Assembly (NCBI RefSeq): GCF_000381085.1
Contig: NZ_KB905901.1
Span: 62,001-126,000, forward strand
Direction of reading: 5' to 3'
Origin: Thiomicrorhabdus arctica DSM 13458
Lineage (GTDB): Bacteria > Pseudomonadota > Gammaproteobacteria > Thiomicrospirales > Thiomicrospiraceae
DNA length: 64,000 nt
The translations under genes and the position numbers were made by a program. Under the pieces are notes generated by a model. It saw only the letters and a list, made by a program, of their open reading frames with translations, ran no database searches and had not been told where the DNA came from. Below are positions 1-64,000 of this stretch, one piece after another. How positions within the stretch are numbered: the first letter of the stretch is position 1; the number at the start of each line of letters is the position of its first letter.

Positions 1-630
1 ATTTGATACACTTTTATCGGAAAGTTCTTTAAGGGAAAAGCTCTGTCCTAAATTATTTGTGAACATGGTGGATGACATCGAGCGCTCATGTCTGCGTAAT
101 TGATTTCTTCGTTGTGAGGCTAACCAGTCACTGGCATAGATACCTTTAATGCGATTCACTGCATTCAAGTGATGCTGCACAGTTTCAATATTTCTCGTTA
201 ACGATCTTCTAAACTTTCTTAGCCACCATAAGGGGTCACAAAGACGTTTAACAATACCCTGTGGATTTCCGTTAACGTTAACTGAAATACCATAGGTGTT
301 AGCGTAGTTAATTAGATTGCTACAAATTTCGTTAATGTTAACGTTATTAGAAGACGCACTGTAAACCGTGCAAATATGAGCCCTCTGATCAGCGTATTCT
401 CGAAGAGAGTCTTCGTCATGATTAAGATTTAGTAGCGAGGGTTTGATGTTAAGCTTTTGACCAATATGTTCCTCGAAATTTAATAGGAATAGGTTGGCAT
501 CTCTTCTTTCTTTTATTGAACAGTATTCTCGGAATAATATTTTTTGAATTTCGTAAGGGAAGGTTGAAAGTTTCTCTTTAACGAAATCTTGATCGTCACG
601 AATAACTGTCGAGATATTAATGTTAGTCAT
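1..630 (-). CDS. Phage replication gene A-like (gpA) endonuclease, N-terminal part, runs off left edge
   Basis: An open frame starts at an ATG (628-630) and stays open to base 1, giving the first 210 residues. The stretch with DPLWWLRKFRR, then IYASDWLASQRR and QLRRHERSM, resembles the conserved N-terminal region of P2-type gpA replication proteins, which nick the phage origin and start rolling-circle replication. The catalytic tyrosine motif would lie further on, outside the window, so activity cannot be judged. The start overlaps the stop of the upstream small ORF (ATGACTAA), suggesting translational coupling and one operon with the AlpA-like gene. Assignment rests on remembered family motifs. 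Confidence 0.75.
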   Translation of the reverse strand, partial: MTNINISTVIRDDQDFVKEKLSTFPYEIQKILFREYCSIKERRDANLFLLNFEEHIGQKLNIKPSLLNLNHDEDSLREYADQRAHICTVYSASSNNVNINEICSNLINYANTYGISVNVNGNPQGIVKRLCDPLWWLRKFRRSLTRNIETVQHHLNAVNRIKGIYASDWLASQRRNQLRRHERSMSSTMFTNNLGQSFSLKELSDKSVSN

Positions 631-652
631 TAGTTTCACCGTTAACGTTAAC
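271..652. repeat. GTTAACGTTAAC palindromic repeats
   Basis: The self-complementary 12-mer GTTAACGTTAAC occurs at 271-282 and again at 641-652; a variant, GTTAATGTTAACGTTA, is at 330-346, and a single GTTAAC at about 196. The first lies inside the gpA-like gene, where it encodes Val-Asn-Val-Asn, and the last lies in the overlapping end of the small ORF. P2-type replication origins lie within gene A, so these could be origin or initiator-binding sites, but that is inference; they could equally be sites for a regulator. Confidence 0.4.
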
Positions 653-877
653 GGAATAATAACGTTCCCATCTCAATCCAAAACTGTTGAAGGTTGTATA
701 CCGAATTTCACCATCCCGGAAAAGTCGATGTATTACCGGAGTAATCCCGGAAATCGGACACTCTTCAATTCCGGAAAACTTACCGAAAGAAGGGCCCGGT
801 TCCGAGCATTGTTCTACTGTGTTTCCCTGTTGAAACCATTTAAGTAATAGAGCTTTATTGCCTTTGAAATTATTCAC
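623..877 (-). CDS. Small unknown ORF coupled to gpA-like gene
   Basis: An 84-residue frame with a GTG start (875-877) that overlaps the stop of the AlpA-like gene (GTGAATAA), and whose own stop overlaps the gpA-like start by 8 bases. This tight double coupling supports it as a real gene in a three-gene operon. I do not recognise a domain. It has basic N-terminal and aromatic-rich C-terminal segments and no membrane segment. In phage elements small genes at this place often act in copy control or replication, but nothing in the residues shows it. Confidence 0.5.
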   Translation of the reverse strand: MNNFKGNKALLLKWFQQGNTVEQCSEPGPSFGKFSGIEECPISGITPVIHRLFRDGEIRYTTFNSFGLRWERYYSVNVNGETND

Positions 878-916
878 CGGAAACCTCCGGGAAATTACCG
901 GAAATATGTTTCCGGA
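716..916. repeat. Cluster of CCGGA repeats across the small-ORF region
   Basis: CCGGA, usually as CCGGAAA, occurs at about 716, 736, 747, 771, 877, 898 and 912, with a CCGG(GA) at 887. Several are 10-14 bases apart, close to one helical turn, and some lie as inverted pairs (TTCCGGAA at 769-776 and 910-917). The set spans both ends of the 84-codon ORF and the end of the AlpA-like gene. Such phased repeats suggest an array bound by a protein, for example an operator or part of a replication origin. Confidence 0.42.
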
Positions 917-1109
917 AGCTTTCGAGCCAAAGGTCTAAATCATCTTTTAAATAACGAATAGATCGACCGATCTTGATAAACGGTGGGGCAATGGTTCTAC
1001 CGGAACGATTCCCCTCCATTCTTGATTGACGAAGGAATGAACGACTCATTCCAATATATTGAGATGTTTCTTGCTCAGTGAGAGCGCGTGATGCGTTTTG
1101 ATTGTTCAT
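870..1109 (-). CDS. AlpA / excisionase-like HTH DNA-binding protein
   Basis: A 79-residue protein with an N-terminal helix-turn-helix of the AlpA/HTH_17 type: TEQETSQYIGMSRSFLRQSR supplies the two helices, followed by the typical PPFIKIGRSIRYLKDDLDLWL wing. Such proteins act as excision factors or activators of integrase and replication operons in P2/P4-type elements. The ATG (1107-1109) follows a good ribosome site (AAGGAG). It is first in an operon with the small ORF and the gpA-like gene. Whether it acts as an excisionase or as a regulator cannot be told from sequence. Confidence 0.72.
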   Translation of the reverse strand: MNNQNASRALTEQETSQYIGMSRSFLRQSRMEGNRSGRTIAPPFIKIGRSIRYLKDDLDLWLESFRKHISGNFPEVSGE

Positions 1110-1148
1110 GTTTGTGTACTCCTTGTTCTGTTGGAATACACAATAGCG

Positions 1149-2156
1149 TCACTTTTTAGGTAGTGACGCTACCGATGACGCAAATGGTGATCTTGATTTT
1201 TTAGTGAGAAAGAATGCTTTTAAAATACTATATTGAATTATTATTATAGGAATTGAAATGGGTAAGAAAACAATATCTAGCAATGAAATTCTCTCTTCTT
1301 TACTTCGTATATTTATGATTTTTTGAGGTGTTTTATCTTCTGAAAGGATAAGGATAGTCGAAAATAAAATACCTGTAATTATTGGAAACGTTAAGTTTGA
1401 TGACACGTCAAACAAAACCTTAAATTGTTCTATGGTGCCGTTTTGCCTAAAGTTGTCTATATATATGTACATATATATTCCGAAAACGATAGCGAATGAT
1501 GAGAGTTCAGTTAATCTTTCAGATTTACCAGAAAAGTTTTTCAAAATAAAGTGTGAGCTAACTGTTCCTATAGCCGTGTAGATAAAAGCTGAAGAAAGCA
1601 CATGGTTTTCATCTCCGATCAACTCCTTAAAAAGGGGTTGAAACAGAATGAAATTAAGCCCTAAAAATGTTGTTACTAGTAGGGCAACATACGTTGATTT
1701 ATTTCGCTCTCTTGATTTGTTCATTAGAGGAATCATGGACATTAAGCTTGTAGTAAGTAATGAGAAAACCAGAGTTAATAGGAGTATGGTTTGTATTGCG
1801 TCAATAGCTATTGGGCTATTTAGATTGATTAAAGAAAGAATAAAAATGAATAAAAATGTAAGAAGAGCGTTAACGATAAGGCTTGCCCCCAAAACATTCA
1901 TGGCTTTGTTAAAACTGTCATATCTATAATCATTTCTATGAAAGTATTTCATGATTATGGAAATGCTAATTGTAGATAGCATTATTGACCACAAAACATT
2001 AGCATCTTGGTCGAAATCATAATGATAAATATAAAAAGTTATTGTTAATGATGACGCAAGTAATGCGTAGAAAAACGAAGCCTTATTACGCCATATGTCT
2101 AATATAGGTTCTTTTAGTTCGGAGAGTAAATAATTAGTTAGCTGCTTTATATTCAT
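1149..2156 (-). CDS. Polytopic membrane protein of unknown function
   Basis: A 335-residue protein with about nine hydrophobic segments starting near residue 28 (FFYALLASSLTITFYIY) and ending near residue 320, with a short basic C-terminal tail. No transport, enzyme or signalling motif is recognised. Its ATG overlaps the stop of the preceding 306-residue gene by four bases (ATGA), so the two are translated together and probably act as a pair. Low-GC codon use matches the rest of the element. A role as the membrane effector of a defence pair is possible only by context (next to an SRA-HNH nuclease on a mobile element). Confidence 0.6.
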   Translation of the reverse strand: MNIKQLTNYLLSELKEPILDIWRNKASFFYALLASSLTITFYIYHYDFDQDANVLWSIMLSTISISIIMKYFHRNDYRYDSFNKAMNVLGASLIVNALLTFLFIFILSLINLNSPIAIDAIQTILLLTLVFSLLTTSLMSMIPLMNKSRERNKSTYVALLVTTFLGLNFILFQPLFKELIGDENHVLSSAFIYTAIGTVSSHFILKNFSGKSERLTELSSFAIVFGIYMYIYIDNFRQNGTIEQFKVLFDVSSNLTFPIITGILFSTILILSEDKTPQKIINIRSKEERISLLDIVFLPISIPIIIIQYSILKAFFLTKKSRSPFASSVASLPKK

Positions 2157-3073
2157 AGTTTTTTTCTCAATTTAGAAAGCTTGTTTTTATAACTTTCTCT
2201 AGAAAGCTCTCTTTTTTTTCTATTTCGCTCATCTCTCCAAGTTATGAGGGTTTGAGAGACTTCTTCTAAAATACCGTCAATATCATATGAGCGATCAAAA
2301 ATCTCTTTTTTAGATTCGATTCTTAGGATGTTCCAAACATGATCTGAGCGACCGGGATTATTTTCAAGAATAGTAATGATGACTTCATCAAGGGCGTTAG
2401 GTGCCTTTGGTCGTGAAATAGGAGCCGGTAAAGAAGCTATTTCAGGCTGTACTAATTTTAAAATTTCCGATTTACAAAATCTTAAATCAGCGGGATAAAA
2501 CTCTTTTGTGTCATAACTGACCTTTTGATCGAAGAGTCGTTTAAAGTCTTTTTTTGATTGATTTAATTGCTCATGGGATTCAGCATCAAAATCATCAGTC
2601 CTAGATGCTATAAAAGAGTTAAAAATATTGCTTATTGAGGAAGCTGCTTGCGTCTTTGAAGCCGTTGTTACATTAATAAAAGCCCAAAAGTCAAAATCGG
2701 GAGCTTTACAGTGTTTATATTGTAGATATGTTTCATTTGGAAGGTCTAATTTAAGTGGAATACTATCGGACCAACTTCTAACTTCTTCAGGCTGTTTAAT
2801 TACAAAGCGACGAATCTTAATGAGCTTATTCTTAGTTAGTAAATCATTAATTTTATCTTTTTGAATGCCTACTGCTCCTGTGTATGAAAATGATCCAAGT
2901 ATGCTTGGTTTTTCATCTCCTTTGTATGAGCCTTCTGCAAACAATCTACTTGCACTGCACCAGCAGTAGAGCTTGATTTGATTTTTATGAAACATCTCTA
3001 TTAGATCAAATTTATTTAATCCGGGAATTCGATCAGCTTCTTCTAAATGTAAGTAGTCTCTTTCTGCAATCAT
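2153..3073 (-). CDS. Unknown soluble protein, partner of the membrane protein
   Basis: A 306-residue soluble protein with no recognised family. The N-terminal 60 residues (LEEADRIPGLNKFDLIEMF, then KLYCWCSASRL) look like a short sensing or adaptor module seen in accessory genes; the middle (about 125-220) is Asp/Lys-rich and includes a FDFWAFINV stretch; the C-terminal 40 residues are strongly basic with heptad-like charge (RDERNRKKREL), possibly coiled or nucleic-acid binding. It is divergent from the SRA-HNH gene across a 100-bp promoter region and overlaps the downstream membrane gene by four bases. A function cannot be assigned. Confidence 0.58.
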   Translation of the reverse strand: MIAERDYLHLEEADRIPGLNKFDLIEMFHKNQIKLYCWCSASRLFAEGSYKGDEKPSILGSFSYTGAVGIQKDKINDLLTKNKLIKIRRFVIKQPEEVRSWSDSIPLKLDLPNETYLQYKHCKAPDFDFWAFINVTTASKTQAASSISNIFNSFIASRTDDFDAESHEQLNQSKKDFKRLFDQKVSYDTKEFYPADLRFCKSEILKLVQPEIASLPAPISRPKAPNALDEVIITILENNPGRSDHVWNILRIESKKEIFDRSYDIDGILEEVSQTLITWRDERNRKKRELSRESYKNKLSKLRKKL

Positions 3074-3173
3074 TGTTTTTATCGTTTATTTGTGCGTAAT
3101 CCTGTGTATATTAGTTCATGGTGGTATAAATTCAATGTTTTATATTCAGTAGGTTAGGTAGGAAATTTATTTT

Positions 3174-4022
3174 ATGAGTAAGGTTTTTGGCGGTATAGAT
3201 GGAGTGAAAGAAGGTGATATCTTTCAAAATAAAAAGGACCTGAAAGATAGAGGTGTTCATCATGACATGTATAAAGGAATAGCAGGGCTACAAGATGAGG
3301 GAGCGTATTCTGTTGTTTTGGCAGGTGAATATACCGATTTAGATAATGGCAATGAAATTATATATACCGGAGAGGGTGGTAAACCTGGGAAAGATGGTTT
3401 TGTTACAGAAGATCAAATGTTTAATTCAGGAAATAAAGCTCTAGCAAAAAATAAAAATGAAGGGTTGCCAGTAAGGGTTTCTAGAAAGGTTGATGGTGAT
3501 CATTTTGTGTATGCGGGTTTATACCGAGTTGATGATTATTGGCAAAATATAACCAGCCTTGGGAAAGCTTTTTGGCAGTATCGGTTGATAAAACTAGAAG
3601 ATGGTTCTAAAGCTAGAGGAGTTGAAGAAGATAAGGGAGAATATGATCGTAAGGTTCAAAGAATTGAGGCCCTGGTTCAGAGGCAGGTTAGAGACTCAAG
3701 GCTTTCCAAGCAAGTAAAGAAAATCTATGGCTACAAGTGTCAAATATGTGGAGAAGCTTTAGAAACGAAAGCCGGATTATATGCGGAAGGAGCTCATATT
3801 AAACCACTAGGATTTCCTCATGATGGCTCTGATGCTTTGAATAATATTTTATGCCTTTGTCCCAATCATCATGTCTTATTTGATAATGGAGGTATAACTA
3901 TTGAGGATGATTACACTATTAATGATATTTCCGGAAAACGTCAGGGTCATAGATTGTTGTTTAAAGGTAGTGAGCATCCAATTGATATAGAAAATATCCG
4001 ATATCACAGACGCTTGAAGTAG
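3174..4022 (+). CDS. SRA (YDG)-HNH modification-dependent restriction endonuclease
   Basis: A 282-residue two-domain protein. Residues 1-140 match the SRA/YDG fold, with VFGGIDGVKEGDIF, GVHHDMYKGIAG, EIIYTGEGG, GNKAL and GLYRVDDYW; such domains flip out and read modified cytosine. Residues 185-240 form an HNH nuclease: C189xxC192, AHIKPL with H208, and C229PNHHVLFD. Proteins of this design are type IV restriction enzymes that cut DNA carrying methylated or hydroxymethylated cytosine. It stands alone on the plus strand, convergent with the integrase (10-bp gap) and divergent from the unknown pair. As cargo it would guard the host against phages with modified DNA. All key HNH residues look intact. 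Confidence 0.87.
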   Translation: MSKVFGGIDGVKEGDIFQNKKDLKDRGVHHDMYKGIAGLQDEGAYSVVLAGEYTDLDNGNEIIYTGEGGKPGKDGFVTEDQMFNSGNKALAKNKNEGLPVRVSRKVDGDHFVYAGLYRVDDYWQNITSLGKAFWQYRLIKLEDGSKARGVEEDKGEYDRKVQRIEALVQRQVRDSRLSKQVKKIYGYKCQICGEALETKAGLYAEGAHIKPLGFPHDGSDALNNILCLCPNHHVLFDNGGITIEDDYTINDISGKRQGHRLLFKGSEHPIDIENIRYHRRLK

Positions 4023-4032
4023 CTCTAAAGGC

Positions 4033-5268
4033 TTAGCCAATTAAATTTACAGCCGCCGCTTTGTGCTCAGGTGCAAGATGGGCATAACGCAAAGTCATCT
4101 TAAGATCTGAGTGCCCGAGTAATTCACGAACGGTATTCAGATCGACTCCCGCCATTACAAGTTTACTCGCAAAGTGATGACGTAGATCGTGAAATCGAAA
4201 GCTCTCTATTTCAGCATCTTTCAATATCGCTAAAAATCCCTTCTTTGTATCTTTAAATGGAATTCCTGGCTTGGACTCAAAGACATACTTTTTGCTATTA
4301 GTCTGATCTTTCCAATCGTTTATCGCTTGAAAGGCTTCACCGTTAAGCGGAATGTGTCGGGAGTTTTTAGACTTGCTGTTTTCGCTGGTTATGGTCAGTA
4401 CCTTATTAATGAGATCGACTTGTGCCCATTCAAGCGAAAGTATTTCGCCGCGGCGCATGCCTGTATTCATGGCAAGTAAGATCATGGGTTCTAAATGATC
4501 TACAAAGCGCGTGTTTACTAAAGAAGGTAATAGCTCATAGCCGCGATCAGTTCTAAATTGATTCGCGCTTTCTCTCGATTGTTTTATTTCAGAATCACGG
4601 TCTTTTAATGCCGTTCTTAAACGCGCTTCTTCTTGAGTGGAAAGGTATCGGACAACGGTGTTATCTTTTCTAATAGCTTTGACCTTATTGAGGTCATGCT
4701 TTTCGATTACACCCCAATCAACTGCACGTGATAGTGCACCTTTCAAAGTGTTTAAATAGTAATTGATCGTTGTGGGTGCTAGGCCATCTTTGATTTTTCG
4801 ATTACGCCACTTTTCAATTTGGAAAGGGACGATCTGATCAATGTCTTGATCTAAGAACTCTTTGAAACTGGAGTTCAGTTCTCTAAATATCTTCTTAGCC
4901 GTTTTGGGGTTTCTGGACTCTAGAAAGGGAAGGTAGTTTTCTTCAAGAAAGCGATCAAGTCGTAAATGGTAGCGTCTCTGATTTTCTGTTTTAGCGACTT
5001 TTTTATCGGCTTGTATGTTGACGCCTTGTGCGATGTCCGCCGATTTGAGTTTTGCATGATCTCTGGCTTGGGTTGCGGTTAGTTCTCCAGAGGTACCAAT
5101 TTTAAAATTGGCTTGCTGACCATTTAGGCGGTAATACAGGTAGTAGGTGATACGGCCTGTTTTTGATATGCGAGCATGAAAACCTGGGATCTCTGTATCG
5201 TTGATACGCTCCAATCCAGGAGAGAGGGTTTTCATGGATGTGATTGTAATTTTTTGTCTAATCGCCAT
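4033..5268 (-). CDS. Tyrosine-type site-specific integrase
   Basis: A 411-residue phage integrase. Residues 1-90 resemble the arm-binding domain (GFHARISKTGRITYYLYYRL), about 100-200 the SAM-like core-binding domain, and 205-405 the catalytic domain with R272 (TGMRRGEI), H360-x-x-R363 (FHDLRHHFAS), H386 (LLGHSDL) and nucleophile Y395 (MTLRYAHL). It would cut and rejoin at the tRNA-Ile attachment site 160 bp from its start. Length and residues are complete, so the element may be mobile still. The start ATG (5266-5268) sits just beside a short direct repeat, probable integrase or excisionase arm sites. Confidence 0.94.
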   Translation of the reverse strand: MAIRQKITITSMKTLSPGLERINDTEIPGFHARISKTGRITYYLYYRLNGQQANFKIGTSGELTATQARDHAKLKSADIAQGVNIQADKKVAKTENQRRYHLRLDRFLEENYLPFLESRNPKTAKKIFRELNSSFKEFLDQDIDQIVPFQIEKWRNRKIKDGLAPTTINYYLNTLKGALSRAVDWGVIEKHDLNKVKAIRKDNTVVRYLSTQEEARLRTALKDRDSEIKQSRESANQFRTDRGYELLPSLVNTRFVDHLEPMILLAMNTGMRRGEILSLEWAQVDLINKVLTITSENSKSKNSRHIPLNGEAFQAINDWKDQTNSKKYVFESKPGIPFKDTKKGFLAILKDAEIESFRFHDLRHHFASKLVMAGVDLNTVRELLGHSDLKMTLRYAHLAPEHKAAAVNLIG

Positions 5269-5280
5269 TTGTTATATCCG

Positions 5281-5302
5281 TATATGTAGCACATATGTAG
5301 CA
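5281..5302. repeat. Tandem 11-bp repeat next to the integrase start
   Basis: TATATGTAGCA is followed directly by CATATGTAGCA, two near-identical 11-mers immediately upstream of the integrase gene and about 130 bp from the tRNA remnant. Short repeats in this position often bind the integrase arm domain or a repressor of int. Function is inferred from position only. Confidence 0.38.
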
Positions 5303-5429
5303 GAATCATTATACTTTTATGAACTTGGGTAAACAATGAAGAATTTATGAAGTGTTTTAAGATGTTGAATATGAAGGGTAATTTGTGTATATTTGTACAT
5401 TGTTGTTTATGGTGGTTTTAGCTTAATTC

Positions 5430-5478
5430 CGACTCATAATCGGCAGGTCCGCGGTTCAAGTCCGCGAGGGCCCACCAC
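5430..5478 (+). pseudogene. 3' remnant of tRNA-Ile(CAU): attachment-site junction (attR)
   Basis: The stretch contains the anticodon loop CTCATAA with anticodon CAT, a complete T arm (CGCGG-TTCAAGT-CCGCG), the 3' acceptor strand AGGGCCC, discriminator A and encoded CCA. It matches the pattern of bacterial tRNA-Ile2 (CAU, lysidine-modified), whose anticodon arm has the same CGACTCATAATCG core. No matching 5' acceptor (GGGCCCT) or D arm precedes it: upstream reads TGGTGGTTTTAGCTTAATT. So it is a half gene left by integration, with the crossover at or before the anticodon stem. The full gene should be at the other end of the element. Confidence 0.78.
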
Positions 5479-6102
5479 TTCTTATTTAGTAGCCAAATCA
5501 ATCTTTACCCTCAGTATTACGATCCACTCAATTTAACGCTATGATTTCGTTATGCATATTCATTTTCAATAACCCAAAAATACCTTTTCCTCCCTTGAGA
5601 ATTAAAGCTTGATTCATTGGGCTTAAAGCATTGTGTTTTCTCTAAGCAAAACGCGATATACCGTTCGGAAGTTGCACTGCATTTGATGGAGATAAAAACA
5701 TCCAATCTCACTGACACTTAAAATCGTTTTTGTAATTTAGCTGATTGCATTCATATTATCTGCTTTGTGTAGAGGCTAAGGGTGCATCATCTAATTTATC
5801 TTAAGGTCATAATGTACTTATGGTGTGTTTTGCTCTGAATACAGCTCTGTTCTAACCATGGCTAACTTATTTTATAAAAGGTGGAAGATATGCTGAGATC
5901 AAGCACGAGCTTTTTATTTTTCGCTTGATTTAATAATACATAGATACTTTTTTATTACCTTTTAACGATTTAAGTCGAAGTGGCGCTCTATATTTGGATT
6001 ATAAATAAAAGTGATTTAAGTCTTCTTGAGGAGCTGTAAACATTCTAAAGTAGTGGTCATTAATAGATCAGGTTATAATAAGTACTTGTATGGTCTGTAT
6101 TA
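5479..6102. other. Gene-free stretch right of the element junction
   Basis: About 620 AT-rich bases with no frame that looks coding on either strand, no clear RNA gene and no repeat I can support. It lies just outside the tRNA remnant and may hold decayed sequence left by earlier insertions at this site. Confidence 0.4.
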
Positions 6103-6615
6103 TTGCTTATAATGAGTTGTGGATTTATGGAAAGCTTAAATATGATTACTGCGAATATAGAGATTTATTTTGATACAAAGGAATCTATCGAAAGGATACG
6201 GAATTTTAATGTTCAGAGACTACCGAGAGATACGGAGCTGTGCGATCAGTTAAATTTTCACGATCCGGCTCAAAAGTTAATCGAACTATATAAAAGACTT
6301 TCAGCGGTCTCTTTAAGGGACTTACCTGACGATGTATTAATGACAATACAAAACAACGCGAATTGTAATTATCAGATTTTTCAACAAATACTGAATTTTG
6401 ACTTTGAACAAAATAACCCTGGCGAAGCTAGAATCATGCTTTTAAATCAAATTTCAGCAGCTTACCAATCCACATTTAACGCCTTGCAACAATATATTCC
6501 TAATGTTCTATACCGTCGTTCTACAGATTTTCAAGCCTTAAAATCAGATACTCGTAGAATGCTACAATCCGCTGAAATAACAGAACAAGAATATAAGGCT
6601 CTGCTTGAATATTAG
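6103..6615 (+). CDS. Unknown 170-residue protein, possibly a shortened gene
   Basis: A frame with a protein-like composition: EIYFDTKESIERIRNFNVQRLPRDTELCDQLNFHD, then helical segments up to the stop. The true start may be an internal ATG at 6127 or 6142 rather than 6103, since no strong ribosome site precedes the first ATG. It has no membrane segment or signal peptide. The charged helical style resembles the N-terminal domain of longer proteins I have seen without a named function, so the C terminus may be missing; 560 gene-free bases follow. Isolated, no operon partner. Confidence 0.5.
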   Translation: MLIMSCGFMESLNMITANIEIYFDTKESIERIRNFNVQRLPRDTELCDQLNFHDPAQKLIELYKRLSAVSLRDLPDDVLMTIQNNANCNYQIFQQILNFDFEQNNPGEARIMLLNQISAAYQSTFNALQQYIPNVLYRRSTDFQALKSDTRRMLQSAEITEQEYKALLEY

Positions 6616-7178
6616 AGTTTGAAGTTCAGAGGAGACTCAGAATAAAGTGATAGTCTAGGTTAAAGTAGTAAGCTTATCGCATATAGAATCAGTTAGTTTC
6701 ACCATTTTGAAAATGGCTGGAGGTGATTAAGATAGATTAAAACATGTTGATCCATGCGAGAATGAAATTGATTTACGTGGACTTTCTCTTAGTAGATTCC
6801 ATCAAGAACACTCCAAAAGTAATTTCTATCATGCTTATCGAAAACATCTCCTAGTTATAAAGGAGGTCTTGTTCGTCATTTCCCAATGCAGACAATCTCG
6901 ACAGAATACATTTAACTCATTTGGATATGTGACCTTAAGTTGAAAGGTTTCAGTCTCATCTGTATTAAGCCCTCTCTATTGGCTGATTCTGTATTGATAT
7001 TCATTGAAGTCGGTTTATCAAGTTAAGAAATGGAGGGGGGTTGTAAGTTTTAATTTGAGACTGCGAATAAATAGCGCATTAAAAGACTGATGCAAAACGA
7101 ATTTCCACAACTTTAAGATACGGATCTATCGTTCACGTATGTGAATAGCGAGTAACGCTCTATAACCTTCTTTGTAAC
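6616..7178. other. Gene-free stretch, possibly decayed
   Basis: About 560 bases without a convincing frame. Short stretches read like broken coding sequence but none can be assigned to a family. No RNA gene or terminator is evident. Confidence 0.35.
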
Positions 7179-7934
7179 TTATGACCTAATTTGTGACTGT
7201 TTTTGAGCTTTTTTACCATTCAAATTTAGCATGGCTTCACGTCCAAGTGCTGCACGAGTAATGGCTTCATTAACCTTTTTAATAATTGCAATTTTGACTT
7301 CATCGGGTACGGAAAAATCATCTGAAAAAGTAGATGAACTCTTAATTTTTTCATAATTCTTTTTGGCTTTATCTGGGACGGTCAATGTTATTTGATAATT
7401 TTCACCCCTTGGTTGCTCAGGTTGAATTTTAAAGTCAGGATGTTGCAACATGCGCTCGATATCTTCGATAAAGCAATCGGTATTTCGTATGACTCGACTT
7501 TGAGTCGAGAGCGTAATGGAGGCGTATTCTGCGGGGGTATAGACTTTGTCTACTGCAATCTGTTTTGCTGTGAGTTGCTGGTCAGATGAAATAAAGGGCT
7601 GTATCGATTTTATGAATTCGTGGCGTTCAAGCGCCATTATTGGTTTCAGTGCCGCGGATTTAGCTTCCTCTAATTGATATTTATAGATGGCCAGATAAGC
7701 TAGGCTAAAAATAACCGTCAATATGCCGAATACAATTAAGATTGATAGCATCTTTATATCGGTGTAAAAAGCTAGAATGATAATGCTTAAAATAATGGTC
7801 GCGGAGTACGCTGCTATGATGCTAATAAGACCTGGTTTTTTGACATACCAGGGATAGTAGAGTTCCTCTTTAAATAGAGTCGTGTCTATGTCGAGTAATT
7901 GTTTAAGTCCACTGATATTGTCAAAATGTGTCAC
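7179..7934 (-). CDS. Membrane protein with two central TM segments, unknown
   Basis: A 251-residue protein with a short cytoplasmic N terminus, two adjacent hydrophobic segments (about 35-57 and 63-84: ISIIAAYSATIILSIIILAF and LSILIVFGILTVIFSLAYLA) and a long soluble C-terminal part rich in Lys/Glu. No family is recognised. It lies 33 bp downstream of the HDOD gene on the same strand, so the two are probably one operon and may share a signalling role. Function unassigned. Confidence 0.6.
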   Translation of the reverse strand: MTHFDNISGLKQLLDIDTTLFKEELYYPWYVKKPGLISIIAAYSATIILSIIILAFYTDIKMLSILIVFGILTVIFSLAYLAIYKYQLEEAKSAALKPIMALERHEFIKSIQPFISSDQQLTAKQIAVDKVYTPAEYASITLSTQSRVIRNTDCFIEDIERMLQHPDFKIQPEQPRGENYQITLTVPDKAKKNYEKIKSSSTFSDDFSVPDEVKIAIIKKVNEAITRAALGREAMLNLNGKKAQKQSQIRS

Positions 7935-7967
7935 GGGTTTTCCCTGTGTTTTAGGTTAGGTGTCGGC

Positions 7968-8828
7968 TTAATGTCCAGCAGGACCTTTACCCACTGATGT
8001 CCCCCATTTCATTACTGCGGCATTGGCGGCTTTAACTGCTGTATCGGGTAGGCCAAGTATTTTTAAGCCCAGGTTGCGGTACTCTTTGAGTTCTTGAGTG
8101 ATATATTGGCCATCAATCGTCGAGCTGACAATAAAGTTGGATACCATGATGAGCGCAGTAATGTGTCGAGTCTTTTGATCATTAGCCGTTTTAAGCTCAA
8201 ACGCGGTGTCATGGTGTAGCAGTATTGATTTATAGACTTCTGGGTTGATATGCCATTTTTTGGCAATTAACGTTCCCATAAAGGTATGGCTGGTGTTGTA
8301 TTGTTCAAGTTCTTTGGCATAAGCACTGACCGGGTTTGCCAATTGCGAGTTAAAGGTTTCAATATAAGACTCGGGGTTTAGTCGAGAGATATATATAGCA
8401 CCTACATTTTGCATCAACCCGGCTATATACGCTTCTGAGCGCGTGACATCAAACACCCAGTAAGAAAGTTCTGCTGCCGCGAGGCCAGCCTTTGCCCCGT
8501 GAGATAAGATCTGCCTTTCAAGTGGACTTTGCGCAATTAGATTGGTTAAGCTACTTGCAAGAAATATATTGTATATCTCATCTAACCCCAAGACATTGAC
8601 CGCAGCTTTCGCATCCCGAATATCTGTTTTTTCATTAGTAATGTTGGTATTGACTAACGTCATAAAATTACCCAAAAGTTCTGGGTTATGACTGATTAAA
8701 TTCGCTATTGTGACCGTGTTTGGATATTTTTTATTTAACTCTTCCTTGAGGCGAATGATCTCTTCAGGAATATTCGGAATACTCGTTTTGGCAATGATCT
8801 GAGCTGCGATGGATAATTTTTGTTGCAT
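7968..8828 (-). CDS. HDOD domain protein
   Basis: A 286-residue protein whose residues 15-220 fit the HDOD fold, a degenerate HD-like domain of bacterial signalling proteins: IPNIPEEIIRLKEEL, ISHNPELLGNFMTLVNT, AVNVLGLDEIYNIFLASSL, AYIAGLMQNVGAIYISRL and the late ALLMVSNF-like helix. The catalytic HD pair of phosphodiesterases is not evident, as is normal for the family. HDOD proteins are linked to stress signalling, c-di-GMP circuits and cell-cycle control, with unclear chemistry. It is the first gene of a likely two-gene operon with the membrane protein below. Confidence 0.85.
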   Translation of the reverse strand: MQQKLSIAAQIIAKTSIPNIPEEIIRLKEELNKKYPNTVTIANLISHNPELLGNFMTLVNTNITNEKTDIRDAKAAVNVLGLDEIYNIFLASSLTNLIAQSPLERQILSHGAKAGLAAAELSYWVFDVTRSEAYIAGLMQNVGAIYISRLNPESYIETFNSQLANPVSAYAKELEQYNTSHTFMGTLIAKKWHINPEVYKSILLHHDTAFELKTANDQKTRHITALIMVSNFIVSSTIDGQYITQELKEYRNLGLKILGLPDTAVKAANAAVMKWGTSVGKGPAGH

Positions 8829-9129
8829 AGTCGTTTACCAAATTTATGATCTTTTTTAATCGCTTGGCGGTTTGCCTATATAAAGCGTTGTGCAAAACTG
8901 TCGTATCAATGGATTTACCTACGGTCAAGCTCAGCTGACATTAACTGATAATGCTCTCATAATAACGGAAAAGATCGCATTGGTAACGCGTTAAATTACG
9001 AATGGCATAGGTTTGAACGGCATTTTTGCGTTAATTGATTGATTTTTATAGATATTTTGCTAAAATTAAAAGAAGTGGGAGTCGTTTGACCGTTTACTTT
9101 ACGGTTTTAAACATCATAAGGGGGCCTAT
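8829..9129 (+). promoter_or_regulatory. Intergenic region with a likely promoter for the SprA-like gene
   Basis: The 301-bp gap between two divergent genes holds a possible sigma-70 promoter: TTGATT at 9039-9044 and TAAAAT at 9061-9066, 16 bp apart, followed by a leader of about 57 bases with a strong ribosome site (AAGGGGG) before the GTG at 9130. No other element is clear. Confidence 0.4.
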
Positions 9130-9924
9130 GTGATTAGTCAGGTAAGTAGTGGAGGTCTTGTTTATGCACCGTTATCACAAGCGGTGAGAGAGACATCTTT
9201 GTCTGAGGTGAAAGCCTTGCCTGCTCAACCTGCTTCTGCGCTTAATCAGTCAAATACGAATAACAGCCTGCCCTTAAATTCATCTGCGAGCACGACGGAT
9301 TCGGAGAATGAAACTCGTCAGAGAAATGCTAAGGTTCAGCAAGTCATTAACCAGCTTAAAGCGCGAGATTCTGAAGTTAAGGCACACGAAATAGCGCATT
9401 TGTCTGCTGCTGGTGCTTATTCTACAGGTGGCATGAGCTTTACTTATCAGACGGGTCCCGAAGGTCGTCAGTATGCTGTTGGTGGAGAGGTTGGAATTGA
9501 TGTGTCAGCTGTGGTGGGAGATCCTCAAGCAACTTTGCAAAAAGCGATGGTGGTATATGGTGCGGCTTTAGCCCCGGCAGAACCCTCGGCACAAGATAAT
9601 AAGGTTGCAAGTGCCGCCACGCAAATGATGGCACAAGCCCGCGCCGATATTGTGGCGTTATCTCAAAAGGAGCGAATAGTTGAGTCGGAAGAAAGCGCAG
9701 AAAAGGATTCAGTTTCTGAGGCAGAGTTTGGAGACCGTACGGTGGCGCTAGGATCTGTTTTGGAGAGCTCTTCTCATTCAGCCAACATAAATAGCATGTC
9801 TTTGCAAAATGCGTTTCTAACTAAAAATCTTAAGACGAGCATCCTTGCCGTAAGTTCTGACCGTAATCAGTTTGACTTAAGAGTGCAGTTTCCCGTCAAT
9901 AGTCCAAGGTCAACCTTTCGCTAA
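9130..9924 (+). CDS. SprA-related putative metalloprotease
   Basis: A 264-residue protein of the SprA-related/CJM1_0395 family. The conserved block covers about 65-190: KARDSEVKAHEIAHLSAAG with the HExxH zinc motif H86-E87-x-x-H90, then SFTYQTGPEGRQYAVGGEVGID with a possible third ligand E120. The N terminus (1-60) is Ser/Asn-rich and low complexity; the C-terminal 70 residues are also variable. The substrate is not known for the family. The start is the GTG at 9130, seven bases after AAGGGGGC; the ATG two bases earlier is followed at once by a stop. Confidence 0.85.
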   Translation: MISQVSSGGLVYAPLSQAVRETSLSEVKALPAQPASALNQSNTNNSLPLNSSASTTDSENETRQRNAKVQQVINQLKARDSEVKAHEIAHLSAAGAYSTGGMSFTYQTGPEGRQYAVGGEVGIDVSAVVGDPQATLQKAMVVYGAALAPAEPSAQDNKVASAATQMMAQARADIVALSQKERIVESEESAEKDSVSEAEFGDRTVALGSVLESSSHSANINSMSLQNAFLTKNLKTSILAVSSDRNQFDLRVQFPVNSPRSTFR

Positions 9925-9942
9925 TCTTTTGCATTTTAAAAC

Positions 9943-10272
9943 TTAATTTTTTTCGAGTTGGCAAAAGGTTTGTTGCATCGCATTCATTAGTTCCAATATA
10001 TTGTGGTCTCGTACCTTGCACAAAATCTTACTGCCTTCTCGACGCGAGACAATAATCTCTTTTTCCCTTAAAATATCAATATGCTGAGAAATATTACTTT
10101 GTGTTGTACCCACTTTTTTAACAATATCCATAACAGGTAATTCTTGCTCACCAATGACGCATAGAATTTTAAGTCGTAGAGGATGTCCCATTGCTTTTAG
10201 TGCTTTAGAAGCTTTAAGGATGTTTTCTTCTTTTATCCCAAAAAGAGGGTTGTCTTGTTGATCCATACTCAC
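9943..10272 (-). CDS. ArsR-family transcription regulator
   Basis: A 109-residue winged-helix regulator: KALKAMGHPLRLKILCVIG, recognition helix TTQSNISQHIDILREKEII and wing SRREGSKILCKV. The classic alpha-3 metal site ELCVCDL is replaced by ELPVMDI (44-50), so it is not an As/Cd sensor of that type. Cysteines C38, C85 and C104 remain and could serve redox or persulfide sensing as in BigR/SqrR, but that pairing is a guess. It is convergent with the SprA-like gene and divergent from ctpA, which it might regulate. Confidence 0.85.
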   Translation of the reverse strand: MSMDQQDNPLFGIKEENILKASKALKAMGHPLRLKILCVIGEQELPVMDIVKKVGTTQSNISQHIDILREKEIIVSRREGSKILCKVRDHNILELMNAMQQTFCQLEKN

Positions 10273-10457
10273 CTAGTATCCATTTGTTAGTGATTTCATT
10301 ATATAAGAATATTATTAATATATTGAAATTCTAATGAAATCGAGTCATTCTGTCACTTAAAGTTCACTTATAATGAACCAAATATTTAATAAATGTCTTG
10401 GTTTTTAACTTAACACATTGAAAGATAAGATAAAATTTAATTGTTATGGAGAGCGGT

Positions 10458-11840
10458 GTGAGTACATCAGGTTTAAAGAAAATCATGTGGATTGGAACAG
10501 GTACACTTTTAGGTGCCATGATAGCTGTCGGTACGACTGTTTGGGCCGATCAAAAACAGGCTGCCACGCCTACCGAAGAGGCTGCATTGTCTCTACCCTT
10601 AAAAGAGTTACGAGCTTTTGTTGAAGTGTTCGAACGCGTTTCTCATGACTATGTTGATGCTGTCGATGATAAAAAATTACTCGAAGGTGCCATCAGTGGC
10701 ATGCTTTCCAATCTTGATCCGCATTCGGCGTATTTACCTCCCGAAGACTTTGCCGAGATGCAGGAGCACACAACAGGTGAGTTCGGCGGTTTAGGGATGG
10801 AAGTTGGTATGGAAGACGGTTTTGTTAAAATCATCTCTCCTATAGACGATACGCCCGCACAAAAAGCAGGAATAAAAGCGGGTGATTTAGTCATAAAATT
10901 AGGAAGTGAACCTGTTAAAGGCAAGACATTAGGTGAAGCCGTTAACATTATGCGTGGTAAACCCGGGACTAAATTAGAGTTGACCATTATTCGAAGCGGT
11001 GAAGATGCACCGCTTAAAATCGTAATTACGCGTGCGATTATTAAGGTTAAGAGTGTTAAGCAACGTATGCTTAAAGACAATATTGGTTATCTCCGTATCA
11101 GTCAATTTCAAATTAGAACGGGAAGTGATTTAATCAAAGGGATTGCAAAGCTTGAAAAACAAAATAAAGCACCTTTAGATGGGTTAGTGCTGGATTTACG
11201 TAATAACCCGGGTGGTGTATTAACGGCCGCCGTTCAAGTCTCTAATGCCTTCTTAAATAAAGGGTTAATTGTTTATACCGAAGGTAGAATTAAGAACTCA
11301 CAGATGCGTTTTGAAGCTGAAAGTGGAGATGTCATGGCAGGTAAACCTATTGTTGTCTTGATTAACGAAGGTTCAGCCTCGGCTTCAGAAATTGTGGCGG
11401 GTGCATTACAAGACCAGAAGAGAGCTTTGATTGCTGGGCGAACAAGTTTCGGTAAAGGGTCTGTACAAACCCTACTGCAACTGAATAATGGTGCTGCGAT
11501 TAAAGTCACGACAGCCCGCTATTTCACGCCATTAGGTCGGTCAATTCAAGCAGAGGGTATTAAACCCGATGTGACGATTGACTTGGTTAAAGTAGAGAAG
11601 GTGGATTCGCAAAAGCTAATGCGTGTGAAAGAGAAAGATTTAACTGGGCACTTGGTGAATGGGGATGATGGCAGTGATGAAATGATTCCAGATTCGAAAG
11701 AACAAGCGAATGATAAAGATGCTGTCAAAGTTGAAAAAGCTTCAGAAGAGTTAACACAGTTGTTAGATAAAGATTATGAGTTAAACGAATCATTACGTAT
11801 TATTAAAGCAATGATTCTCGCGCAGAAGATGCAACAGTAA
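10458..11840 (+). CDS. ctpA: Carboxy-terminal processing protease CtpA (S41)
   Basis: An S41-family periplasmic protease that trims proteins from their C terminus. It has an N-terminal membrane/signal segment (IMWIGTGTLLGAMIAVGTTVWA), an S41 N-terminal region (SHDYVDAVDDKKLLEGAISGML), a PDZ domain (GGLGMEVGMEDGFVKII to LTIIRSG) and the catalytic core with Ser in EGSASASEIVAGAL and Lys in GRTSFGKGSVQ. I prefer the GTG at 10458, which follows GGAGAG at the right distance, over the ATG at 10446, which lacks a ribosome site. No envC-like gene precedes it, unlike many relatives. Confidence 0.92.
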   Translation: MSTSGLKKIMWIGTGTLLGAMIAVGTTVWADQKQAATPTEEAALSLPLKELRAFVEVFERVSHDYVDAVDDKKLLEGAISGMLSNLDPHSAYLPPEDFAEMQEHTTGEFGGLGMEVGMEDGFVKIISPIDDTPAQKAGIKAGDLVIKLGSEPVKGKTLGEAVNIMRGKPGTKLELTIIRSGEDAPLKIVITRAIIKVKSVKQRMLKDNIGYLRISQFQIRTGSDLIKGIAKLEKQNKAPLDGLVLDLRNNPGGVLTAAVQVSNAFLNKGLIVYTEGRIKNSQMRFEAESGDVMAGKPIVVLINEGSASASEIVAGALQDQKRALIAGRTSFGKGSVQTLLQLNNGAAIKVTTARYFTPLGRSIQAEGIKPDVTIDLVKVEKVDSQKLMRVKEKDLTGHLVNGDDGSDEMIPDSKEQANDKDAVKVEKASEELTQLLDKDYELNESLRIIKAMILAQKMQQ

Positions 11841-12003
11841 AATGGTTATAGTGAATACAAGTTGTTGATATGTCATTGTTTTCGTTGCAACTTGTTAGTC
11901 ATGTACTGTTAACAAGGTTTACACTTTGAACCGTAGAACTTTATTTAATGTTCTCTCGACTCTTGTTTCTGACGGATGTAAATCCCTCATTGAGAACCAG
12001 ATA

Positions 12004-12038
12004 AAACCACCGCTCTTGAATTAGACGGTGGTTTTTTT
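12004..12038 (+). terminator. Intrinsic terminator downstream of ctpA
   Basis: AAAACCACCG-loop-CGGTGGTTTTTTTT forms a strong stem with a run of T. It lies 165 bp after the ctpA stop, so the transcript has a long 3' end; a separate small RNA ending here is possible but unsupported. Confidence 0.85.
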
Positions 12039-12082
12039 TGATACGAAATTTAAGATTTTCAGGGTAATTTGAGGATAAGGAT

Positions 12083-12637
12083 ATGACAAAGGTTTTAGTG
12101 CCTTTAGCGCAAGGTTGTGAAGAGCTGGAAGCTGTGACCATTATTGACTTGTTAGTCCGTGCGGGAGTCGATGTTATTACGGCAAGCCTGGATCATAATA
12201 AGGTGATTACTTGTAGTCGTGGTGTACAGCTTATTGCTCAAACGACTTTAGAATCAATATTGGACGAGTCATTTATAATGGTGGTTTTACCTGGAGGACA
12301 ACCTGGTGCGGATCATTTAGAGCAGGATAAGCGGATTTTGTCCTTATTACGCACAACTGTGGAAGCGGGTGGTATTGTCGGTGCGATTTGCGCAGCACCT
12401 AAAGTCCTAGTAACGGCAGGCTTGCTCGATGGCCGACAAGCGACAAGTTATCCTGGCGTGATTGATATTCAACCTGCTCAAGGAATGTCTTATATCAACC
12501 AAGCTGTGGTGGATGATGGCAATGTGATAACGTCTAAAGGTCCTGGAACGGCCATGGATTTTGCCTTGACCTTAATTGAAAAGCTTAAAGGAAAAGCCGT
12601 TCGACTTGACGTGGAAAAAGAGCTACAAAGAATGTAA
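12083..12637 (+). CDS. yajL: DJ-1/YajL family protein
   Basis: A 184-residue protein of the DJ-1/PfpI superfamily, closest in style to YajL (once named ThiJ). It shows the N-terminal GCEELEAVTIIDLLRR-like helix with the conserved Glu (E14/E15), PGGQPGADHL, and the reactive cysteine C103 in GAICAAPKVL at the nucleophile elbow. YajL-type proteins are oxidative-stress chaperones and have been proposed as deglycases. Single gene with a ribosome site (GAGGATAAGG) before the ATG. Confidence 0.88.
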   Translation: MTKVLVPLAQGCEELEAVTIIDLLVRAGVDVITASLDHNKVITCSRGVQLIAQTTLESILDESFIMVVLPGGQPGADHLEQDKRILSLLRTTVEAGGIVGAICAAPKVLVTAGLLDGRQATSYPGVIDIQPAQGMSYINQAVVDDGNVITSKGPGTAMDFALTLIEKLKGKAVRLDVEKELQRM

Positions 12638-12730
12638 GCTTTGCATTTTTCTAGAGAATATGGCATTTTTGTTATATTGTTACATCCCAATTCGGTATTT
12701 TTACCTGTTCCGCGCTTAAGCTTAGGTTCT

Positions 12731-12810
12731 AAGACCATGGTTATTTGTTAGCAAAGACCTACCGCTTATTGGGCAAAATATTTGAAACAAAAAACCAACC
12801 ATAGGGTCTT
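12731..12810 (+). terminator. Long-loop hairpin between yajL and the hvfA-like gene
   Basis: AAGACCATGGTT (12731-12742) can pair with AACCATAGGGTCTT (12797-12810) with a two-base bulge; the loop is about 54 bases and the tail reads TTGTTATG, a weak T run. It may be a terminator for yajL or a leader structure of the precursor gene. Confidence 0.35.
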
Positions 12811-12876
12811 TTGTTATGACAGCGCAATTTAATACCGATAGAACGTAATAAAACTTAGTCATTATTGGAGAAGAAC

Positions 12877-13269
12877 ATGAAAACACGTAGAAACTTTTTA
12901 AAATTAGCGGGTGCGGCAATGGTAAGCGTAACGGGTGTTGCTTCGGCGAGTGAGAATCCTTTTGGCCTTACCAAGATGAAATCTGGCTACACTCAGGTGG
13001 CGATGGAAGGTAATTGTGGTGGAAACATGAAGAAAGAAGCCATGGAAAAGAAAGATGACATGGAAGGAAAGTGTGGTGGAAATATGAAAAAAGAAGCCAT
13101 GGAAAAGAAAAGTGATATGGAAGGGAAATGTGGCGAAGGAAAGTGTGGCGGAAAAATGAAAGAAGAAGCCATGGAAAAAAAAGAGATGAAAAGCTCTAAA
13201 GAAGGCAGTTGTGGTGGCTGGTCTAAAAAAGAGCAAATGGAAGGAAAGTGCGGCGGTCAAAAGCTTTAA
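12877..13269 (+). CDS. hvfA: HvfA-type RiPP precursor with six EGxCG(G) motifs
   Basis: A 130-residue secreted peptide. Residues 1-25 are a signal with twin arginines (MKTRRNFLKLAGAAM...ASA), so Tat export is likely, whereas many known relatives look Sec-dependent. The rest is low complexity, with cysteines only in six motifs: EGNCGG (C47), EGKCGG (C66), EGKCG (C85), EGKCGG (C90), EGSCGG (C112) and EGKCGG (C125), linked by Lys/Met/Glu spacers such as KKEAMEKK. In the HvfABC oxazolin family the MNIO enzyme HvfB with HvfC turns EGKCG cysteines into oxazolone-thioamide groups that bind copper. Both partner genes follow directly. The start is the ATG at 12877, six bases after GGAG; an in-frame TTG at 12865 is less likely. 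Confidence 0.85.
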   Translation: MKTRRNFLKLAGAAMVSVTGVASASENPFGLTKMKSGYTQVAMEGNCGGNMKKEAMEKKDDMEGKCGGNMKKEAMEKKSDMEGKCGEGKCGGKMKEEAMEKKEMKSSKEGSCGGWSKKEQMEGKCGGQKL

Positions 13270-13321
13270 TTCATATTTATTTGCATAGACTTTCTGCGTT
13301 GGTAAAAGTTTAGAGAATAAC

Positions 13322-13368
13322 AAGCATGCTTAAACAGATGAGTCCGATTTGTATAAGCATGCTTTTTT
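13322..13368 (+). terminator. Hairpin terminator between precursor and enzyme genes
   Basis: AAGCATGCTT at 13322-13331 and AAGCATGCTTTTTT at 13355-13368 form a 10-bp stem with a 23-base loop and six T. Placed between hvfA and hvfB, it would let most transcripts end after the precursor, giving far more precursor than enzyme. Confidence 0.75.
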
Positions 13369-13411
13369 GATGCTGGATGTCGAATCTAGAATTAAACCGA
13401 GGGTAAATCTC

Positions 13412-14254
13412 ATGAAGCAAGGTGTGTATCCCGTTGAAGGTGTAGGGTTAGGGCTAAGACGGGATTTTTTTGATGAAATTATGGAACGTCCAGATTTCGA
13501 TATCGATTTTCTAGAACTTGCCCCTGAAAACTGGTTAAGATTTGGCGGTCGTCAGGGTCGCCAGTTACGTACTTTAACCGAACGCCTGCCCTCTGTTTGT
13601 CATGGCTTATCCCTCAATCTAGGAGGTATTCAGCCTTTAGACGAAACCTATATTCGATCGTTAAAAAAGTTCTTTATTGAGCATGATATTCGCGCCTATA
13701 CCGAACACCTTAGCTATTGTGGTGATAGTGGCCACCTTTATGATTTAATGCCCATTCCCTTTACGGAAGAGGCGGTATTTTATGTGGCCGAGAGGATTCG
13801 CAAAGTACAAGATATTCTCGAACGTAAAATTGGTATTGAAAATGTCTCTTTTTACGCTATGCCCAGTCAAGAGATGACTGAACAAGAATTTATAAATGCA
13901 GTGTTGCAAGAAGCGGACTGTGGTTTACTGTTTGATGTCAATAACACTTATGTTAATTCAATTAATCATCAGTACAATGCCGAAGATTATATGCAAGCCA
14001 TGCCGAGTGACCGTATGATGTATTTGCATATGGCGGGGCATTTTGATGAAGCGGATGATTTGAAAATTGATACCCATGGTCAACCTGTTAAGCAGCAGGT
14101 TTGGTCTTTACTTGAAAAGACTTATCAACAGCACGGTTTAGTGCCGACTTTACTGGAACGGGATTTTAATATTCCTCCATTGACGGAGCTCATGTTAGAA
14201 GTTGAACAAATTCGCAGTTATCAAGTTGCTTGGAGACAGAAGAATGTTACCTAA
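13412..14254 (+). CDS. hvfB: MNIO (DUF692) peptide-modifying oxygenase, HvfB-like
   Basis: A 280-residue TIM-barrel enzyme of the DUF692 / multinuclear non-heme iron oxidative family. Visible blocks are GVGLGLRRDFFDEI, FLELAPENWLRFGG, CHGLSLNLGG, YTEHLSYCG, IGIENVSFYAM, LLFDVNNTYVNS, YLHMAGHF, IDTHGQPV and LLERDFNIPP, which carry the usual His/Glu/Asp metal ligands. It should oxidise cysteines of the upstream precursor. Longer frames reach to 13349 but those starts fall in the terminator hairpin; the ATG at 13412 follows CGAGGG and fits family length. The stop overlaps hvfC by 11 bases. Confidence 0.9.
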   Translation: MKQGVYPVEGVGLGLRRDFFDEIMERPDFDIDFLELAPENWLRFGGRQGRQLRTLTERLPSVCHGLSLNLGGIQPLDETYIRSLKKFFIEHDIRAYTEHLSYCGDSGHLYDLMPIPFTEEAVFYVAERIRKVQDILERKIGIENVSFYAMPSQEMTEQEFINAVLQEADCGLLFDVNNTYVNSINHQYNAEDYMQAMPSDRMMYLHMAGHFDEADDLKIDTHGQPVKQQVWSLLEKTYQQHGLVPTLLERDFNIPPLTELMLEVEQIRSYQVAWRQKNVT

Positions 14255-15047
14255 ATCCATTGAGAAACGCCCTCATTTTCAAGATTTACAACAACAATTT
14301 ACAGATTATATCCGCAACCCCGATCAAGTAACGTACGCACCAACAGGTGAAGTCTCTATTGAACAACGTCGACTAACCACTTATCAGGAGCTTTTTTTTA
14401 ATAATATAGAAGGTTTCTTTAGTCAAATTTTTCCTGTATGTGCCGACATTTTAGGCCAGGAAAGGTGGCTCGACATTATTCGTGAATATTTGTTAAAGCA
14501 TCGTTCACGTACTCCATTGTTCCATGAATTGGGCGAGGAGTTTTTAGCTTTTCTTGAAGCTGAATTCACCCCGCTGACAACCGATCCGGATTTTATATTA
14601 GAATTAGCGCATTATGAGTGGGTTGAATTGGCTTTGAAGGTGTCCATTGAAATTGGCTTTAGTCGCGTTGAAATGAAGCAGGCCGATTTGAAAAATGCGG
14701 ATTTAGAGAGGGCCTATAAACTGTCGCCAGTCGCCTGGCCTCTAGCGTATGAGTGGCCTGTGCACCAACTATCCAAAGCATTTCAGCCCGTAGAAAAGCC
14801 GGCTCAAACGACGACGCTACTCGTCTATCGAAGCGAAAAAACCAATGGTGATGAAGTTATCGAATTCATGATATTAGCGCCTTTGTTGTACCAGTTTCTT
14901 ATGATGTTAGAAACGTCTGATTCTGCACAAATCGCTTTTGAATCAGTGGCTGAATCTTATCATTTAACCACTGAGCAAAGACAAGGTTTTGCATTGCAAA
15001 CCATTCAAGAACTGATTGATTTAAACATTATTAAAGTGGTGATTTAA
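14244..15047 (+). CDS. hvfC: DUF2063 partner protein, HvfC-like
   Basis: A 267-residue protein of the DUF2063 family, the usual partner of DUF692 enzymes; it binds the precursor leader and delivers it to the oxygenase. The N-terminal domain shows RRLTTYQELFFNNIEGFFSQIFPVCADILG, EYLLKHRSRTPLFHELGEEFLAFL and ELAHYEWVELAL, all typical. The C-terminal half is a variable beta-rich region ending in a winged-helix-like segment. The family was once labelled DNA-binding from structure, but that is not its role here. The start ATG at 14244 follows GGAGACAG; an in-frame earlier start at 14202 would overlap hvfB further. Confidence 0.88.
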   Translation: MLPKSIEKRPHFQDLQQQFTDYIRNPDQVTYAPTGEVSIEQRRLTTYQELFFNNIEGFFSQIFPVCADILGQERWLDIIREYLLKHRSRTPLFHELGEEFLAFLEAEFTPLTTDPDFILELAHYEWVELALKVSIEIGFSRVEMKQADLKNADLERAYKLSPVAWPLAYEWPVHQLSKAFQPVEKPAQTTTLLVYRSEKTNGDEVIEFMILAPLLYQFLMMLETSDSAQIAFESVAESYHLTTEQRQGFALQTIQELIDLNIIKVVI

Positions 15048-15319
15048 AATTTAGTCATCATTCATGTCCTAAACGTTACGAGCTGTTGGTTTTATTCAAC
15101 GATGTTAGGCAAGTATTTTTAGGCATCATAAACAACCCTTCCATTTCAAACGAATCCTGCCACCAAACAATGACATTCATCGTAAAATTATTGTTTTCGA
15201 AAATTAACTCCGGTTCAAAAAGTCTTGAAACTTTTGAGTTTTATGGCTGAATTCAAGTCTGTTAACCTTCGTTTGCGTTATTATAGGGGCACTTGAATTT
15301 GTATGAAGCCCATTGAAGT

Positions 15320-16279
15320 ATGAAAAATAATCTCCCAGAAAACAATACTGATAATGACCTGTCTCACTTGGATCAACAAGATTCGACGGCTGTCTTTAAA
15401 AAATTATTGAAGTGGCGATTTTGGGCTAAGGTGTTTGTACGTTTTCGACAGCATCAGGGCACAGATGCTGTCGCTATCTTAGCCTTCACCACACTGCTTG
15501 GAATTGTACCGGTGCTGGCTGTTATGCTGAGTTTATTCTCTGTTTCCACTTATTTTGACTCCTTCGAAACGATTGTAATGCAGCATGTCGTACATAATTT
15601 GATGCCTGACTCACAACCGGTAATAGAAGAATATCTGATGATGTTTTCTATGCAGGCGGTCAGCTTAAAAGGACCTGCCTTGGTCGTTATGTTGTTCACG
15701 ACGTTGATGCTACTATGGAAAATAGACCAAAAGCTGAATGGCTTATGGCCACACGGTCTAAAGCGTAAATGGTGGGTGAGCATTTTGCATTATTTGGGTG
15801 TGAGTCTATTGGGGCCTCTTTTACTTGGATTGAGTTTGGTCACCAGTTCATATGTGTTGGCATTGCCATTTTTAGCAGAAACCACGCCGTGGTTAGAAAA
15901 ACTCACCTTTGGCATTCGATTATTGCCGTTGATTTTTAGCTTGTTGGGCTTTGTCTTGTTGTATAAATTGGTGCCCGTGGCTTACGTGCCTGTCAAGGCA
16001 GCCTTCGTTAGCGGTGTATTTGCGACGATACAACTTGAGCTCTTGAAGGCAGGTTTTGGACTCTATATTAAATGGTTTCCAACCTACGATCTAATTTATG
16101 GTGCTTTCGCTTCGGTGCCACTTTTTCTGCTCTGGTTGTATCTAGTTTGGTTCATTGTTATTTGGAATGGTGCTTTGGTCGTGACCCTTACTCAATATAT
16201 GACTTCAAGCCAACAGACTTCTCCTCCATTTATAAAACCAATAAAGCAAGTAAAGAAGCAAGATAAGGTTGAACCGTGA
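15320..16279 (+). CDS. yihY: YihY / BrkB family inner-membrane protein
   Basis: A 319-residue integral membrane protein of the YihY/UPF0761 family with about six hydrophobic segments and the family blocks DAVAILAFTTLLGIVPVLAVMLSLF, LWKIDQKLNGLW and FPTYDLIYGAFASVPLFLLWLYLVW. Older notes call relatives ribonuclease BN, which is an error in the literature; function is still unclear. The first 30 residues are polar. Its stop overlaps the GTG start of the next permease gene (GTGA), so the three genes up to 18115 are likely one operon. Confidence 0.88.
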   Translation: MKNNLPENNTDNDLSHLDQQDSTAVFKKLLKWRFWAKVFVRFRQHQGTDAVAILAFTTLLGIVPVLAVMLSLFSVSTYFDSFETIVMQHVVHNLMPDSQPVIEEYLMMFSMQAVSLKGPALVVMLFTTLMLLWKIDQKLNGLWPHGLKRKWWVSILHYLGVSLLGPLLLGLSLVTSSYVLALPFLAETTPWLEKLTFGIRLLPLIFSLLGFVLLYKLVPVAYVPVKAAFVSGVFATIQLELLKAGFGLYIKWFPTYDLIYGAFASVPLFLLWLYLVWFIVIWNGALVVTLTQYMTSSQQTSPPFIKPIKQVKKQDKVEP

Positions 16280-17277
16280 ACTTCAACGGGCACAAAATTT
16301 CCAGCTTAATACTGTTATTAATAGTGTTATTAGTGATTAGCATGCTTTTGAGTCTGTTCTCTGGTGATATGAGCTTGTCAGCTTGGGATCTGCTCGCAGG
16401 GTTATCCCCTCAACAGTCTTTGATTCTATGGGAAATACGCTTACCAAGAACATTGATGACGGCAATTGTTGGCGCAGGTCTAGCCATTTCAGGCGTTGCC
16501 CTACAAGCTTTATTTCGAAATCCTCTGGCGGAACCTGGCTTAATTGGTGTCTCTAGCAGTGCAGCTTTCGGTGCTGTATTGGTTATAGTGTTGGGTGGTG
16601 TCGTTTGGCAAGATGTCAGTGTTTGGCAAATGAGTTTATCTGCTTTTATTGCGGCTGCACTGAGTACCGCATTGTTGTATTCAATCGCCACCCGTAATGG
16701 TCACACGGACGTCGCGTTGATGTTATTGGCCGGAGTCGCTTTCAACGCCGTTGCAGGAGCATTGACACAACTATTGATTACTTTTTCGGATGATTCTCAA
16801 TTACGCTCGGTCTTGTTTTGGATGATGGGATCATTCGCCAACCTTTCTTGGGCTTCAGTGGGTATTGTTTTAAGTCTGGTGCTTGTGTCATTAATCGGTT
16901 TATGGCGATTGGTTAAACCAATGAATGCTTTTGTATTAGGTGAAAATGTCTGTATACAAATGGGGTATGAGCCTAAGTGGTTTAAGTGGCAAGTCATGGG
17001 GTTCAGTGCCTTAATGGTCGGTGCAGCCGTTTCAGTGGTCGGTGTCATAGGGTTTGTCGGTTTAGTGGTGCCGCATATTATGCGACTTTTGATTGGTTCA
17101 GATCATCGTTTGGTTCTGCCATTGAGTGCTTTAGCAGGAGCCATACTGTTAGTGGTCGCCGATTTGTTCGCCCGACAGATTCTGTATCCGGCAGAGCTTC
17201 CGATTGGGTTGTTGATGGCCTTGCTGGGTGGCCCTTTCTTTTTAATGCTTTTGTTGAATAAACGCAGAAGGATTTAA
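16276..17277 (+). CDS. FecCD-type ABC permease (heme/siderophore/B12)
   Basis: A 333-residue permease with about ten membrane helices and the FecCD blocks EIRLPRTLMTAIVGAGLAISGVALQALFRNPLAEPGLIGVSSSAAFGAV and the coupling region GVIGFVGLVVPHIMRLLIGSDHR. The nearest subfamily by feel is HmuU (heme), but cobalamin or siderophore cannot be excluded because no binding protein or TonB receptor gene is in reach. GTG start in the overlap GTGA with yihY; the ATPase gene follows after one base. Confidence 0.87.
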   Translation: MNFNGHKISSLILLLIVLLVISMLLSLFSGDMSLSAWDLLAGLSPQQSLILWEIRLPRTLMTAIVGAGLAISGVALQALFRNPLAEPGLIGVSSSAAFGAVLVIVLGGVVWQDVSVWQMSLSAFIAAALSTALLYSIATRNGHTDVALMLLAGVAFNAVAGALTQLLITFSDDSQLRSVLFWMMGSFANLSWASVGIVLSLVLVSLIGLWRLVKPMNAFVLGENVCIQMGYEPKWFKWQVMGFSALMVGAAVSVVGVIGFVGLVVPHIMRLLIGSDHRLVLPLSALAGAILLVVADLFARQILYPAELPIGLLMALLGGPFFLMLLLNKRRRI

Positions 17278-17278
17278 T

Positions 17279-18115
17279 ATGGGTCATGATGTGAGCAAAG
17301 ACGTAGGCCAATTTGTTGATATTGAAGTCGACTCCTTAAGTTTTTCGGTTCATGAGAACCGAATGTTAAACCGGGTGACAGCGCGATTTTCTGCAGGGCA
17401 GATCCACTGTATTTTAGGTCAGAATGGAGCAGGTAAGTCCACTCTCTTAAAATGTCTGAGTAAAGAGCTCTCCCCATCAGAGGGGGGGGTTAAGTGGAAA
17501 AATCATCCTTTAGAAAGTTTTTCATATGCTCAGCTAGCGATCCAACGCGCAGTGTTATCACAGTCAACAGAGCTCTCTTTTGCTTTTACCGTTGAACAAT
17601 TAGTTCGATTTGGCGTTGAAGTGCGTGGACATTGCGAACACACTGCGGAAATCATCCGCTCAGTATTGCAGATCTGTGACATGCAACACTTACAGGCTCG
17701 TGACTACTTAACACTGTCAGGTGGTGAGCAAAAAAGAGCACAACTCGCTCGAGTGCTGGCTCAAATCTGGCCAGATGAACCACAAAATCCGCATGCGTTT
17801 AGAGGGAAATGGTTATTGTTAGACGAGTGGACAGCAGGCTTGGATATCAAACATCAACAACAGTTGGGGCGTTATTTTCAGGCGTGGGCCGCGCAAGGTT
17901 TAGGCATTATTATGGTATTGCACGACATTGCGTTTGCAGCTCAGTTAGCAGATCAATGTTTAATTCTTCAGTCGGGTAATGTTTATTCCCAAGGCGATCT
18001 ATTGAACTGTTTAACGCAAGATAGCCTTCGTGAAGCATTAGAAATCAACGCGCGTATTGAAGTTGATGCGATTAGCCAACGCCCATTTATTTATCCTATT
18101 ATTGAAAGTTTTTAA
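17279..18115 (+). CDS. ABC transporter ATPase, HmuV-like
   Basis: A 278-residue ATPase partner of the FecCD permease. Walker A GQNGAGKST (about 47-55), Q-loop near Q95, signature LSGGE (146-150), Walker B WLLLDE (178-183) and switch His215 (VLHD) are all present. The D-loop region reads DEWTAGLD where DEPTSALD is usual, with Trp184 in place of Pro; this is odd but not known to abolish function. The insert WPDEPQNPHAFRGK between signature and Walker B is typical of HmuV heme ATPases, which supports heme as substrate. Confidence 0.87.
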   Translation: MGHDVSKDVGQFVDIEVDSLSFSVHENRMLNRVTARFSAGQIHCILGQNGAGKSTLLKCLSKELSPSEGGVKWKNHPLESFSYAQLAIQRAVLSQSTELSFAFTVEQLVRFGVEVRGHCEHTAEIIRSVLQICDMQHLQARDYLTLSGGEQKRAQLARVLAQIWPDEPQNPHAFRGKWLLLDEWTAGLDIKHQQQLGRYFQAWAAQGLGIIMVLHDIAFAAQLADQCLILQSGNVYSQGDLLNCLTQDSLREALEINARIEVDAISQRPFIYPIIESF

Positions 18116-18272
18116 GGCAACTCAGGTCTTATTCGGTAGGGACAAATATCTTCACCATGGGCTAATCAATGGTGATTACTCACCCAAAAAGTAACAATGA
18201 TTCGTACACATTTCATGAGGCGACAACCTATGCTTAGGCCACTGTTACGCAAGTCAATCATTAGGGATTCAA

Positions 18273-18812
18273 ATGCAGGATAAACACCGTTTTTTTGAAC
18301 AACTCGTGTCAGCCTATTCAAAGGATTTATATCGTTACGCCTATTGGTTGTGTAAGCAATCGACTGTCGCTGAAGATCTTGTTCAGGAAACCTTTACGCG
18401 TGCTTGGAAAGCGATTGATAATCTCAAGGATGAGAAGGCTGCCAAGGCGTGGCTGATTACTATTTTACGTCGTGAAAATGCCCGAATGTACGAAAAGTAC
18501 CAACCCCAATTACTTGAGCTTGAAGCGTCGATCGTCGCAGATGATTATCATAATGAACCGGATGAAAAGTTTGAAAAACAACAGTTACATCAAGCGATCA
18601 TGGCGCTGCCAATAGAGTATAAAGAACCCTTGATATTGCAGATTATTTGGGGTTATAGCGGTGAGGAAATCGCCATACAGCTGGATTTAAAATTGGCCAC
18701 CGTCAATACTCGGCTGTTTCGGGCACGCCAACAGCTTAAGGTCCTATTAACGGCTACGACGTCTAAAAAAAGTCAATACAATACAAGCTTCGATAGGGGG
18801 CAGACTAAATGA
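18273..18812 (+). CDS. ECF sigma-70 family RNA polymerase sigma factor
   Basis: A 179-residue sigma factor with region 2 (YRYAYWLCKQSTVAEDLVQETFTRAWKAI) and region 4 (ALPIEYKEPLILQIIWGYSGEEIAIQLDLKLATVNTRLFRARQQL), joined by an acidic linker. ECF factors direct RNA polymerase to stress or envelope regulons and are held by an anti-sigma factor. The next gene overlaps by four bases (ATGA) and encodes a one-TM protein, the expected arrangement. The target promoters cannot be named from this window. Confidence 0.92.
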   Translation: MQDKHRFFEQLVSAYSKDLYRYAYWLCKQSTVAEDLVQETFTRAWKAIDNLKDEKAAKAWLITILRRENARMYEKYQPQLLELEASIVADDYHNEPDEKFEKQQLHQAIMALPIEYKEPLILQIIWGYSGEEIAIQLDLKLATVNTRLFRARQQLKVLLTATTSKKSQYNTSFDRGQTK

Positions 18813-19612
18813 ATGATTTAGCATTTCGTAAACAGCTTCAGATTAATCCACATCAGTTGGATGAAAAGACGCTAGCCTATTTAGAACAATACCCAGAACA
18901 GAAGAAAGTGGTCAAGCGCGTGAGAAATTTTGATGCACAAATTAAAGAAGCTTTAAATATAGAGGTGCCAGAAGGTTTGCATGCCCGTATTTTGCTAAAT
19001 CAGTCTTATCAAGATGCTAAAGCGAATAGTTCCATGGATGAGTCCAATGATAACGTAGGTTTGAAACACAAGGGTAGTGCCGGTAAAGTTATTCACTTTT
19101 GGAATGCTGAACCGACTGTTTCATGGGCAGGACTGTCGGCGATGGCTGCCAGCTTAATGATTGTCGCAGTCTCTATTACCTTATGGCAAGCCCCTGCTGA
19201 ATTAAAGCAACTGAATGGCTCAGATATGGTGGCACACATATTGGATCATATTGCAGAAGATCCTACTTTAATGACGGAGATTAAGCGGCCTACAACAGAA
19301 GCGGATGTACAGGCTTTATTTGCGACTGTGGGCGCCAGCCTGAATCAACCGATTGAACGAATGAGTTATGCTGGGGAATGCCTCGTTGAAGGGCAGAAAG
19401 GCTTACACATTGTCATCCAAGATGAACAAGGCCCAGTGACGGTGATTGTTATGCCTGGTCAGCAGATTAAGGCCATGCAATCCTTTGCAGCCAGTGGCTA
19501 TCATGGTGAACTGCTTCCGGTCAAAGGGGGGGTTGTTGCAATTGTTGCGAATAGCATGGAGCAGGTGGCCTTAGCGCAAATGCGGTTCTTTAAAGCCGTT
19601 AGGTTTGCCTAG
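18809..19612 (+). CDS. DUF3379 protein, probable anti-sigma factor
   Basis: A 267-residue protein with a soluble N-terminal part (FRKQLQINPHQLDEKTLAYLEQYPEQKK...) of the DUF3379 type, one membrane segment near 108-130 (AGLSAMAASLMIVAVSITLW) and a periplasmic C-terminal domain of about 130 residues. Co-translation with an ECF sigma factor and this topology point to a membrane anti-sigma factor. No CHCC zinc motif is visible, so it is not the ZAS class. Confidence 0.78.
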   Translation: MNDLAFRKQLQINPHQLDEKTLAYLEQYPEQKKVVKRVRNFDAQIKEALNIEVPEGLHARILLNQSYQDAKANSSMDESNDNVGLKHKGSAGKVIHFWNAEPTVSWAGLSAMAASLMIVAVSITLWQAPAELKQLNGSDMVAHILDHIAEDPTLMTEIKRPTTEADVQALFATVGASLNQPIERMSYAGECLVEGQKGLHIVIQDEQGPVTVIVMPGQQIKAMQSFAASGYHGELLPVKGGVVAIVANSMEQVALAQMRFFKAVRFA

Positions 19613-19631
19613 GTTCTCAATTAAATAAATT

Positions 19632-19645
19632 GACCAGGCCTGGTC
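19632..19645. repeat. GACCAGGCCTGGTC palindrome, copy 1
   Basis: A perfect 14-bp palindrome in the 3' region of the sigma operon, between the DUF3379 stop and its terminator. It is one of a family of identical and near-identical sites in this window (see findings). Each arm contains a CCAGG/CCTGG site and the centre is AGGCCT. Confidence 0.8.
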
Positions 19646-19659
19646 GTTTGGTTTTACAT

Positions 19660-19690
19660 AAAAAAGCGGTTCTATTGAACCGCTTTTTTT
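19660..19690 (+). terminator. Terminator of the sigma/DUF3379 operon
   Basis: AAAAAGCGGTTC-TATT-GAACCGCTTTTTTT: a 12-bp stem with a tetraloop and a T run; the A run on the other side makes it potentially active in both directions. Confidence 0.9.
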
Positions 19691-19827
19691 GTATGTGGAA
19701 TTTGAACTTGTTTGTTTTGATAAGGTTAAGGTAACAAAAGAGATTCAATAAATGCGAGGGTAAACAATGAATGTTTTATGGGTTTAAGGTCGTAATATAG
19801 ACAGGATAATCGGGGGAATAAATGACC

Positions 19828-19841
19828 GACCAGGCCTGGTC
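19828..19841. repeat. GACCAGGCCTGGTC palindrome, copy 2
   Basis: A second perfect copy, 183 bp after copy 1 in the same intergenic space, just before a second hairpin terminator. Confidence 0.8.
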
Positions 19842-19857
19842 ATTTTAATTGAGACCT

Positions 19858-19886
19858 AAAAAAAGCGGTTAAAACAACCGCTTTTT
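19858..19886. terminator. Bidirectional terminator between converging operons
   Basis: AAAAAAAGCGGTT-AAAAC-AACCGCTTTTT, an 8-bp GC-containing stem flanked by A and T runs. It can end nrdA transcripts from the minus strand and any read-through from the sigma operon. Stem sequence AGCGGTT is shared with the terminator at 19660. Confidence 0.8.
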
Positions 19887-19898
19887 GAGTATAGAGAA

Positions 19899-20010
19899 CG
19901 TTTTAAAATAAGGGTTTTTGGTCAAGGTCAAGGCGCCTAAGGGCGAAGTTTACCCTGGTAAACGAGTCCTTAGACAACGCAGAGATTGCCCAAAAAAACC
20001 ATTTTAAACG
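19899..20010. repeat. Long intergenic inverted repeat, copy 1 (after nrdA)
   Basis: About 112 bases that fold into one long imperfect hairpin: CGTTTTAAAAT... pairs with ...ATTTTAAACG, GGTTTTTGG with CCAAAAAAACC, and the tip is GTTTACC-CT-GGTAAAC. It begins one base after the nrdA stop. A second copy with high identity in opposite orientation lies at 48492-48585. Such elements can stabilise 3' ends of mRNA or be non-autonomous mobile repeats; which applies is not shown. Confidence 0.78.
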
Positions 20011-20011
20011 T

Positions 20012-22279
20012 TTAAAGTTTGCAAGCACCGCCTGCACAGTCATCATCTTCTTGGGTGTCTGATGCACCATCACGGGTATTATGATAATACAGCGTTTTAA
20101 GTCCCATTTTATAGGCGTAAAGCAAATCTTGTAGCACCAGTTTGATTGGCACTTTATCTTCATTAAAACGCGCAGGATCATAATTGGTGTTAGATGAAAT
20201 CGCTTGGTCAACAAACTTTTGCATAATGCCAACCAGTTGAATATAACCCTTATTGTTTGGAATATGCCATAGCAACTCATATTGGTTACGTAGCTCTTTA
20301 AAGCCAGGAACCACTTGCTTTAATATGCCATCTTTTGAAGCCTTGACTGAAACATAACCACGAGGTGGTTCAATACCGTTGGTCGAGTTGGTGATTTGTG
20401 AAGAGGTTTCACAGGGCATTAAAGCGGTTAGTGTTGAGTTACGCAAACCGTGCTCTTTGATGTCACTGCGCAAACCTTCCCAATCTAAATGTAATGGTTC
20501 GTTACAGACTTCATCCAACTCTTTTTTATAAGTATCAATGGGTAGGATACCTTTCGCATAGTTGGTGTCTTTATAGTAGCCACAAACACCTTGTTCTTTC
20601 GCGAGGTTATTGGATGCTTTAAGTAGGTTGAACTGTATGGCTTCGAAGGTACGGTGTATTAAACCATTGGCAGAACCATCGGAGTATTTAACATGGTTTT
20701 TAGCCAAGTAATAGGCCATATTGGTGACACCAACCCCTAAAGTTCTACGCCCCATACTTGAACGACGTGCCGCTTCAACTGGATAATCTTGATAATCCAA
20801 TAAACTATCCAGTGCGCGAACCACTAAGTTGGAAAGGCTTTCAAGTTCTTCTAAGTTTTCAATTGCACCTAAGTTAAAGGCAGACAGAGTGCACAGTGCA
20901 ATCTCACCATTCGGATCATCGACAGAGTTCATCGGCGCAGTTGGTAAGGCAATTTCCAGACATAGGTTCGATTGACGCACGGGGGCTTTACTTGGATCAA
21001 ATGGACTGTGAGTATTACAGTGATCCACATTTTGAATATAGATTCGGCCTGTTTGGGCACGCTCCTGCGCGACTATGGTAAACAGGTCGATGGCTTTCAC
21101 TTTCTTTTTACGAATTGACTCATCGACCTCGTAAATTTTGTATAAACGCTCAAATTCATCCTGATCTTCAAAGAACGCATCATACAATCCTGGTACATCA
21201 GAAGGGCTGAAGAGTGTGATGTCTCCGCCTTCAATCATACGCTGGTACATGAGTTTATTGAATTGAACGCCGTAATCTAAATGACGTGCTCGGTTCTCCT
21301 CAACACCACGGTTGTTTTTTAAGACAAGCAGGGATTCAACTTCTAAATGCCAGAGCGGATAAAAGAGGGTCGCAGCACCACCGCGAACCCCCCCTTGAGA
21401 GCAAGACTTAACCGCTGTTTGAAAGTGTTTAATAAAGGGAATTAATCCCGTGTGGTAGGCTTCACCACCACGAATTTCACTGCCTAAAGCGCGAATTCGA
21501 CCAATGTTTACACCAATACCAGCACGTTGCGATACGTATTTAACAATGGCTGAAGAGGTGGCATTGATTGAATCCAAAGAGTCTCCACTCTCAATCAAAA
21601 CACAGGAACTGAATTGACGAGTTGGGGTGCGTACCCCTGACATGATTGGGGTTGGTAATGAAAGCTTAAAGAGAGATGAAGCGTCATAAAAGTCTTTAAC
21701 GTATTGCAGGCGATTTTCTACCGGGTAATGGGCAAATAAACACATCGGAATCAGCATGTAGATAAACTGTGGGCTTTCGTATATTTTGCCGGTGACTCGA
21801 TTCTGAACCAGATATTTGCCTTCCAGTTGCTTAACAGCCGCATAACTGAACGTTAAGTCACGATCATGGTCTAAATAGCGGTCGAGTTCATCAATGTCTT
21901 GTTTACTGTAGTCAGTGATGATTTGCTTGTCGTAATGGCCACTGCCGACCATTTTATTGATATGTTCAAACAGTGCTGGTGGTGTAAAGCGGTCGAAGGC
22001 TTTTTTACGCAGGTGAAAAATCGCTAAGCGCGCAGATAAATGTTGGTAATCTGGAGCATTTTCGGAGATTAAATCAGCCGCCGACTTCACAATCGTTTCA
22101 TGAATGTCCGAAGTGGTAATCCCGTCATAAAATTGGATGTGAGAGCGCAGTTCGACTTCTGAAACAGAGACATTTTCAAGTCCTTCTGAAGCCCATGTGA
22201 TTACTCGATGGATCTTTTCTAAATTGATAGGTTCTTTAGATCCGTCGCGCTTAGAAACGAGAATTTTTTGATTTTTCAT
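20012..22279 (-). CDS. nrdA: Ribonucleoside-diphosphate reductase class Ia, large subunit
   Basis: A 755-residue NrdA that reduces ribonucleotides for DNA synthesis. An ATP-cone covers the first 95 residues (VSKRDGSKEPINLEKIHRVITWA). Active-site parts are visible: SSCVLIES (first redox Cys), SNLCLEIALPT (Asn, thiyl Cys, Glu), ALCTLSAFNLGAI (second redox Cys), and the mobile C-terminal pair CAGGAC. The start is the ATG at 22279; an in-frame TTG at 22309 lacks support. nrdB is not adjacent: terminators and an inverted repeat follow, so the small subunit must be encoded elsewhere. Confidence 0.95.
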   Translation of the reverse strand: MKNQKILVSKRDGSKEPINLEKIHRVITWASEGLENVSVSEVELRSHIQFYDGITTSDIHETIVKSAADLISENAPDYQHLSARLAIFHLRKKAFDRFTPPALFEHINKMVGSGHYDKQIITDYSKQDIDELDRYLDHDRDLTFSYAAVKQLEGKYLVQNRVTGKIYESPQFIYMLIPMCLFAHYPVENRLQYVKDFYDASSLFKLSLPTPIMSGVRTPTRQFSSCVLIESGDSLDSINATSSAIVKYVSQRAGIGVNIGRIRALGSEIRGGEAYHTGLIPFIKHFQTAVKSCSQGGVRGGAATLFYPLWHLEVESLLVLKNNRGVEENRARHLDYGVQFNKLMYQRMIEGGDITLFSPSDVPGLYDAFFEDQDEFERLYKIYEVDESIRKKKVKAIDLFTIVAQERAQTGRIYIQNVDHCNTHSPFDPSKAPVRQSNLCLEIALPTAPMNSVDDPNGEIALCTLSAFNLGAIENLEELESLSNLVVRALDSLLDYQDYPVEAARRSSMGRRTLGVGVTNMAYYLAKNHVKYSDGSANGLIHRTFEAIQFNLLKASNNLAKEQGVCGYYKDTNYAKGILPIDTYKKELDEVCNEPLHLDWEGLRSDIKEHGLRNSTLTALMPCETSSQITNSTNGIEPPRGYVSVKASKDGILKQVVPGFKELRNQYELLWHIPNNKGYIQLVGIMQKFVDQAISSNTNYDPARFNEDKVPIKLVLQDLLYAYKMGLKTLYYHNTRDGASDTQEDDDCAGGACKL

Positions 22280-22400
22280 GGGCAACTTTTTAACCTGTGT
22301 ATAAAGCAAATAAGAGGTGTTTGTTTATAAAGTAATTAATAATTGAGTAAATTCATCAGCTTAGCAGAGCTTCTGCAAAGCTAGTCTAATTGCTTAGAAT

Positions 22401-22478
22401 ATCTACTTGTAGTCTATCGTGGCTTTAGACACTACATGTAGTAAACATTATTATTTTGAATAGCAAATATAGTGTATT
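22401..22478. promoter_or_regulatory. NrdR-box-like sites upstream of nrdA
   Basis: Three imperfect palindromes resemble the NrdR consensus (acaCwATATwGtgt): ATCTACTTGTAGTCTA (22401), ACACTACATGTAGT (22429) and, on the minus strand, AATACACTATATTTGC (22463-22478). Centre distances are about 29 and 34 bp, not the ideal 31-32, so at least one may be chance. NrdR is the usual repressor of nrd genes. Confidence 0.45.
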
Positions 22479-22538
22479 TTTGCTATTCATGCAAGCATGC
22501 TTAATGTTCGGTTTGGGGCGATATAATCCCTCTTTTAC

Positions 22539-22592
22539 TGTGGACAATTAGCATACTATCCCACGCATTAGAGCATTCCATCCTGTGGATAA
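22539..22592. promoter_or_regulatory. Pair of DnaA boxes upstream of nrdA
   Basis: TGTGGATAA (22584-22592) is the exact complement of the consensus DnaA box TTATCCACA, and TGTGGACAA (22539-22547) differs at one base. DnaA boxes upstream of nrdAB control its cell-cycle expression in E. coli, so the same link is plausible here. They lie about 260-310 bp from the nrdA start. Confidence 0.6.
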
Positions 22593-23100
22593 CTCTGTGT
22601 ATGAGTTTTAATTTGCTTTGAAAAAAAAGTGAAAAAAATTCTATCCTAGGGTATAAAAAAAACTATGGCAGATAAGTGAAAAAAACCTTGAAATTTAATA
22701 TAAAACAGCATATTTAGAGTGATTGAATAAAGCATGGAGTTTCAACAATATCCAATGGTTTATAACGTGTTGGTTTGAAGTGATATTCAGGTGAAAAGTA
22801 GTACAAATGTATCTTAGACGGGCCGAACTTTTAGGTATGTAAGGCTTTACTGTATAACCCTTTAAAGTCAAAGGGTTTATTTTCAGATGTTACCTCTTTC
22901 AAAGGTAAGTCTTGGCAATATACAATATGGTATTAAGGAGTTTTTGCTTAGAGCGGCAAAGCAAACTTCAAGGATTGCCCATATCGAAACTCCTTCTAGA
23001 GCTTATCAGTGTGGCCAGCTTTGTTAGAGTTGTTGAGTTCTGTTTGTGGTGGATTTTCGGAAATGGGTTAGAATTTCATGAAAAAATCATGTATAGGTTG
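22593..23100. other. Gene-free AT-rich stretch between nrdA and the GGDEF gene
   Basis: About 500 bases without a convincing frame. It is AT-rich near 22620-22760, with runs of A, and contains the hairpin at 22856-22877 listed separately. No RNA gene is recognised. Confidence 0.4.
22856..22877. terminator. Weak hairpin, possible terminator
   Basis: AACCCTTT-AAAGTC-AAAGGGTT forms an 8-bp stem. It lies 220 bases beyond the GGDEF gene end and has only a weak T/A tail on either strand, so the role is uncertain. Confidence 0.35.
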
Positions 23101-24138
23101 CTACAGAGATTCTTCGCCGCTGATTCTGTTACGGCCGTGATTCTTAGCATGATATAACGCACTGTCAGCGCGTTGTACGAGGGTATCTAACACTTCGTTC
23201 ATTTGGTACATGGCGACTCCGCCAGATACACTAAGTTGCAAAGGTTTGGTGTGGTTTTTTACGACTAACTTTTTAGTCGAAATTTCATGTCTGATATTGT
23301 CGGCCACTTTTAAGGCGGCACTGTAGTGAGTGTTGGGTAGGACGACTGCAAACTCTTCTCCGCCGATACGCGCAATGTAATCGCGGCCTTTGGTCTCGGA
23401 TGTAAGCAATTTAGCGATATAACGCAAGGTGCTGTCACCTATCAAGTGCCCGTATGTGTCATTAATGGTTTTAAAAAAATCTAAATCAAAAATAATCAAT
23501 GCAAAAGAAGAGGTTTGAACAATGGCTTCTTTGCTGACATGCTCTATGAAACTGTTAAAGCCTCTCCTGTTTGGAATGCCTGTCAACTCATCTGTTTTAG
23601 CTAATTTATTGGCCTGTTGCAGCTCTTCTTTTAATTGTTTAATCTCTTCGGTAGAGTCAATCACACACTTGCGGAGCCTGTCGGCATCTGTGAAGAGCTC
23701 CTGTAAGGTCGGCATGACAACGGCTTCAAGTCTTTTAATGATTTTGTCAGGTAGATTTTGTTTGACAATAAAATCTACCTCCTCAGTAATGACGGCTTGT
23801 TTGTATTGGGTGCTTTCATTCCAGGTTTCAAGTTCTAAAAGAAGGTTGCTTAATAATTCATTCACTTCACCGGTTGGGATTTTTAAGTTGATAAACTGAG
23901 AGATTAACTCGGTATACAGTGATTCAGCCGTTTGGTTATCATAGGTATGGGTTTTTAGAGCGTCTTCAATCCGCTTGCTAAAAATGGGGTCAATATTAAT
24001 AAAGCATTCATACACAATGGAATAATGAATCGGATTAAGTTGGAGTTTTAATCCATCAAGCTTTTTTAAGGTTTCAGCAGCCACATCGTTATGTTCTTGG
24101 TAGCGATCAATAATATTGAAACTTTTATGCTTTGTCAT
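23101..24138 (-). CDS. Diguanylate cyclase (GGDEF)
   Basis: A 345-residue protein with an N-terminal all-helical region (about 1-170), a short coiled coil (LKEELQQANKLAKTDELTGIPNRRGF) and a C-terminal GGDEF domain. The active site reads RIGGEEFAVVLP, competent for making c-di-GMP from two GTP, and FALIIFDLDFFKTINDTYGH holds the metal Asp. The inhibitory I-site RxxD is not intact (KGRD). No TM segment is present, so it is cytoplasmic, and the N-terminal input domain is not recognised. Single gene. Confidence 0.92.
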   Translation of the reverse strand: MTKHKSFNIIDRYQEHNDVAAETLKKLDGLKLQLNPIHYSIVYECFINIDPIFSKRIEDALKTHTYDNQTAESLYTELISQFINLKIPTGEVNELLSNLLLELETWNESTQYKQAVITEEVDFIVKQNLPDKIIKRLEAVVMPTLQELFTDADRLRKCVIDSTEEIKQLKEELQQANKLAKTDELTGIPNRRGFNSFIEHVSKEAIVQTSSFALIIFDLDFFKTINDTYGHLIGDSTLRYIAKLLTSETKGRDYIARIGGEEFAVVLPNTHYSAALKVADNIRHEISTKKLVVKNHTKPLQLSVSGGVAMYQMNEVLDTLVQRADSALYHAKNHGRNRISGEESL

Positions 24139-24318
24139 GCAAGAACACCATTAAGTAGATTGATTCATTGTTGCGTATTTTCAAGCTAATATGCGTAAAA
24201 GGCAAGAAGGAATGTTAAAAGGGTTTTCAATAGTTTAAATGATATCTTTATTTGAAGTGGAGTGGGTTTTCTTGAGTAACGGGCTTAGGCAACCTAAACC
24301 CAGCGATAGGGAGAGGGC

Positions 24319-24531
24319 TTAAGTATGTTTAATGGTGTTATGTGCCGGACAAGTTTGTATGCCTAAAATGCTATAAATAGGGCACCACTTTATTAATCCA
24401 GTGACTAAAGGAATTACTCCAATATAGCCCCAAACGCCCACAATTCCAAAGTAAGCTAAGCCGATTAGAGTCAATCCCAATGTAATTCTGATAATTCGAT
24501 CCCATAATCCTATATTCGGACTTATATTCAT
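24319..24531 (-). CDS. DUF2892 (YgaP-like) small membrane protein
   Basis: A 70-residue protein: NIGLWDRIIRITLGLTLIGLAYFG then GYIGVIPLVTGLIKWCPIYSILGIQTC. This is the DUF2892 module, two helices with a conserved CP near the end of the second, found alone or fused to rhodanese domains as in YgaP. Relatives sit near sulfur or thiol metabolism genes, but here it stands alone. Confidence 0.85.
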   Translation of the reverse strand: MNISPNIGLWDRIIRITLGLTLIGLAYFGIVGVWGYIGVIPLVTGLIKWCPIYSILGIQTCPAHNTIKHT

Positions 24532-24717
24532 AATATACTCCTTGGTTGATCAGAGGTCTCTTTCATCGGCAAACGACTTTTACAAAGACCTCTAAGTGGT
24601 ATCAATTGTTGTTTAGAGTGCGCGTACTGTTCTCACGCTGTCAGGCACACGTATGCATTGTGTGCGCTTAAGATATATTATACGTCTAAATACAGAGATC
24701 AATAAAGGAAAGCGCCA

Positions 24718-25140
24718 GTGCCCAATTCTGAAAGTAAAACCAGGCCTGCTTTACAGGGAAAAATGAAGCTTCCTGGCGAGGCTTATTCCCCAAAAATACG
24801 TGCACGTTTTTGGATCGTAGGGGATGCGACCAGTGATGCCGAAGAGCGTTCTGAGGGGTATGTTGGAATAGGGCGTATTGAGTTGCTTGAGAATATTGAG
24901 AGGCTTGGTTCAATGAGTCAGGCAGCTAAAGCCATGGGCATGTCGTATAAGAAAGCCTGGAGGCTCGTGCAGGATCTCAATGGAATGTACGTCGAACCTT
25001 TAGTCATTAAAGAGCATGGCGGCAAATCCGGTGGAGGGACGCAGTTGACAGGTAGAGGCAAAGCTTTGATTTTAGAGTTTAGAGCATTAGAGAAGGAGTT
25101 GATCGTGTTTCTAGAAGCTCAATCACGTACTATTCTTTAA
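24718..25140 (+). CDS. ModE-like winged-helix regulator
   Basis: A 140-residue protein whose residues 50-140 match the DNA-binding domain of ModE: GRIELLENIERLGSMSQAAKAMGMSYKKAWRLVQDLN, then HGGKSGGGTQLTGRGKALI. The molybdate-binding TOBE domains are absent, as in stand-alone ModE N-terminal proteins of other bacteria. The first 45 residues are an unusual polar extension. GTG start after AAAGGAAAG. No mod transport genes are nearby, so the target is unknown. Confidence 0.82.
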   Translation: MPNSESKTRPALQGKMKLPGEAYSPKIRARFWIVGDATSDAEERSEGYVGIGRIELLENIERLGSMSQAAKAMGMSYKKAWRLVQDLNGMYVEPLVIKEHGGKSGGGTQLTGRGKALILEFRALEKELIVFLEAQSRTIL

Positions 25141-25324
25141 AATAGAGTGTTTATCGCTCTAACTTGGTGCGGGCGCACTATTAAAGTAGTATCTTGACGG
25201 TTATGATGGTTTAGTTTTAAACACAAGGCCCCTTTAGGGGGCTTATTTGGCGGTTTAATTTTTGGCACGCCAGTTGCTATATGGATTTTGAGATTTTTAA
25301 TTTATTATTGTTCGGAGAATACAC

Positions 25325-26020
25325 ATGAAAAAAGCATTTCAACTAAAAACGTTATTATTATCTATGGCTGTGGCTGGCGCAGCAACAATAGCGGTTGCTC
25401 CGGCAACGGCTCAAGCGGGCGTATCTGCTAATGTGGGTTTTGTGACTGATTATATTTTCCGTGGCGTGAATCAATCGACTTCAAAGGGCTCTCCAGCATT
25501 ACAAGGTGGTTTTGATTATGAGCATGATTCAGGTTTGTTCGCAGGTGTTTGGGCATCCACGATGGATAAAGAATATGAATATGACCTTTATGCGGGTTGG
25601 GGTGGTTCGGTCAATGGATTTGATTTAGGTATTATGTATACTAACTATAGCTATACAGATAAAGTGGCTTATGCACCAGGGGCGAGTTCTTTTGAAGAAG
25701 TTAACTTGTCGGCGGGTTACGGTCCTGTTTCTGTAGGGCTTGATATGGACGTGGATCCGGATGTAACGAACTATGTTCATTACTCGGTTTCTTTGGACGC
25801 AAGTGCGGTTGCTGAAGGTGTCTCTTTGACTTATGGTGCGACCATGACGGATAGAAATTCAGCTGGATACAAAGCTAAAGACGCAGGGTATCTAGATGTC
25901 GGTTATGCAACGGATGTTGAAGGGTTTGACCTTGGTGTCGATGTCATCTTTAGTGATGCGAATACAGATGACACAACCTATTTCGTCGTCGGACTATCAA
26001 AGTCATTTGATTTGATGTAA
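25325..26020 (+). CDS. TorF family putative porin
   Basis: A 231-residue outer-membrane protein. Signal peptide 1-31 ends in AQA-G; the mature part starts VSANVGFVTDYIFRGVNQS, the hallmark of the TorF/gcw_chp family, followed by alternating amphipathic strands and a terminal Phe-containing strand (FVVGLSKSFDLM). It likely forms a beta-barrel; substrate unknown. Single gene followed by a clear terminator. Confidence 0.88.
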   Translation: MKKAFQLKTLLLSMAVAGAATIAVAPATAQAGVSANVGFVTDYIFRGVNQSTSKGSPALQGGFDYEHDSGLFAGVWASTMDKEYEYDLYAGWGGSVNGFDLGIMYTNYSYTDKVAYAPGASSFEEVNLSAGYGPVSVGLDMDVDPDVTNYVHYSVSLDASAVAEGVSLTYGATMTDRNSAGYKAKDAGYLDVGYATDVEGFDLGVDVIFSDANTDDTTYFVVGLSKSFDLM

Positions 26021-26052
26021 TTTTATGTAAATTACAATGATTTAATGTTTGG

Positions 26053-26080
26053 AAAAAGCCAGCTAAATGCTGGCTTTTTT
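26053..26080 (+). terminator. Terminator of the TorF-type porin gene
   Basis: AAAAAGCCAGC-TAAAT-GCTGGCTTTTTT, an 11-bp stem with T run, 32 bases after the stop codon. Confidence 0.92.
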
Positions 26081-26330
26081 GTGCCTGAAGGAAGGGGGTA
26101 TGAATAAAGTTCATTATGTTGGGTTGGATCGAGACTATTCGTCACGAAGGTTAAAAATACATTCGAGGCAGGGAGTGGAATTTTTAAATCCATTTTGCTT
26201 GAAAAATAGCTCTTCAAACCTGTGGTGAGTGTGTAGTAGGTGTTGTTGCGTAAGATTGATTTTTAAAGGCATGGTAAGTCATGGTCTAGCTGTTTAGTTC
26301 TATGGGTCTTGAAGGTTTCTATTCAAATTC

Positions 26331-26343
26331 ACCAGGCCTGGTC
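26331..26343. repeat. ACCAGGCCTGGTC palindrome variant
   Basis: Thirteen of fourteen bases of the GACCAGGCCTGGTC site, in the intergenic space 30 bases before the rplM promoter. The rest of 26081-26530 holds no gene I can support. Confidence 0.75.
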
Positions 26344-26374
26344 AAATAAGTTGATAAATAAAGAGGTAAGTGTC

Positions 26375-26403
26375 TTGCTTGCACTCTTATAAATAGGTAT
26401 AAT
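26375..26403 (+). promoter_or_regulatory. Sigma-70 promoter of rplM-rpsI
   Basis: TTGCTT (26375-26380), 17 bp, TATAAT (26398-26403). Transcription would start near 26410, leaving a leader of about 120 bases before rplM, long enough for regulation but with no recognised structure. Confidence 0.75.
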
Positions 26404-26530
26404 CTCGCGCTTGTTAATCCCTTCCCCCTTATTGCCCGTTAAAACAGTAAGTGGATTTATTGGTTAACAATAGAATGTTAATGAATGAATCTTTTGGATT
26501 TGGATTATTTAAATTATTTAGGAACAAATT

Positions 26531-26959
26531 ATGAAAACATTTGTTGCAAAACCAGCTGAAGTTAAACATGACTGGTATATTGTAGACGCTGAAGGTAAAA
26601 CTTTAGGTCGTATGGCGGCTGAAATCGCTGCTCGATTACGTGGTAAGCACAAGCCAGAATATACTCCGCATACAGATTGTGGTGATTACATTGTTGTAAT
26701 CAATGCAGATAAATTTGTTGTAACGGGTACTAAGCGTAAGAATAAGTTGTATCAACACCATACAGGTTATATTGGTAGCTTAAAGACAACTAACCTTGAA
26801 ACGTTACTTGAAAAAGCGCCTGAGCGTCCAGTCGAGTTCGCTGTTAAGGGTATGTTGCCTAGAGGGCCATTAGGCCGTGCAATGTTTAAAAAGCTAAAAG
26901 TATATGCAGGTTCTGAACATCCGCATACTGCTCAGCAGCCTATCACGCTTGACTTGTAA
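26531..26959 (+). CDS. rplM: 50S ribosomal protein L13
   Basis: A 142-residue L13 with the family blocks [50 protein letters not shown]-like [19 protein letters not shown] and the HPHTAQQP end. It binds 23S rRNA early in 50S assembly. First gene of the rplM-rpsI operon; rpsI follows after 14 bases with its own ribosome site (AAGGAC). Confidence 0.98.
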
Positions 26960-26973
26960 GAAGGACTATTAAA

Positions 26974-27366
26974 ATGGCAACAGAACAATACTACGGAACA
27001 GGTCGTCGTAAAAGCTCAGTAGCTCGTGTATTCTTACGCGCAGGTACGGGGAAAATGACGGTAAACGGTCGTGACATCGCAGAGTTTTTCGCTCGTGAAA
27101 CAGACCTAATGTTAATCAACCAACCGTTAGAAGCGACGACAAGTCTAGAACAGTTTGATGCTTTCATTACGGTTGCTGGCGGCGGAACAACTGGCCAAGC
27201 TGGCGCAATTCGTCACGGAATTTCTCGTGCACTTGTTGTCTATGATGAAGCAAATCGTCCTGCTTTACGTACGCGTGGTTTATTAACACGTGATGCACGT
27301 CAAGTTGAGCGTAAGAAAGTTGGTCTACGTAAAGCACGTAAGCGCCCACAGTTCTCAAAGCGTTAA
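26974..27366 (+). CDS. rpsI: 30S ribosomal protein S9
   Basis: A 130-residue S9: [49 protein letters not shown] and the basic C-terminal tail [17 protein letters not shown] that reaches the P-site tRNA. Full length, second gene of the operon, ended by a terminator 26 bases on. Confidence 0.98.
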
Positions 27367-27392
27367 TATATTTATATATAACCTTTTGGTTC

Positions 27393-27419
27393 AAAAAACC
27401 CGCTTTGGCGGGTTTTTTT
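27393..27419 (+). terminator. Terminator of rplM-rpsI
   Basis: AAAAAACCCGC-TTTG-GCGGGTTTTTT, strong GC stem with T run. Confidence 0.92.
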
Positions 27420-27880
27420 ATGCCTGTCCCTTAGGTGTTATATCCGTTGTTTAAAAATTGAATGAACAAACGGTGAAGATTTACAAAAAAACAGCGTCTA
27501 AATTAAGCGTACATATATTAAGAGTGACCTAGTTGGTTTGAGTTAGGTGTCTATCCCTCTAATGATCTAATTCTAAAGTCACTTTTTCGATCTAGATGTC
27601 ATCTGTCCATTCTTTAACGTATTCTTCCGTTCTATACGTCATTCTCCTATTTAATAAGGGCCTCCAAGTAGTAGGGCTTCATTAAAACGGTTTCTTCAAG
27701 GCTACATTGCCTTTCGGCTCAGGGTTTCAATCGCTTAGGTTTCGTAATGTTGCAAAAAAACAACATTTTAAAAGTCTGTCGTTTTTTTACGAAATAAAGT
27801 TGCACCTTGGGTAATTCTTCCCTATAGTCATTCCCAAGCCAGCATATGCCGGCGTTTCAATTAACTTAAGGATTCTCAAA
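27420..27880 (+). promoter_or_regulatory. Porin upstream region with a sigma-70 promoter
   Basis: TTGCAC (27800-27805), 17 bp, TATAGT (27823-27828) form a good promoter for the porin, giving a leader of about 46 bases that contains a small hairpin (GCCAGCATATGCCGGC) just before the ribosome site AAGGA. The remaining 380 bases upstream are pyrimidine-rich and show no gene. Confidence 0.65.
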
Positions 27881-28891
27881 ATGAAAAAGAATATTATTGC
27901 TCTAGCAATCGCATCTGCAGTTGCAGCTCCTGTAGCATTCGCTGACGCACCAACTCTATACGGTCAAGGTTACCTATCTATCGACAACCTAACTGACAAG
28001 GGTGCTTCTGTAAACTCTCACTCTTCACGTATCGGTGTGAAAGGTTCTGAAGACTTAGGAAATGGTCTTAAAGCAGTTTACAAGATGGAATTCGGCGTAA
28101 ACATGACTGAAACAAATACTTCATTAAGTGGTCGTAACGCTTATGTTGGTTTAGCCGGTGGTTTCGGTACAGTTTTAATGGGTCGTAACGATACTCCGTT
28201 CAAAATGATTCAAGGTAAGGATTTATTCAACGACGCAACTAAATCTGGTTACGGCGATAACAAGCCGATGGCTGGTGGTCTAGGTATTGGTGGTGGTGAA
28301 GTTCGTGCTGAGAAAGTAGTGGCTTATGTTTCTCCATCATTTGGTGGTATTAAAATCATCGCAGCTGGTGTTAGTGGTACTAACAACACTGGTAACGGTG
28401 ACTATGGTGTTGCTGTTAAAGACGCTTCAATCACAAATGCTTACTCTATCGCTGCGACTTACGGTTCTAACAAAAAAGGTCTTTATTTAGCCGGTGCTTA
28501 TAACAACTGGGATTCAAAAATGTCTGGTGTAACAAATGGCGTTGATGACATTAAAGAAACTCGTTTTGTTGCTCAGTACAAAGCAAACTCAGGTCTATTA
28601 GCTAACGTTATGTTCCAAGATTTTGATACAAGCATTGTTGCTACTGAAGGAACAAACATTCAAGCAAACATTGGTTACAAAATGGGTAAAATCATGCCTA
28701 AGTTCAAGTACTCAATGGTTGATTACAAAAGCTCTACTATGAATGACGGTGATGCTTTCGCAGTTGGTATTGATTACTCTCTAGGTAAGAAGACTACTGC
28801 TAAGCTTGATTTCGTAAACTATGACAAAAACATTGGTGCGAATGGTAAATCATCTAACCTAGTTTCTGTTGGTCTATTACACAAGTTTTAA
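27881..28891 (+). CDS. General porin, OmpC-type
   Basis: A 336-residue outer-membrane porin. Signal peptide MKKNIIALAIASAVAAPVAFA; mature start DAPTLYGQGYLSIDNL, constriction-type motif GLKAVYKMEFGVNMT, SGRNAYVGLAGGFGTVLMGRNDTPF and a C-terminal strand ending in LLHKF (terminal Phe for BAM recognition). Codon choice is strongly biased compared with neighbours, as in highly expressed genes. Probably the major porin. Promoter and terminator both lie close. Confidence 0.93.
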   Translation: MKKNIIALAIASAVAAPVAFADAPTLYGQGYLSIDNLTDKGASVNSHSSRIGVKGSEDLGNGLKAVYKMEFGVNMTETNTSLSGRNAYVGLAGGFGTVLMGRNDTPFKMIQGKDLFNDATKSGYGDNKPMAGGLGIGGGEVRAEKVVAYVSPSFGGIKIIAAGVSGTNNTGNGDYGVAVKDASITNAYSIAATYGSNKKGLYLAGAYNNWDSKMSGVTNGVDDIKETRFVAQYKANSGLLANVMFQDFDTSIVATEGTNIQANIGYKMGKIMPKFKYSMVDYKSSTMNDGDAFAVGIDYSLGKKTTAKLDFVNYDKNIGANGKSSNLVSVGLLHKF

Positions 28892-28942
28892 TCAACTTCT
28901 GCTCCTAGCGTTGCTAGAACAGTTTGATGAAACATTGTAATG

Positions 28943-28976
28943 AAAGCCCCGTCTATTTATAGGCGGGGCTTTTTTT
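28943..28976 (+). terminator. Terminator of the porin gene
   Basis: AAAGCCCCG-TCTATTTATAG-CGGGGCTTTTTTT; the loop ends can add TCTAT/ATAG pairing. Strong T run. Confidence 0.92.
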
Positions 28977-29108
28977 GTTTCTGGCCGCTTATTTATAGGG
29001 GTAAGGGGCAATTCATCTGTTAAGTGATTCATTGATTTTATTGGGTTTTCATTGTAAGGTTGTTTCGTAAGGATTTTAGAGTGATTGCACTGAAAGGGAG
29101 TGGGTTGA

Positions 29109-30110
29109 GTGGATAAGATAGATGCCAAGAGCCCAAAATATTGTCAAAACAAACCTCAAAAAGGCTTTGTGTTGATACTCGTGATTGTCGTCGTGGTGAT
29201 TATTGCGACATTGTGGCTTTCGATGAAGCAAGAGCGGCTGATTTCGCTGTTTAAAAGCGATCAGATCGATTATGATTTAGAAGACTTAAAACAGGTTAAA
29301 CAACGATTACTGCAGTTTGCGGTATTGCAGCCGGATATTTATATTACGGATACCTCGGGCAATGTGCAAGGTTCTGCTAAAGTGCCTGCCCCAGGCTATC
29401 TTCCTTGCCCTGATGTCGATGATGGTGCTGGCGGCCCAGCAGACGGTATCGCGGATGGCAGTTGTACCAACCCACTACTTTGGGCAAGCCCTGATACTTC
29501 GGGTTTTCTTCCCGATTCGTTAACGTTTGGTTATGTTCCGGAGTTAATCTCTTCACGTCACTTTTATTTTGCAGAAAAAACCCGCTATTTTTATTTTCTA
29601 GATGAACGTTTCAGTTATGCAAACCCTGGTTATGTAAACGATAATCTAAAGAGATTCGCACCTTTGAACCCTATTAGACTCGAGGGAGATCCTGCCGCTC
29701 AGACGAGCAACTTTGAACCGCGGTCATTTGATCCTGTATTAACGTTAAATGGCGTAACAGGCTATGTGGCTCTGCTTGTAGATGCGGGACAAGATGGATT
29801 GGACGCAGCCAATAAAGATGGTGATCGTCATTTCATCACCCATTTAGACGACCTGAGGGAGGACCCAAATGCCGACAAAATCATTGGTATCAGCTATGTT
29901 GAATGGTTAGCAATGGTTGCACACCGTGTATGTGCGGAACGTAATCGTTTGCAAGGTATTGGTTACGATCTTGATGAAACCGATCCTGTAGATGCAATCG
30001 CAGATTTAGATGATATTGGTGCCCCCTTGCGGCACTGGTACAATGATTACAATTCCGCTACGAATCCTGTAGGCGGCAATTGGCGAACCTGGGGGAGTGT
30101 CTGTCCATGA
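29109..30110 (+). CDS. Pilin-like protein 1 of the pilin locus
   Basis: A 333-residue protein with a pilin-type N terminus, KGFVLILVIVVVVIIATLWLSM (cleavage likely at G/F), but lacking the usual Glu5, as in PilX/GspK-type minor pilins. The mature domain carries GYLPCPD followed by DG repeats to GSC at about 95-120, a module shared with the next two proteins. GTG start at 29109. It overlaps the next gene by four bases (ATGA). Probably part of a dedicated pseudopilus or minor-pilin complex; the exact role is unknown. Confidence 0.7.
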   Translation: MDKIDAKSPKYCQNKPQKGFVLILVIVVVVIIATLWLSMKQERLISLFKSDQIDYDLEDLKQVKQRLLQFAVLQPDIYITDTSGNVQGSAKVPAPGYLPCPDVDDGAGGPADGIADGSCTNPLLWASPDTSGFLPDSLTFGYVPELISSRHFYFAEKTRYFYFLDERFSYANPGYVNDNLKRFAPLNPIRLEGDPAAQTSNFEPRSFDPVLTLNGVTGYVALLVDAGQDGLDAANKDGDRHFITHLDDLREDPNADKIIGISYVEWLAMVAHRVCAERNRLQGIGYDLDETDPVDAIADLDDIGAPLRHWYNDYNSATNPVGGNWRTWGSVCP

Positions 30111-31042
30111 TGTCGGTAAGTACATTCAAGAAAAACGCTTTTCACCCCAATCAAAATGGTTTCTCCTTAATAGAGGTGGCGATTGGTCTGCTTATATTGG
30201 GTATTATTACGACCAGTTTTTATGGCGTTGCCAAGCAGCTGTTTGAAACGGATCACAAGCAAACCGAGCTGGCGAATATGCGCACCTTGCAAAGCTCTAT
30301 CAATATTTATCTGACGGTGAATGCACATCTCCCTTGTCCCGATACGGATAATGATGGCAAAGAAAATCGCTCTGATGGTATCAGTTGTGATGCGCGTGAG
30401 GGGTATTTGCCCTATAGTGATTTAGGGGTAAAGTCAAAAGATGCGTGGGGCAATGAATATTATTATAGAGTCAATTCAAGAGCAGAAAATGCAGGTTATA
30501 TTACGGAAATTTGTCAGTCTGCCAGTGTGCTAGGTAAAGCGGGCGCAGGTCAAAAAACAAACTTATGGTTATGCCCTGAAACGAACTTATATTATTGCAA
30601 GGCGGCTGGAGGTCCAAGTGACTGTAATAGTGTGTGTACCGATACATGTGTTAATACGATTGACCCGCGACCGAATGTCAATGGTGTGGCGAGTGATACC
30701 CCGCCTTTCTTTCATTTAATTACGCCGCCCGTGGGCACTGTTTCAGGTACAGCCAATTTAAATATATATAATGAAGATGCTGCACCCTATGATGGTTCTA
30801 TCGACCCTTTGGGAGGGGGCGTGGTTGCTGTTGCGGTTTCTTGGGGGGCAAACGGTAAAGAGGTTTACCGCTACGATGCAGGACATGTAAGTTGTGGCAG
30901 TGGAACGGCTGCTGAAAATATCAATTGTACAAACAGTCGCGATTTTGTCGATATTCGAACGGGTTCTGGTCGAGATTTTATGACTTGGTTGACGGTGAAC
31001 CAGGCTAAAGTAGCGATCATTGGTCGAGGAGATTTAAAATGA
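30107..31042 (+). CDS. Prepilin-like protein 2 of the pilin locus
   Basis: A 311-residue prepilin: QNGFSLIEVAIGLLILGIITT has the G/F cleavage site and Glu5. The globular part has HLPCPDTDNDG then SDGISC, and PYSDLGVKSKDAWGNEYYYRV, both echoed in its neighbours; it is Cys-rich later (CKAAGG...CNSVCTDTC). The start is the ATG at 30107 in the overlap ATGA with gene 1; the longer frame from 30080 runs through gene 1. Its stop overlaps gene 3. Confidence 0.82.
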   Translation: MMSVSTFKKNAFHPNQNGFSLIEVAIGLLILGIITTSFYGVAKQLFETDHKQTELANMRTLQSSINIYLTVNAHLPCPDTDNDGKENRSDGISCDAREGYLPYSDLGVKSKDAWGNEYYYRVNSRAENAGYITEICQSASVLGKAGAGQKTNLWLCPETNLYYCKAAGGPSDCNSVCTDTCVNTIDPRPNVNGVASDTPPFFHLITPPVGTVSGTANLNIYNEDAAPYDGSIDPLGGGVVAVAVSWGANGKEVYRYDAGHVSCGSGTAAENINCTNSRDFVDIRTGSGRDFMTWLTVNQAKVAIIGRGDLK

Positions 31043-32397
31043 ATGAGTTTCAAAAAAGACAGCAAGGATTTTCTCTGGTGGAGATGGCGATTGTCTTAGT
31101 TATTTTAAGTCTATTGATTGGGGGTGGTTTCAGCACAGTGGGTGCGTACCTAGACAATTCCAAGCAATCTCATACTTTGGGAAGTTTAGAGAATACAAAA
31201 AAAGCCATGTTGAATTACGTTAAGGTTAATTATTACATGCCTTGTCCAGATATCAATAATGATGGTAACGAAGATCGGATTTCAGGTCTGGCTTGCAGTA
31301 GTTCGGTTGGCACAGTGCCATTTAATTCTCTTGGATTAGGGGCCGCCATCGCCAGTGATGATTTTGGCAATGTATTTGCGTATGGCGTTGATACGGGCGT
31401 CACGACGGCCGCCTCAATGATCAATAAAGATTTACCCGTCAGTTATTTTTCGAATACGATGAATAGCAATGGGAATTTTCCTGCATTTAGGTTGGAAACG
31501 CCACCGACTTCTGTGAATCCAAATGTCGCCACAAGCTATACCGTTTGCAAGAAGTCAGCAGCAGTCTGTGATGCGACTGCCAGCAATGTTGAGGTGAATT
31601 CTATTCCCGCCATTATAATGGCCTTTAATGAAAATGGCGCATCAACCACTCTGAATGCATGTAATGCAGAAACAGGAGATGAAGCCGAAAACTGTAACAA
31701 TGATTTGTTGGTCAGGAAAAAGTTTTTTAGCGATGGCGCTTATGATGATCAGTTAGTGACGATTTCAGGGTATGAGATTAAAGAGCAGGTCTTAGATTTA
31801 TTAAATGAAATAAGTTTGACGTTTAATAATGGTATTTATGATGGCTATGATGTCATTATTAGACGAGACGTCAACTCTGCAAATGATTTAAATGTGGGCA
31901 ATGGAGAGGCAAATTCTTTCTATATTGATGAAAACTCGAGCTTGGGCGAGAACGGCGATTTAAATGCCAATGTTCAGCTTAAAGATGGCAATGATAAATT
32001 GTATATCAAAGGCGATGTCGGCTCAGGCGGAAATGCAGATTTGGGGATTGATAATGATACTATCACGGTCAATGGAAATATTTCACTTGGCGGGACAGTG
32101 ACCTTAGGTAAAGGGGATGACTACGCAGTGATAGGCGGCATTATGGAGGGGAGTCTAAATGCGGGTTGGGGCAATGATGAAGTCATTGTAAAAGGGACCG
32201 TTTATGGCACCATTAATATGGATCAAGGAGCTGATGTGCTCTATTTATATGGTAATTTCCCGATTGCAAACATCGATGGTGGCTCTGAGACGGATACCCT
32301 TTATACCACTAAACTTTCGACGGACTTTACACCCACCGAGAAAACGTTATTAGAATCAAAATTTGAAATCATTAATTACGGATATGTTGCGCCTTAA
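31039..32397 (+). CDS. Prepilin-like protein 3 with RTX-like C-terminal repeats
   Basis: A 452-residue protein with prepilin N terminus QQGFSLVEMAIVLVILSLLIGGG (Glu5 present), the shared YMPCPDINNDG...GLAC module (about 72-95) and the PFNSLGL...DDFGNVFAYGV block. From about 300 on it has glycine/aspartate repeats: GNDKLYIKG, GIDNDTITVNG, GKGDDYAVIGG, GWGNDEVIVKG, QGADVLYLYG, GGSETDTLY, a spacing like calcium-binding RTX beta-rolls. A pilin carrying an RTX-like roll is unusual. It may act as a tip adhesin or calcium-stabilised subunit; that is inference. Confidence 0.8.
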   Translation: MNEFQKRQQGFSLVEMAIVLVILSLLIGGGFSTVGAYLDNSKQSHTLGSLENTKKAMLNYVKVNYYMPCPDINNDGNEDRISGLACSSSVGTVPFNSLGLGAAIASDDFGNVFAYGVDTGVTTAASMINKDLPVSYFSNTMNSNGNFPAFRLETPPTSVNPNVATSYTVCKKSAAVCDATASNVEVNSIPAIIMAFNENGASTTLNACNAETGDEAENCNNDLLVRKKFFSDGAYDDQLVTISGYEIKEQVLDLLNEISLTFNNGIYDGYDVIIRRDVNSANDLNVGNGEANSFYIDENSSLGENGDLNANVQLKDGNDKLYIKGDVGSGGNADLGIDNDTITVNGNISLGGTVTLGKGDDYAVIGGIMEGSLNAGWGNDEVIVKGTVYGTINMDQGADVLYLYGNFPIANIDGGSETDTLYTTKLSTDFTPTEKTLLESKFEIINYGYVAP

Positions 32398-32417
32398 CGT
32401 GAAAAATTCTGCTTTGA

Positions 32418-33053
32418 GTGATTATGACCATTAAACCACAGATTCTTCTGGTAGACGATGACCCTGCATTACGTGGCATGCTAAGTTTCTCTTTGGAGTT
32501 AGCAGGGTATAGTGTGACGGAGGCCAGTTCTAGGGTCGTGGCCATTAATGTACTCAAATCACAGCTGTTCCAGGTGGTCTTGTTGGACATGGGGATGCCC
32601 CCCAATGAACATACACCAGAGGAAGGCGTGGCCGTTTTAAGTTGGTTACAGCAACAGCACATAGCCACTAAAGTGATTGTCCTCACAGGTCAACAAGCGG
32701 ATGATACGGCTTATTTGGCCCTAAAGCATGGTGCATTTGATTTTTTAGAAAAACCCACCACCAGTGAAGCGCTTTTAATGTCTGTTAAAAGAGCTTTACT
32801 GTTCTATGCTCAAGAAAATGCCTTAAAGCAAAAAGAAGGTGTTCAAAAATTTCAGTTAGACGCTTCTTTGGGCGAAGGCGTTAAATCCATTCGTAATCAA
32901 GCCGAAGAGAAGTTGGTGCGCCAGGTGTTAGCAGACACTGAATTCAATGTCTATGAAACCGCCCGTCGCTTAGGGCTTAAGCGCGAAAACGTCTATTATT
33001 TAATTAAAAAATATCAATTACAACGCATAGAAAACTCTGATGATTCGCTTTAA
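32418..33053 (+). CDS. Response regulator with Fis-type HTH
   Basis: A 211-residue regulator: receiver domain 1-125 with ILLVDDDPALRG, phospho-acceptor Asp in VVLLDMGMPP, VIVLTGQ and the Lys in FLEKPTT; C-terminal Fis-type helix-turn-helix (VRQVLADTEFNVYETARRLGLKRENVYYLIKKYQL). No AAA domain lies between, so it is not an NtrC-type activator; it resembles RegA/PrrA-like short regulators. The GTG at 32418 or ATG at 32424 is the start. The kinase gene follows after 21 bases, so the two are partners inside the pilin locus. Confidence 0.88.
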   Translation: MIMTIKPQILLVDDDPALRGMLSFSLELAGYSVTEASSRVVAINVLKSQLFQVVLLDMGMPPNEHTPEEGVAVLSWLQQQHIATKVIVLTGQQADDTAYLALKHGAFDFLEKPTTSEALLMSVKRALLFYAQENALKQKEGVQKFQLDASLGEGVKSIRNQAEEKLVRQVLADTEFNVYETARRLGLKRENVYYLIKKYQLQRIENSDDSL

Positions 33054-33074
33054 TGTTAGCGTCAAGGCATCGAG

Positions 33075-34163
33075 ATGAACGGGTTTGTCGCTGAATGGGC
33101 GGGGCTCATCTTTGTCGTCATTGGGCTCTCACTTTTTTTTACGGCCTTTTACTTTCGACATCAATCCAAAAAACTGAGTCACGCTTTAAGTACGCTTTAT
33201 CACCTCAATCAAAGTGTCAATTTAGATGCCCTGGATTTTTTTGACCAGGCCTGGCCGATTTTGAAAAATGTAGGTTGTTTGCAGATGAACGCCAATATTG
33301 AATGGTTTGGAGAGCACAAAAGCATCCAATTTGGTCTTGATCAGCCATCTAAAACCCATAAACAGACCTTTAAAGTCGTTAGAGAAGATATGCGGTTTGA
33401 ATTTGTGATCTATTTGGAGCGTCAGGCAAATGCATCAGAAAGTCTGGCAGGTCTGGTCATTAAAACCTTTATCAATGTGTTAGAGCAGGATTTAGTGCTG
33501 AAGCAGGCTGAAATTCTCACGTCTCAAAAGCGGTTAGAACGCTATCAGCTTTTTGTGCAACATGAAATCAAGAACATTGCCCAGTTCATTCAGTTGCTCA
33601 GTGAACAGGTGCAAACGGTAAGTGAACCGTTAGCCCAACAGCGATTATTTGAACGGCTGAAGCAAACATTACCCATTATGGCGCAACGAGCACAAAAAAC
33701 GGTGCAGCAAATGCAACAACCGCTTGCTGAGAGTTTTCAAAACAGAAGTTATGAGCTAAAAGCCCTGATAGAAGAAACGTTACGAATGTATGATTTGCAG
33801 GCCAGTGTCATTGGTGACGCCATCACACAATTACCGCGTCCATTAGTGCTTGAGGTCTTCAAAAATGTACTTGGAAATTTTAGAGATCATCAAATTTGTG
33901 AAGCACCTTTAGCCATTGAAGTTTTGACAGATGATATCAATAAATGGGTCGTCGTTCAGATTAGTAGTGCCTGTTTAGAAGATCAAAGCAAGATACGTTC
34001 AGAGCGTTTATTTGAACCTTTTTGGACCACCAGTGAAAGTGGAATGGGCTTGGGTCTATTTCTCGCTAGGGAACTGCTAAAACAACACAGTGGGCAGATT
34101 GAGTTCACAAAAACAAACAATGCCTTTGGGTTTGCGATCACTTTACCAGGCCTATTGGAATAG
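33075..34163 (+). CDS. Membrane-anchored sensor histidine kinase
   Basis: A 362-residue kinase with one N-terminal TM segment (AGLIFVVIGLSLFFTAFYF), a central region of about 100 residues of unknown fold, a dimerisation helix with His in FVQHEIKNIAQFIQLL, and an ATPase domain whose G-box reads SGMGLGLFLAREL. The N-box is poorly conserved (FKNVLGNFRDH). Partner of the upstream regulator. The coding sequence holds a copy of the palindrome (GACCAGGCCTGG at 33243), which here encodes DQAW. Confidence 0.88.
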   Translation: MNGFVAEWAGLIFVVIGLSLFFTAFYFRHQSKKLSHALSTLYHLNQSVNLDALDFFDQAWPILKNVGCLQMNANIEWFGEHKSIQFGLDQPSKTHKQTFKVVREDMRFEFVIYLERQANASESLAGLVIKTFINVLEQDLVLKQAEILTSQKRLERYQLFVQHEIKNIAQFIQLLSEQVQTVSEPLAQQRLFERLKQTLPIMAQRAQKTVQQMQQPLAESFQNRSYELKALIEETLRMYDLQASVIGDAITQLPRPLVLEVFKNVLGNFRDHQICEAPLAIEVLTDDINKWVVVQISSACLEDQSKIRSERLFEPFWTTSESGMGLGLFLARELLKQHSGQIEFTKTNNAFGFAITLPGLLE

Positions 34164-34343
34164 ATTTCCAGGTGTTAACAGCGTTTGGTTTGATGAGTCT
34201 GATTTGCAGATTAATCTAAATTCAATGTCTCCTAAGTAGTTGTGCGAGTGTAAGGAAAATTTACTCTATTTTAAAAGTTTGATGCCCTATATTATGAAGA
34301 CAACACCAAAGAAGTGTTGGTTAAATAATCAAAGGAAGATGTC

Positions 34344-34916
34344 ATGGAAATTAAAAACGTACAAAAACAAAAAGGTTTCACTTTAGTCGAAATCGCGATC
34401 GTATTGGTTATCATCGGTTTATTATTGGGGGGGGTATTGAAAGGTCAAGAGTTGATTACCAACGCTAAAATCAAAGCAGTGACTTCAGATTTTGATAATA
34501 TCAGTGCCGCTTATTATGCGTACCAAGATCGTACAGGGAATATTGCTGGGGATGGAACCAACGCCACTCCTCGAGTTTATGATGCAGTGATTACTAATCC
34601 CCTATTTTGGTTTGACTTAAGAACAGAAGGCTTTATTTCTGGTGCTCCAGTTGATGGGGTTGCAGATGTTGGGCCGACGCATTCTTTAGATGGGATTTGG
34701 TCAGCCGTTCCTGGTGCAGCTACAGGCGCATTGTTCACTAAAAATCATATCTGTGCTGCTGGTGTTACAGATGCTTATGCTCAAGGTATGGATAAAAAGA
34801 TGGATGATGGTAATGCACTTACTGGGACAATTCGTTCTGGAACCGACGCTGCGCCTACAACTCTAGCTGCTTATACCACAACGGGTGTATTAGTTACTGT
34901 ATGTAAAGAGTTATAA
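34344..34916 (+). CDS. Prepilin-type protein 4
   Basis: A 190-residue prepilin with the classic KGFTLVEIAIVLVIIGLLLGGVLKGQELI N terminus (G/F site, Glu5), a YQDRTGNIAGDGTN segment typical of short type II/IV prepilins and a two-cysteine C-terminal region (HICAAGV...TVCKEL). It lacks the PCPD module of the three upstream proteins. Strong ribosome site (AAGGAAG). A terminator follows, so it may be the major subunit of this locus. Confidence 0.88.
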   Translation: MEIKNVQKQKGFTLVEIAIVLVIIGLLLGGVLKGQELITNAKIKAVTSDFDNISAAYYAYQDRTGNIAGDGTNATPRVYDAVITNPLFWFDLRTEGFISGAPVDGVADVGPTHSLDGIWSAVPGAATGALFTKNHICAAGVTDAYAQGMDKKMDDGNALTGTIRSGTDAAPTTLAAYTTTGVLVTVCKEL

Positions 34917-34943
34917 GTTTGATTTGATTCAAATTAGAAAACG

Positions 34944-34970
34944 AAAAAACCGCCATTTGGCGGTTTTTTT
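34944..34970 (+). terminator. Terminator after prepilin 4
   Basis: AAAAAACCGCC-ATTT-GGCGGTTTTTTT, strong stem and T run. Confidence 0.92.
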
Positions 34971-35166
34971 ACGTCTAGACGATTGTAACTATGTACCTTT
35001 GACTACAATTTTACTGTTGTCATCTAATGGTCTGTGCAATTAGTCTGGTGGAGATTTAGGGTTTTTGGTTTTCACTGTGTTAAAATACGCGACCCTGAAT
35101 TTATTAGTAGATTCAGATACATAACGCTTGAAACCTTTAGCGATAAAACCTTTATTTTTGCACGGA

Positions 35167-36585
35167 ATGAATATGTCACAAACTACCCCTTTTACTGGCG
35201 GACTTTACGTCATCACTTACGGTTGTCAGATGAATGAATATGACTCTGATAAGATGGCGAGTCTACTCGCAAAAACCCATGGCTTAACGCTGGTGACGGA
35301 GCCAGAAGAGGCCGATGTGGTTTTGATGAATACTTGCTCGGTGCGTGAAAAAGCACAAGAGAAGGTGTTTTCTGAACTCGGTCGCTGGGAAAAGTGGAAG
35401 AAGTTAAAGTCAAACCGAGTCATAGGGGTAGGTGGTTGTGTGGCATCGCAGGAAGGCCGTGAAATTCGTAGACGTGCGCCATGTGTTGATGTGATTTTTG
35501 GTCCACAAACGCTGCACCGTTTACCCGCAATGATTGATGAAGTCTTGCGTGTGCGTGGTGATGACAGCATCAAAAAGAAAAAAGCCGTTATTGATATTTC
35601 TTTCCCAGAAATTGAGAAGTTCGATCACTTGCCAGAGCCTGAAGTAAATGGGGTTTCAGCAATGGTCTCTGTGATGGAGGGTTGTTCTAAATACTGTACT
35701 TTCTGTGTGGTGCCTTATACTCGTGGTGAAGAAGTCAGTCGCCCTTATGAAGATGTGTTGCATGAAATCCGTATCTTAGCCGAGCAGGGTGTGCGAGAAG
35801 TCAATTTGCTCGGTCAGAACGTCAATGCTTATCGAGGTGTGATGGAAGATGGTGACATTGCAGATCTGGCCGTATTGATGCACGCCGTCCGTGCGATTGA
35901 GGGTATTGGGCGTATTCGGTTTACCACCTCACATCCTAATGAGATGACACAAAGTATTATCAACTGTTATGCAGAAATTCCTGAATTGGTCTCGCATCTG
36001 CATCTGCCGATTCAATCGGGATCCGATAAAGTATTGGCGATGATGAAGCGTAACCACATGGTGCTTGAATATAAATCCACTATTCGCAAAGTGCGTGCTT
36101 TACGTCCAAACCTATGTTTATCAGGTGATTTTATTATTGGTTTCCCAGGGGAAACGTGTGATGACTTTAAAGAGACTTTAGCGTTAGTCGAAGAGCTTAA
36201 ATACGATCGTTCTTTCAGCTTTATCTACAGTGAACGTCCTGGAACACCTGCCGCAGGATTCCTGGATGAAGAGCCGATGGAGAAGAAAAAACGTCGGTTA
36301 TTCGCCATCCAAGAGTTATTGAATAAGCAGACCGCAGACATCAGTGATGCGATGCTGGGTACTGTACAACGCGTATTGGTTGAACGTCTGTCGCGCAAGT
36401 CATTTGATCAAGTTGCGGGGCGTACTGAGAATAACCGAGTGGTCAATTTTTCAGGTTCGCCAGAGTTAATCGGTCAGTTTGTCGATGTTGAAATCACGGA
36501 AGCCTTAACGAACTCTTTGCAGGGCAATTTAATTGCGACACCAGAAGCTGATTCTCATATTGCGCCACAGGCCTATGCATTGTAA
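35167..36585 (+). CDS. miaB: tRNA-2-methylthio-N6-dimethylallyladenosine synthase
   Basis: A 472-residue radical-SAM methylthiotransferase that modifies A37 of tRNAs reading UNN codons. The N-terminal UPF0004 domain has [19 protein letters not shown] and GGCVAS cysteines for the auxiliary cluster; the SAM motif is CSKYCTFC; the C terminus has a TRAM domain ([12 protein letters not shown]...). The start is ATG at 35167 or 35173; the frame upstream to 35128 has no ribosome site. First of a row miaB-phoH-ybeY-corC-lnt conserved in gammaproteobacteria. Confidence 0.97.
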
Positions 36586-36691
36586 TATATACTTATACTT
36601 ACGTAGGGTTAGTGTCGTTTGTTAGTAAGTCGTTATCGTTTAATTTACTAACAAGTGATTCTGCAAATTTTACTTTATTTTTTTCAGGCGA

Positions 36692-37735
36692 GTGCCTGAG
36701 TTACTTTTGAGACGCCATTTGTCCGCTTTGCATACTATTCAATTCAAACTTTTCCCCGAAGATAATGAACGTTTACAGAACCTTTGTGGTTGGCATAACG
36801 AGCATTTTGAGCAAGTCGAACTCCGTTTGGGGGTTGAGATTAATGCCCGTGGTTATCTACTTTCAATTACCGGATTGGCAGACCGAGTGGTTCAATCCGA
36901 ACAAGTCATATTTGATTTGTATGCAGAAACGGCCGATGAAACGCTCACGCCAGAGCGTGTGCATTTGGTCTTGCATGAGTTGGGTTATGATCAAGTACAG
37001 CCCTTAACGGTTGAGCAAGTCTTGATTAAAACGCGCCGTAAAACGATTAAGACTCGTAATCCTAACCAAGCGAACTATATTGAGTCGATTAAAAACCATG
37101 ATGTAAATTTTGGTATCGGTCCGGCAGGGACGGGAAAGACCTATTTAGCCGTAGCTTGTGCGGTTGAAGCATTAGAAAATGAACAGGTACGCCGCATTAT
37201 CTTGACACGCCCAGCGGTAGAAGCGGGTGAAAAACTAGGCTTTTTACCGGGTGATTTAAGTCAGAAGGTCGATCCTTATTTAAGACCGTTATTTGATGCA
37301 TTATTTGATATGCTCGGATTTGAAACCGTTGAACGTCTTATTGAAAAGAATGTAATCGAAATTGCACCCTTGGCGTTTATGCGCGGTCGAACTCTGAATG
37401 AAGCCTTTATTATTTTAGACGAGGCCCAAAATACCAGTACGGAACAGATGAAAATGTTTTTAACGAGAATTGGGTTTGGTTCGACCGCAGTGATTACGGG
37501 TGATATTACTCAATGTGACTTACCGCGTCACCAAAAATCCGGTTTGCGCCATGTGATTGAGGTATTAGAAGGGGTTGAGGACATTGGTTTTACCTTTTAT
37601 CAAACACAAGATGTCGTTCGCCATCCGATGGTCCAAAAAATTGTTCACGCTTATGACCGCTATGAACGTCAGCACGCTTTAGACAGTGAACGTTCTAATC
37701 AACGTACCTATAAAAAAATTAAAACAGCTTCTTAA
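36692..37735 (+). CDS. ybeZ: PhoH-like ATPase YbeZ
   Basis: A 347-residue PhoH-family ATPase: Walker A GPAGTGKT, Walker B FIILDEAQN, and the TRPAVEAGEKLGFLPGD block of the family. An N-terminal KH-like region covers the first 100 residues. YbeZ works with YbeY in rRNA maturation. GTG start (36692); 16 bases from ybeY, so translated as one unit. Confidence 0.96.
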   Translation: MPELLLRRHLSALHTIQFKLFPEDNERLQNLCGWHNEHFEQVELRLGVEINARGYLLSITGLADRVVQSEQVIFDLYAETADETLTPERVHLVLHELGYDQVQPLTVEQVLIKTRRKTIKTRNPNQANYIESIKNHDVNFGIGPAGTGKTYLAVACAVEALENEQVRRIILTRPAVEAGEKLGFLPGDLSQKVDPYLRPLFDALFDMLGFETVERLIEKNVIEIAPLAFMRGRTLNEAFIILDEAQNTSTEQMKMFLTRIGFGSTAVITGDITQCDLPRHQKSGLRHVIEVLEGVEDIGFTFYQTQDVVRHPMVQKIVHAYDRYERQHALDSERSNQRTYKKIKTAS

Positions 37736-37751
37736 AATGGAACGATAGAGT

Positions 37752-38228
37752 ATGCTTGATATTGAATTGCAGTGGGCCATTGACGAATTACCATTACCCA
37801 CACAACGCCAGTGTGAACAGTGGGTTTCTGCTGCATTGGTTGATAGACAAAAAAACCAAGCCGTTGAAATGACGATTCGAATTGTTGATTTGCAAGAAAG
37901 TCAGCAGTTGAATGGTGATTATCGTAATAAAGACAAGCCAACTAATGTACTCTCTTTCGAATTTGAACAACCACCAGGCCTGGCCGATTTAGGCGAAGCT
38001 TTACCCTATTTAGGGGATTTAGCCATCTGTGCAGAAGTGGTTGCGTTAGAGGCAGCCGCTCAACATAAAACGGTAGAATCTCACTGGGCACATATGATTG
38101 TGCACGGTACCTTGCATTTACAAGGTTACGACCATATAAATGATGATGATGCCGACATGATGGAAGGCTTAGAAATTAAAATTATGCAGGGGTTAGGTTT
38201 TGCTAATCCCTACGAATCCGCTTCATAA
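37752..38228 (+). CDS. ybeY: Endoribonuclease YbeY (rRNA maturation factor)
   Basis: A 158-residue zinc enzyme with the signature HMIVHGTLHLQGYDH holding three His ligands, and TNVLSFEFEQP. It acts in 16S rRNA 3' processing and 70S quality control. Carries a palindrome copy (ACCAGGCCTGG at 37973) read as PPGLA. Confidence 0.97.
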   Translation: MLDIELQWAIDELPLPTQRQCEQWVSAALVDRQKNQAVEMTIRIVDLQESQQLNGDYRNKDKPTNVLSFEFEQPPGLADLGEALPYLGDLAICAEVVALEAAAQHKTVESHWAHMIVHGTLHLQGYDHINDDDADMMEGLEIKIMQGLGFANPYESAS

Positions 38229-38317
38229 CACATTTAATCACATGTGAAGTTTATCGCCAAAGCTATCTAATCTACTTTTCAGGTTAGAGGTTTTTTATAC
38301 CGAGGTTTAAATTGTAA

Positions 38318-39205
38318 ATGAGTGACAGTATTAGCGGCTCTTCATGGCTGGAACGTCTGGCAAAGATTTTTTCAGATGAGCCGGAGAATCGAGAAGATCT
38401 AATAAGTGTTTTGAATGACGCGCAAAGCCAAGGGTTGATAGATTCTGACGCACTATTAATGATTAATGGCGTTTTGAATGTTTCAGAAGCGCGTGTACGT
38501 GACATTATGATCCCACGTTTGCAAATTGAATTGATTGATGCCTTGGAGCCTTTAGAGTCTATTTTAGAAACCATGCTTGAAAGTTCGCATTCGCGGTATC
38601 CTGTTATTTGTGGCAATGAAATTGTCGGTGTTTTACTTGCGAAAGATGTCTTTAGAGCGGTCGTGAAAGGCGAGTTGACCACTAAAGAAGATTTAGAAAA
38701 GATCTATCGCACGCCTATTTTTGTGCCGGAAAGCAAGCGCTTGAATGTGTTATTGCGTGATTTTAAATCCAGTCGCAACCATTTAGCGTTAGTGGTTGAC
38801 GAGTATGCCGAGCTAGCGGGCCTTGTCACGATTGAAGACGTGTTAGAACAGATTGTTGGTGATATTGAAGATGAACATGATATTGATGAACAAGAGCACA
38901 TTCAGAAACGCGTTGCTGGTGCTTATTCTGTTAACGCTTTTACGCCAATTGAAAAGTTCAATGAATTCTTCGGTGTTTCTATACAGGATGGTAATAGTGA
39001 AACGATTGGAGGTTTTTTGGCCTCTGAGTTTGGTCATGTGCCTTTGCAAGAAGAAAGCTTAACGACTCAAAACTTTTGTTTTACCGTGCTGAAAGGCAAT
39101 AACCGTCGCGCGGAACTGTTTGAAGTTAAGCCTTTGGACGACAAGATTAGCGAGCAGGCTAAAGAAAACATTGACCGTCTTACCAATACTGATGAATTAC
39201 CCTAA
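38318..39205 (+). CDS. corC: CBS-domain transporter-associated protein CorC/YbeX
   Basis: A 295-residue protein with two CBS domains (VRDIMIPRLQIELIDALEPLESIL... and PIFVPESKRLNVLLRDFKSSRNHLALVVDEYAELAGLVTIEDVLEQIVGDIEDEHD) and a C-terminal CorC_HlyC domain. Linked to Mg/Co efflux and to ribosome biology through ybeY neighbours. 90-bp gap from ybeY. Confidence 0.95.
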   Translation: MSDSISGSSWLERLAKIFSDEPENREDLISVLNDAQSQGLIDSDALLMINGVLNVSEARVRDIMIPRLQIELIDALEPLESILETMLESSHSRYPVICGNEIVGVLLAKDVFRAVVKGELTTKEDLEKIYRTPIFVPESKRLNVLLRDFKSSRNHLALVVDEYAELAGLVTIEDVLEQIVGDIEDEHDIDEQEHIQKRVAGAYSVNAFTPIEKFNEFFGVSIQDGNSETIGGFLASEFGHVPLQEESLTTQNFCFTVLKGNNRRAELFEVKPLDDKISEQAKENIDRLTNTDELP

Positions 39206-39228
39206 AACCACCTTCAAGCTTGCGTTAA

Positions 39229-40785
39229 ATGCAGAGGATTGTACATTTGAAAACCGTTAAAAACCCATTTTTAAGCGGACTTATTAATCTATTTATTCCT
39301 CAAAAAAAACAGGCTATTGCTTTTGGACTTGGACTATTAGGCGTATTGTCTTTTGCGCCGTTAAATTTTGCACCCGTGATCATTGCCTCTTTGACTGGTC
39401 TATTTTTGCTGTGGTTAGAAGCCGAAAACCGTTTTGAAGGGTTTAAAATCGGTTTGTGGTTTGGCCTCGGATTTTTCGGCTTTGGCGTCAGTTGGTTGTT
39501 CTCAAGTATTTATGTCTATTCGGGTGTGCTGTTACCTTTAGCCATTTTGATGACCTTCAGTTTTATCTTATTCCTTTCCTTGTTTATCGCGTTCAGTGGT
39601 TGGGTCGCACAGTATTTTAAAGACAGTAAACGACCAGGCCTGGTCTTAACCGTTCTCTTTCCAGCGGTTTGGGTGGGCGGTGAACTAGTGCGTTCATCTT
39701 TGCTGGGCGGTTACCCTTTTTTATTGGTGGGAAATAGTCATATCGAAACCTGGTTGGCGGGGTATGCACCCGTATTTGGGGTGTGGGGCATGTCGTGGGC
39801 GATTGCCATGTCCGCGGGTTTGTTGTTGTGGTTATTTAAAAAACGTTCGTGGTTTGTGGCCAGTATCACACTCTGTTTGCTGTGGTCAGTAGGCGGTTTA
39901 TTGCAGGATGTCGAGTGGGTGAAACCCGTTGATAAGCCCGTCGATATTGCGTTATTACAAGGTAATATTCCACAGGAAAAGAAGTGGCTGCAGTCTGAAT
40001 TTATGCCGACTTTGAAACGATATGTTTCGATGACCAAAAGTAATATGGATGCGGATGTCATTGTCTGGCCGGAGACAGCTGTTCCTGCTTATTACGATGT
40101 GGTCGAACGAGGTGCTTTAAATTCTTTTATTAAAGATGCTCAGTTATTAAATACGGATATTCTTGTGGGTGCCATCGCAGGTGATCGCGGTTCAGCAAAT
40201 TATTACAATGCTTTAATTAATCTGCATCGCCCTACGGACCGTTATTACAAGTCTCATCTTGTACCCTTTAGTGAATTTTTTCCCTTGAACGATGCATTCG
40301 CTTACGTTAGTTCGCTGTTTAACATTCCTTATGCGACTTTTACAGCCGGTGCTGACGATCAAGCGCCCCTTATGTTAGGTGGGCAGTTGGCAGGGTTAAG
40401 TATCTGTTATGAAACCGCGTTTGGCGAAGAGATGGCGAGACAGTTGCCGGAGGCAAAATACCTTATTACCGTCAGTAATGACGCCTGGTTTGCCCATACC
40501 TTTGAACCCGCACAGCAACTACAAGAAGTGCAAATGCGAGCGTTGGAATTAGGACGTGAAATTGCGCGTAGTACCAACACCGGTTTCAGTGCGATTATTG
40601 ATATTAAGGGTAAAATAAAACAGCAGATCCCAGCCTATGAAATAGGCGTATTGAGAGGTAAAGTGCAGCCTTATGAAGGGTTAACGCTCTATGCCGAATG
40701 GGGTAAATTGCCAGTGTTGTTTCTATTGTTCAGTCTGTTTGCCTTTATGTTAGCCAAACGCTATTTCCTAAGCGGACGACTATAG
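39229..40785 (+). CDS. lnt: Apolipoprotein N-acyltransferase
   Basis: A 518-residue inner-membrane enzyme that adds the third acyl chain to lipoproteins. About eight N-terminal TM segments precede a nitrilase-like domain with the triad Glu (VWPETAVPAYY), Lys (YYKSHLVPFSEFFP) and Cys (LSICYETAFGE). ATG at 39229 (a TTG at 39247 is also in frame). A perfect palindrome copy (39632) lies in the gene and reads RPGLV. Confidence 0.96.
   Translation: MQRIVHLKTVKNPFLSGLINLFIPQKKQAIAFGLGLLGVLSFAPLNFAPVIIASLTGLFLLWLEAENRFEGFKIGLWFGLGFFGFGVSWLFSSIYVYSGVLLPLAILMTFSFILFLSLFIAFSGWVAQYFKDSKRPGLVLTVLFPAVWVGGELVRSSLLGGYPFLLVGNSHIETWLAGYAPVFGVWGMSWAIAMSAGLLLWLFKKRSWFVASITLCLLWSVGGLLQDVEWVKPVDKPVDIALLQGNIPQEKKWLQSEFMPTLKRYVSMTKSNMDADVIVWPETAVPAYYDVVERGALNSFIKDAQLLNTDILVGAIAGDRGSANYYNALINLHRPTDRYYKSHLVPFSEFFPLNDAFAYVSSLFNIPYATFTAGADDQAPLMLGGQLAGLSICYETAFGEEMARQLPEAKYLITVSNDAWFAHTFEPAQQLQEVQMRALELGREIARSTNTGFSAIIDIKGKIKQQIPAYEIGVLRGKVQPYEGLTLYAEWGKLPVLFLLFSLFAFMLAKRYFLSGRL
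39632..39645. repeat. GACCAGGCCTGGTC palindrome inside lnt
   Basis: A perfect 14-bp copy read in the frame CGA-CCA-GGC-CTG-GTC. Different frame use from the copies in lptE and the histidine kinase (GAC-CAG-GCC-TGG). Confidence 0.8.
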
Positions 40786-40815
40786 ATGTCAGAGGCATTG
40801 TCCAGTTCAACTCGG

Positions 40816-41205
40816 TTAGTTTGGATGATCAAACATCGGATGGTTTTCATCCATCGCGGCCGCTAAACGCAGTCTTAATAACGTAATGTCCGTTGGATCG
40901 GCTAAAGTCAGCGCTTTATCAATTAAGATCGTTTCCAGTAATGGCAAATCCATATGGATGAACTCATCAACGCCTTTTTCAGCTTCAGACAAATACTCGG
41001 CGGCTTGCATTACATCGGCATGTACATCTTGTTGAACTTGTTCAAATTCTTTGCTGGTTAACTCAGCAAGGGCATAGTCTGCTTGTTCAGCTTTCTCAAT
41101 GGCCTGTCCTAAGAGCTGCCAGGTTTTTTGTTCTGTATAAATCAGGGATTCCTTGGCATGATTCAGTAAGGTTCTATAGGCTTTGAGCATTTTATTGCCA
41201 TTCAT
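40816..41205 (-). CDS. DUF1451-like protein lacking the zinc ribbon
   Basis: A 129-residue helical protein in the place where many gammaproteobacteria have ybeL (DUF1451, zinc-ribbon) next to leuS. The N-terminal half (KAYRTLLNHAKESLIYTEQKTWQLLGQAIEKAEQADYALAELTSKEFEQVQQDV) fits the DUF1451 helical part, but no CxxC pairs follow; the C terminus is short and acidic. Divergent from leuS and convergent with lnt. Identity as a shortened DUF1451 is likely but not certain. Confidence 0.7.
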   Translation of the reverse strand: MNGNKMLKAYRTLLNHAKESLIYTEQKTWQLLGQAIEKAEQADYALAELTSKEFEQVQQDVHADVMQAAEYLSEAEKGVDEFIHMDLPLLETILIDKALTLADPTDITLLRLRLAAAMDENHPMFDHPN

Positions 41206-41316
41206 TTTTTTCTCCTGTTAATGGTCTGTTTCAACTATAATATTGAACTTATTTAATTTAATAAGCAAGTCGAGAATTATGCTGAATTCTCAAGTCGAAA
41301 GACGCGATTTTCTTAG

Positions 41317-43842
<2,526 letters not shown>

Positions 43843-43931
43843 TGGGTTAACAGTGCTAGACTAAAGTGAATCATATGCTCAAGGATACTCAATATGATAT
43901 TAACAAAGCCTTTAAAAGCGATAATGTAATT

Positions 43932-44570
43932 ATGAAAACAAGTGTTTTTAAAAATGACCAGGCCTGGTCAATTCGTTTCTGGCGCCTTATGTCTATCACA
44001 CTGTTGATGAGTCTATTGGTTATGATGACGGCTGGATTAAACGGTTGTGGTTTTCATTTGCGTGGTTTAGACCGTATAGGTTACATGCAATTTAAAACCG
44101 TTAAATTGCAAAGTCTGGCAGGCGTTCGTCCCGAAATAGAACAAGCGATGCGTTCGCAACTCGCTCAGTCGGGCGTTCAGTTGGTTGACTCCTTGGCCGC
44201 CGCGGAATTACAGATCATATTGCAGCCGACCCTTTATAAAGTAAATCGAACGGCCTATTCTGGATTAGGTGATACCACGGCAGAATTTATGAGCATGGAG
44301 CAGCCCTTTTCAGCCATTCTTGTTGCGACGGATGAGACGATTGTGAGCAGCAGTGCTCAAGCTTATCGTGATCGTCAAATTGACACCGCAGCCTTATTAG
44401 CCGCGAATAGTGAGTTGGGGAGCATTCATCGTGAAATGGCTGAAGATTTGGTGATGAATATTATGGAGCGAATCAATCGAGCGATGTTAAAAGCATCACC
44501 GGGCCCGAAAATTGTTCCAGTGGAAAGCACTCTTCCAACCATTACGCCAACCACTGTGCCAACTGATTAA
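43932..44570 (+). CDS. lptE: LPS-assembly lipoprotein LptE
   Basis: A 212-residue lipoprotein with a long signal region ending at the lipobox LNGC, then GFHLRGL typical of LptE. It plugs the LptD outer-membrane barrel. Start taken as ATG 43932; a longer GTG frame (43866) and a shorter ATG (43989) exist. The signal extension includes DQAW, encoded by a perfect palindrome copy at 43956. Usual order leuS-lptE-holA. Confidence 0.9.
   Translation: MKTSVFKNDQAWSIRFWRLMSITLLMSLLVMMTAGLNGCGFHLRGLDRIGYMQFKTVKLQSLAGVRPEIEQAMRSQLAQSGVQLVDSLAAAELQIILQPTLYKVNRTAYSGLGDTTAEFMSMEQPFSAILVATDETIVSSSAQAYRDRQIDTAALLAANSELGSIHREMAEDLVMNIMERINRAMLKASPGPKIVPVESTLPTITPTTVPTD
43956..43969. repeat. GACCAGGCCTGGTC palindrome inside lptE start region
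   Basis: A perfect 14-bp copy 24 bases after the likely lptE start, in the stretch before the signal peptide core. Confidence 0.8.
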
Positions 44571-44579
44571 GGCGCTGTT

Positions 44580-45611
44580 ATGATTGTCGCGAGTGCGTTT
44601 CTCAATCAACTGAAATCGACTTCATTTACCGTACAACCGGTTTATTTGTTGTATGGTGAAGAGCCGCTCTTTTTGCGTGACTGTTATGATGGCTTGCGGA
44701 AAACATTAAACAGCCAGGGGTATCTAAGTGGCGATGTTTACGATATGGATGCTAACTCTGATTGGCAGTCACTGCAAATGGAGACCCAGGCGGGTTCACT
44801 GTTTTCAGATACACGGATGATTTTGGTGAATATACCCAAAGGTTCGCCAGGTCGAGAGGGGGGGAAGTTTATTCAGGACTGGTGTCAATTTGTGCAGACA
44901 TTACCACCTGAAATCGTGATTGTATTTTTATGTGAACGTTTGGATAGCCGACAGCTTAAGTCAAAATGGGTCATTGCCATAGAGTCAGCAGGCCTGGTGG
45001 TACAAGCCAAGCCTGTGCCGATAAGTGCTTTGCCAAGTTGGTGTCAGCAAAAATCTCAAAGTTTGGATTTAACCTTGGAGCCAGAGGCGGCCAACTTATT
45101 AGCCGAACGGGTCGAAGGTAATTTATTAGCCGCCGATCAAGAATTACTCAAGTTGTCGCTGTTATTACCAGCGGGTAGCTGTATTAATGCTCAGACCATT
45201 TTAGACAATGTCGTTGATCAAGCGCATTATCAACTGTTTGCTTTGTCATCTGCCGTACTGAATGGTCAGGTTGCCTACAGTTTGCAGATGTTGATGCGTT
45301 TACGCCAAGAAGGTATTGAAGCGCCGATTATTCTCTGGTTGCTGTCAAAGGAGTTACGTCAGCTCATTGCCTTGGCGCAACTTTCACAACAGATTTCTAT
45401 GGGGCAAGCCTTTAAGCAGTGTGGTATTTGGCAGTCGAAGCAGTCAGAATATGGCAGTGCCTTGAGCCGCCAGGGGTTGATGTCTTGGCAGGCGTTATTA
45501 AAATCCGCTTTAAAGGTCGATTTAATGATCAAAGGCATTCAGCCGACCATGAGTCCTGATGAGGTTTGGTTAGGTTTGTCCGAACTGGTTTCTAAAATGG
45601 CACGCTCTTAA
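44580..45611 (+). CDS. holA: DNA polymerase III delta subunit
   Basis: A 343-residue clamp-loader subunit. N-terminal AAA-like domain [21 protein letters not shown], then [35 protein letters not shown] and the C-terminal collar domain. It opens the beta clamp. Nine bases after lptE. Contains a palindrome variant CAGGCCTGGT (44989). Confidence 0.95.
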
Positions 45612-45681
45612 ACTGTTATTTGAAACTATTTTCAATCACACCGAATCAGAAAAGAATAAAAAGAACAGGGTGGGTATCCAG

Positions 45682-46935
45682 ATGAATGTAAAAGAGTATA
45701 TGCAAAAAATAGGTGGGCAAGCCAGAGCGGCTTCACGCGCTTTAGTGAGAGCCACCACCAAGGATAAGAATCGTGCACTATTAGCGATGGCAGATGCGTT
45801 GCAAAAATCGGCTGAATTGTTAAAGGCTGAGAATGCAAAAGATTTGGAAAATGGCAAGAAAAACGGTTTAGATGCCGCGATGTTGGATCGTTTAGCCATT
45901 ACCGATGCGGGCATCGCTGGCATGATTGAAGGCTTACAGCAGGTCGCGGCACTGCAAGACCCGATTGGCGAAATATCAGAGATGAGTTTTCGCCCTTCAG
46001 GAATTCAAATCGGAAAAATGCGTGTGCCATTAGGCGTGGTCGGAATCATTTATGAATCACGTCCCAATGTCACCATTGATGCGGCAGCCTTGTGTTTAAA
46101 GTCGGGTAATGCGGCGATTTTACGCGGGGGTTCTGAAGCCACATATTCTAACCAAGCGTTAGCGAAATGTATTCAGCAAGGTTTGGCAGCGGTTGGTTTA
46201 CCAGAAACCGCTGTGCAAGTCGTTGAAACCACAGATCGTGAAGCGGTCGGCGAATTGATTGCCATGCCAGAGTTTGTTGATGTGATTATTCCACGAGGTG
46301 GTAAAGGTTTGATCGAACGCATTAGTCAGAATGCACGCGTGCCTGTGATTAAGCATCTCGATGGTATTTGCCATGTCTATATTGACGATTCTGCAGACTA
46401 TAACAAAGCGATACGTGTTGCGGTGAATGCCAAAACCCATCGTTATGGGGTCTGTAATGCGATGGAGACTTTATTGATCGCAGAGTCGCAGGCCGCCAGA
46501 GTCTTACCTGAACTGGCAAAACAGTTCGGAGACAAGGGCGTAGAGTTACGTGGCTGCAAAAAAACCTGTGCCATCATTAAGGCGAATGCCGCCACCGAAG
46601 AAGATTGGGCAACCGAGTATTTAGCTCCAATCTTATCAATACGAGTGGTGAAAGATGTCGATATGGCAATGGATCATATTGCGAAGTATAGTTCAGGGCA
46701 TACCGAATCGATTATTACCGAAAACTTCACAATTTCTCGACGATTTTTAGCGGAAGTCGATTCAAGTTCGGTGATGGTCAATGTTTCGACCCGTTTTGCA
46801 GATGGATTTGAATATGGTTTAGGCGCAGAAATCGGTATTAGCACCGATAAGTTTCATGCGCGTGGCCCAGTGGGGTTAGAAGGCTTAACGTCGCAGAAAT
46901 ACATCGTTTTGGGTGATGGCAATATTCGTAAGTAA
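45682..46935 (+). CDS. proA: Gamma-glutamyl phosphate reductase
   Basis: A 417-residue enzyme of proline synthesis, same length as the E. coli protein. It shows [45 protein letters not shown] and the catalytic Cys in [13 protein letters not shown]. Start ATG at 45682; an in-frame GTG at 45670 is the alternative. Followed after 48 bases by nadD. Confidence 0.96.
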
Positions 46936-46983
46936 AAGCGCCTCAAGCGAAACGTTGCTAATTTAATTTAAGAGAGTGAATCG

Positions 46984-47604
46984 GTGAAACTGATTGGGAT
47001 TAATGGCGGCACTTTTGACCCCATCCATTACGGACATTTAAGGCCCGCTTTGGAAGTACAGCAGCACCTTGGGTTAGATCGGGTTTTGTTTGTACCTTGT
47101 TATCAACCGGTGCATAGAGCATTGCCACAAGTGTCGGCAGAACAGCGCTGTGCCATGATCGAGTTAGCGATTGAAAATCAGCCGACATTTACCTTAGAAA
47201 AAATTGAAATTGAACGTGGTGGTCCATCTTATATGGTGGATACCTTGGACAGTTTGAAACAAAGAGAGCCTGAGGCCTGTTTAGTGTTGATGATGGGCAC
47301 CGATACGTTTTCACAATTTCATCGGTGGCAAAACTGGCAGGGCATTTTAAAGCTCGCCAATCTGGCCATTATGCATCGTCCAGGTGAAGTCTTGCCGAGC
47401 GAAGGTGAAGTCGGCAAAATTTATCAAAGCCATCAAGTGGCTCAGTTAACGCAAGCATCTGGGCAAATTGTTGATATGGCCGTCACTCAGCTGGAGATCA
47501 GTTCAACGATGGTGCGACAACAGATTAAAGACGGACATACAGCAGATTATTTATTACCGTCAAATGTAATGGAATTTATTCAAAAACACGGCTTATATCA
47601 ATAA
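46984..47604 (+). CDS. nadD: Nicotinate-nucleotide adenylyltransferase
   Basis: A 206-residue enzyme that makes NaAD in NAD synthesis. N-terminal GINGGTFDPIHYGHL (GxFDPxHxGH) and late ISSTMVRQQI motif bind ATP. GTG start. First of nadD-rsfS-rlmH, a conserved trio. Confidence 0.96.
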   Translation: MKLIGINGGTFDPIHYGHLRPALEVQQHLGLDRVLFVPCYQPVHRALPQVSAEQRCAMIELAIENQPTFTLEKIEIERGGPSYMVDTLDSLKQREPEACLVLMMGTDTFSQFHRWQNWQGILKLANLAIMHRPGEVLPSEGEVGKIYQSHQVAQLTQASGQIVDMAVTQLEISSTMVRQQIKDGHTADYLLPSNVMEFIQKHGLYQ

Positions 47605-47644
47605 GCTAGAGACAGATTAAAAAGATACTAAAAGAGAAAATACT

Positions 47645-47995
47645 ATGACTATGGATATACAAGCAATAGAAACGTTAGCGGTTAAAACACTAGAAGATTT
47701 TAAGGGACGTGATATTCAAATCATCGATATCTCAGAAATCAGTGATTTCGCCGACAGAATGATTATCGCGACGGGTACTTCCACCGCACACGTGAAAGGG
47801 GTAGGTAACAACGTCGCCTTAGCTTTTAAAGAGGCGGGTTTTCCTGCGTTAGGTGTCGAAGCCGGGCCACAACCTGACTGGGTCTTAATCGATTTAGGCG
47901 ATGTAATCATTCACGTCATGACAGAAAGCGCGCGTGCACATTACGCTTTAGAAAAACTATGGGAAGTTAAACCTACTGGTGAAGCGGCTGAATAA
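47645..47995 (+). CDS. rsfS: Ribosomal silencing factor RsfS
   Basis: A 116-residue RsfS (Iojap): FKGRDIQIIDISEISDFADRMIIATGTSTAHVKGV, GVEAGPQPDWVLIDLGDVIIHVM. It binds L14 and blocks subunit joining under nutrient stress. Between nadD and rlmH. Confidence 0.96.
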   Translation: MTMDIQAIETLAVKTLEDFKGRDIQIIDISEISDFADRMIIATGTSTAHVKGVGNNVALAFKEAGFPALGVEAGPQPDWVLIDLGDVIIHVMTESARAHYALEKLWEVKPTGEAAE

Positions 47996-48017
47996 AAACC
48001 GTTAACGTCAGCAAACC

Positions 48018-48488
48018 ATGATTATTCACTTTATAACCGTTGGCCAAAAAATGCCCAAATGGGTACAAGACGGCTACTTCGAATATGCCAAACGGCTGCC
48101 GAAAGCTTGCACGCTTAAATTGGTAGAACTGCCGATGGCGCAACGCGGCAAAACCGGTTCTGCGGATGTTTATAAAGCGGAAGAAGCCAAACGTATTTTA
48201 GCGGCGATTCCGAAAGGTGCTCGTTTGATTATATTGGATGAGCACGGTCAGCAAGTCACCACAAAAGGCCTTGCCTGCAAACTCGAAGAGTGGCTTGGTG
48301 GCGGACAAGATGTGGCTTTGATTGTTGGAGGGCCTGATGGACTTGAAGAGAGTCTGATTCAGCAAGCGCAATGGAAGTGGGGTTTGTCTAATCTGACGAT
48401 GCCCCATCCTATGGTACGGATCTTGGTGGCTGAACAGATCTACCGGGCGTGGTCAGTCATCAACAACCACCCCTATCACCGCGAGTAA
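48018..48488 (+). CDS. rlmH: 23S rRNA pseudouridine-1915 methyltransferase RlmH
   Basis: A 156-residue SPOUT methyltransferase: LIILDEHGQQVTT, VALIVGGPDG and the knot end LSNLTMPHPMVRILVAEQIYRAWSVINNHPYHRE. Full length. The long inverted repeat begins four bases after the stop. Confidence 0.97.
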   Translation: MIIHFITVGQKMPKWVQDGYFEYAKRLPKACTLKLVELPMAQRGKTGSADVYKAEEAKRILAAIPKGARLIILDEHGQQVTTKGLACKLEEWLGGGQDVALIVGGPDGLEESLIQQAQWKWGLSNLTMPHPMVRILVAEQIYRAWSVINNHPYHRE

Positions 48489-48491
48489 AAA

Positions 48492-48585
48492 GGGTCTTTT
48501 TGTTCAATCTCTTCGTTATGCTCTGACTCGTGTACTATTTGTACACTTCACCAGAACTTGCCTTGATCTTGGCCAAAAATCCTCC
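48492..48585. repeat. Long intergenic inverted repeat, copy 2 (after rlmH)
   Basis: About 94 bases forming an imperfect hairpin with tip GTGTAC-TATTT-GTACAC. Its reverse complement aligns along its whole length with copy 1 at 19909-20000: both share GGxTTTTTGGxCAAGxTCAAGG, then GGxGAAGT, and ACGAGTC on the other arm, and AGAGATTG. Both copies start right after a stop codon. This supports a repeat family. Confidence 0.78.
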
Positions 48586-48652
48586 TTTTTTGTTTGGTTC
48601 TTTCTTTATTTAAATTAGATAAGCGAAACCAAACCAAACCCTTCCACAATAT

Positions 48653-48666
48653 GACCAGGCCTGGTC
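48653..48666. repeat. GACCAGGCCTGGTC palindrome between rlmH and the GST gene
   Basis: A perfect 14-bp copy between two convergent genes, 43 bases from the end of the glutathionyl-hydroquinone reductase gene. Confidence 0.8.
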
Positions 48667-48709
48667 ATTCTGTAAATTGATACAGGTTACGCCTGGTTTA
48701 ATCCGTTTG

Positions 48710-49702
48710 TTAACCGTTTTTGTCGAATCGATTTCTATTATGGACTTGATTGAAGTCTTGAATGGGGCCTAAGGGAATAATACCCGTTGGATTAATGGTG
48801 TCGTGGCTACCGTAATAGTGGGCTTTGGAGTATTCCAGGTCAACGGTTTGTGCAATGCCCTGATGCTGATAAATATCGAGTAGATAGTTAAACAGGTTCG
48901 GGTAGTCGACTAGACGCTTGAGATTACATTTAAAGTGTCCGTAATAGACGGCGTCAAATCTAACCAGCGTCGTGAACAACCGAATATCGGCTTCTGTCAA
49001 TTGGTTACCAACCAGAAAACGCTGTTTTGATAAACGCGCTTCACACACATCCAGTGCCGCGAAAAGCTTAGTGACGGCTCGCTCATAAGGCGCTTGCTTG
49101 GTAGCAAATCCCGCACGATAGACACCATTATTAATCGTTTGGTAGACGAATTCATTGATCTCATCAATCTCTGTTCTCAGTGATGCAGGATAATAATCAC
49201 CCGCTTTGGCACCCAAGTGATCAAAGGCTGAGTTGAGCATGCGAATAATTTCAGAAGATTCGTTATTAACCGCAGTTTTTAGTTTTTTATCCCAAAGTAA
49301 AGGTACACTGACGACACCCGTAAAATTGGGTTCTGCCAAAGTGTAGATCTCATGCAACAGGGTTTTGTGATTGACGTTATCTTCGACCACACCTGCACCT
49401 TCATGAAACGTCCAACCTTCCGCGTCATTCATATAGGCATTGACCACTGAAACAGAAATGAACGCTTCCAGTCCTTTTATTTGACGCATAATCATTGTGC
49501 GATGCGCCCAAGGGCAGGCCAGTGAAATATAGAGGTGGTAGCGATTGGCTTCGGCTTTAAAACCAGCTGTACCTGTAGGGCCTGCTTGGCCGTCGGTCGT
49601 AATCCAGTTTCTGAACACTGGTTCTAAGCGTTTGAATTCACCTTGGGTCGTTTCCGTATCATACCAAACCGGTTCCCATTGCCCATTGACTAAAAATCCC
49701 AT
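48710..49702 (-). CDS. yqjG: Glutathionyl-hydroquinone reductase (YqjG/Xi-class GST)
   Basis: A 330-residue enzyme of the Xi-class glutathione transferase family that reduces glutathionyl-hydroquinones. The catalytic Cys lies in YISLACPWAHRTMIMR; the C-terminal GST domain has EADIRLFTTLVRFDAVYYGHFKCN. The start is ATG 49702 after AAGGAAAAG; an upstream extension to 49756 is unlikely. It leads a stress-linked set with pirin and DoxX on the same strand, but a 113-bp gap with a palindrome separates them. Confidence 0.92.
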   Translation of the reverse strand: MGFLVNGQWEPVWYDTETTQGEFKRLEPVFRNWITTDGQAGPTGTAGFKAEANRYHLYISLACPWAHRTMIMRQIKGLEAFISVSVVNAYMNDAEGWTFHEGAGVVEDNVNHKTLLHEIYTLAEPNFTGVVSVPLLWDKKLKTAVNNESSEIIRMLNSAFDHLGAKAGDYYPASLRTEIDEINEFVYQTINNGVYRAGFATKQAPYERAVTKLFAALDVCEARLSKQRFLVGNQLTEADIRLFTTLVRFDAVYYGHFKCNLKRLVDYPNLFNYLLDIYQHQGIAQTVDLEYSKAHYYGSHDTINPTGIIPLGPIQDFNQVHNRNRFDKNG

Positions 49703-49787
49703 GATCTTTTCCTTTTTAATCTGTTTGTCCCTGTAGAGTCTATTTTTAGGGACCATTGAGTCTATTTTCTAAAGGCTTGATGCACTT

Positions 49788-49801
49788 AACCAGGCCTGGT
49801 T
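49788..49801. repeat. AACCAGGCCTGGTT palindrome variant
   Basis: A perfect palindrome differing from the main form only at the outermost pair, between the pirin and hydroquinone-reductase genes. Confidence 0.75.
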
Positions 49802-49815
49802 GATGTATAACAAAC

Positions 49816-50652
49816 CTAAAATAGACCTTGTCTAAAGTCTTCAAAGGCCTGTTTTATTTCCGCTTGGGTATTCATGACAAATGGACCATGCCGTGCAATC
49901 GGTTCATTAATCGGTAGGGCTGAGCCGACAATAAAACGGCTGGCTTTGCTTTTTGCTTGTAGGCTTATGGTCTCACCTGCCGTCAAAATCGCTAAACTAC
50001 CCTGGCCGAGCGTGCGTTTTTGCTCACCGACGCTTAACTCGCCATCAATAACATACATAAAGCTATTATCTGCGGCATTTACCGTTTGTGACCAGGTCTG
50101 GTCAGGTTTGAGGTGAACGTCCATAAACAGAGGGTGCACAAAGTTATTGACCACGGGGCCAACGGTGCCTTGATCTGTCTTGCCGACAATAACCCTTGTT
50201 TGACTACCGTCTGCGGCGGTTTCAACTGGAACCGACTCGGGCTCATAATCTTGATAACCCGCGGGCGTCATTTTGGCGTAGCTGGGAAGGTTGATCCACA
50301 GCTGGAATCCACGCATTTCGCCTGATACTTGTTCGGGCATTTCTGAGTGGACGATGCCTTTACCGGCCGTCATCCACTGAATGCCACCTGGTTTAAGCAG
50401 GCCACTATTACCATGATTATCTTCGTGGCGCATATGTCCCGCGATCATATAAGTCATGGTTTCAAACCCCCGATGTGGATGGGATGGAAACCCAGAAATA
50501 TAATCATCTGGGTTTTCAGTGCCAAAATAATCCAGCATTAAAAATGGATCGAGCATATCAATTTCGGGCGTGCCAATCAGCCTGGTCATTTTTACGCCTG
50601 CACCATCTGATGTGGGCATTCCTTTGGAAATCTGTTGTATTTCTTTAATCAT
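49816..50652 (-). CDS. Pirin family protein
   Basis: A 278-residue bicupin: LDPFLMLDYFGTENPDDYISGFPSHPHRGFETMTYMIAG, HEDNHGNSGLLKPGGIQWMTAGKGIVHSEMP. His and Glu of these motifs bind the metal. Relatives are quercetinases or redox co-regulators. Overlaps the DoxX gene by four bases. A palindrome variant GACCAGGTCTGGTC (50090) lies inside. Confidence 0.93.
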   Translation of the reverse strand: MIKEIQQISKGMPTSDGAGVKMTRLIGTPEIDMLDPFLMLDYFGTENPDDYISGFPSHPHRGFETMTYMIAGHMRHEDNHGNSGLLKPGGIQWMTAGKGIVHSEMPEQVSGEMRGFQLWINLPSYAKMTPAGYQDYEPESVPVETAADGSQTRVIVGKTDQGTVGPVVNNFVHPLFMDVHLKPDQTWSQTVNAADNSFMYVIDGELSVGEQKRTLGQGSLAILTAGETISLQAKSKASRFIVGSALPINEPIARHGPFVMNTQAEIKQAFEDFRQGLF

Positions 50653-51056
50653 GGCAATTCCTTATTTTTGAGGTTATCAAATGAATACGCACCTGCACCA
50701 TGGTGAATCAATAAAAGGAAAGCGCCAGCAATGGCCATATTTTTCATAAACATAATCATCTGGATTTGATTTGCAAAATCAAGGTGGAATAGTAAAGCTG
50801 ATAGGATTGAAAACCCAGCCAGAGCGAAGGCTGCCAAACGAGTATGCCAGCCTAAAATGATGGCGATAGCGCCTCCAATTTCAGTTAATATGACGAATGG
50901 GAGTAAGCTGCCAGCAACGCCCATAGCCTCCATGTAATTGACTGTGTCAGAATAGTTAGATATCTTGTTGAGTCCAGCTATTAGGAAAAGGCTGGCGAGC
51001 AGAACGCGACCTATGGGGGCACTAAATTTGGTGCTGAATTCGATTAAGTTGTGCAT
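50649..51056 (-). CDS. DoxX family membrane protein
   Basis: A 135-residue, four-helix membrane protein: GRVLLASLFLIAGLNKI, LPFVILTEIGGAIAIILGWHTRLAA, LDFANQIQMIMFMKNMAIAGAFLLL. DoxX/DoxD relatives are tied to thiosulfate or quinone redox, most with unknown role. First gene of a two-gene operon with pirin, divergent from a LysR regulator. Confidence 0.9.
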   Translation of the reverse strand: MHNLIEFSTKFSAPIGRVLLASLFLIAGLNKISNYSDTVNYMEAMGVAGSLLPFVILTEIGGAIAIILGWHTRLAAFALAGFSILSALLFHLDFANQIQMIMFMKNMAIAGAFLLLIHHGAGAYSFDNLKNKELP

Positions 51057-51193
51057 GTTTCTCTCCTGAGTAACTGAAATAAATGAAGTGTCCTATAAGT
51101 TACCAATAGAATAACGCTTGTAGAGGTTGTAAAAAACCAGCAAAATAGTAAAACATTGTTGCTTAATAGAGAACAGTCAGCGGAGGATGTAGT

Positions 51194-52096
51194 GTGGGGC
51201 AGTTAGAAAACATACAGATTTTCATTCGTATCGTAGAAGCGGGTGGTATTGGCAAAGCTGCAGAACAGATGGATTTAGCGAAATCAGCGGTCAGTCGAAG
51301 ATTGGCAGAGCTTGAATCCAAGTTAGGTACCCAATTATTGCAGCGAACAACACGTCGTTTAAACCTAACGGAGGCAGGTAGGTTGTATTATGAGCGTGCG
51401 ATTAAGGTGTTAGATGCGGTTGATGAGATGAACGGTCTCTCCGAAATGGAAGGGGGGGAGATTGAGGGCGTTTTGCGCGTGTCTGTACCGATGTCTTTCG
51501 GATTAAGTCATCTTTCATCGGCCTTGGAGGCCTTTGCATGCCTGCACCCTAAGCTCCACCTACAGATTGATTTTTCGGATCGTCAAGTCGATATGATTGC
51601 AGAGGGGTTAGACCTGGCATTTCGTATTTCTCAATTACAAAACTCCTCTATTCAGGCGCGAAAAATAGTGCCTATTCAGGTTGCTCTGCTGGCAAGTCCT
51701 GAATACCTTAAACAATATGGGGTGCCTAAACATCATGATGATTTACAAAATCACCTACAGTTACGTTATGGGGGGTATGAAGATCATTGGCATCTAGTCG
51801 ACCCAGAGGGGGGTAAGGTTAGTATTCATTTATCGGGGCAAATGAGTGCTAATAATGGCGATTTTTTATGCCAAATGGCAATCAATGGGCATGGTCTGGT
51901 CATGCTACCTACTTTTATCGCTTGGCAAGCCCTACAGTCAGGTGCGTTAGTGAAGGTGTTACCGGACTATCAAATACCCAGCATAGCTGCATATGCGATT
52001 TATCCCCAAAATCGTTTTTTACCCAAGAAGTCGAGGGTGTTGATTGATTTTTTAGTCGACCATTTTAAAGATAACATCTATTGGGATAAACATTAA
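51194..52096 (+). CDS. LysR-family transcription regulator
   Basis: A 300-residue LTTR: HTH in ENIQIFIRIVEAGGIGKAAEQMDLAKSAVSRRLAELESKLGTQLLQRTTRRLNLTEAG and a periplasmic-binding-like effector domain. GTG start. Divergent from doxX-pirin across 137 bp, the classic layout for an LTTR controlling its neighbour, probably in response to quinone or electrophile stress. Confidence 0.93.
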   Translation: MGQLENIQIFIRIVEAGGIGKAAEQMDLAKSAVSRRLAELESKLGTQLLQRTTRRLNLTEAGRLYYERAIKVLDAVDEMNGLSEMEGGEIEGVLRVSVPMSFGLSHLSSALEAFACLHPKLHLQIDFSDRQVDMIAEGLDLAFRISQLQNSSIQARKIVPIQVALLASPEYLKQYGVPKHHDDLQNHLQLRYGGYEDHWHLVDPEGGKVSIHLSGQMSANNGDFLCQMAINGHGLVMLPTFIAWQALQSGALVKVLPDYQIPSIAAYAIYPQNRFLPKKSRVLIDFLVDHFKDNIYWDKH

Positions 52097-52300
52097 TAAC
52101 TTGGTTTTGAACGTTTTTAAGGTAGATATTGTTGATTTATTTGACATGGCTTAGATAGATGTGGATAATCCTACGATTGCTTTCAGGCCATTTGTGGTTT
52201 TGTTATCTTCGTAGTGGTCTACGTTGAGGCATCGAGAGTTGTGTTAATAGAGGTCTACGGATCGGTTAATGCGTAAAACCTAATTATTGGAGATTTAAAA

Positions 52301-52564
52301 ATGGCTAATACAGCTCAAGCAACCAAACGCGCACGCATTGCAGAAAAAACTCGTATCCTTAACGTTGCACAACGTTCGCATATGCGTACTGTCGTGAAAA
52401 AAGTATTAGTGGCCGTTGCTGCTGGTGATAAAGAGGCTGCAAATACTGCTTTCCGTGCCGCTCAGTCTAAGTTAGACGGTTTGGCGCGTAAAGGCATTAT
52501 TACTAAGAACAAAGCGGCACGTTCTAAGAGCCGTATCAACGCTCGTATTAAAGCGATGGCGTAA
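52301..52564 (+). CDS. rpsT: 30S ribosomal protein S20
   Basis: An 87-residue S20 with ATKRARIAEKTRILNVAQRSHMRTVVKKV and GIITKNKAARSKSRINARIKA. Own gene followed by a terminator, as in most bacteria. Confidence 0.97.
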   Translation: MANTAQATKRARIAEKTRILNVAQRSHMRTVVKKVLVAVAAGDKEAANTAFRAAQSKLDGLARKGIITKNKAARSKSRINARIKAMA

Positions 52565-52592
52565 TTTTATTTAGTTTTTAACTAAGTAAAAT

Positions 52593-52620
52593 AAAAAACC
52601 GGGTTTATCCCGGTTTTTTT
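52593..52620 (+). terminator. Terminator of rpsT
   Basis: AAAAAACCGGG-TTTAT-CCCGGTTTTTTT, strong stem and T run. Confidence 0.92.
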
Positions 52621-52657
52621 GTATCTTAATTTTATCAATTGAGTCTAAGGAGTTTAC

Positions 52658-52966
52658 ATGACATTTTTACGTTTAATGGCCTTACTAGAAGGCACGTCAT
52701 TATTGCTTTTATTATGTGTGGCGATGCCGCTTAAATATCAATTCGGCATGCCGGAAGCGGTGAGTTTGGTGGGGCGTTTGCACGGTGGTCTGTTTGTTGC
52801 CTTTAACCTGGTGCTGTTTTATAACGTCTTTAAAGGCCGGATCACTGGAGGACAGGGTTTTATTGGCTCGCTTGCTTCATTTGTGCCTTTTGGAACCTTT
52901 ATCTATAAAGCCACTGTCTTAAAAAAATCAGCAACTTTGACTAACGTTTCAAATAACCTGGCATAA
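52658..52966 (+). CDS. DUF3817 small membrane protein
   Basis: A 102-residue protein with about three TM helices: LRLMALLEGTSLLLLLCVAMPLKY, GRLHGGLFVAFNLVLFYNVF and FIGSLASFVPFGTFIYKA, the DUF3817 (YdzA-like) pattern. Function unknown. Stands between rpsT and murJ. Confidence 0.88.
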   Translation: MTFLRLMALLEGTSLLLLLCVAMPLKYQFGMPEAVSLVGRLHGGLFVAFNLVLFYNVFKGRITGGQGFIGSLASFVPFGTFIYKATVLKKSATLTNVSNNLA

Positions 52967-53069
52967 ACTGAAAGCTTGGTTTAAGTTGATGGTTGAAGAT
53001 GACATGGATAAGTTGAGACAATCGTAACCGCCATGGTTATGGGTCTGGTACAATTTCAACAGTTTAAGT

Positions 53070-54641
53070 TTGTCCCGTAAATCAATAACTAACCTGAGTG
53101 AGAACCCCCATTTGAAACGTATCATTAAAGCAACGGTCACTGTCGGAGGAATGACCATGGTCTCGCGTATTTTGGGATTTGTGCGCGATATGATTATTGC
53201 CCGCTACTTTGGTGCAACGGCTGGTGCAGATGCGTTTTTGGTCGCGTTTAAAATTCCTAATTTTTTCCGTCGCTTATTCGCAGAAGGGGCTTTTTCACAA
53301 GCCTTTGTGCCGATACTCTCTGAGGTCAAAGAGAAGCAGGGCAAGGCGGCCGTTAAACATTTAATCGATGCCTTGAGTTATCGGTTAGGGGGAATTTTAT
53401 TGTTGGTGACGGCAACAGGTGTTTTTGGTTCTTCACTGTGGATGATGGTCTTTGCACCGGGTTTTATGGATGAGCCTGAGAAATTTAATCTCGCCGCCGA
53501 TATGTTATCGATTACCTTTCCTTATCTATTATTGATCTCCTTGGTGGCATTTTCGTCGGCCATTATGAATACCTATAATCAATTTGCGGTACCGGCCTTT
53601 ACACCAGTATTCTTAAATTTAGTGCTGATCAGTTTTGCTGTATGGGTTTCCCCCTTGTTAGATGTGCCTGTCATGGCATTGGCATGGGGTGTTTTAGCCG
53701 CAGGTGTGGTGCAGCTCTTATTTCATCTCCCTTATTTATACCGTTTAGGATTGCTACCGCACCCAACTCGTCAAGCAGATCCCGGAGTCAGTGACATTAA
53801 GCGTTTAATGATTCCGGCCCTATTTGGGGTGTCCGTTGCACAGATTAACCTATTGGTCGATACCGTTTTAGCGTCGTTTTTAATGACGGGTTCCGTCTCT
53901 TGGTTGTATTATTCCGATCGTTTAATGGAGTTTCCATTAGGGGTGTTTGGCGTGGCCTTAGCGACAGTCGTCTTACCAGGCCTGTCCAAAAAAGCCGCTA
54001 ATGAAAACTGGGATGGATTTCAAAAGGATATCGATTCGGCTTTGCGTTTAGTTTTGATTATTGGCGTGCCAGCGACCTTGGGATTGCTGTTATTAGCTAA
54101 ACCGCTCATCATTACATTATTCTATTATGGCGAATTTACGGCATTCGACGTCAGCATGTCAAGTGCGAGTCTGATGGCCTACTCATTTGGGCTACTGGGT
54201 TTTATCTTGGTTAAGATTCTCGCGCCCGCATTCTATGCTCGTAAAGATATGAAAACACCGGTTAAAGTGGCCATTATTGCTCTGACAACCAATATGATTA
54301 TGAACCTGATTTTAATCGGTCCTTTTGCCCATGTAGGCTTAGCGGCTGCGACGAGTATCTCTGCATTTATGAACGCCGGATTATTGTATTGGTATTTGAC
54401 AACACAAAATGTGTTTACGCCTTTGGCGGGCTGGGGTAGGTTGATTATTCAAGTGCTATTGGCCAATGTGATGTTAGTGATTGCCATTCTGCTCATAAAT
54501 CCTGATTTAGGGCATTGGTTAAGTTTCAGTGGTTGGGAACGCCTTACTTGGTTGTTGGGTCTCGTAGTGAGTGTCATGGTGGTCTATTTTGTGACCTTAA
54601 TGCTGGTGGGTTTAAACCCTAAAAGGTTATTAAAAAGCTAA
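53070..54641 (+). CDS. murJ: Lipid II flippase MurJ
   Basis: A 523-residue, 14-helix MATE-like flippase exporting peptidoglycan lipid II. Marker motifs: MTMVSRILGFVRDMIIARYFGATAGADAFLVAFKIPNFFRRLFAEGAFSQAFVP and YYSDRLMEFPLGVFGVALATVVLP. The start is unclear: TTG at 53070 or, closer to family N termini, TTG at 53112. rpsT-murJ-ribF-ileS-lspA order is conserved. Holds a palindrome variant (53975). Confidence 0.96.
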   Translation: MSRKSITNLSENPHLKRIIKATVTVGGMTMVSRILGFVRDMIIARYFGATAGADAFLVAFKIPNFFRRLFAEGAFSQAFVPILSEVKEKQGKAAVKHLIDALSYRLGGILLLVTATGVFGSSLWMMVFAPGFMDEPEKFNLAADMLSITFPYLLLISLVAFSSAIMNTYNQFAVPAFTPVFLNLVLISFAVWVSPLLDVPVMALAWGVLAAGVVQLLFHLPYLYRLGLLPHPTRQADPGVSDIKRLMIPALFGVSVAQINLLVDTVLASFLMTGSVSWLYYSDRLMEFPLGVFGVALATVVLPGLSKKAANENWDGFQKDIDSALRLVLIIGVPATLGLLLLAKPLIITLFYYGEFTAFDVSMSSASLMAYSFGLLGFILVKILAPAFYARKDMKTPVKVAIIALTTNMIMNLILIGPFAHVGLAAATSISAFMNAGLLYWYLTTQNVFTPLAGWGRLIIQVLLANVMLVIAILLINPDLGHWLSFSGWERLTWLLGLVVSVMVVYFVTLMLVGLNPKRLLKS

Positions 54642-54669
54642 GGTTGATGGGTTAATCATCCTTTTTTTT
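54642..54669 (+). terminator. Terminator of murJ
   Basis: GGTTGAT-GGGTTA-ATCATCC with one mismatch, followed by eight T, directly after the murJ stop. A palindrome variant (CAGGCCTGGT) lies at 54701-54710 between this and ribF. Confidence 0.7.
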
Positions 54670-54839
54670 GAGTGAAATTCAGACTCTATTTTAAGATGAA
54701 CAGGCCTGGTAAGTTTAAAAGGACGCTTGTTCTGACTATTTTAAACCGTTAAATCATACACTTTAAAAGATTATCAGACTCTTAAGGCTTTGAATCGGCT
54801 ATAATTTAAGGCTTATTTTTTTAGTTAGTATTGGCGTTA

Positions 54840-55778
54840 ATGCAGTTAATCCGTGGCTTACATAATCTCCAGCAATTTAAGTCGCAACTTAAGCAAGGCT
54901 GTGTACTCACAATCGGTAATTTCGATGGTTTGCACTTGGGCCATCAGCAAGTTGTGCAAGCCGTTGCCGAACAGGCGAAGAATAGGTGTCTGCCCAGCGT
55001 GGTGATGATTTTTGAACCCTTGCCGATTGAGTATTTTGCACCTGAAACAGCACCCGTGCGTTTAATGAATTTTCGTGAAAAAATTCAAGCGCTACAGTCC
55101 ACCCAAATAGACTTTGTTTTGTGCGTGCGTTTTAATGCCTCTTTTGCCGAATTAAGTGCTGACGATTTTGTGCAGAATGTATTATTGGATAGCTTACATG
55201 TTAAATACCTGGTGGTTGGGGATGATTTCCGCTTTGGCAAACAGCGCCAAGGGGATTACGTTTATTTGCAAACCTTGGGGAAGTTGAACGGTTTTAGCGT
55301 GACAGATATGCCGACTTTTGATCTTACTAAAGAGAGAGTGAGCAGTACGCGTGTCAGAGCCGCACTCAGTTCGCATAACTTAACCGAGGCTAAGGCTTTA
55401 CTGGGCAGAGACTTTAAGTTTAGTGGTCGGGTCATTCATGGCCAAAAATTAGGTCGCACCCTTGGGTTTAGAACGTTAAATATCAATCCTAAACGTGTTC
55501 ATATGCCTGTCCAGGGCGTCTTTGCCGTGACCGTTGATGGTATTGCCGACAGGCCCTGGCCAGGCGTTGCTAATTTGGGCTTACGTCCAACGGTAGACGG
55601 TGTAAGACCTTCAATTGAAGTGCATCTGTTTCATTGGGATAAAGACCTTTACGGTCGGCACGTTGACGTTACTTTGGAACACTTTATTCGTCCAGAAATG
55701 AAATTTGAAAGTCTCGAGGCCTTGACGTTACAGATAGGCCTCGATGCTGAGTTAGCCAAGCAGTTTTTTAAAATTTAA
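54840..55778 (+). CDS. ribF: Bifunctional riboflavin kinase / FAD synthetase
   Basis: A 312-residue enzyme: N-terminal adenylyltransferase with GNFDGLHLGHQQV and SSTRVR; C-terminal riboflavin kinase with GRVIHGQKLGRTLGFRTLNI. Makes FMN and FAD. ATG at 54840; a TATAAT box at 54800 lies just upstream. 81 bases before ileS. Confidence 0.96.
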   Translation: MQLIRGLHNLQQFKSQLKQGCVLTIGNFDGLHLGHQQVVQAVAEQAKNRCLPSVVMIFEPLPIEYFAPETAPVRLMNFREKIQALQSTQIDFVLCVRFNASFAELSADDFVQNVLLDSLHVKYLVVGDDFRFGKQRQGDYVYLQTLGKLNGFSVTDMPTFDLTKERVSSTRVRAALSSHNLTEAKALLGRDFKFSGRVIHGQKLGRTLGFRTLNINPKRVHMPVQGVFAVTVDGIADRPWPGVANLGLRPTVDGVRPSIEVHLFHWDKDLYGRHVDVTLEHFIRPEMKFESLEALTLQIGLDAELAKQFFKI

Positions 55779-55859
55779 ACCGTGCAATTGTAATTATTTT
55801 TAGCCGATATTTGATTCGTGCTAAGGGATAAATGAGCACATTAACATAGTGAAGATCAC

Positions 55860-58688
55860 ATGACAGACTATAAACCAACCTTAAACTTGCCTGAAACAGA
55901 TTTTCCAATGCGTGGAAGCCTGCCAAACCGTGAGCCTGCTCAAGTTGCCAAATGGCAATCAGAATCGTTATATCAAACGGTTCGTGCGCACATGAAAGGC
56001 CGTCCAAAGTTTATTTTGCATGACGGACCTCCGTATGCAAATGGTGATATTCACATTGGTCATGCCGTCAATAAAGTGCTAAAAGACATGATTGTTAAAT
56101 CAAAAGGTCTTAGTGGCTTTGATGCACCGTTGGTGCCAGGTTGGGATTGTCATGGTCTGCCGATTGAACTGAATGTTGAAAAGAAAAAAGGTAAGGTCGG
56201 CCAAAAGATTGGAGCGACTGAGTTCCGCGAAGAGTGCCGTATTTACGCACAGAAACAGGTTGATGGCCAGATGGCGGATTTCCAGCGTCTCGGAATTTTG
56301 GCCGATTGGGACAATCCGTATCTAACTAAAGATTTTGCTTTTGAAGCCAATGAAATTCGTGCCTTGTCTAAAATTGTAGCTAACGGACACTTGGTTAAGG
56401 GCACTAAACCCGTTTACTGGAGTGTCGGTGCGCATACCGCATTGGCAGAAGCGGAAGTTGAATATGAGAATAAACGTTCTAAATCGATTGATGTGCGTTT
56501 TCCCGTCATTGATGATAAAGCCTTTTTTGCGCGCTGCCACCATGTGGAAGACCATTTAGGTGAAGGTCCTTTATCTGTGGTTATTTGGACAACGACACCT
56601 TGGACTTTACCGGCTAACCAAGCGGTTTCTATCAATCCTGAATTAGAATATGCCGTCGTACAGGTGGAAGGCGAACAAGGTCCAGAGCGTCTGTTTATCG
56701 CTGAAGCGATGATTAAAGACTCTATGGATAAATGGGGGTTCGATAAATATCGCGTGATTGCATACGGTCCGGGATCAGAGTTTGATTTAATCCGTTTACA
56801 GCACCCATTTTACGATCGTATTGTGCCATTAATTTTAGGGGATCATGTCACCACAGAAGCCGGTACCGGTTGTGTGCATACTGCGCCAGGTCATGGTCAA
56901 GAAGATTTCGCGGTCGGTCTGAAATATGATCTAGACGTTGATTGTCCAGTAGATGGCTCGGGTAACTTTGTGGCTGGGACGCCTTTGTTTGAAGGTGAGA
57001 ATGTTCTAAAAGTTGATGATCACGTTATTGAAGTGTTAAAAGAGCACAAGGCGTTATTGCACATTGAAGTCATTGAGCACAGTTACCCGCATTGCTGGCG
57101 GACTAAAACGCCATTGATTTTCCGTACCACTCCTCAGTGGTTTATCAGCATGAGCGAAGGCGGATTAAGTGATCTTGCTTTGGCGGAAATCAAGAAAGTT
57201 CAATGGATTCCTGAATGGGGCCAAAACCGTATTGAAGGCATGATTGAAGGTCGCCCGGACTGGTGTATCTCTCGTCAGCGTTTCTGGGGGGTGCCAATCG
57301 CCATCTTCGTCCATAAAGTGACGGGTGATATGCATCCCCGTACCGTTGAGTTGATGGAAGAAGTGGCCAAACTCGTTGAGGTCAGCTCGATTGATGCTTG
57401 GTATGATTTGGATATGGATGCGATGCTGGGGGCGGAAGCCGACGACTATGAGCAAGTCACTGACATCTTAGATGTTTGGTTCGATTCGGGGATTTCACAC
57501 TATACGGTTCTGAATCAGCGTGAAGAGTTATCAGCGCCAGCAGATCTGTATTTAGAAGGCTCTGATCAACATCGTGGTTGGTTCCAATCGTCGCTGTTAT
57601 CCTCATTAGCATTAGACGGCAAAGCACCTTATAAACAAGTCTTAACACATGGTTTTACCGTCGATAAAGACGGCAAGAAAATGTCTAAGTCTAAGGGTAA
57701 TGTCGTTGCACCTCAGAAGATTTCGAATACTTTAGGTGCCGATATTTTACGCCTGTGGATTTCGGCTGCGGATTATCGTTATGAGATGACTGTCTCGGAT
57801 GAAATCATCAGCCGTACGGCGGATGCTTACCGTCGAATTCGTAATACCGCACGTTTCTTACTGGCGAATATCAATGGCTTTAATCCAGCGACCGATATGG
57901 TTGCTTATGAAAATCTGTTACCGCTCGATAAGTGGGTCATTGGGCATACTGCGAAGCTGCAAAAAGAGATCATCGAGTCTTACGACAGTTACAACTTCCA
58001 TAATATTTATCAAAATGTCACACACTTCTGTTCAGTTGAATTGGGCGCGTTTTATTTAGATGTCATTAAAGATCGTCAGTACACTTGCAAGACCGATGGC
58101 TTAGCACGTCGCTCTGCACAAACGGCTTTGTATCATATTATTGAAGCAATGACGCGTTGGATTGCACCTATCTTGAGCTTTACTGCAGAAGAGTTATGGG
58201 AAGTGATTCCTGGTGAACGCCCATCGACTGTTTTTGTTGCAACTTGGTATGAAGGTTTAACAGTGTTAGACGAGTCAACGGCGCTTAATTCTGATTACTG
58301 GAACGAGATGATTTCAGTACGTTCTGCAGTGGCAAAACAGCTTGAGCAGTTACGAGCAGATAAAGTCATTAAAGGTTCGCTAACGGCAGAAGTCACATTG
58401 TATTGTGAAGACACTCTGTTCGCTAAGCTTTCTCAATTAGAAGACGAATTACGTTTTGTATTGATTACTTCTGCGGCGACATTGAAGCCTTTGTCCGAAA
58501 AATCTACTGCTGCTTTAGAGTCAGAAATGCCAGGTCTTTGGATTGAAGCGGGCGCAGCAGAAGCACCGAAGTGTGCACGTTGTTGGCATCATAGTGAAAC
58601 GGTCGGCCAGACAGTCGCGCATCCTGAACTCTGTACACGTTGTGTCGAAAACGTCGATGGGGATGGAGAAATTCGCCACTTCGCCTAA
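55860..58688 (+). CDS. ileS: Isoleucyl-tRNA synthetase
   Basis: A 942-residue class I synthetase: [20 protein letters not shown] (HIGH), editing domain with [22 protein letters not shown], and the C-terminal zinc site CARCWHH...CTRC. Length fits the family (E. coli 938). Upstream of lspA with a long structured gap. Confidence 0.98.
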
Positions 58689-58708
58689 TAGAGAGCACAT
58701 ATCGCGTC

Positions 58709-58787
58709 TAAAACACGCCTGTTCTGCATTGAAAAAAGACGTTTACAAGCTGTAAACTCACCTTTCGTATTGAACAGACGTGTTTTA
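58709..58787. repeat. Nested inverted repeat between ileS and lspA
   Basis: TAAAACACGCCTGTTC (58709-58724) pairs with GAACAGACGTGTTTTA (58772-58787) with one mismatch, and inside it GTTTAC-AAGCT-GTAAAC (58741-58757) forms a second hairpin. The T-poor end makes it a weak terminator; it could be an mRNA structure that separates ileS and lspA output. Confidence 0.6.
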
Positions 58788-58917
58788 GGGGTAATCTGTA
58801 TTGCTATAGACCATTGTTATTTTAGGCACGGAGATATAAAGGTTTTAGAGATTCTTTAACCTGGAGTATTCGTGCTTTTTTGTAGGCGAAATTAAATGAA
58901 ATCAAAATGGAAAGATT

Positions 58918-59436
58918 ATGTCTGATAATAAAATGACGGCTACGGCACTCAATTCACTGTGGATAGCGATTTTGATCATAGTGTTTGATCAGTTAACGAA
59001 GTTTTGGGCCGTTTCGACTTTAACCTTTGCAGAACCCGTTGCCGTGATGCCTTATTTGAATTGGACATTGGCTTATAACGATGGTGCGGCTTTTAGCTTC
59101 TTAGCCGAAATGGGCGGTTGGCAACGTTGGGTTTTTGGCGGTTTGGCATTAGTCGTAAGTACTGTATTAATCCTATGGTTAAGAAAACTGCCTAAATTAT
59201 TAACGGTTGAAGTCTGGGGAATTAACTTAGTCTTAGGAGGTGCCGTCGGAAATGTTATAGATCGATTCTTAGAAGGGCGAGTGACAGATTTTATCGATTT
59301 CTACATTGAAAGTTGGCATTATGCCACATTCAATGTCGCTGATATGGCCATTACCGCAGGCGCAATTTTATTATTGTTATCAGAATTCTTTCTTAAGCCT
59401 AAAAAAGAAAAAATATTAAAACAAGCAGATGAATAG
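58918..59436 (+). CDS. lspA: Lipoprotein signal peptidase (LspA)
   Basis: A 172-residue aspartic peptidase with four TM helices and the motifs FDQLTKFWA, NDGAAFSF, GAVGNVIDRFLEGRVTDFIDF and FNVADMAI, which hold the two catalytic Asp. Cleaves prolipoproteins before the acylated Cys. The usual following gene (fkpB/ispH) is absent; the strand switches. Confidence 0.97.
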   Translation: MSDNKMTATALNSLWIAILIIVFDQLTKFWAVSTLTFAEPVAVMPYLNWTLAYNDGAAFSFLAEMGGWQRWVFGGLALVVSTVLILWLRKLPKLLTVEVWGINLVLGGAVGNVIDRFLEGRVTDFIDFYIESWHYATFNVADMAITAGAILLLLSEFFLKPKKEKILKQADE

Positions 59437-59451
59437 TCTCTAGCTCGGGTT

Positions 59452-60765
59452 TTAACCTTTAGGGTTTATCGTCTGTTGATAGAGGAAGATTAATCCACTA
59501 TTCGATGGAGCATTCATGAGGAATATTTTGCCTCCTGTTTGCTCCGCCGCTGATTTGGCAATGGCCATGCCCAGGCCCAGGCCTGTCCCAGATACTTCCG
59601 TTTCGGTAGCTCGTGTAAATGCCTCAAATACGTTTTGTAATTGTTGTTCATTAATTCCGGGGCCTTGATCTTCAATTTTAATCTCCCAGCATGGTCCATC
59701 TTGGGTAGCTGTAATACTGATATGGGTGTTTGATGCACTGTATTTAATCGCATTGTCCAAGGCATTACATACGATTAAGCTTAAGGCTTCTAGATGGGTT
59801 TCAACGCTCAACGCCTCGTCAACCTCTAAAGATAATTCTATCGACTTTTCATCGGCAGCTGGGAAATACAAACCAATGCAATCTCGTAATAAGGGCGCCA
59901 AAGGTAAAGGTCGTTTAATCAGTGCCACACTTTGCATGCGATTAATATCCAGTAGTTGCTCCGTTAAGCGAATGCTACGGTTTACCCCCGCTTTAAGCGG
60001 GACTAAACGTTCATGCATTTCAGGCACTGTTTTAGCATGTTCCAAGTTTTGAACCTGCAATGATAAAGCAGCTAAAGGTGTTCTCAACTCATGAGCCGCA
60101 TCTGCGGTAAAGCGTTTTTGCTGAATAAAAGCTTGATGAAGGCGTGCCAATAGACGGTTAATCGCTGAGATGAAATGACTTAATTCTTGTGGGATATCTA
60201 GCTCAGGCAAAGCTTCTGGCACTTGATGGCTGAGTTGTTGATCAATTTGATTTGACAATTTTTCAACTGAACGTAATTCACGATTTAACCCCCAAATAAA
60301 AACGCCCAGGGTGATCGGCAAGAGCAATAACATGGGAAAGAGCGTTCGTAAGGCACTGTTTAACGCAAGTTCATCTCTTTCTGCCGTTGGTTGCGCCACC
60401 ACTAAACGAGGCTGAGCTTGAAGGTCACTCACCCATAGACGGTAGCGAGTTTCACCATTTTGAATTTCATGAAAGCCAGGAGTCAACTTGGAATTTAACC
60501 AGATAGGCAATGCGTGACTGTTTAATTGCCAAACCTCTAAGGCATATTCATGGTCAGTTCCGACTTTTTTATGCAGAACACCCGTATTTTGTGCATTAAG
60601 GAGCCCAATTTGGCGCAGAGTGTCATCTTGAAATTCTTGTGCTTCTTGATAAGCAAAATAAAAAACGGTCATTGAAGCGAAGCTGCTCGCTAACAGAATG
60701 CTGATGAGCAATAAAACAGTTAGGCGTTTACGAATAGAGGGCATCGAACTTTTAGCGTTTAACAT
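59452..60765 (-). CDS. Sensor histidine kinase, QseC-like
   Basis: A 437-residue kinase: two TM segments (about 12-33 and 150-172) around a short periplasmic domain, HAMP-like linker, HisKA with TADAAHELRTPLAAL, and ATPase with LDNAIKYS, EDQGPGI and GTGLGLGMAIAKSAAE. Partner of the adjacent OmpR-type regulator, zero-gap. Its signal is unknown. Confidence 0.94.
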   Translation of the reverse strand: MLNAKSSMPSIRKRLTVLLLISILLASSFASMTVFYFAYQEAQEFQDDTLRQIGLLNAQNTGVLHKKVGTDHEYALEVWQLNSHALPIWLNSKLTPGFHEIQNGETRYRLWVSDLQAQPRLVVAQPTAERDELALNSALRTLFPMLLLLPITLGVFIWGLNRELRSVEKLSNQIDQQLSHQVPEALPELDIPQELSHFISAINRLLARLHQAFIQQKRFTADAAHELRTPLAALSLQVQNLEHAKTVPEMHERLVPLKAGVNRSIRLTEQLLDINRMQSVALIKRPLPLAPLLRDCIGLYFPAADEKSIELSLEVDEALSVETHLEALSLIVCNALDNAIKYSASNTHISITATQDGPCWEIKIEDQGPGINEQQLQNVFEAFTRATETEVSGTGLGLGMAIAKSAAEQTGGKIFLMNAPSNSGLIFLYQQTINPKG

Positions 60766-61434
60766 CTAGGTTAAATTTTCCTTTGGCACCAGCCAACCAG
60801 CGCCGCGGACATTTTTAATCACACTGGCGTTTAACTTTTTACGCAGGGCATGGATTAAAAAATCAATCGCATTGCTTTCGACTTCCTCATTCCAACCATA
60901 GAGGTGATCCTCTAACTCAGAACGAGAAAAAATGCGGCCTGGCTGGCGTATAAGGGTTTGTAACAATGCAAATTCTTTGGCGGTTAAAACTTGACACGTG
61001 TCCTGCCAGCAGGCTTCAAAATTACTGGGGTTAAGTTGCAATCTCCCCACGCTTAGCAGCGGTACAACCTGTCCTGTTTGGCGGCGTAAGCTGGCTCGTA
61101 ACCGTGCTAATAACTCTTGCATGTGAAAGGGTTTAATGACATAGTCATCTGCTCCCAAGTCTAATCCTTGAATGCGATTTTCCAAACCATCACGTGCCGT
61201 TAGAATCAAAATAGGCAGTTTGAGTCCTTGCAGGCGAATTTGGCGTAAAACGCTAAAGCCATCTTGTTTCGGCAAACCTAAATCTAATAAAATGGCTTGA
61301 TAATTTTGTGTGCTTAAAGTCAATAATGCTGCTTCACCATTTTTAACCCAATCGACTGCGTAAGCGGCCTGTTTTAAGGCAATGACCAATGCTTCGGCGA
61401 GCATAGAATCATCTTCAACTAACAAAATTCGCAT
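60766..61434 (-). CDS. OmpR-family response regulator, QseB-like
   Basis: A 222-residue regulator: receiver with RILLVEDDSMLAEAL, phospho-Asp in ILLDLGLPKQDGF and Lys in VIKPFHM; C-terminal winged helix with LTAKEFALLQTLIRQPGRIFSRSELEDHLYG. ATG at 61434 follows AGGTGGAGG; an in-frame GTG at 61446 is inside that ribosome site. First gene of the two-component operon. Confidence 0.95.
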   Translation of the reverse strand: MRILLVEDDSMLAEALVIALKQAAYAVDWVKNGEAALLTLSTQNYQAILLDLGLPKQDGFSVLRQIRLQGLKLPILILTARDGLENRIQGLDLGADDYVIKPFHMQELLARLRASLRRQTGQVVPLLSVGRLQLNPSNFEACWQDTCQVLTAKEFALLQTLIRQPGRIFSRSELEDHLYGWNEEVESNAIDFLIHALRKKLNASVIKNVRGAGWLVPKENLT

Positions 61435-61463
61435 ATCATCCTCCACCTTTTAAGACATGTAGT

Positions 61464-61856
61464 CTAACGGAATAATTCAATCCAGAAGTCATAAGTCATT
61501 ACTATGACCAGCGCCCAAATGCAGAACACCAGCCATAATCCGAGTTTAGAGGCAGGTAGTTTTTGGTGGGTAAAGACAATGGCTTGGTTTTGAAAATCTT
61601 GCCATAATGGTTTTGGGATCCATTTTATAGCCAGCCAAATGCCAAGAGGCACTAAGAGTAAATCATCTAAATATCCTAAAACAGGAATGAAGTCTGGAAT
61701 CAGATCAATTGGGCTAAGTGCATAGGCCAAAACCAGGATAGAAAAATACTTAACCCTGATAGGCGTTTCTTTAGACTGGGTCGCATAATAAAGGGCCACT
61801 AAATTTAACTTCAGTTTCGTGGCCCACTTTTTGATTTGAGTTATAAAATGTAACAT
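61464..61856 (-). CDS. YkvA (DUF1232) family protein
   Basis: A 130-residue protein with the DUF1232 core YFSILVLAYALSPIDLIPDFIPVLGYLDDLLLVPLGIWLAIKWIP and a C-terminal TM segment. Function unknown. Ends 17 bases before the two-component operon. Confidence 0.9.
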   Translation of the reverse strand: MLHFITQIKKWATKLKLNLVALYYATQSKETPIRVKYFSILVLAYALSPIDLIPDFIPVLGYLDDLLLVPLGIWLAIKWIPKPLWQDFQNQAIVFTHQKLPASKLGLWLVFCIWALVIVMTYDFWIELFR

Positions 61857-61896
61857 TGCTTAAACCGACTTAAAATATTTTGACATAAAGACTCAG

Positions 61897-62085
61897 TCAT
61901 TTTAATGCTGAGCTTTCTCTAAGGTAGCTTAAGTGCATCGACATAGAAACTGCATCACCACCGATTTTATCGTGAGTGGTGGCAAAAATTCTGACGATCC
62001 AGAAATCAGGTGTGATTTCTGGAACTTTGCTGAGTACTGTTTGAATAGGCGAACCAGACATCTCTAATAAAAATTTTTGAGACAT
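61897..62085 (-). pseudogene. Truncated COG4705 paralog
   Basis: A 62-residue frame after a good ribosome site (AAGGAA): LSKVPEITPDFWIVRIFATTHDKIGGDAVSMSMHL mirrors the first helix of the full-length neighbour (LNKVPQVVLLFWIIKILSTTVGETAADFLAVDL), then ends in RESSALK. The other helices are missing. Probably a decayed tandem duplicate; it may still be translated. Confidence 0.65.
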
Positions 62086-62104
62086 CGTAGTGTTCCTTAT
62101 GATG

Positions 62105-62878
62105 TTATTCAAATTTGGGTTTTGGTGCTGTTACGGTAGAAAAGACAACCCCTAAAAGGATCACGGTTAAGAAACCTGCACTGGTATATGCTGCACCGAT
62201 ACCGAGCCCACCATTTACGACATCTTGTGATAAGTAATCACCCAAATAAGCCCCAAGTGGACGGGTTAAAATATAGACCAACCAAAAGCTAAATATACCG
62301 TTTAAATGCCACTTAAAATGTGCAATAGCAATCAGTGCTATCGCTGTTCCAAAAAGGATCAAAGAATTAGCATAGCCTAATCCAAGGCTTTCCGCCAGTA
62401 AATCACCTGCCGCTGTGCCTAATGCAAAGGTAAAGAGAATCGTTAGCCAATAATAAAGTTCACGTTTTCGGGTATTGATGAATTGAATATCCAGCGTTTT
62501 TTCAGCGCGGTACCAAAGGCCAAAAGTAAGCAATAAGGCAATCGAAAATCCAGCGGTTGCGGTTTCTAAAGAGACCCCCATATTATCGACTAGGTTGTCG
62601 GTCACTAATGTCCCTACTACACTAATCAACACGACATTGAGCCAATAGAGCCAAGGAATGTATTGAACTTGTCGAATTTGATAAACCAAAGCCGATCCCA
62701 ATAGGGCAAACATGATCCAAGAAGTATTGACGAGACCAAAATTTAAATCCACCGCTAAAAAATCTGCGGCCGTTTCACCTACGGTTGTAGATAGGATTTT
62801 AATTATCCAGAAGAGTAAGACGACTTGAGGTACTTTGTTGAGTAATATTTGACTCATGTTCGTTGTTTTCGTATTCAT
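62105..62878 (-). CDS. COG4705 membrane protein
   Basis: A 257-residue membrane protein with about eight TM segments. It has an internal repeat: KILSTTVGETAADFLAVDL near the start and FALGTAAGDLLAESLGLGY in the middle, both with T-x-GD/E-x-x-A-D patterns, plus RPLGAYLGDYLS later, as in COG4705 proteins. Function is unknown. ATG 62878 follows GGGG; the longer frame to 62890 begins with TTG. 12 bases from the PepSY gene. Confidence 0.88.
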   Translation of the reverse strand: MNTKTTNMSQILLNKVPQVVLLFWIIKILSTTVGETAADFLAVDLNFGLVNTSWIMFALLGSALVYQIRQVQYIPWLYWLNVVLISVVGTLVTDNLVDNMGVSLETATAGFSIALLLTFGLWYRAEKTLDIQFINTRKRELYYWLTILFTFALGTAAGDLLAESLGLGYANSLILFGTAIALIAIAHFKWHLNGIFSFWLVYILTRPLGAYLGDYLSQDVVNGGLGIGAAYTSAGFLTVILLGVVFSTVTAPKPKFE

Positions 62879-62890
62879 GTTGTGCCCCAA

Positions 62891-63190
62891 TTAATCTTGT
62901 TTTTGCTGCAAAATTTTGCCAGTGTTGGCATCTATTTTTATATCCCAAGCTAAGGGCTTATTGACGATTTCTATTTCATATACGGCTCGAGGGTCATCAC
63001 CTTCGAATTGCGCACTAACTGTTTTCCCGCCAGTGGACTGTTCGGCAATCTTTACGGCTTCAATTAAGGTAATCTGCATATCTTGTACAGCAAAATTTTC
63101 CTGCTCTGAGGCAAAAACGCAGGTTGAGGCACCTAAAGTACCGATTGTAAATAGACTAGGAATAAGTAGGTGAGTCATAACATTTTTCAT
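62891..63190 (-). CDS. Secreted PepSY-domain protein
   Basis: A 99-residue protein: signal peptide MKNVMTHLLIPSLFTIGTLGASTCVFA, then one PepSY domain with ITLIEAVKIAEQSTGGKTVSAQFE and YEIEIVNKPLAWDIKIDANTGKIL. Such small periplasmic PepSY proteins often sit beside QseBC-type systems and COG4705 genes. ATG 63190 follows GGAGCA; an extension to 63244 is unlikely. Confidence 0.9.
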   Translation of the reverse strand: MKNVMTHLLIPSLFTIGTLGASTCVFASEQENFAVQDMQITLIEAVKIAEQSTGGKTVSAQFEGDDPRAVYEIEIVNKPLAWDIKIDANTGKILQQKQD

Positions 63191-63351
63191 AATATTGCTC
63201 CAAAGGTTATAGATAAAGTTTAGATTCATGCTTAATTTAAACAATGAAAATTAGCTAAAAATTAGGAGGTGGAATGAGAATAGAAATATGACTTTATGTG
63301 AATACTACCATCACTGTTTTTTAAATTAATCGACTTAGCTTAGAGTGATGT

Positions 63352-64000
63352 TTAATCAACAGAGTTGTTTAGGTTGTGCACTAAGGTTTTATAAGCGGGA
63401 TGGTTTCTGAGTAGCATTCTGCCTGCTTCAATCAGTTTGTCCACTTCATCTTTTGTCAAAGTAAAAGAGCTGGTAATGGCATTAAAAAAGTCACTGCGTA
63501 GCGGTTCTTTAATGCCGCTAAAGCCCACTTCGATAAAATAATCCGTTACCTTTTTTTCAGGCGTAGAAAGTTCTTGGCTCCAACGTTGCATCCCTTTTTG
63601 AAACAGTTCAATCGTCGCGGCATTATAACGATGGAGTTGAATGTCCGAGACCGCATTAATCGTACTTTCTATGCTTGGAACTTGATTGGTCTTGCCAATA
63701 TCTGGACTGGAATGAGTAGAGGCATTGACGGCAATAACGGCAAAGTGACTTACAGGTTTTCGGTTGAGTTTTTTGAGGATTTGTTGAGCACCTCCTGAAA
63801 GTTCCATCACTTCATAAATTGCACGTAGTCCTAAATTATCTGTAATTCCACCATCCACAAGATGAATATATTTTAAGTTTTTATCGGTTTTTAGGTATTT
63901 ATGAAGGTCTTGTTGGGTCGCTTTCACTTCCTGACTGGAATGCGATGTCTGTTTAGAATTAAGTAACATTGCATTCTGTTTATTCTTGCAGTTTTGGTAG
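63352..64000 (-). CDS. Patatin-like phospholipase, C-terminal part, runs off right edge
   Basis: The frame is open from the stop at 63352 to the window edge, past the ATG at 63969. It has the patatin catalytic Asp motif LVDGGITDNLGLRAIYE; the GxSxG serine motif would lie upstream outside the window. The C-terminal helices fit bacterial patatin lipases. Membership is likely, activity unknown. Confidence 0.8.
   Translation of the reverse strand, partial: YQNCKNKQNAMLLNSKQTSHSSQEVKATQQDLHKYLKTDKNLKYIHLVDGGITDNLGLRAIYEVMELSGGAQQILKKLNRKPVSHFAVIAVNASTHSSPDIGKTNQVPSIESTINAVSDIQLHRYNAATIELFQKGMQRWSQELSTPEKKVTDYFIEVGFSGIKEPLRSDFFNAITSSFTLTKDEVDKLIEAGRMLLRNHPAYKTLVHNLNNSVD

Follow-up and report, generated by a model that had tools for sequence, protein, structure and literature searches.

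A dispersed palindrome in Thiomicrorhabdus as a probable DNA-uptake recognition word

By analogy with the USS and DUS, a 14-bp palindrome that recurs inside and between genes of a Thiomicrorhabdus genome is probably an uptake recognition sequence in its local dialect. Of the three roles proposed for it in the initial annotation, an uptake-like mark is best supported, because related words form dialects among relatives, the density is high, sites are biased toward gene 3' ends, the AT-rich flanks are helically phased and the sites did not originate by insertion. A methylation target and an ori/ter-linked segregation site are disfavoured; a general nucleoid protein is a less probable alternative.

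The motif in the window and on the host genome

The window, the whole stretch of 64,000 nucleotides that was analysed, is part of a host genome of 2.55 Mb. Within it, 12 places match the 14-mer with at most two mismatches (shuffle mean of 0.08; 12 or more in 0 of 100 shuffles). The five perfect copies of the initial annotation were all recovered in place (Table 1), and its near copies are present at offsets of 0 or 1–3 bp; those at 24738, 44986 and 53974 contain the CAGGCCTG core but differ from the 14-mer by more than two mismatches. The window holds 15 CAGGCCTG cores. In agreement with the earlier observation that positions 1-19600 lack the motif, no core lies upstream of 19632 and AGGCCT is likewise missing before that site. 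The Poisson probability of zero cores in 1-19600 is 0.018, for a single case picked post hoc; a phage-type integrase gene is located in this stretch at 4033-5268. Several motif-rich congeners have similar copies close to the place that matches 44986..44999.

Table 1 Motif sites and the type IV pilin-like cluster in the window
Feature	Position	Strand	Context
Perfect 14-mer GACCAGGCCTGGTC	19632..19645	.	Convergent ORF gap, 20 bp past an ORF end
Perfect 14-mer	19828..19841	.	Same convergent gap as the 19632 copy
CAGGCCTG core, ACC to its left	24738..24751	.	Within ORF 24718-25140
1-mismatch copy	26330..26343	.	Between listed ORFs
1-mismatch copy	33243..33256	.	Inside histidine kinase-like gene
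2-mismatch copy	37972..37985	.	Inside ORF 37752-38228
Perfect 14-mer	39632..39645	.	Inside ORF 39229-40785 (lnt in the initial annotation)
2-mismatch copy	43298..43311	.	Inside leuS
Perfect 14-mer	43956..43969	.	114 bp past leuS ORF end (initially placed in lptE)
CAGGCCTG core	44986..44999	.	Inside ORF 44580-45611 (holA in the initial annotation)
Perfect 14-mer	48653..48666	.	Convergent gap
AACCAGGCCTGGTT, 2 mismatches yet a perfect palindrome	49788..49801	.	Between two ORFs
GACCAGGTCTGGTC, one central mismatch, hence no CAGGCCTG core	50090..50103	.	Inside ORF 49816-50652
CAGGCCTG core	53974..53987	.	Inside ORF 53070-54641
2-mismatch copy	54698..54711	.	Between ORFs, 3' of one
CAGGCCTG core, missing from the initial list	59575..59588	.	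Inside ORF 59452-60765
Type IV pilin-like cluster, possible pilus parts	29109..34916	+	N_methyl prepilin signals in ORFs 30080-31042, 31039-32397 and 34344-34916; response regulator and histidine kinase-like gene among the prepilin ORFs

The genome-wide excess on which the motif had been staked beforehand is pronounced: the host genome contains 112 exact 14-mers versus 0 for the reversed control, and 522 CAGGCCTG cores versus 4. The recurrent palindrome is thus real, but its unit is better captured by an 8-bp core, set in a graded palindrome some 24 bp long, than by the 14-mer first proposed. The core often sits within AAAnYGACCAGGCCTGGTCRnTTT, and in 190 cores AC is present in both halves in 132, in one half in 44 and in neither in 14. 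A literature search for CAGGCCTG alone returned, among the matches listed, titles that look unrelated. For density, placement and frame counts, an unbiased sample of the host genome (G000) was used that consists of L085-L104 and the window; L153-L172, which were picked around known sites, were excluded from these counts and kept for profiles, flanks and alignments. The 115 coding copies in this sample and in G019 are spread over reading frames 0, 1 and 2 as 53, 53 and 9, so no single peptide accounts for the motif, as had been argued from the copies in the window. Frame 2 is under-used.

Placement, conservation and dialects

On the main contig, the spread of sites is uniform (KS p = 0.87 for 77 exact sites among the matches listed). 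This uniformity holds across the GC-skew switch at about 600 to 700 kb, and no ori/ter bias is observed. Together with the fact that a single genus includes genomes in which the word is lost or replaced, the uniform spread argues against an ori/ter-linked segregation or nucleoid-occlusion site. A gene-edge bias is present: sites occur in both coding and intergenic DNA and are concentrated 3' of genes. The 89 cores of the unbiased sample include 19 in convergent gaps (2.0 expected), 16 in tandem gaps (7.5 expected), 0 in divergent gaps (2.0 expected), 47 in coding DNA (75.7 expected) and 7 at stretch edges (1.7 expected). The convergent and tandem excess is repeated in G019, G030, G043, G053 and G021.

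The positions are also conserved in a sister species, the other outcome on which the initial claim depended. Between the host and this species (G007), 28 of 30 and 28 of 35 cores are identical in place with gapped cells set aside, compared with 19-22% for shuffled 8-mers. With motif-poor relatives as the comparison, an alignment gap lies within 15 bp of the site in 4 of 48 aligned cells, which are not mutually independent, versus 435 of 2959 control places (14.7%). The sites therefore show no sign of insertion. Their flanks are AT-rich with a period of about 11 bp (power of 0.947 versus 0.036 on average for the nulls; 0 of 300 nulls); coding sites show this phasing weakly, and dialect 2 does not show it at 11 bp. 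Farther than about 8 bp from the core, the flanks hold little information.

Among 42 genomes of the host family, 20 have 236-1173 copies of the CAGGCCTG core each and the remaining 22 have 3-74, with 0-36 copies of the reversed control; in 18 of the 20 motif-rich genomes the density is one core per 2.3-4.9 kb. Five relatives that are free of the palindrome (G053, G055, G057, G021 and G004, with 0 or 1 exact 14-mers each) bear related words that are asymmetric rather than palindromic. Dialect 2, AAAATCTGCCAGGYTGGG, has 215, 225 and 253 core copies in G053, G055 and G057, respectively, and no more than 2 in any of the remaining 110 of 113 genomes. Dialect 3, AAACTCAACAGGCCGGGT, is found 511 times in G021 and 300 times in G004, with at most 12 copies in each of the remaining 64 of 66 genomes. 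All three words have a common layout of an A-tract, 5 bp and then CAGG. These lineage-specific words are mutually exclusive among the genomes searched, and we infer that they stand in for one another in function. Close pairs in the non-palindromic dialects amount to 2, both inverted (0.22 expected), and to 5, of which 4 are inverted (1.25 expected); no excess of close pairs is seen in G019 (4 versus 4.16) or G030.

The 3' end of leuS bears a palindrome in L008 and G007 as well; L007 has dialect 2 there and G021 dialect 3, and the offsets differ. At gene 3' ends overall, a pattern that would fit a dialect swap in place is seen in 9 of 27 cases versus 15 of 116 (p = 0.015) with leuS, which is in both sets, included, and in 7 of 25 (p = 0.063) without it, under thresholds that were fixed once, but after the leuS case had been seen. 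In a comparison of aligned columns between dialect and palindromic sites, just 2 of 13 cells are positive. Together, these comparisons weakly suggest that one dialect may have replaced another in place. Samples of G003, G025, G020 and G014 (80, 80, 100 and 60 kb) contain no replacement word; the candidate CTAAGAAA in G020 is a CRISPR array. At least four motif-poor genomes show no replacement word in the DNA sampled, and most nevertheless have ComEC. Some 10-mers are frequent in the samples from G055 and G025; they resemble local repeat arrays.

A candidate uptake mechanism and its alternatives

In the mechanism that we propose for the uptake word, a DNA receptor at the cell surface, part of the competence apparatus, would bind a CAGG-centred half-site and the A-tract 5 bp upstream, and the AT-rich segments one helical turn apart would aid bending of the DNA at the entry pore. 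Word-bearing DNA would be preferentially taken up and recombined, so that the word builds up and is kept where its presence is tolerated, as at gene 3' ends and in permissive codons. The word of the host species would pair two half-sites symmetrically; the preference of the receptor may have shifted in two other lineages, with the genome-wide words following to give the dialects. A broader proposal, to which we assign a little less than an even chance, is that these words form a third independent family of uptake words, in which the ancestral form was a symmetric palindrome that offered a paired receptor the same recognition from either strand, and in which symmetry was broken at least twice into directional dialects. 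We know of no palindromic uptake sequence. If the proposal is true, this would be the first, and would provide a natural series for following the co-evolution of receptor and genome. Uptake sequences are described in Pasteurellaceae and Neisseriaceae in the available portions of PMC3630211, PMC12616744 and PMC1626085; a third family among free-living sulfur oxidisers, in which close relatives have lacked or retained the word or changed its dialect at least twice, would let the origin and change of uptake specificity be tested directly in non-pathogens. Such a word might also serve as a tool for the genetics of chemolithoautotrophs and tag recently acquired islands in their genomes.

ComEC is found in 55 of 59 host-family genomes and does not separate the groups (18 of 18 motif-rich genomes examined and 19 of 21 motif-poor ones); no ComEC match is seen in the draft genome G004, which carries dialect 3. 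Besides ComEC, the host genome has two PilT-family genes. In 9 of the 59 genomes the search turned up no PilT-family gene; these include the motif-bearing G010, G035, G042, G054, G058, G059 and G060, of which G035 is complete and has 840 cores and G059 has 45 exact 14-mers. For PilQ, 0 of 59 genomes score above the cut-off of the model; the PilQ-model match in the host genome is close to apparent type II secretion pseudopilins. The pilin at 34344 shares just 41% identity between the host and G007, although the dialect is common to both, and the pilin cluster, considered as a dialect-linked receptor, shows no dialect link in the loci compared. No report of natural transformation in the host family was found in the literature searched.

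Other explanations were weighed against the uptake word. A cytoplasmic dimeric DNA-bending protein, either nucleoid-associated or organising the chromosome, could account for the symmetry and length (about 24 bp) of the motif, for its A-tracts and phased flanks, for the strongly conserved positions and for the even spread, and a change in its specificity or its loss could lead to replaced or lost sites. This explanation is considered unlikely, given the genome-wide loss or replacement in one genus, the asymmetric words in two lineages, the large coding share, 3' bias and empty divergent gaps of the host sample, and the absence of an ori/ter pattern. A high-copy dispersed word may also suggest a mobile or REP-like repeat, a Chi-like recombination signal or some other role, all of which are taken together as highly improbable. 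A mobile repeat is contradicted by the alignments, in which gaps are no commoner at sites than elsewhere, and by the scarcity of flank information past about 8 bp from the core. Chi is orientation-dependent and skewed to one strand per replichore, and a palindrome lacks the orientation that Chi requires.

A word that a methyltransferase and mismatch repair jointly create and preserve, as in Elhai's model for HIP1, would fit a GC-rich 8-bp palindrome with palindromic extension and very high excess, features that HIP1 shares according to the accessible part of PMC4390886. However, PF00145 occurs in 6 of 18 motif-rich versus 8 of 21 motif-poor genomes (Fisher p 1.0) and PF01555 in 4 of 18 versus 6 of 21 (Fisher p 0.73), and both are absent, at the thresholds used, from 10 of the 18 motif-rich genomes, including the host. 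Neither of the two tested methyltransferase families follows the motif across genomes, and this distribution, with their absence from the host, disfavours the methylation target suggested initially. In addition, two replacement words are non-palindromic, and the A-tracts and phased flanks would seem to exceed the usual methyltransferase target; a HIP-like origin is thus very unlikely. Bidirectional intrinsic terminators, in which a hairpin with A/T tracts is selected at gene 3' ends, would be consistent with the marked excess in convergent gaps and with the longer perfect stem extension at non-coding sites (3.62 versus 1.77 bp). Yet over half of the cores in the host sample are coding, terminator function needs neither one fixed sequence nor lineage-specific words, and the word is missing from close relatives, all of which leave terminators as a primary role with barely any probability. 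Terminator use is more likely secondary to the uptake word, as the available text of PMC3630211 describes for DUS pairs.

Comparison with known systems

Noc, SlmA and MatP sites are dispersed palindromes of about 12-14 bp that are ori/ter-biased and present in tens of copies. The palindrome described here is similarly dispersed, but has hundreds of copies that are uniform on the main contig. The remaining systems are compared as far as the available portions of the cited articles describe them. HIP1, a highly iterated palindrome of cyanobacteria, is an over-represented 8-bp word with palindromic extensions; other words take its place in certain lineages, and these alternate HIPs accompany cognate methyltransferases (PMC4390886). 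The Thiomicrorhabdus word shares the over-representation, the extended 8-bp palindrome and the swapping by lineage; unlike for HIPs, neither tested methyltransferase family tracks it and its replacement words are non-palindromic. The DUS of Neisseriaceae have related dialects that vary by species, inverted pairs at terminators and common intragenic copies (PMC3630211). Dialects, 3' or inverted-pair placement and coding copies are likewise observed here, with inverted pairs just in the non-palindromic dialects. The DUS word GCCGTCTGAA is neither palindromic nor accompanied by flanking motifs (PMC1626085), unlike the present palindrome, and its receptor is ComP, for which any counterpart here is putative. 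The USS of Pasteurellaceae belong to a different family and are unrelated in sequence to the putative uptake word of Thiomicrorhabdus. The USS core is non-palindromic (PMC12616744), its AT segments are one-sided, whereas the palindrome has A-tracts on both sides, and it occurs about once per kb (PMC1626085), more densely than the word in 18 of the 20 motif-rich genomes (one per 2.3-4.9 kb). With its Hin and Apl types, the USS has a 9-bp core in high genomic excess that did not arise by insertion, AT-rich flanking segments about one helical turn apart and a pair of related words that divide by lineage (PMC1626085). The same combination of a short core in excess, helically spaced AT flanks, non-insertion and lineage-split related words is found for the palindrome and its dialects.

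A graded palindrome and its flanks

The initial annotation described five perfect copies of a 14-bp palindrome in the window, and all five are found where it placed them; its near copies are located correctly to within 1-3 bp. The window, which is C3:62001-126000 of this 2,552,883-base, six-contig genome (G000), contains 15 copies of the 8-bp core CAGGCCTG and 12 sites with at most two mismatches to the 14-mer, relative to a shuffle mean of 0.08. Across the genome, 112 exact 14-mers (reversed control, 0) and 522 cores (reversed word, 4) are present. The palindrome is over-represented in 464 kb of G000 sampled without bias (the window and 20 further stretches): copies at 8, 10, 12 and 14 bp number 89, 64, 53 and 16, and base composition predicts 3.3, 0.14 and 0.012 at 8, 10 and 12 bp. 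Within two mismatches of the 14-mer, the same sample has 72 sites; shuffled palindromes matched in composition average 0.83 and reach 7 at most. The site profile is AAAnYG-ACCAGGCCTGGT-CRnTTT, with A-tracts on both sides, 6-8 bp upstream of the core, a G at -3 and mostly T (or C) at -4. The extension of the palindrome is graded and protein-site-like, not one fixed string.

Base composition was also analyzed 9-70 bp from 299 cores (both G000 samples and a relative, G019). The A+T content oscillates with a period of ~11 bp (power 0.947 vs a null mean of 0.036), at a power matched by none of 300 position-shifted nulls. This phasing is strongest at non-coding G000 sites (2.79 vs 0.10), weak at coding ones (0.42 vs 0.09, p = 0.01), and recurs in G019 (p = 0.01; 0.035 for its coding sites alone) and in the relatives G030 and G043 combined (p = 0.01; 0.075 across all periods). 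Across all periods, none of four control palindromes falls below p = 0.05; at 11 bp, one of them (TTGATCAA) reaches p = 0.035.

Spread, replacement words and turnover

Core counts cover 66 genomes: 42 from the family and 24 from other families in the class. The core occurs 236-1173 times in 20 of the 42 and 3-74 times in the remaining 22 (reversed control, 0-36); several genomes are incomplete drafts, so their counts are lower bounds. The other families have 0-222 copies, the top value being accompanied by a reversed control of 91. Four of the family's genera (g1, g3, g5 and g6) include motif-rich genomes. A LeuS tree puts G000 in or beside Thiomicrorhabdus (LeuS 88% to Thiomicrorhabdus sp. 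Milos-T2) and shows motif-rich genomes scattered unevenly within the genus: G000, G007 and G006 have 522, 653 and 236 copies, and the neighbouring clade of G012, G017, G023 and G029 only 3-5.

Replacement words were sought in samples of palindrome-less genomes. AAAATCTGCCAGGYTGGG is present in G053 and in a locus of Hydrogenovibrio sp. JE_KL2 (L007). The genome-wide counts of CTGCCAGGYTGGG (dialect 2) are 215 (G053), 225 (G055) and 253 (G057); these three genomes have no exact palindromic 14-mer, and none of the 110 others among the 113 searched has more than two copies of CTGCCAGGYTGGG. Among the matches listed, the variable position of this word holds C in G053 but T in G055 and G057. AAACTCAACAGGCCGGGT is present in G021. 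The counts of AACAGGCCGGG (dialect 3) are 511 in G021 and 300 in G004, and no other genome of the 66 (64 genomes) exceeds 12. When aligned, the three words, two of them asymmetric, consist of an A-tract, 5 bp and CAGG, followed by CCTGGT, YTGGGG or CCGGGT. No replacement word was found in samples of G003 (80 kb), G025 (80 kb), G020 (100 kb) or G014 (60 kb). The dialect 2 flanks show no 11-bp phasing and a 9-bp peak on the upstream side; dialect 3 is marginal at 11 bp (p = 0.055 and 0.045).

The evidence for functional equivalence of the three words is suggestive only. The palindrome lies at the orthologue's 3' end for 9 of 27 genes with a dialect 2 or 3 site at that end vs 15 of 116 without (one-sided p = 0.015; 0.054 and 0.15 for the dialect sets taken singly). 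The clearest case is leuS, with the palindrome at +31 (L008), +108 (G007) and +120 (G000), dialect 2 at +33 (L007) and dialect 3 at +50 (G021); this case was known before the test, and p = 0.063 when it is left out. At aligned columns, 2 of 13 comparisons of dialect with palindromic sites are positive. Separately, at leuS loci L142-L151 the LeuS match is interrupted near query residue 596 in several congeners (e.g. G020, G027, G014), whose open frame is ~28-54 residues longer than in G000, which suggests an insertion or divergent segment.

In a 97.8-kb alignment of G000 and G007 (82.8% identity, gapped cells set aside), most cores of either species have an identical counterpart in the other: 28 of 30 for G000 and 28 of 35 for G007, compared with 19-22% for shuffled 8-mers. 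Relative to motif-poor relatives (72% identity; some sites counted repeatedly, via several relatives), a gap lies within 15 bp of the site in 4 of 48 aligned cells (control, 435 of 2959). The core is kept in 0 of 44 ungapped cells (control, 9%), which is partly expected because these genomes were chosen as motif-poor. Sites therefore look to be gained and lost through substitution, and retained where the system is retained.

Placement of the sites

With genes from a simple in-house caller, 47 of the 89 cores of the unbiased sample fall in coding sequence, below the 75.7 expected. Convergent gaps hold 19 (2.0 expected), tandem gaps 16 (7.5), divergent gaps none (2.0) and stretch edges 7 (1.7). 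The convergent and tandem excess is seen again in G019, G030, G043, G053 and G021. Divergent gaps in these samples contain 1-3 sites each: G019, G030 and G053 match the expected number, and the small sets from G043 and G021 exceed it, with 2 sites each vs 0.4. Coding copies in G000 and G019 (n = 115) occupy reading frames 0, 1 and 2 in the ratio 53/53/9. Along contig C1, the 77 exact sites among the matches listed are spread evenly (KS p = 0.87) and neither thin out nor cluster around the GC-skew switch (between ~600 and 700 kb).

Passages of PMC3630211 place inverted pairs of the Neisseriaceae DNA uptake sequence (DUS) at terminators. Pairs within 100 bp number two for dialect 2 (both inverted; 0.22 expected) and five for dialect 3 (four inverted; 1.25 expected); four palindromic genomes have 3, 4, 1 and 1 (0.99, 4.16, 0.86 and 0.40 expected). 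The stems of the palindrome are longer in non-coding (3.62 bp) than in coding copies (1.77 bp), consistent with a secondary terminator use. The core-free start of the window agrees with depletion in acquired DNA, as a single post-hoc case.

Coordinates of features in the window and in other contigs
Feature	Location	Observation
Core-free segment	window 1-19631	19.6 kb; 0 CAGGCCTG, 0 AGGCCT
Phage-type integrase gene	window 4033-5268	inside the core-free segment
MbnB/TglH/ChrH-type RiPP-modification enzyme	window 13349-15047	adjoins DUF2063 protein
Pilin-like cluster	window 29109-34916	
Last pilin of cluster	window 34344-34916	
ComEC (PF03772)	G000 C1:347030	
CRISPR-like array	L113 ~9926-15689 (a locus of G020:C1)	large; nearly 100 repeats, period ~60 bp

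Methylation, uptake and known systems

A HIP-like methylation model was considered through two methyltransferase families, PF00145 and PF01555 (thresholds 1e-10 and 1e-8), in the 39 genomes common to the motif and both family surveys. PF00145 is present in 6 of 18 motif-rich vs 8 of 21 motif-poor genomes (Fisher p 1.0) and PF01555 in 4 of 18 vs 6 of 21 (p 0.73); neither was found in 10 of the 18 motif-rich genomes, G000 among them. Of the uptake machinery, ComEC occurs in 55 of 59 family genomes and was not found in the dialect 3 draft G004; it is present in 18 of 18 motif-rich genomes examined and does not discriminate motif state, because 19 of 21 motif-poor genomes also have it. PilT-family genes occur in 50 of 59 genomes (two in G000). 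None was found in G001, G010, G034, G035, G042, G054, G058, G059 and G060, and the palindrome is present in seven of these nine. This absence is not decisive, since DNA uptake in Pasteurellaceae proceeds without PilT. No PilQ scored above cut-off in the 59 genomes, and a sub-threshold match in G000 is close to pilin-like genes resembling type II secretion. The last pilin of the window's cluster shows only 41% identity between G000 and G007, two genomes with one dialect, vs 94% for the adjacent miaB product; this pilin is fast-evolving and probably surface-located.

Most likely, the palindrome is one dialect of a putative uptake-recognition word, and its family would be the third to carry such a word. 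Among the listed matches in full-text literature, with subscription journals mostly outside, no report of such a word was located for Thiomicrospira, Piscirickettsiaceae, Hydrogenovibrio or Thiomicrorhabdus, and longer forms of the words gave no match, by title, on bacteria of this kind. The palindromic form is unusual for an uptake-recognition word. Those features of DUS and of the Pasteurellaceae uptake signal sequence (USS) that are testable from sequence are found here, machinery and receptor excepted. Finally, passages of PMC1626085 describe AT-rich segments approximately one helical turn apart in the USS, and the palindrome resembles it in having AT-rich flanks at about this spacing.
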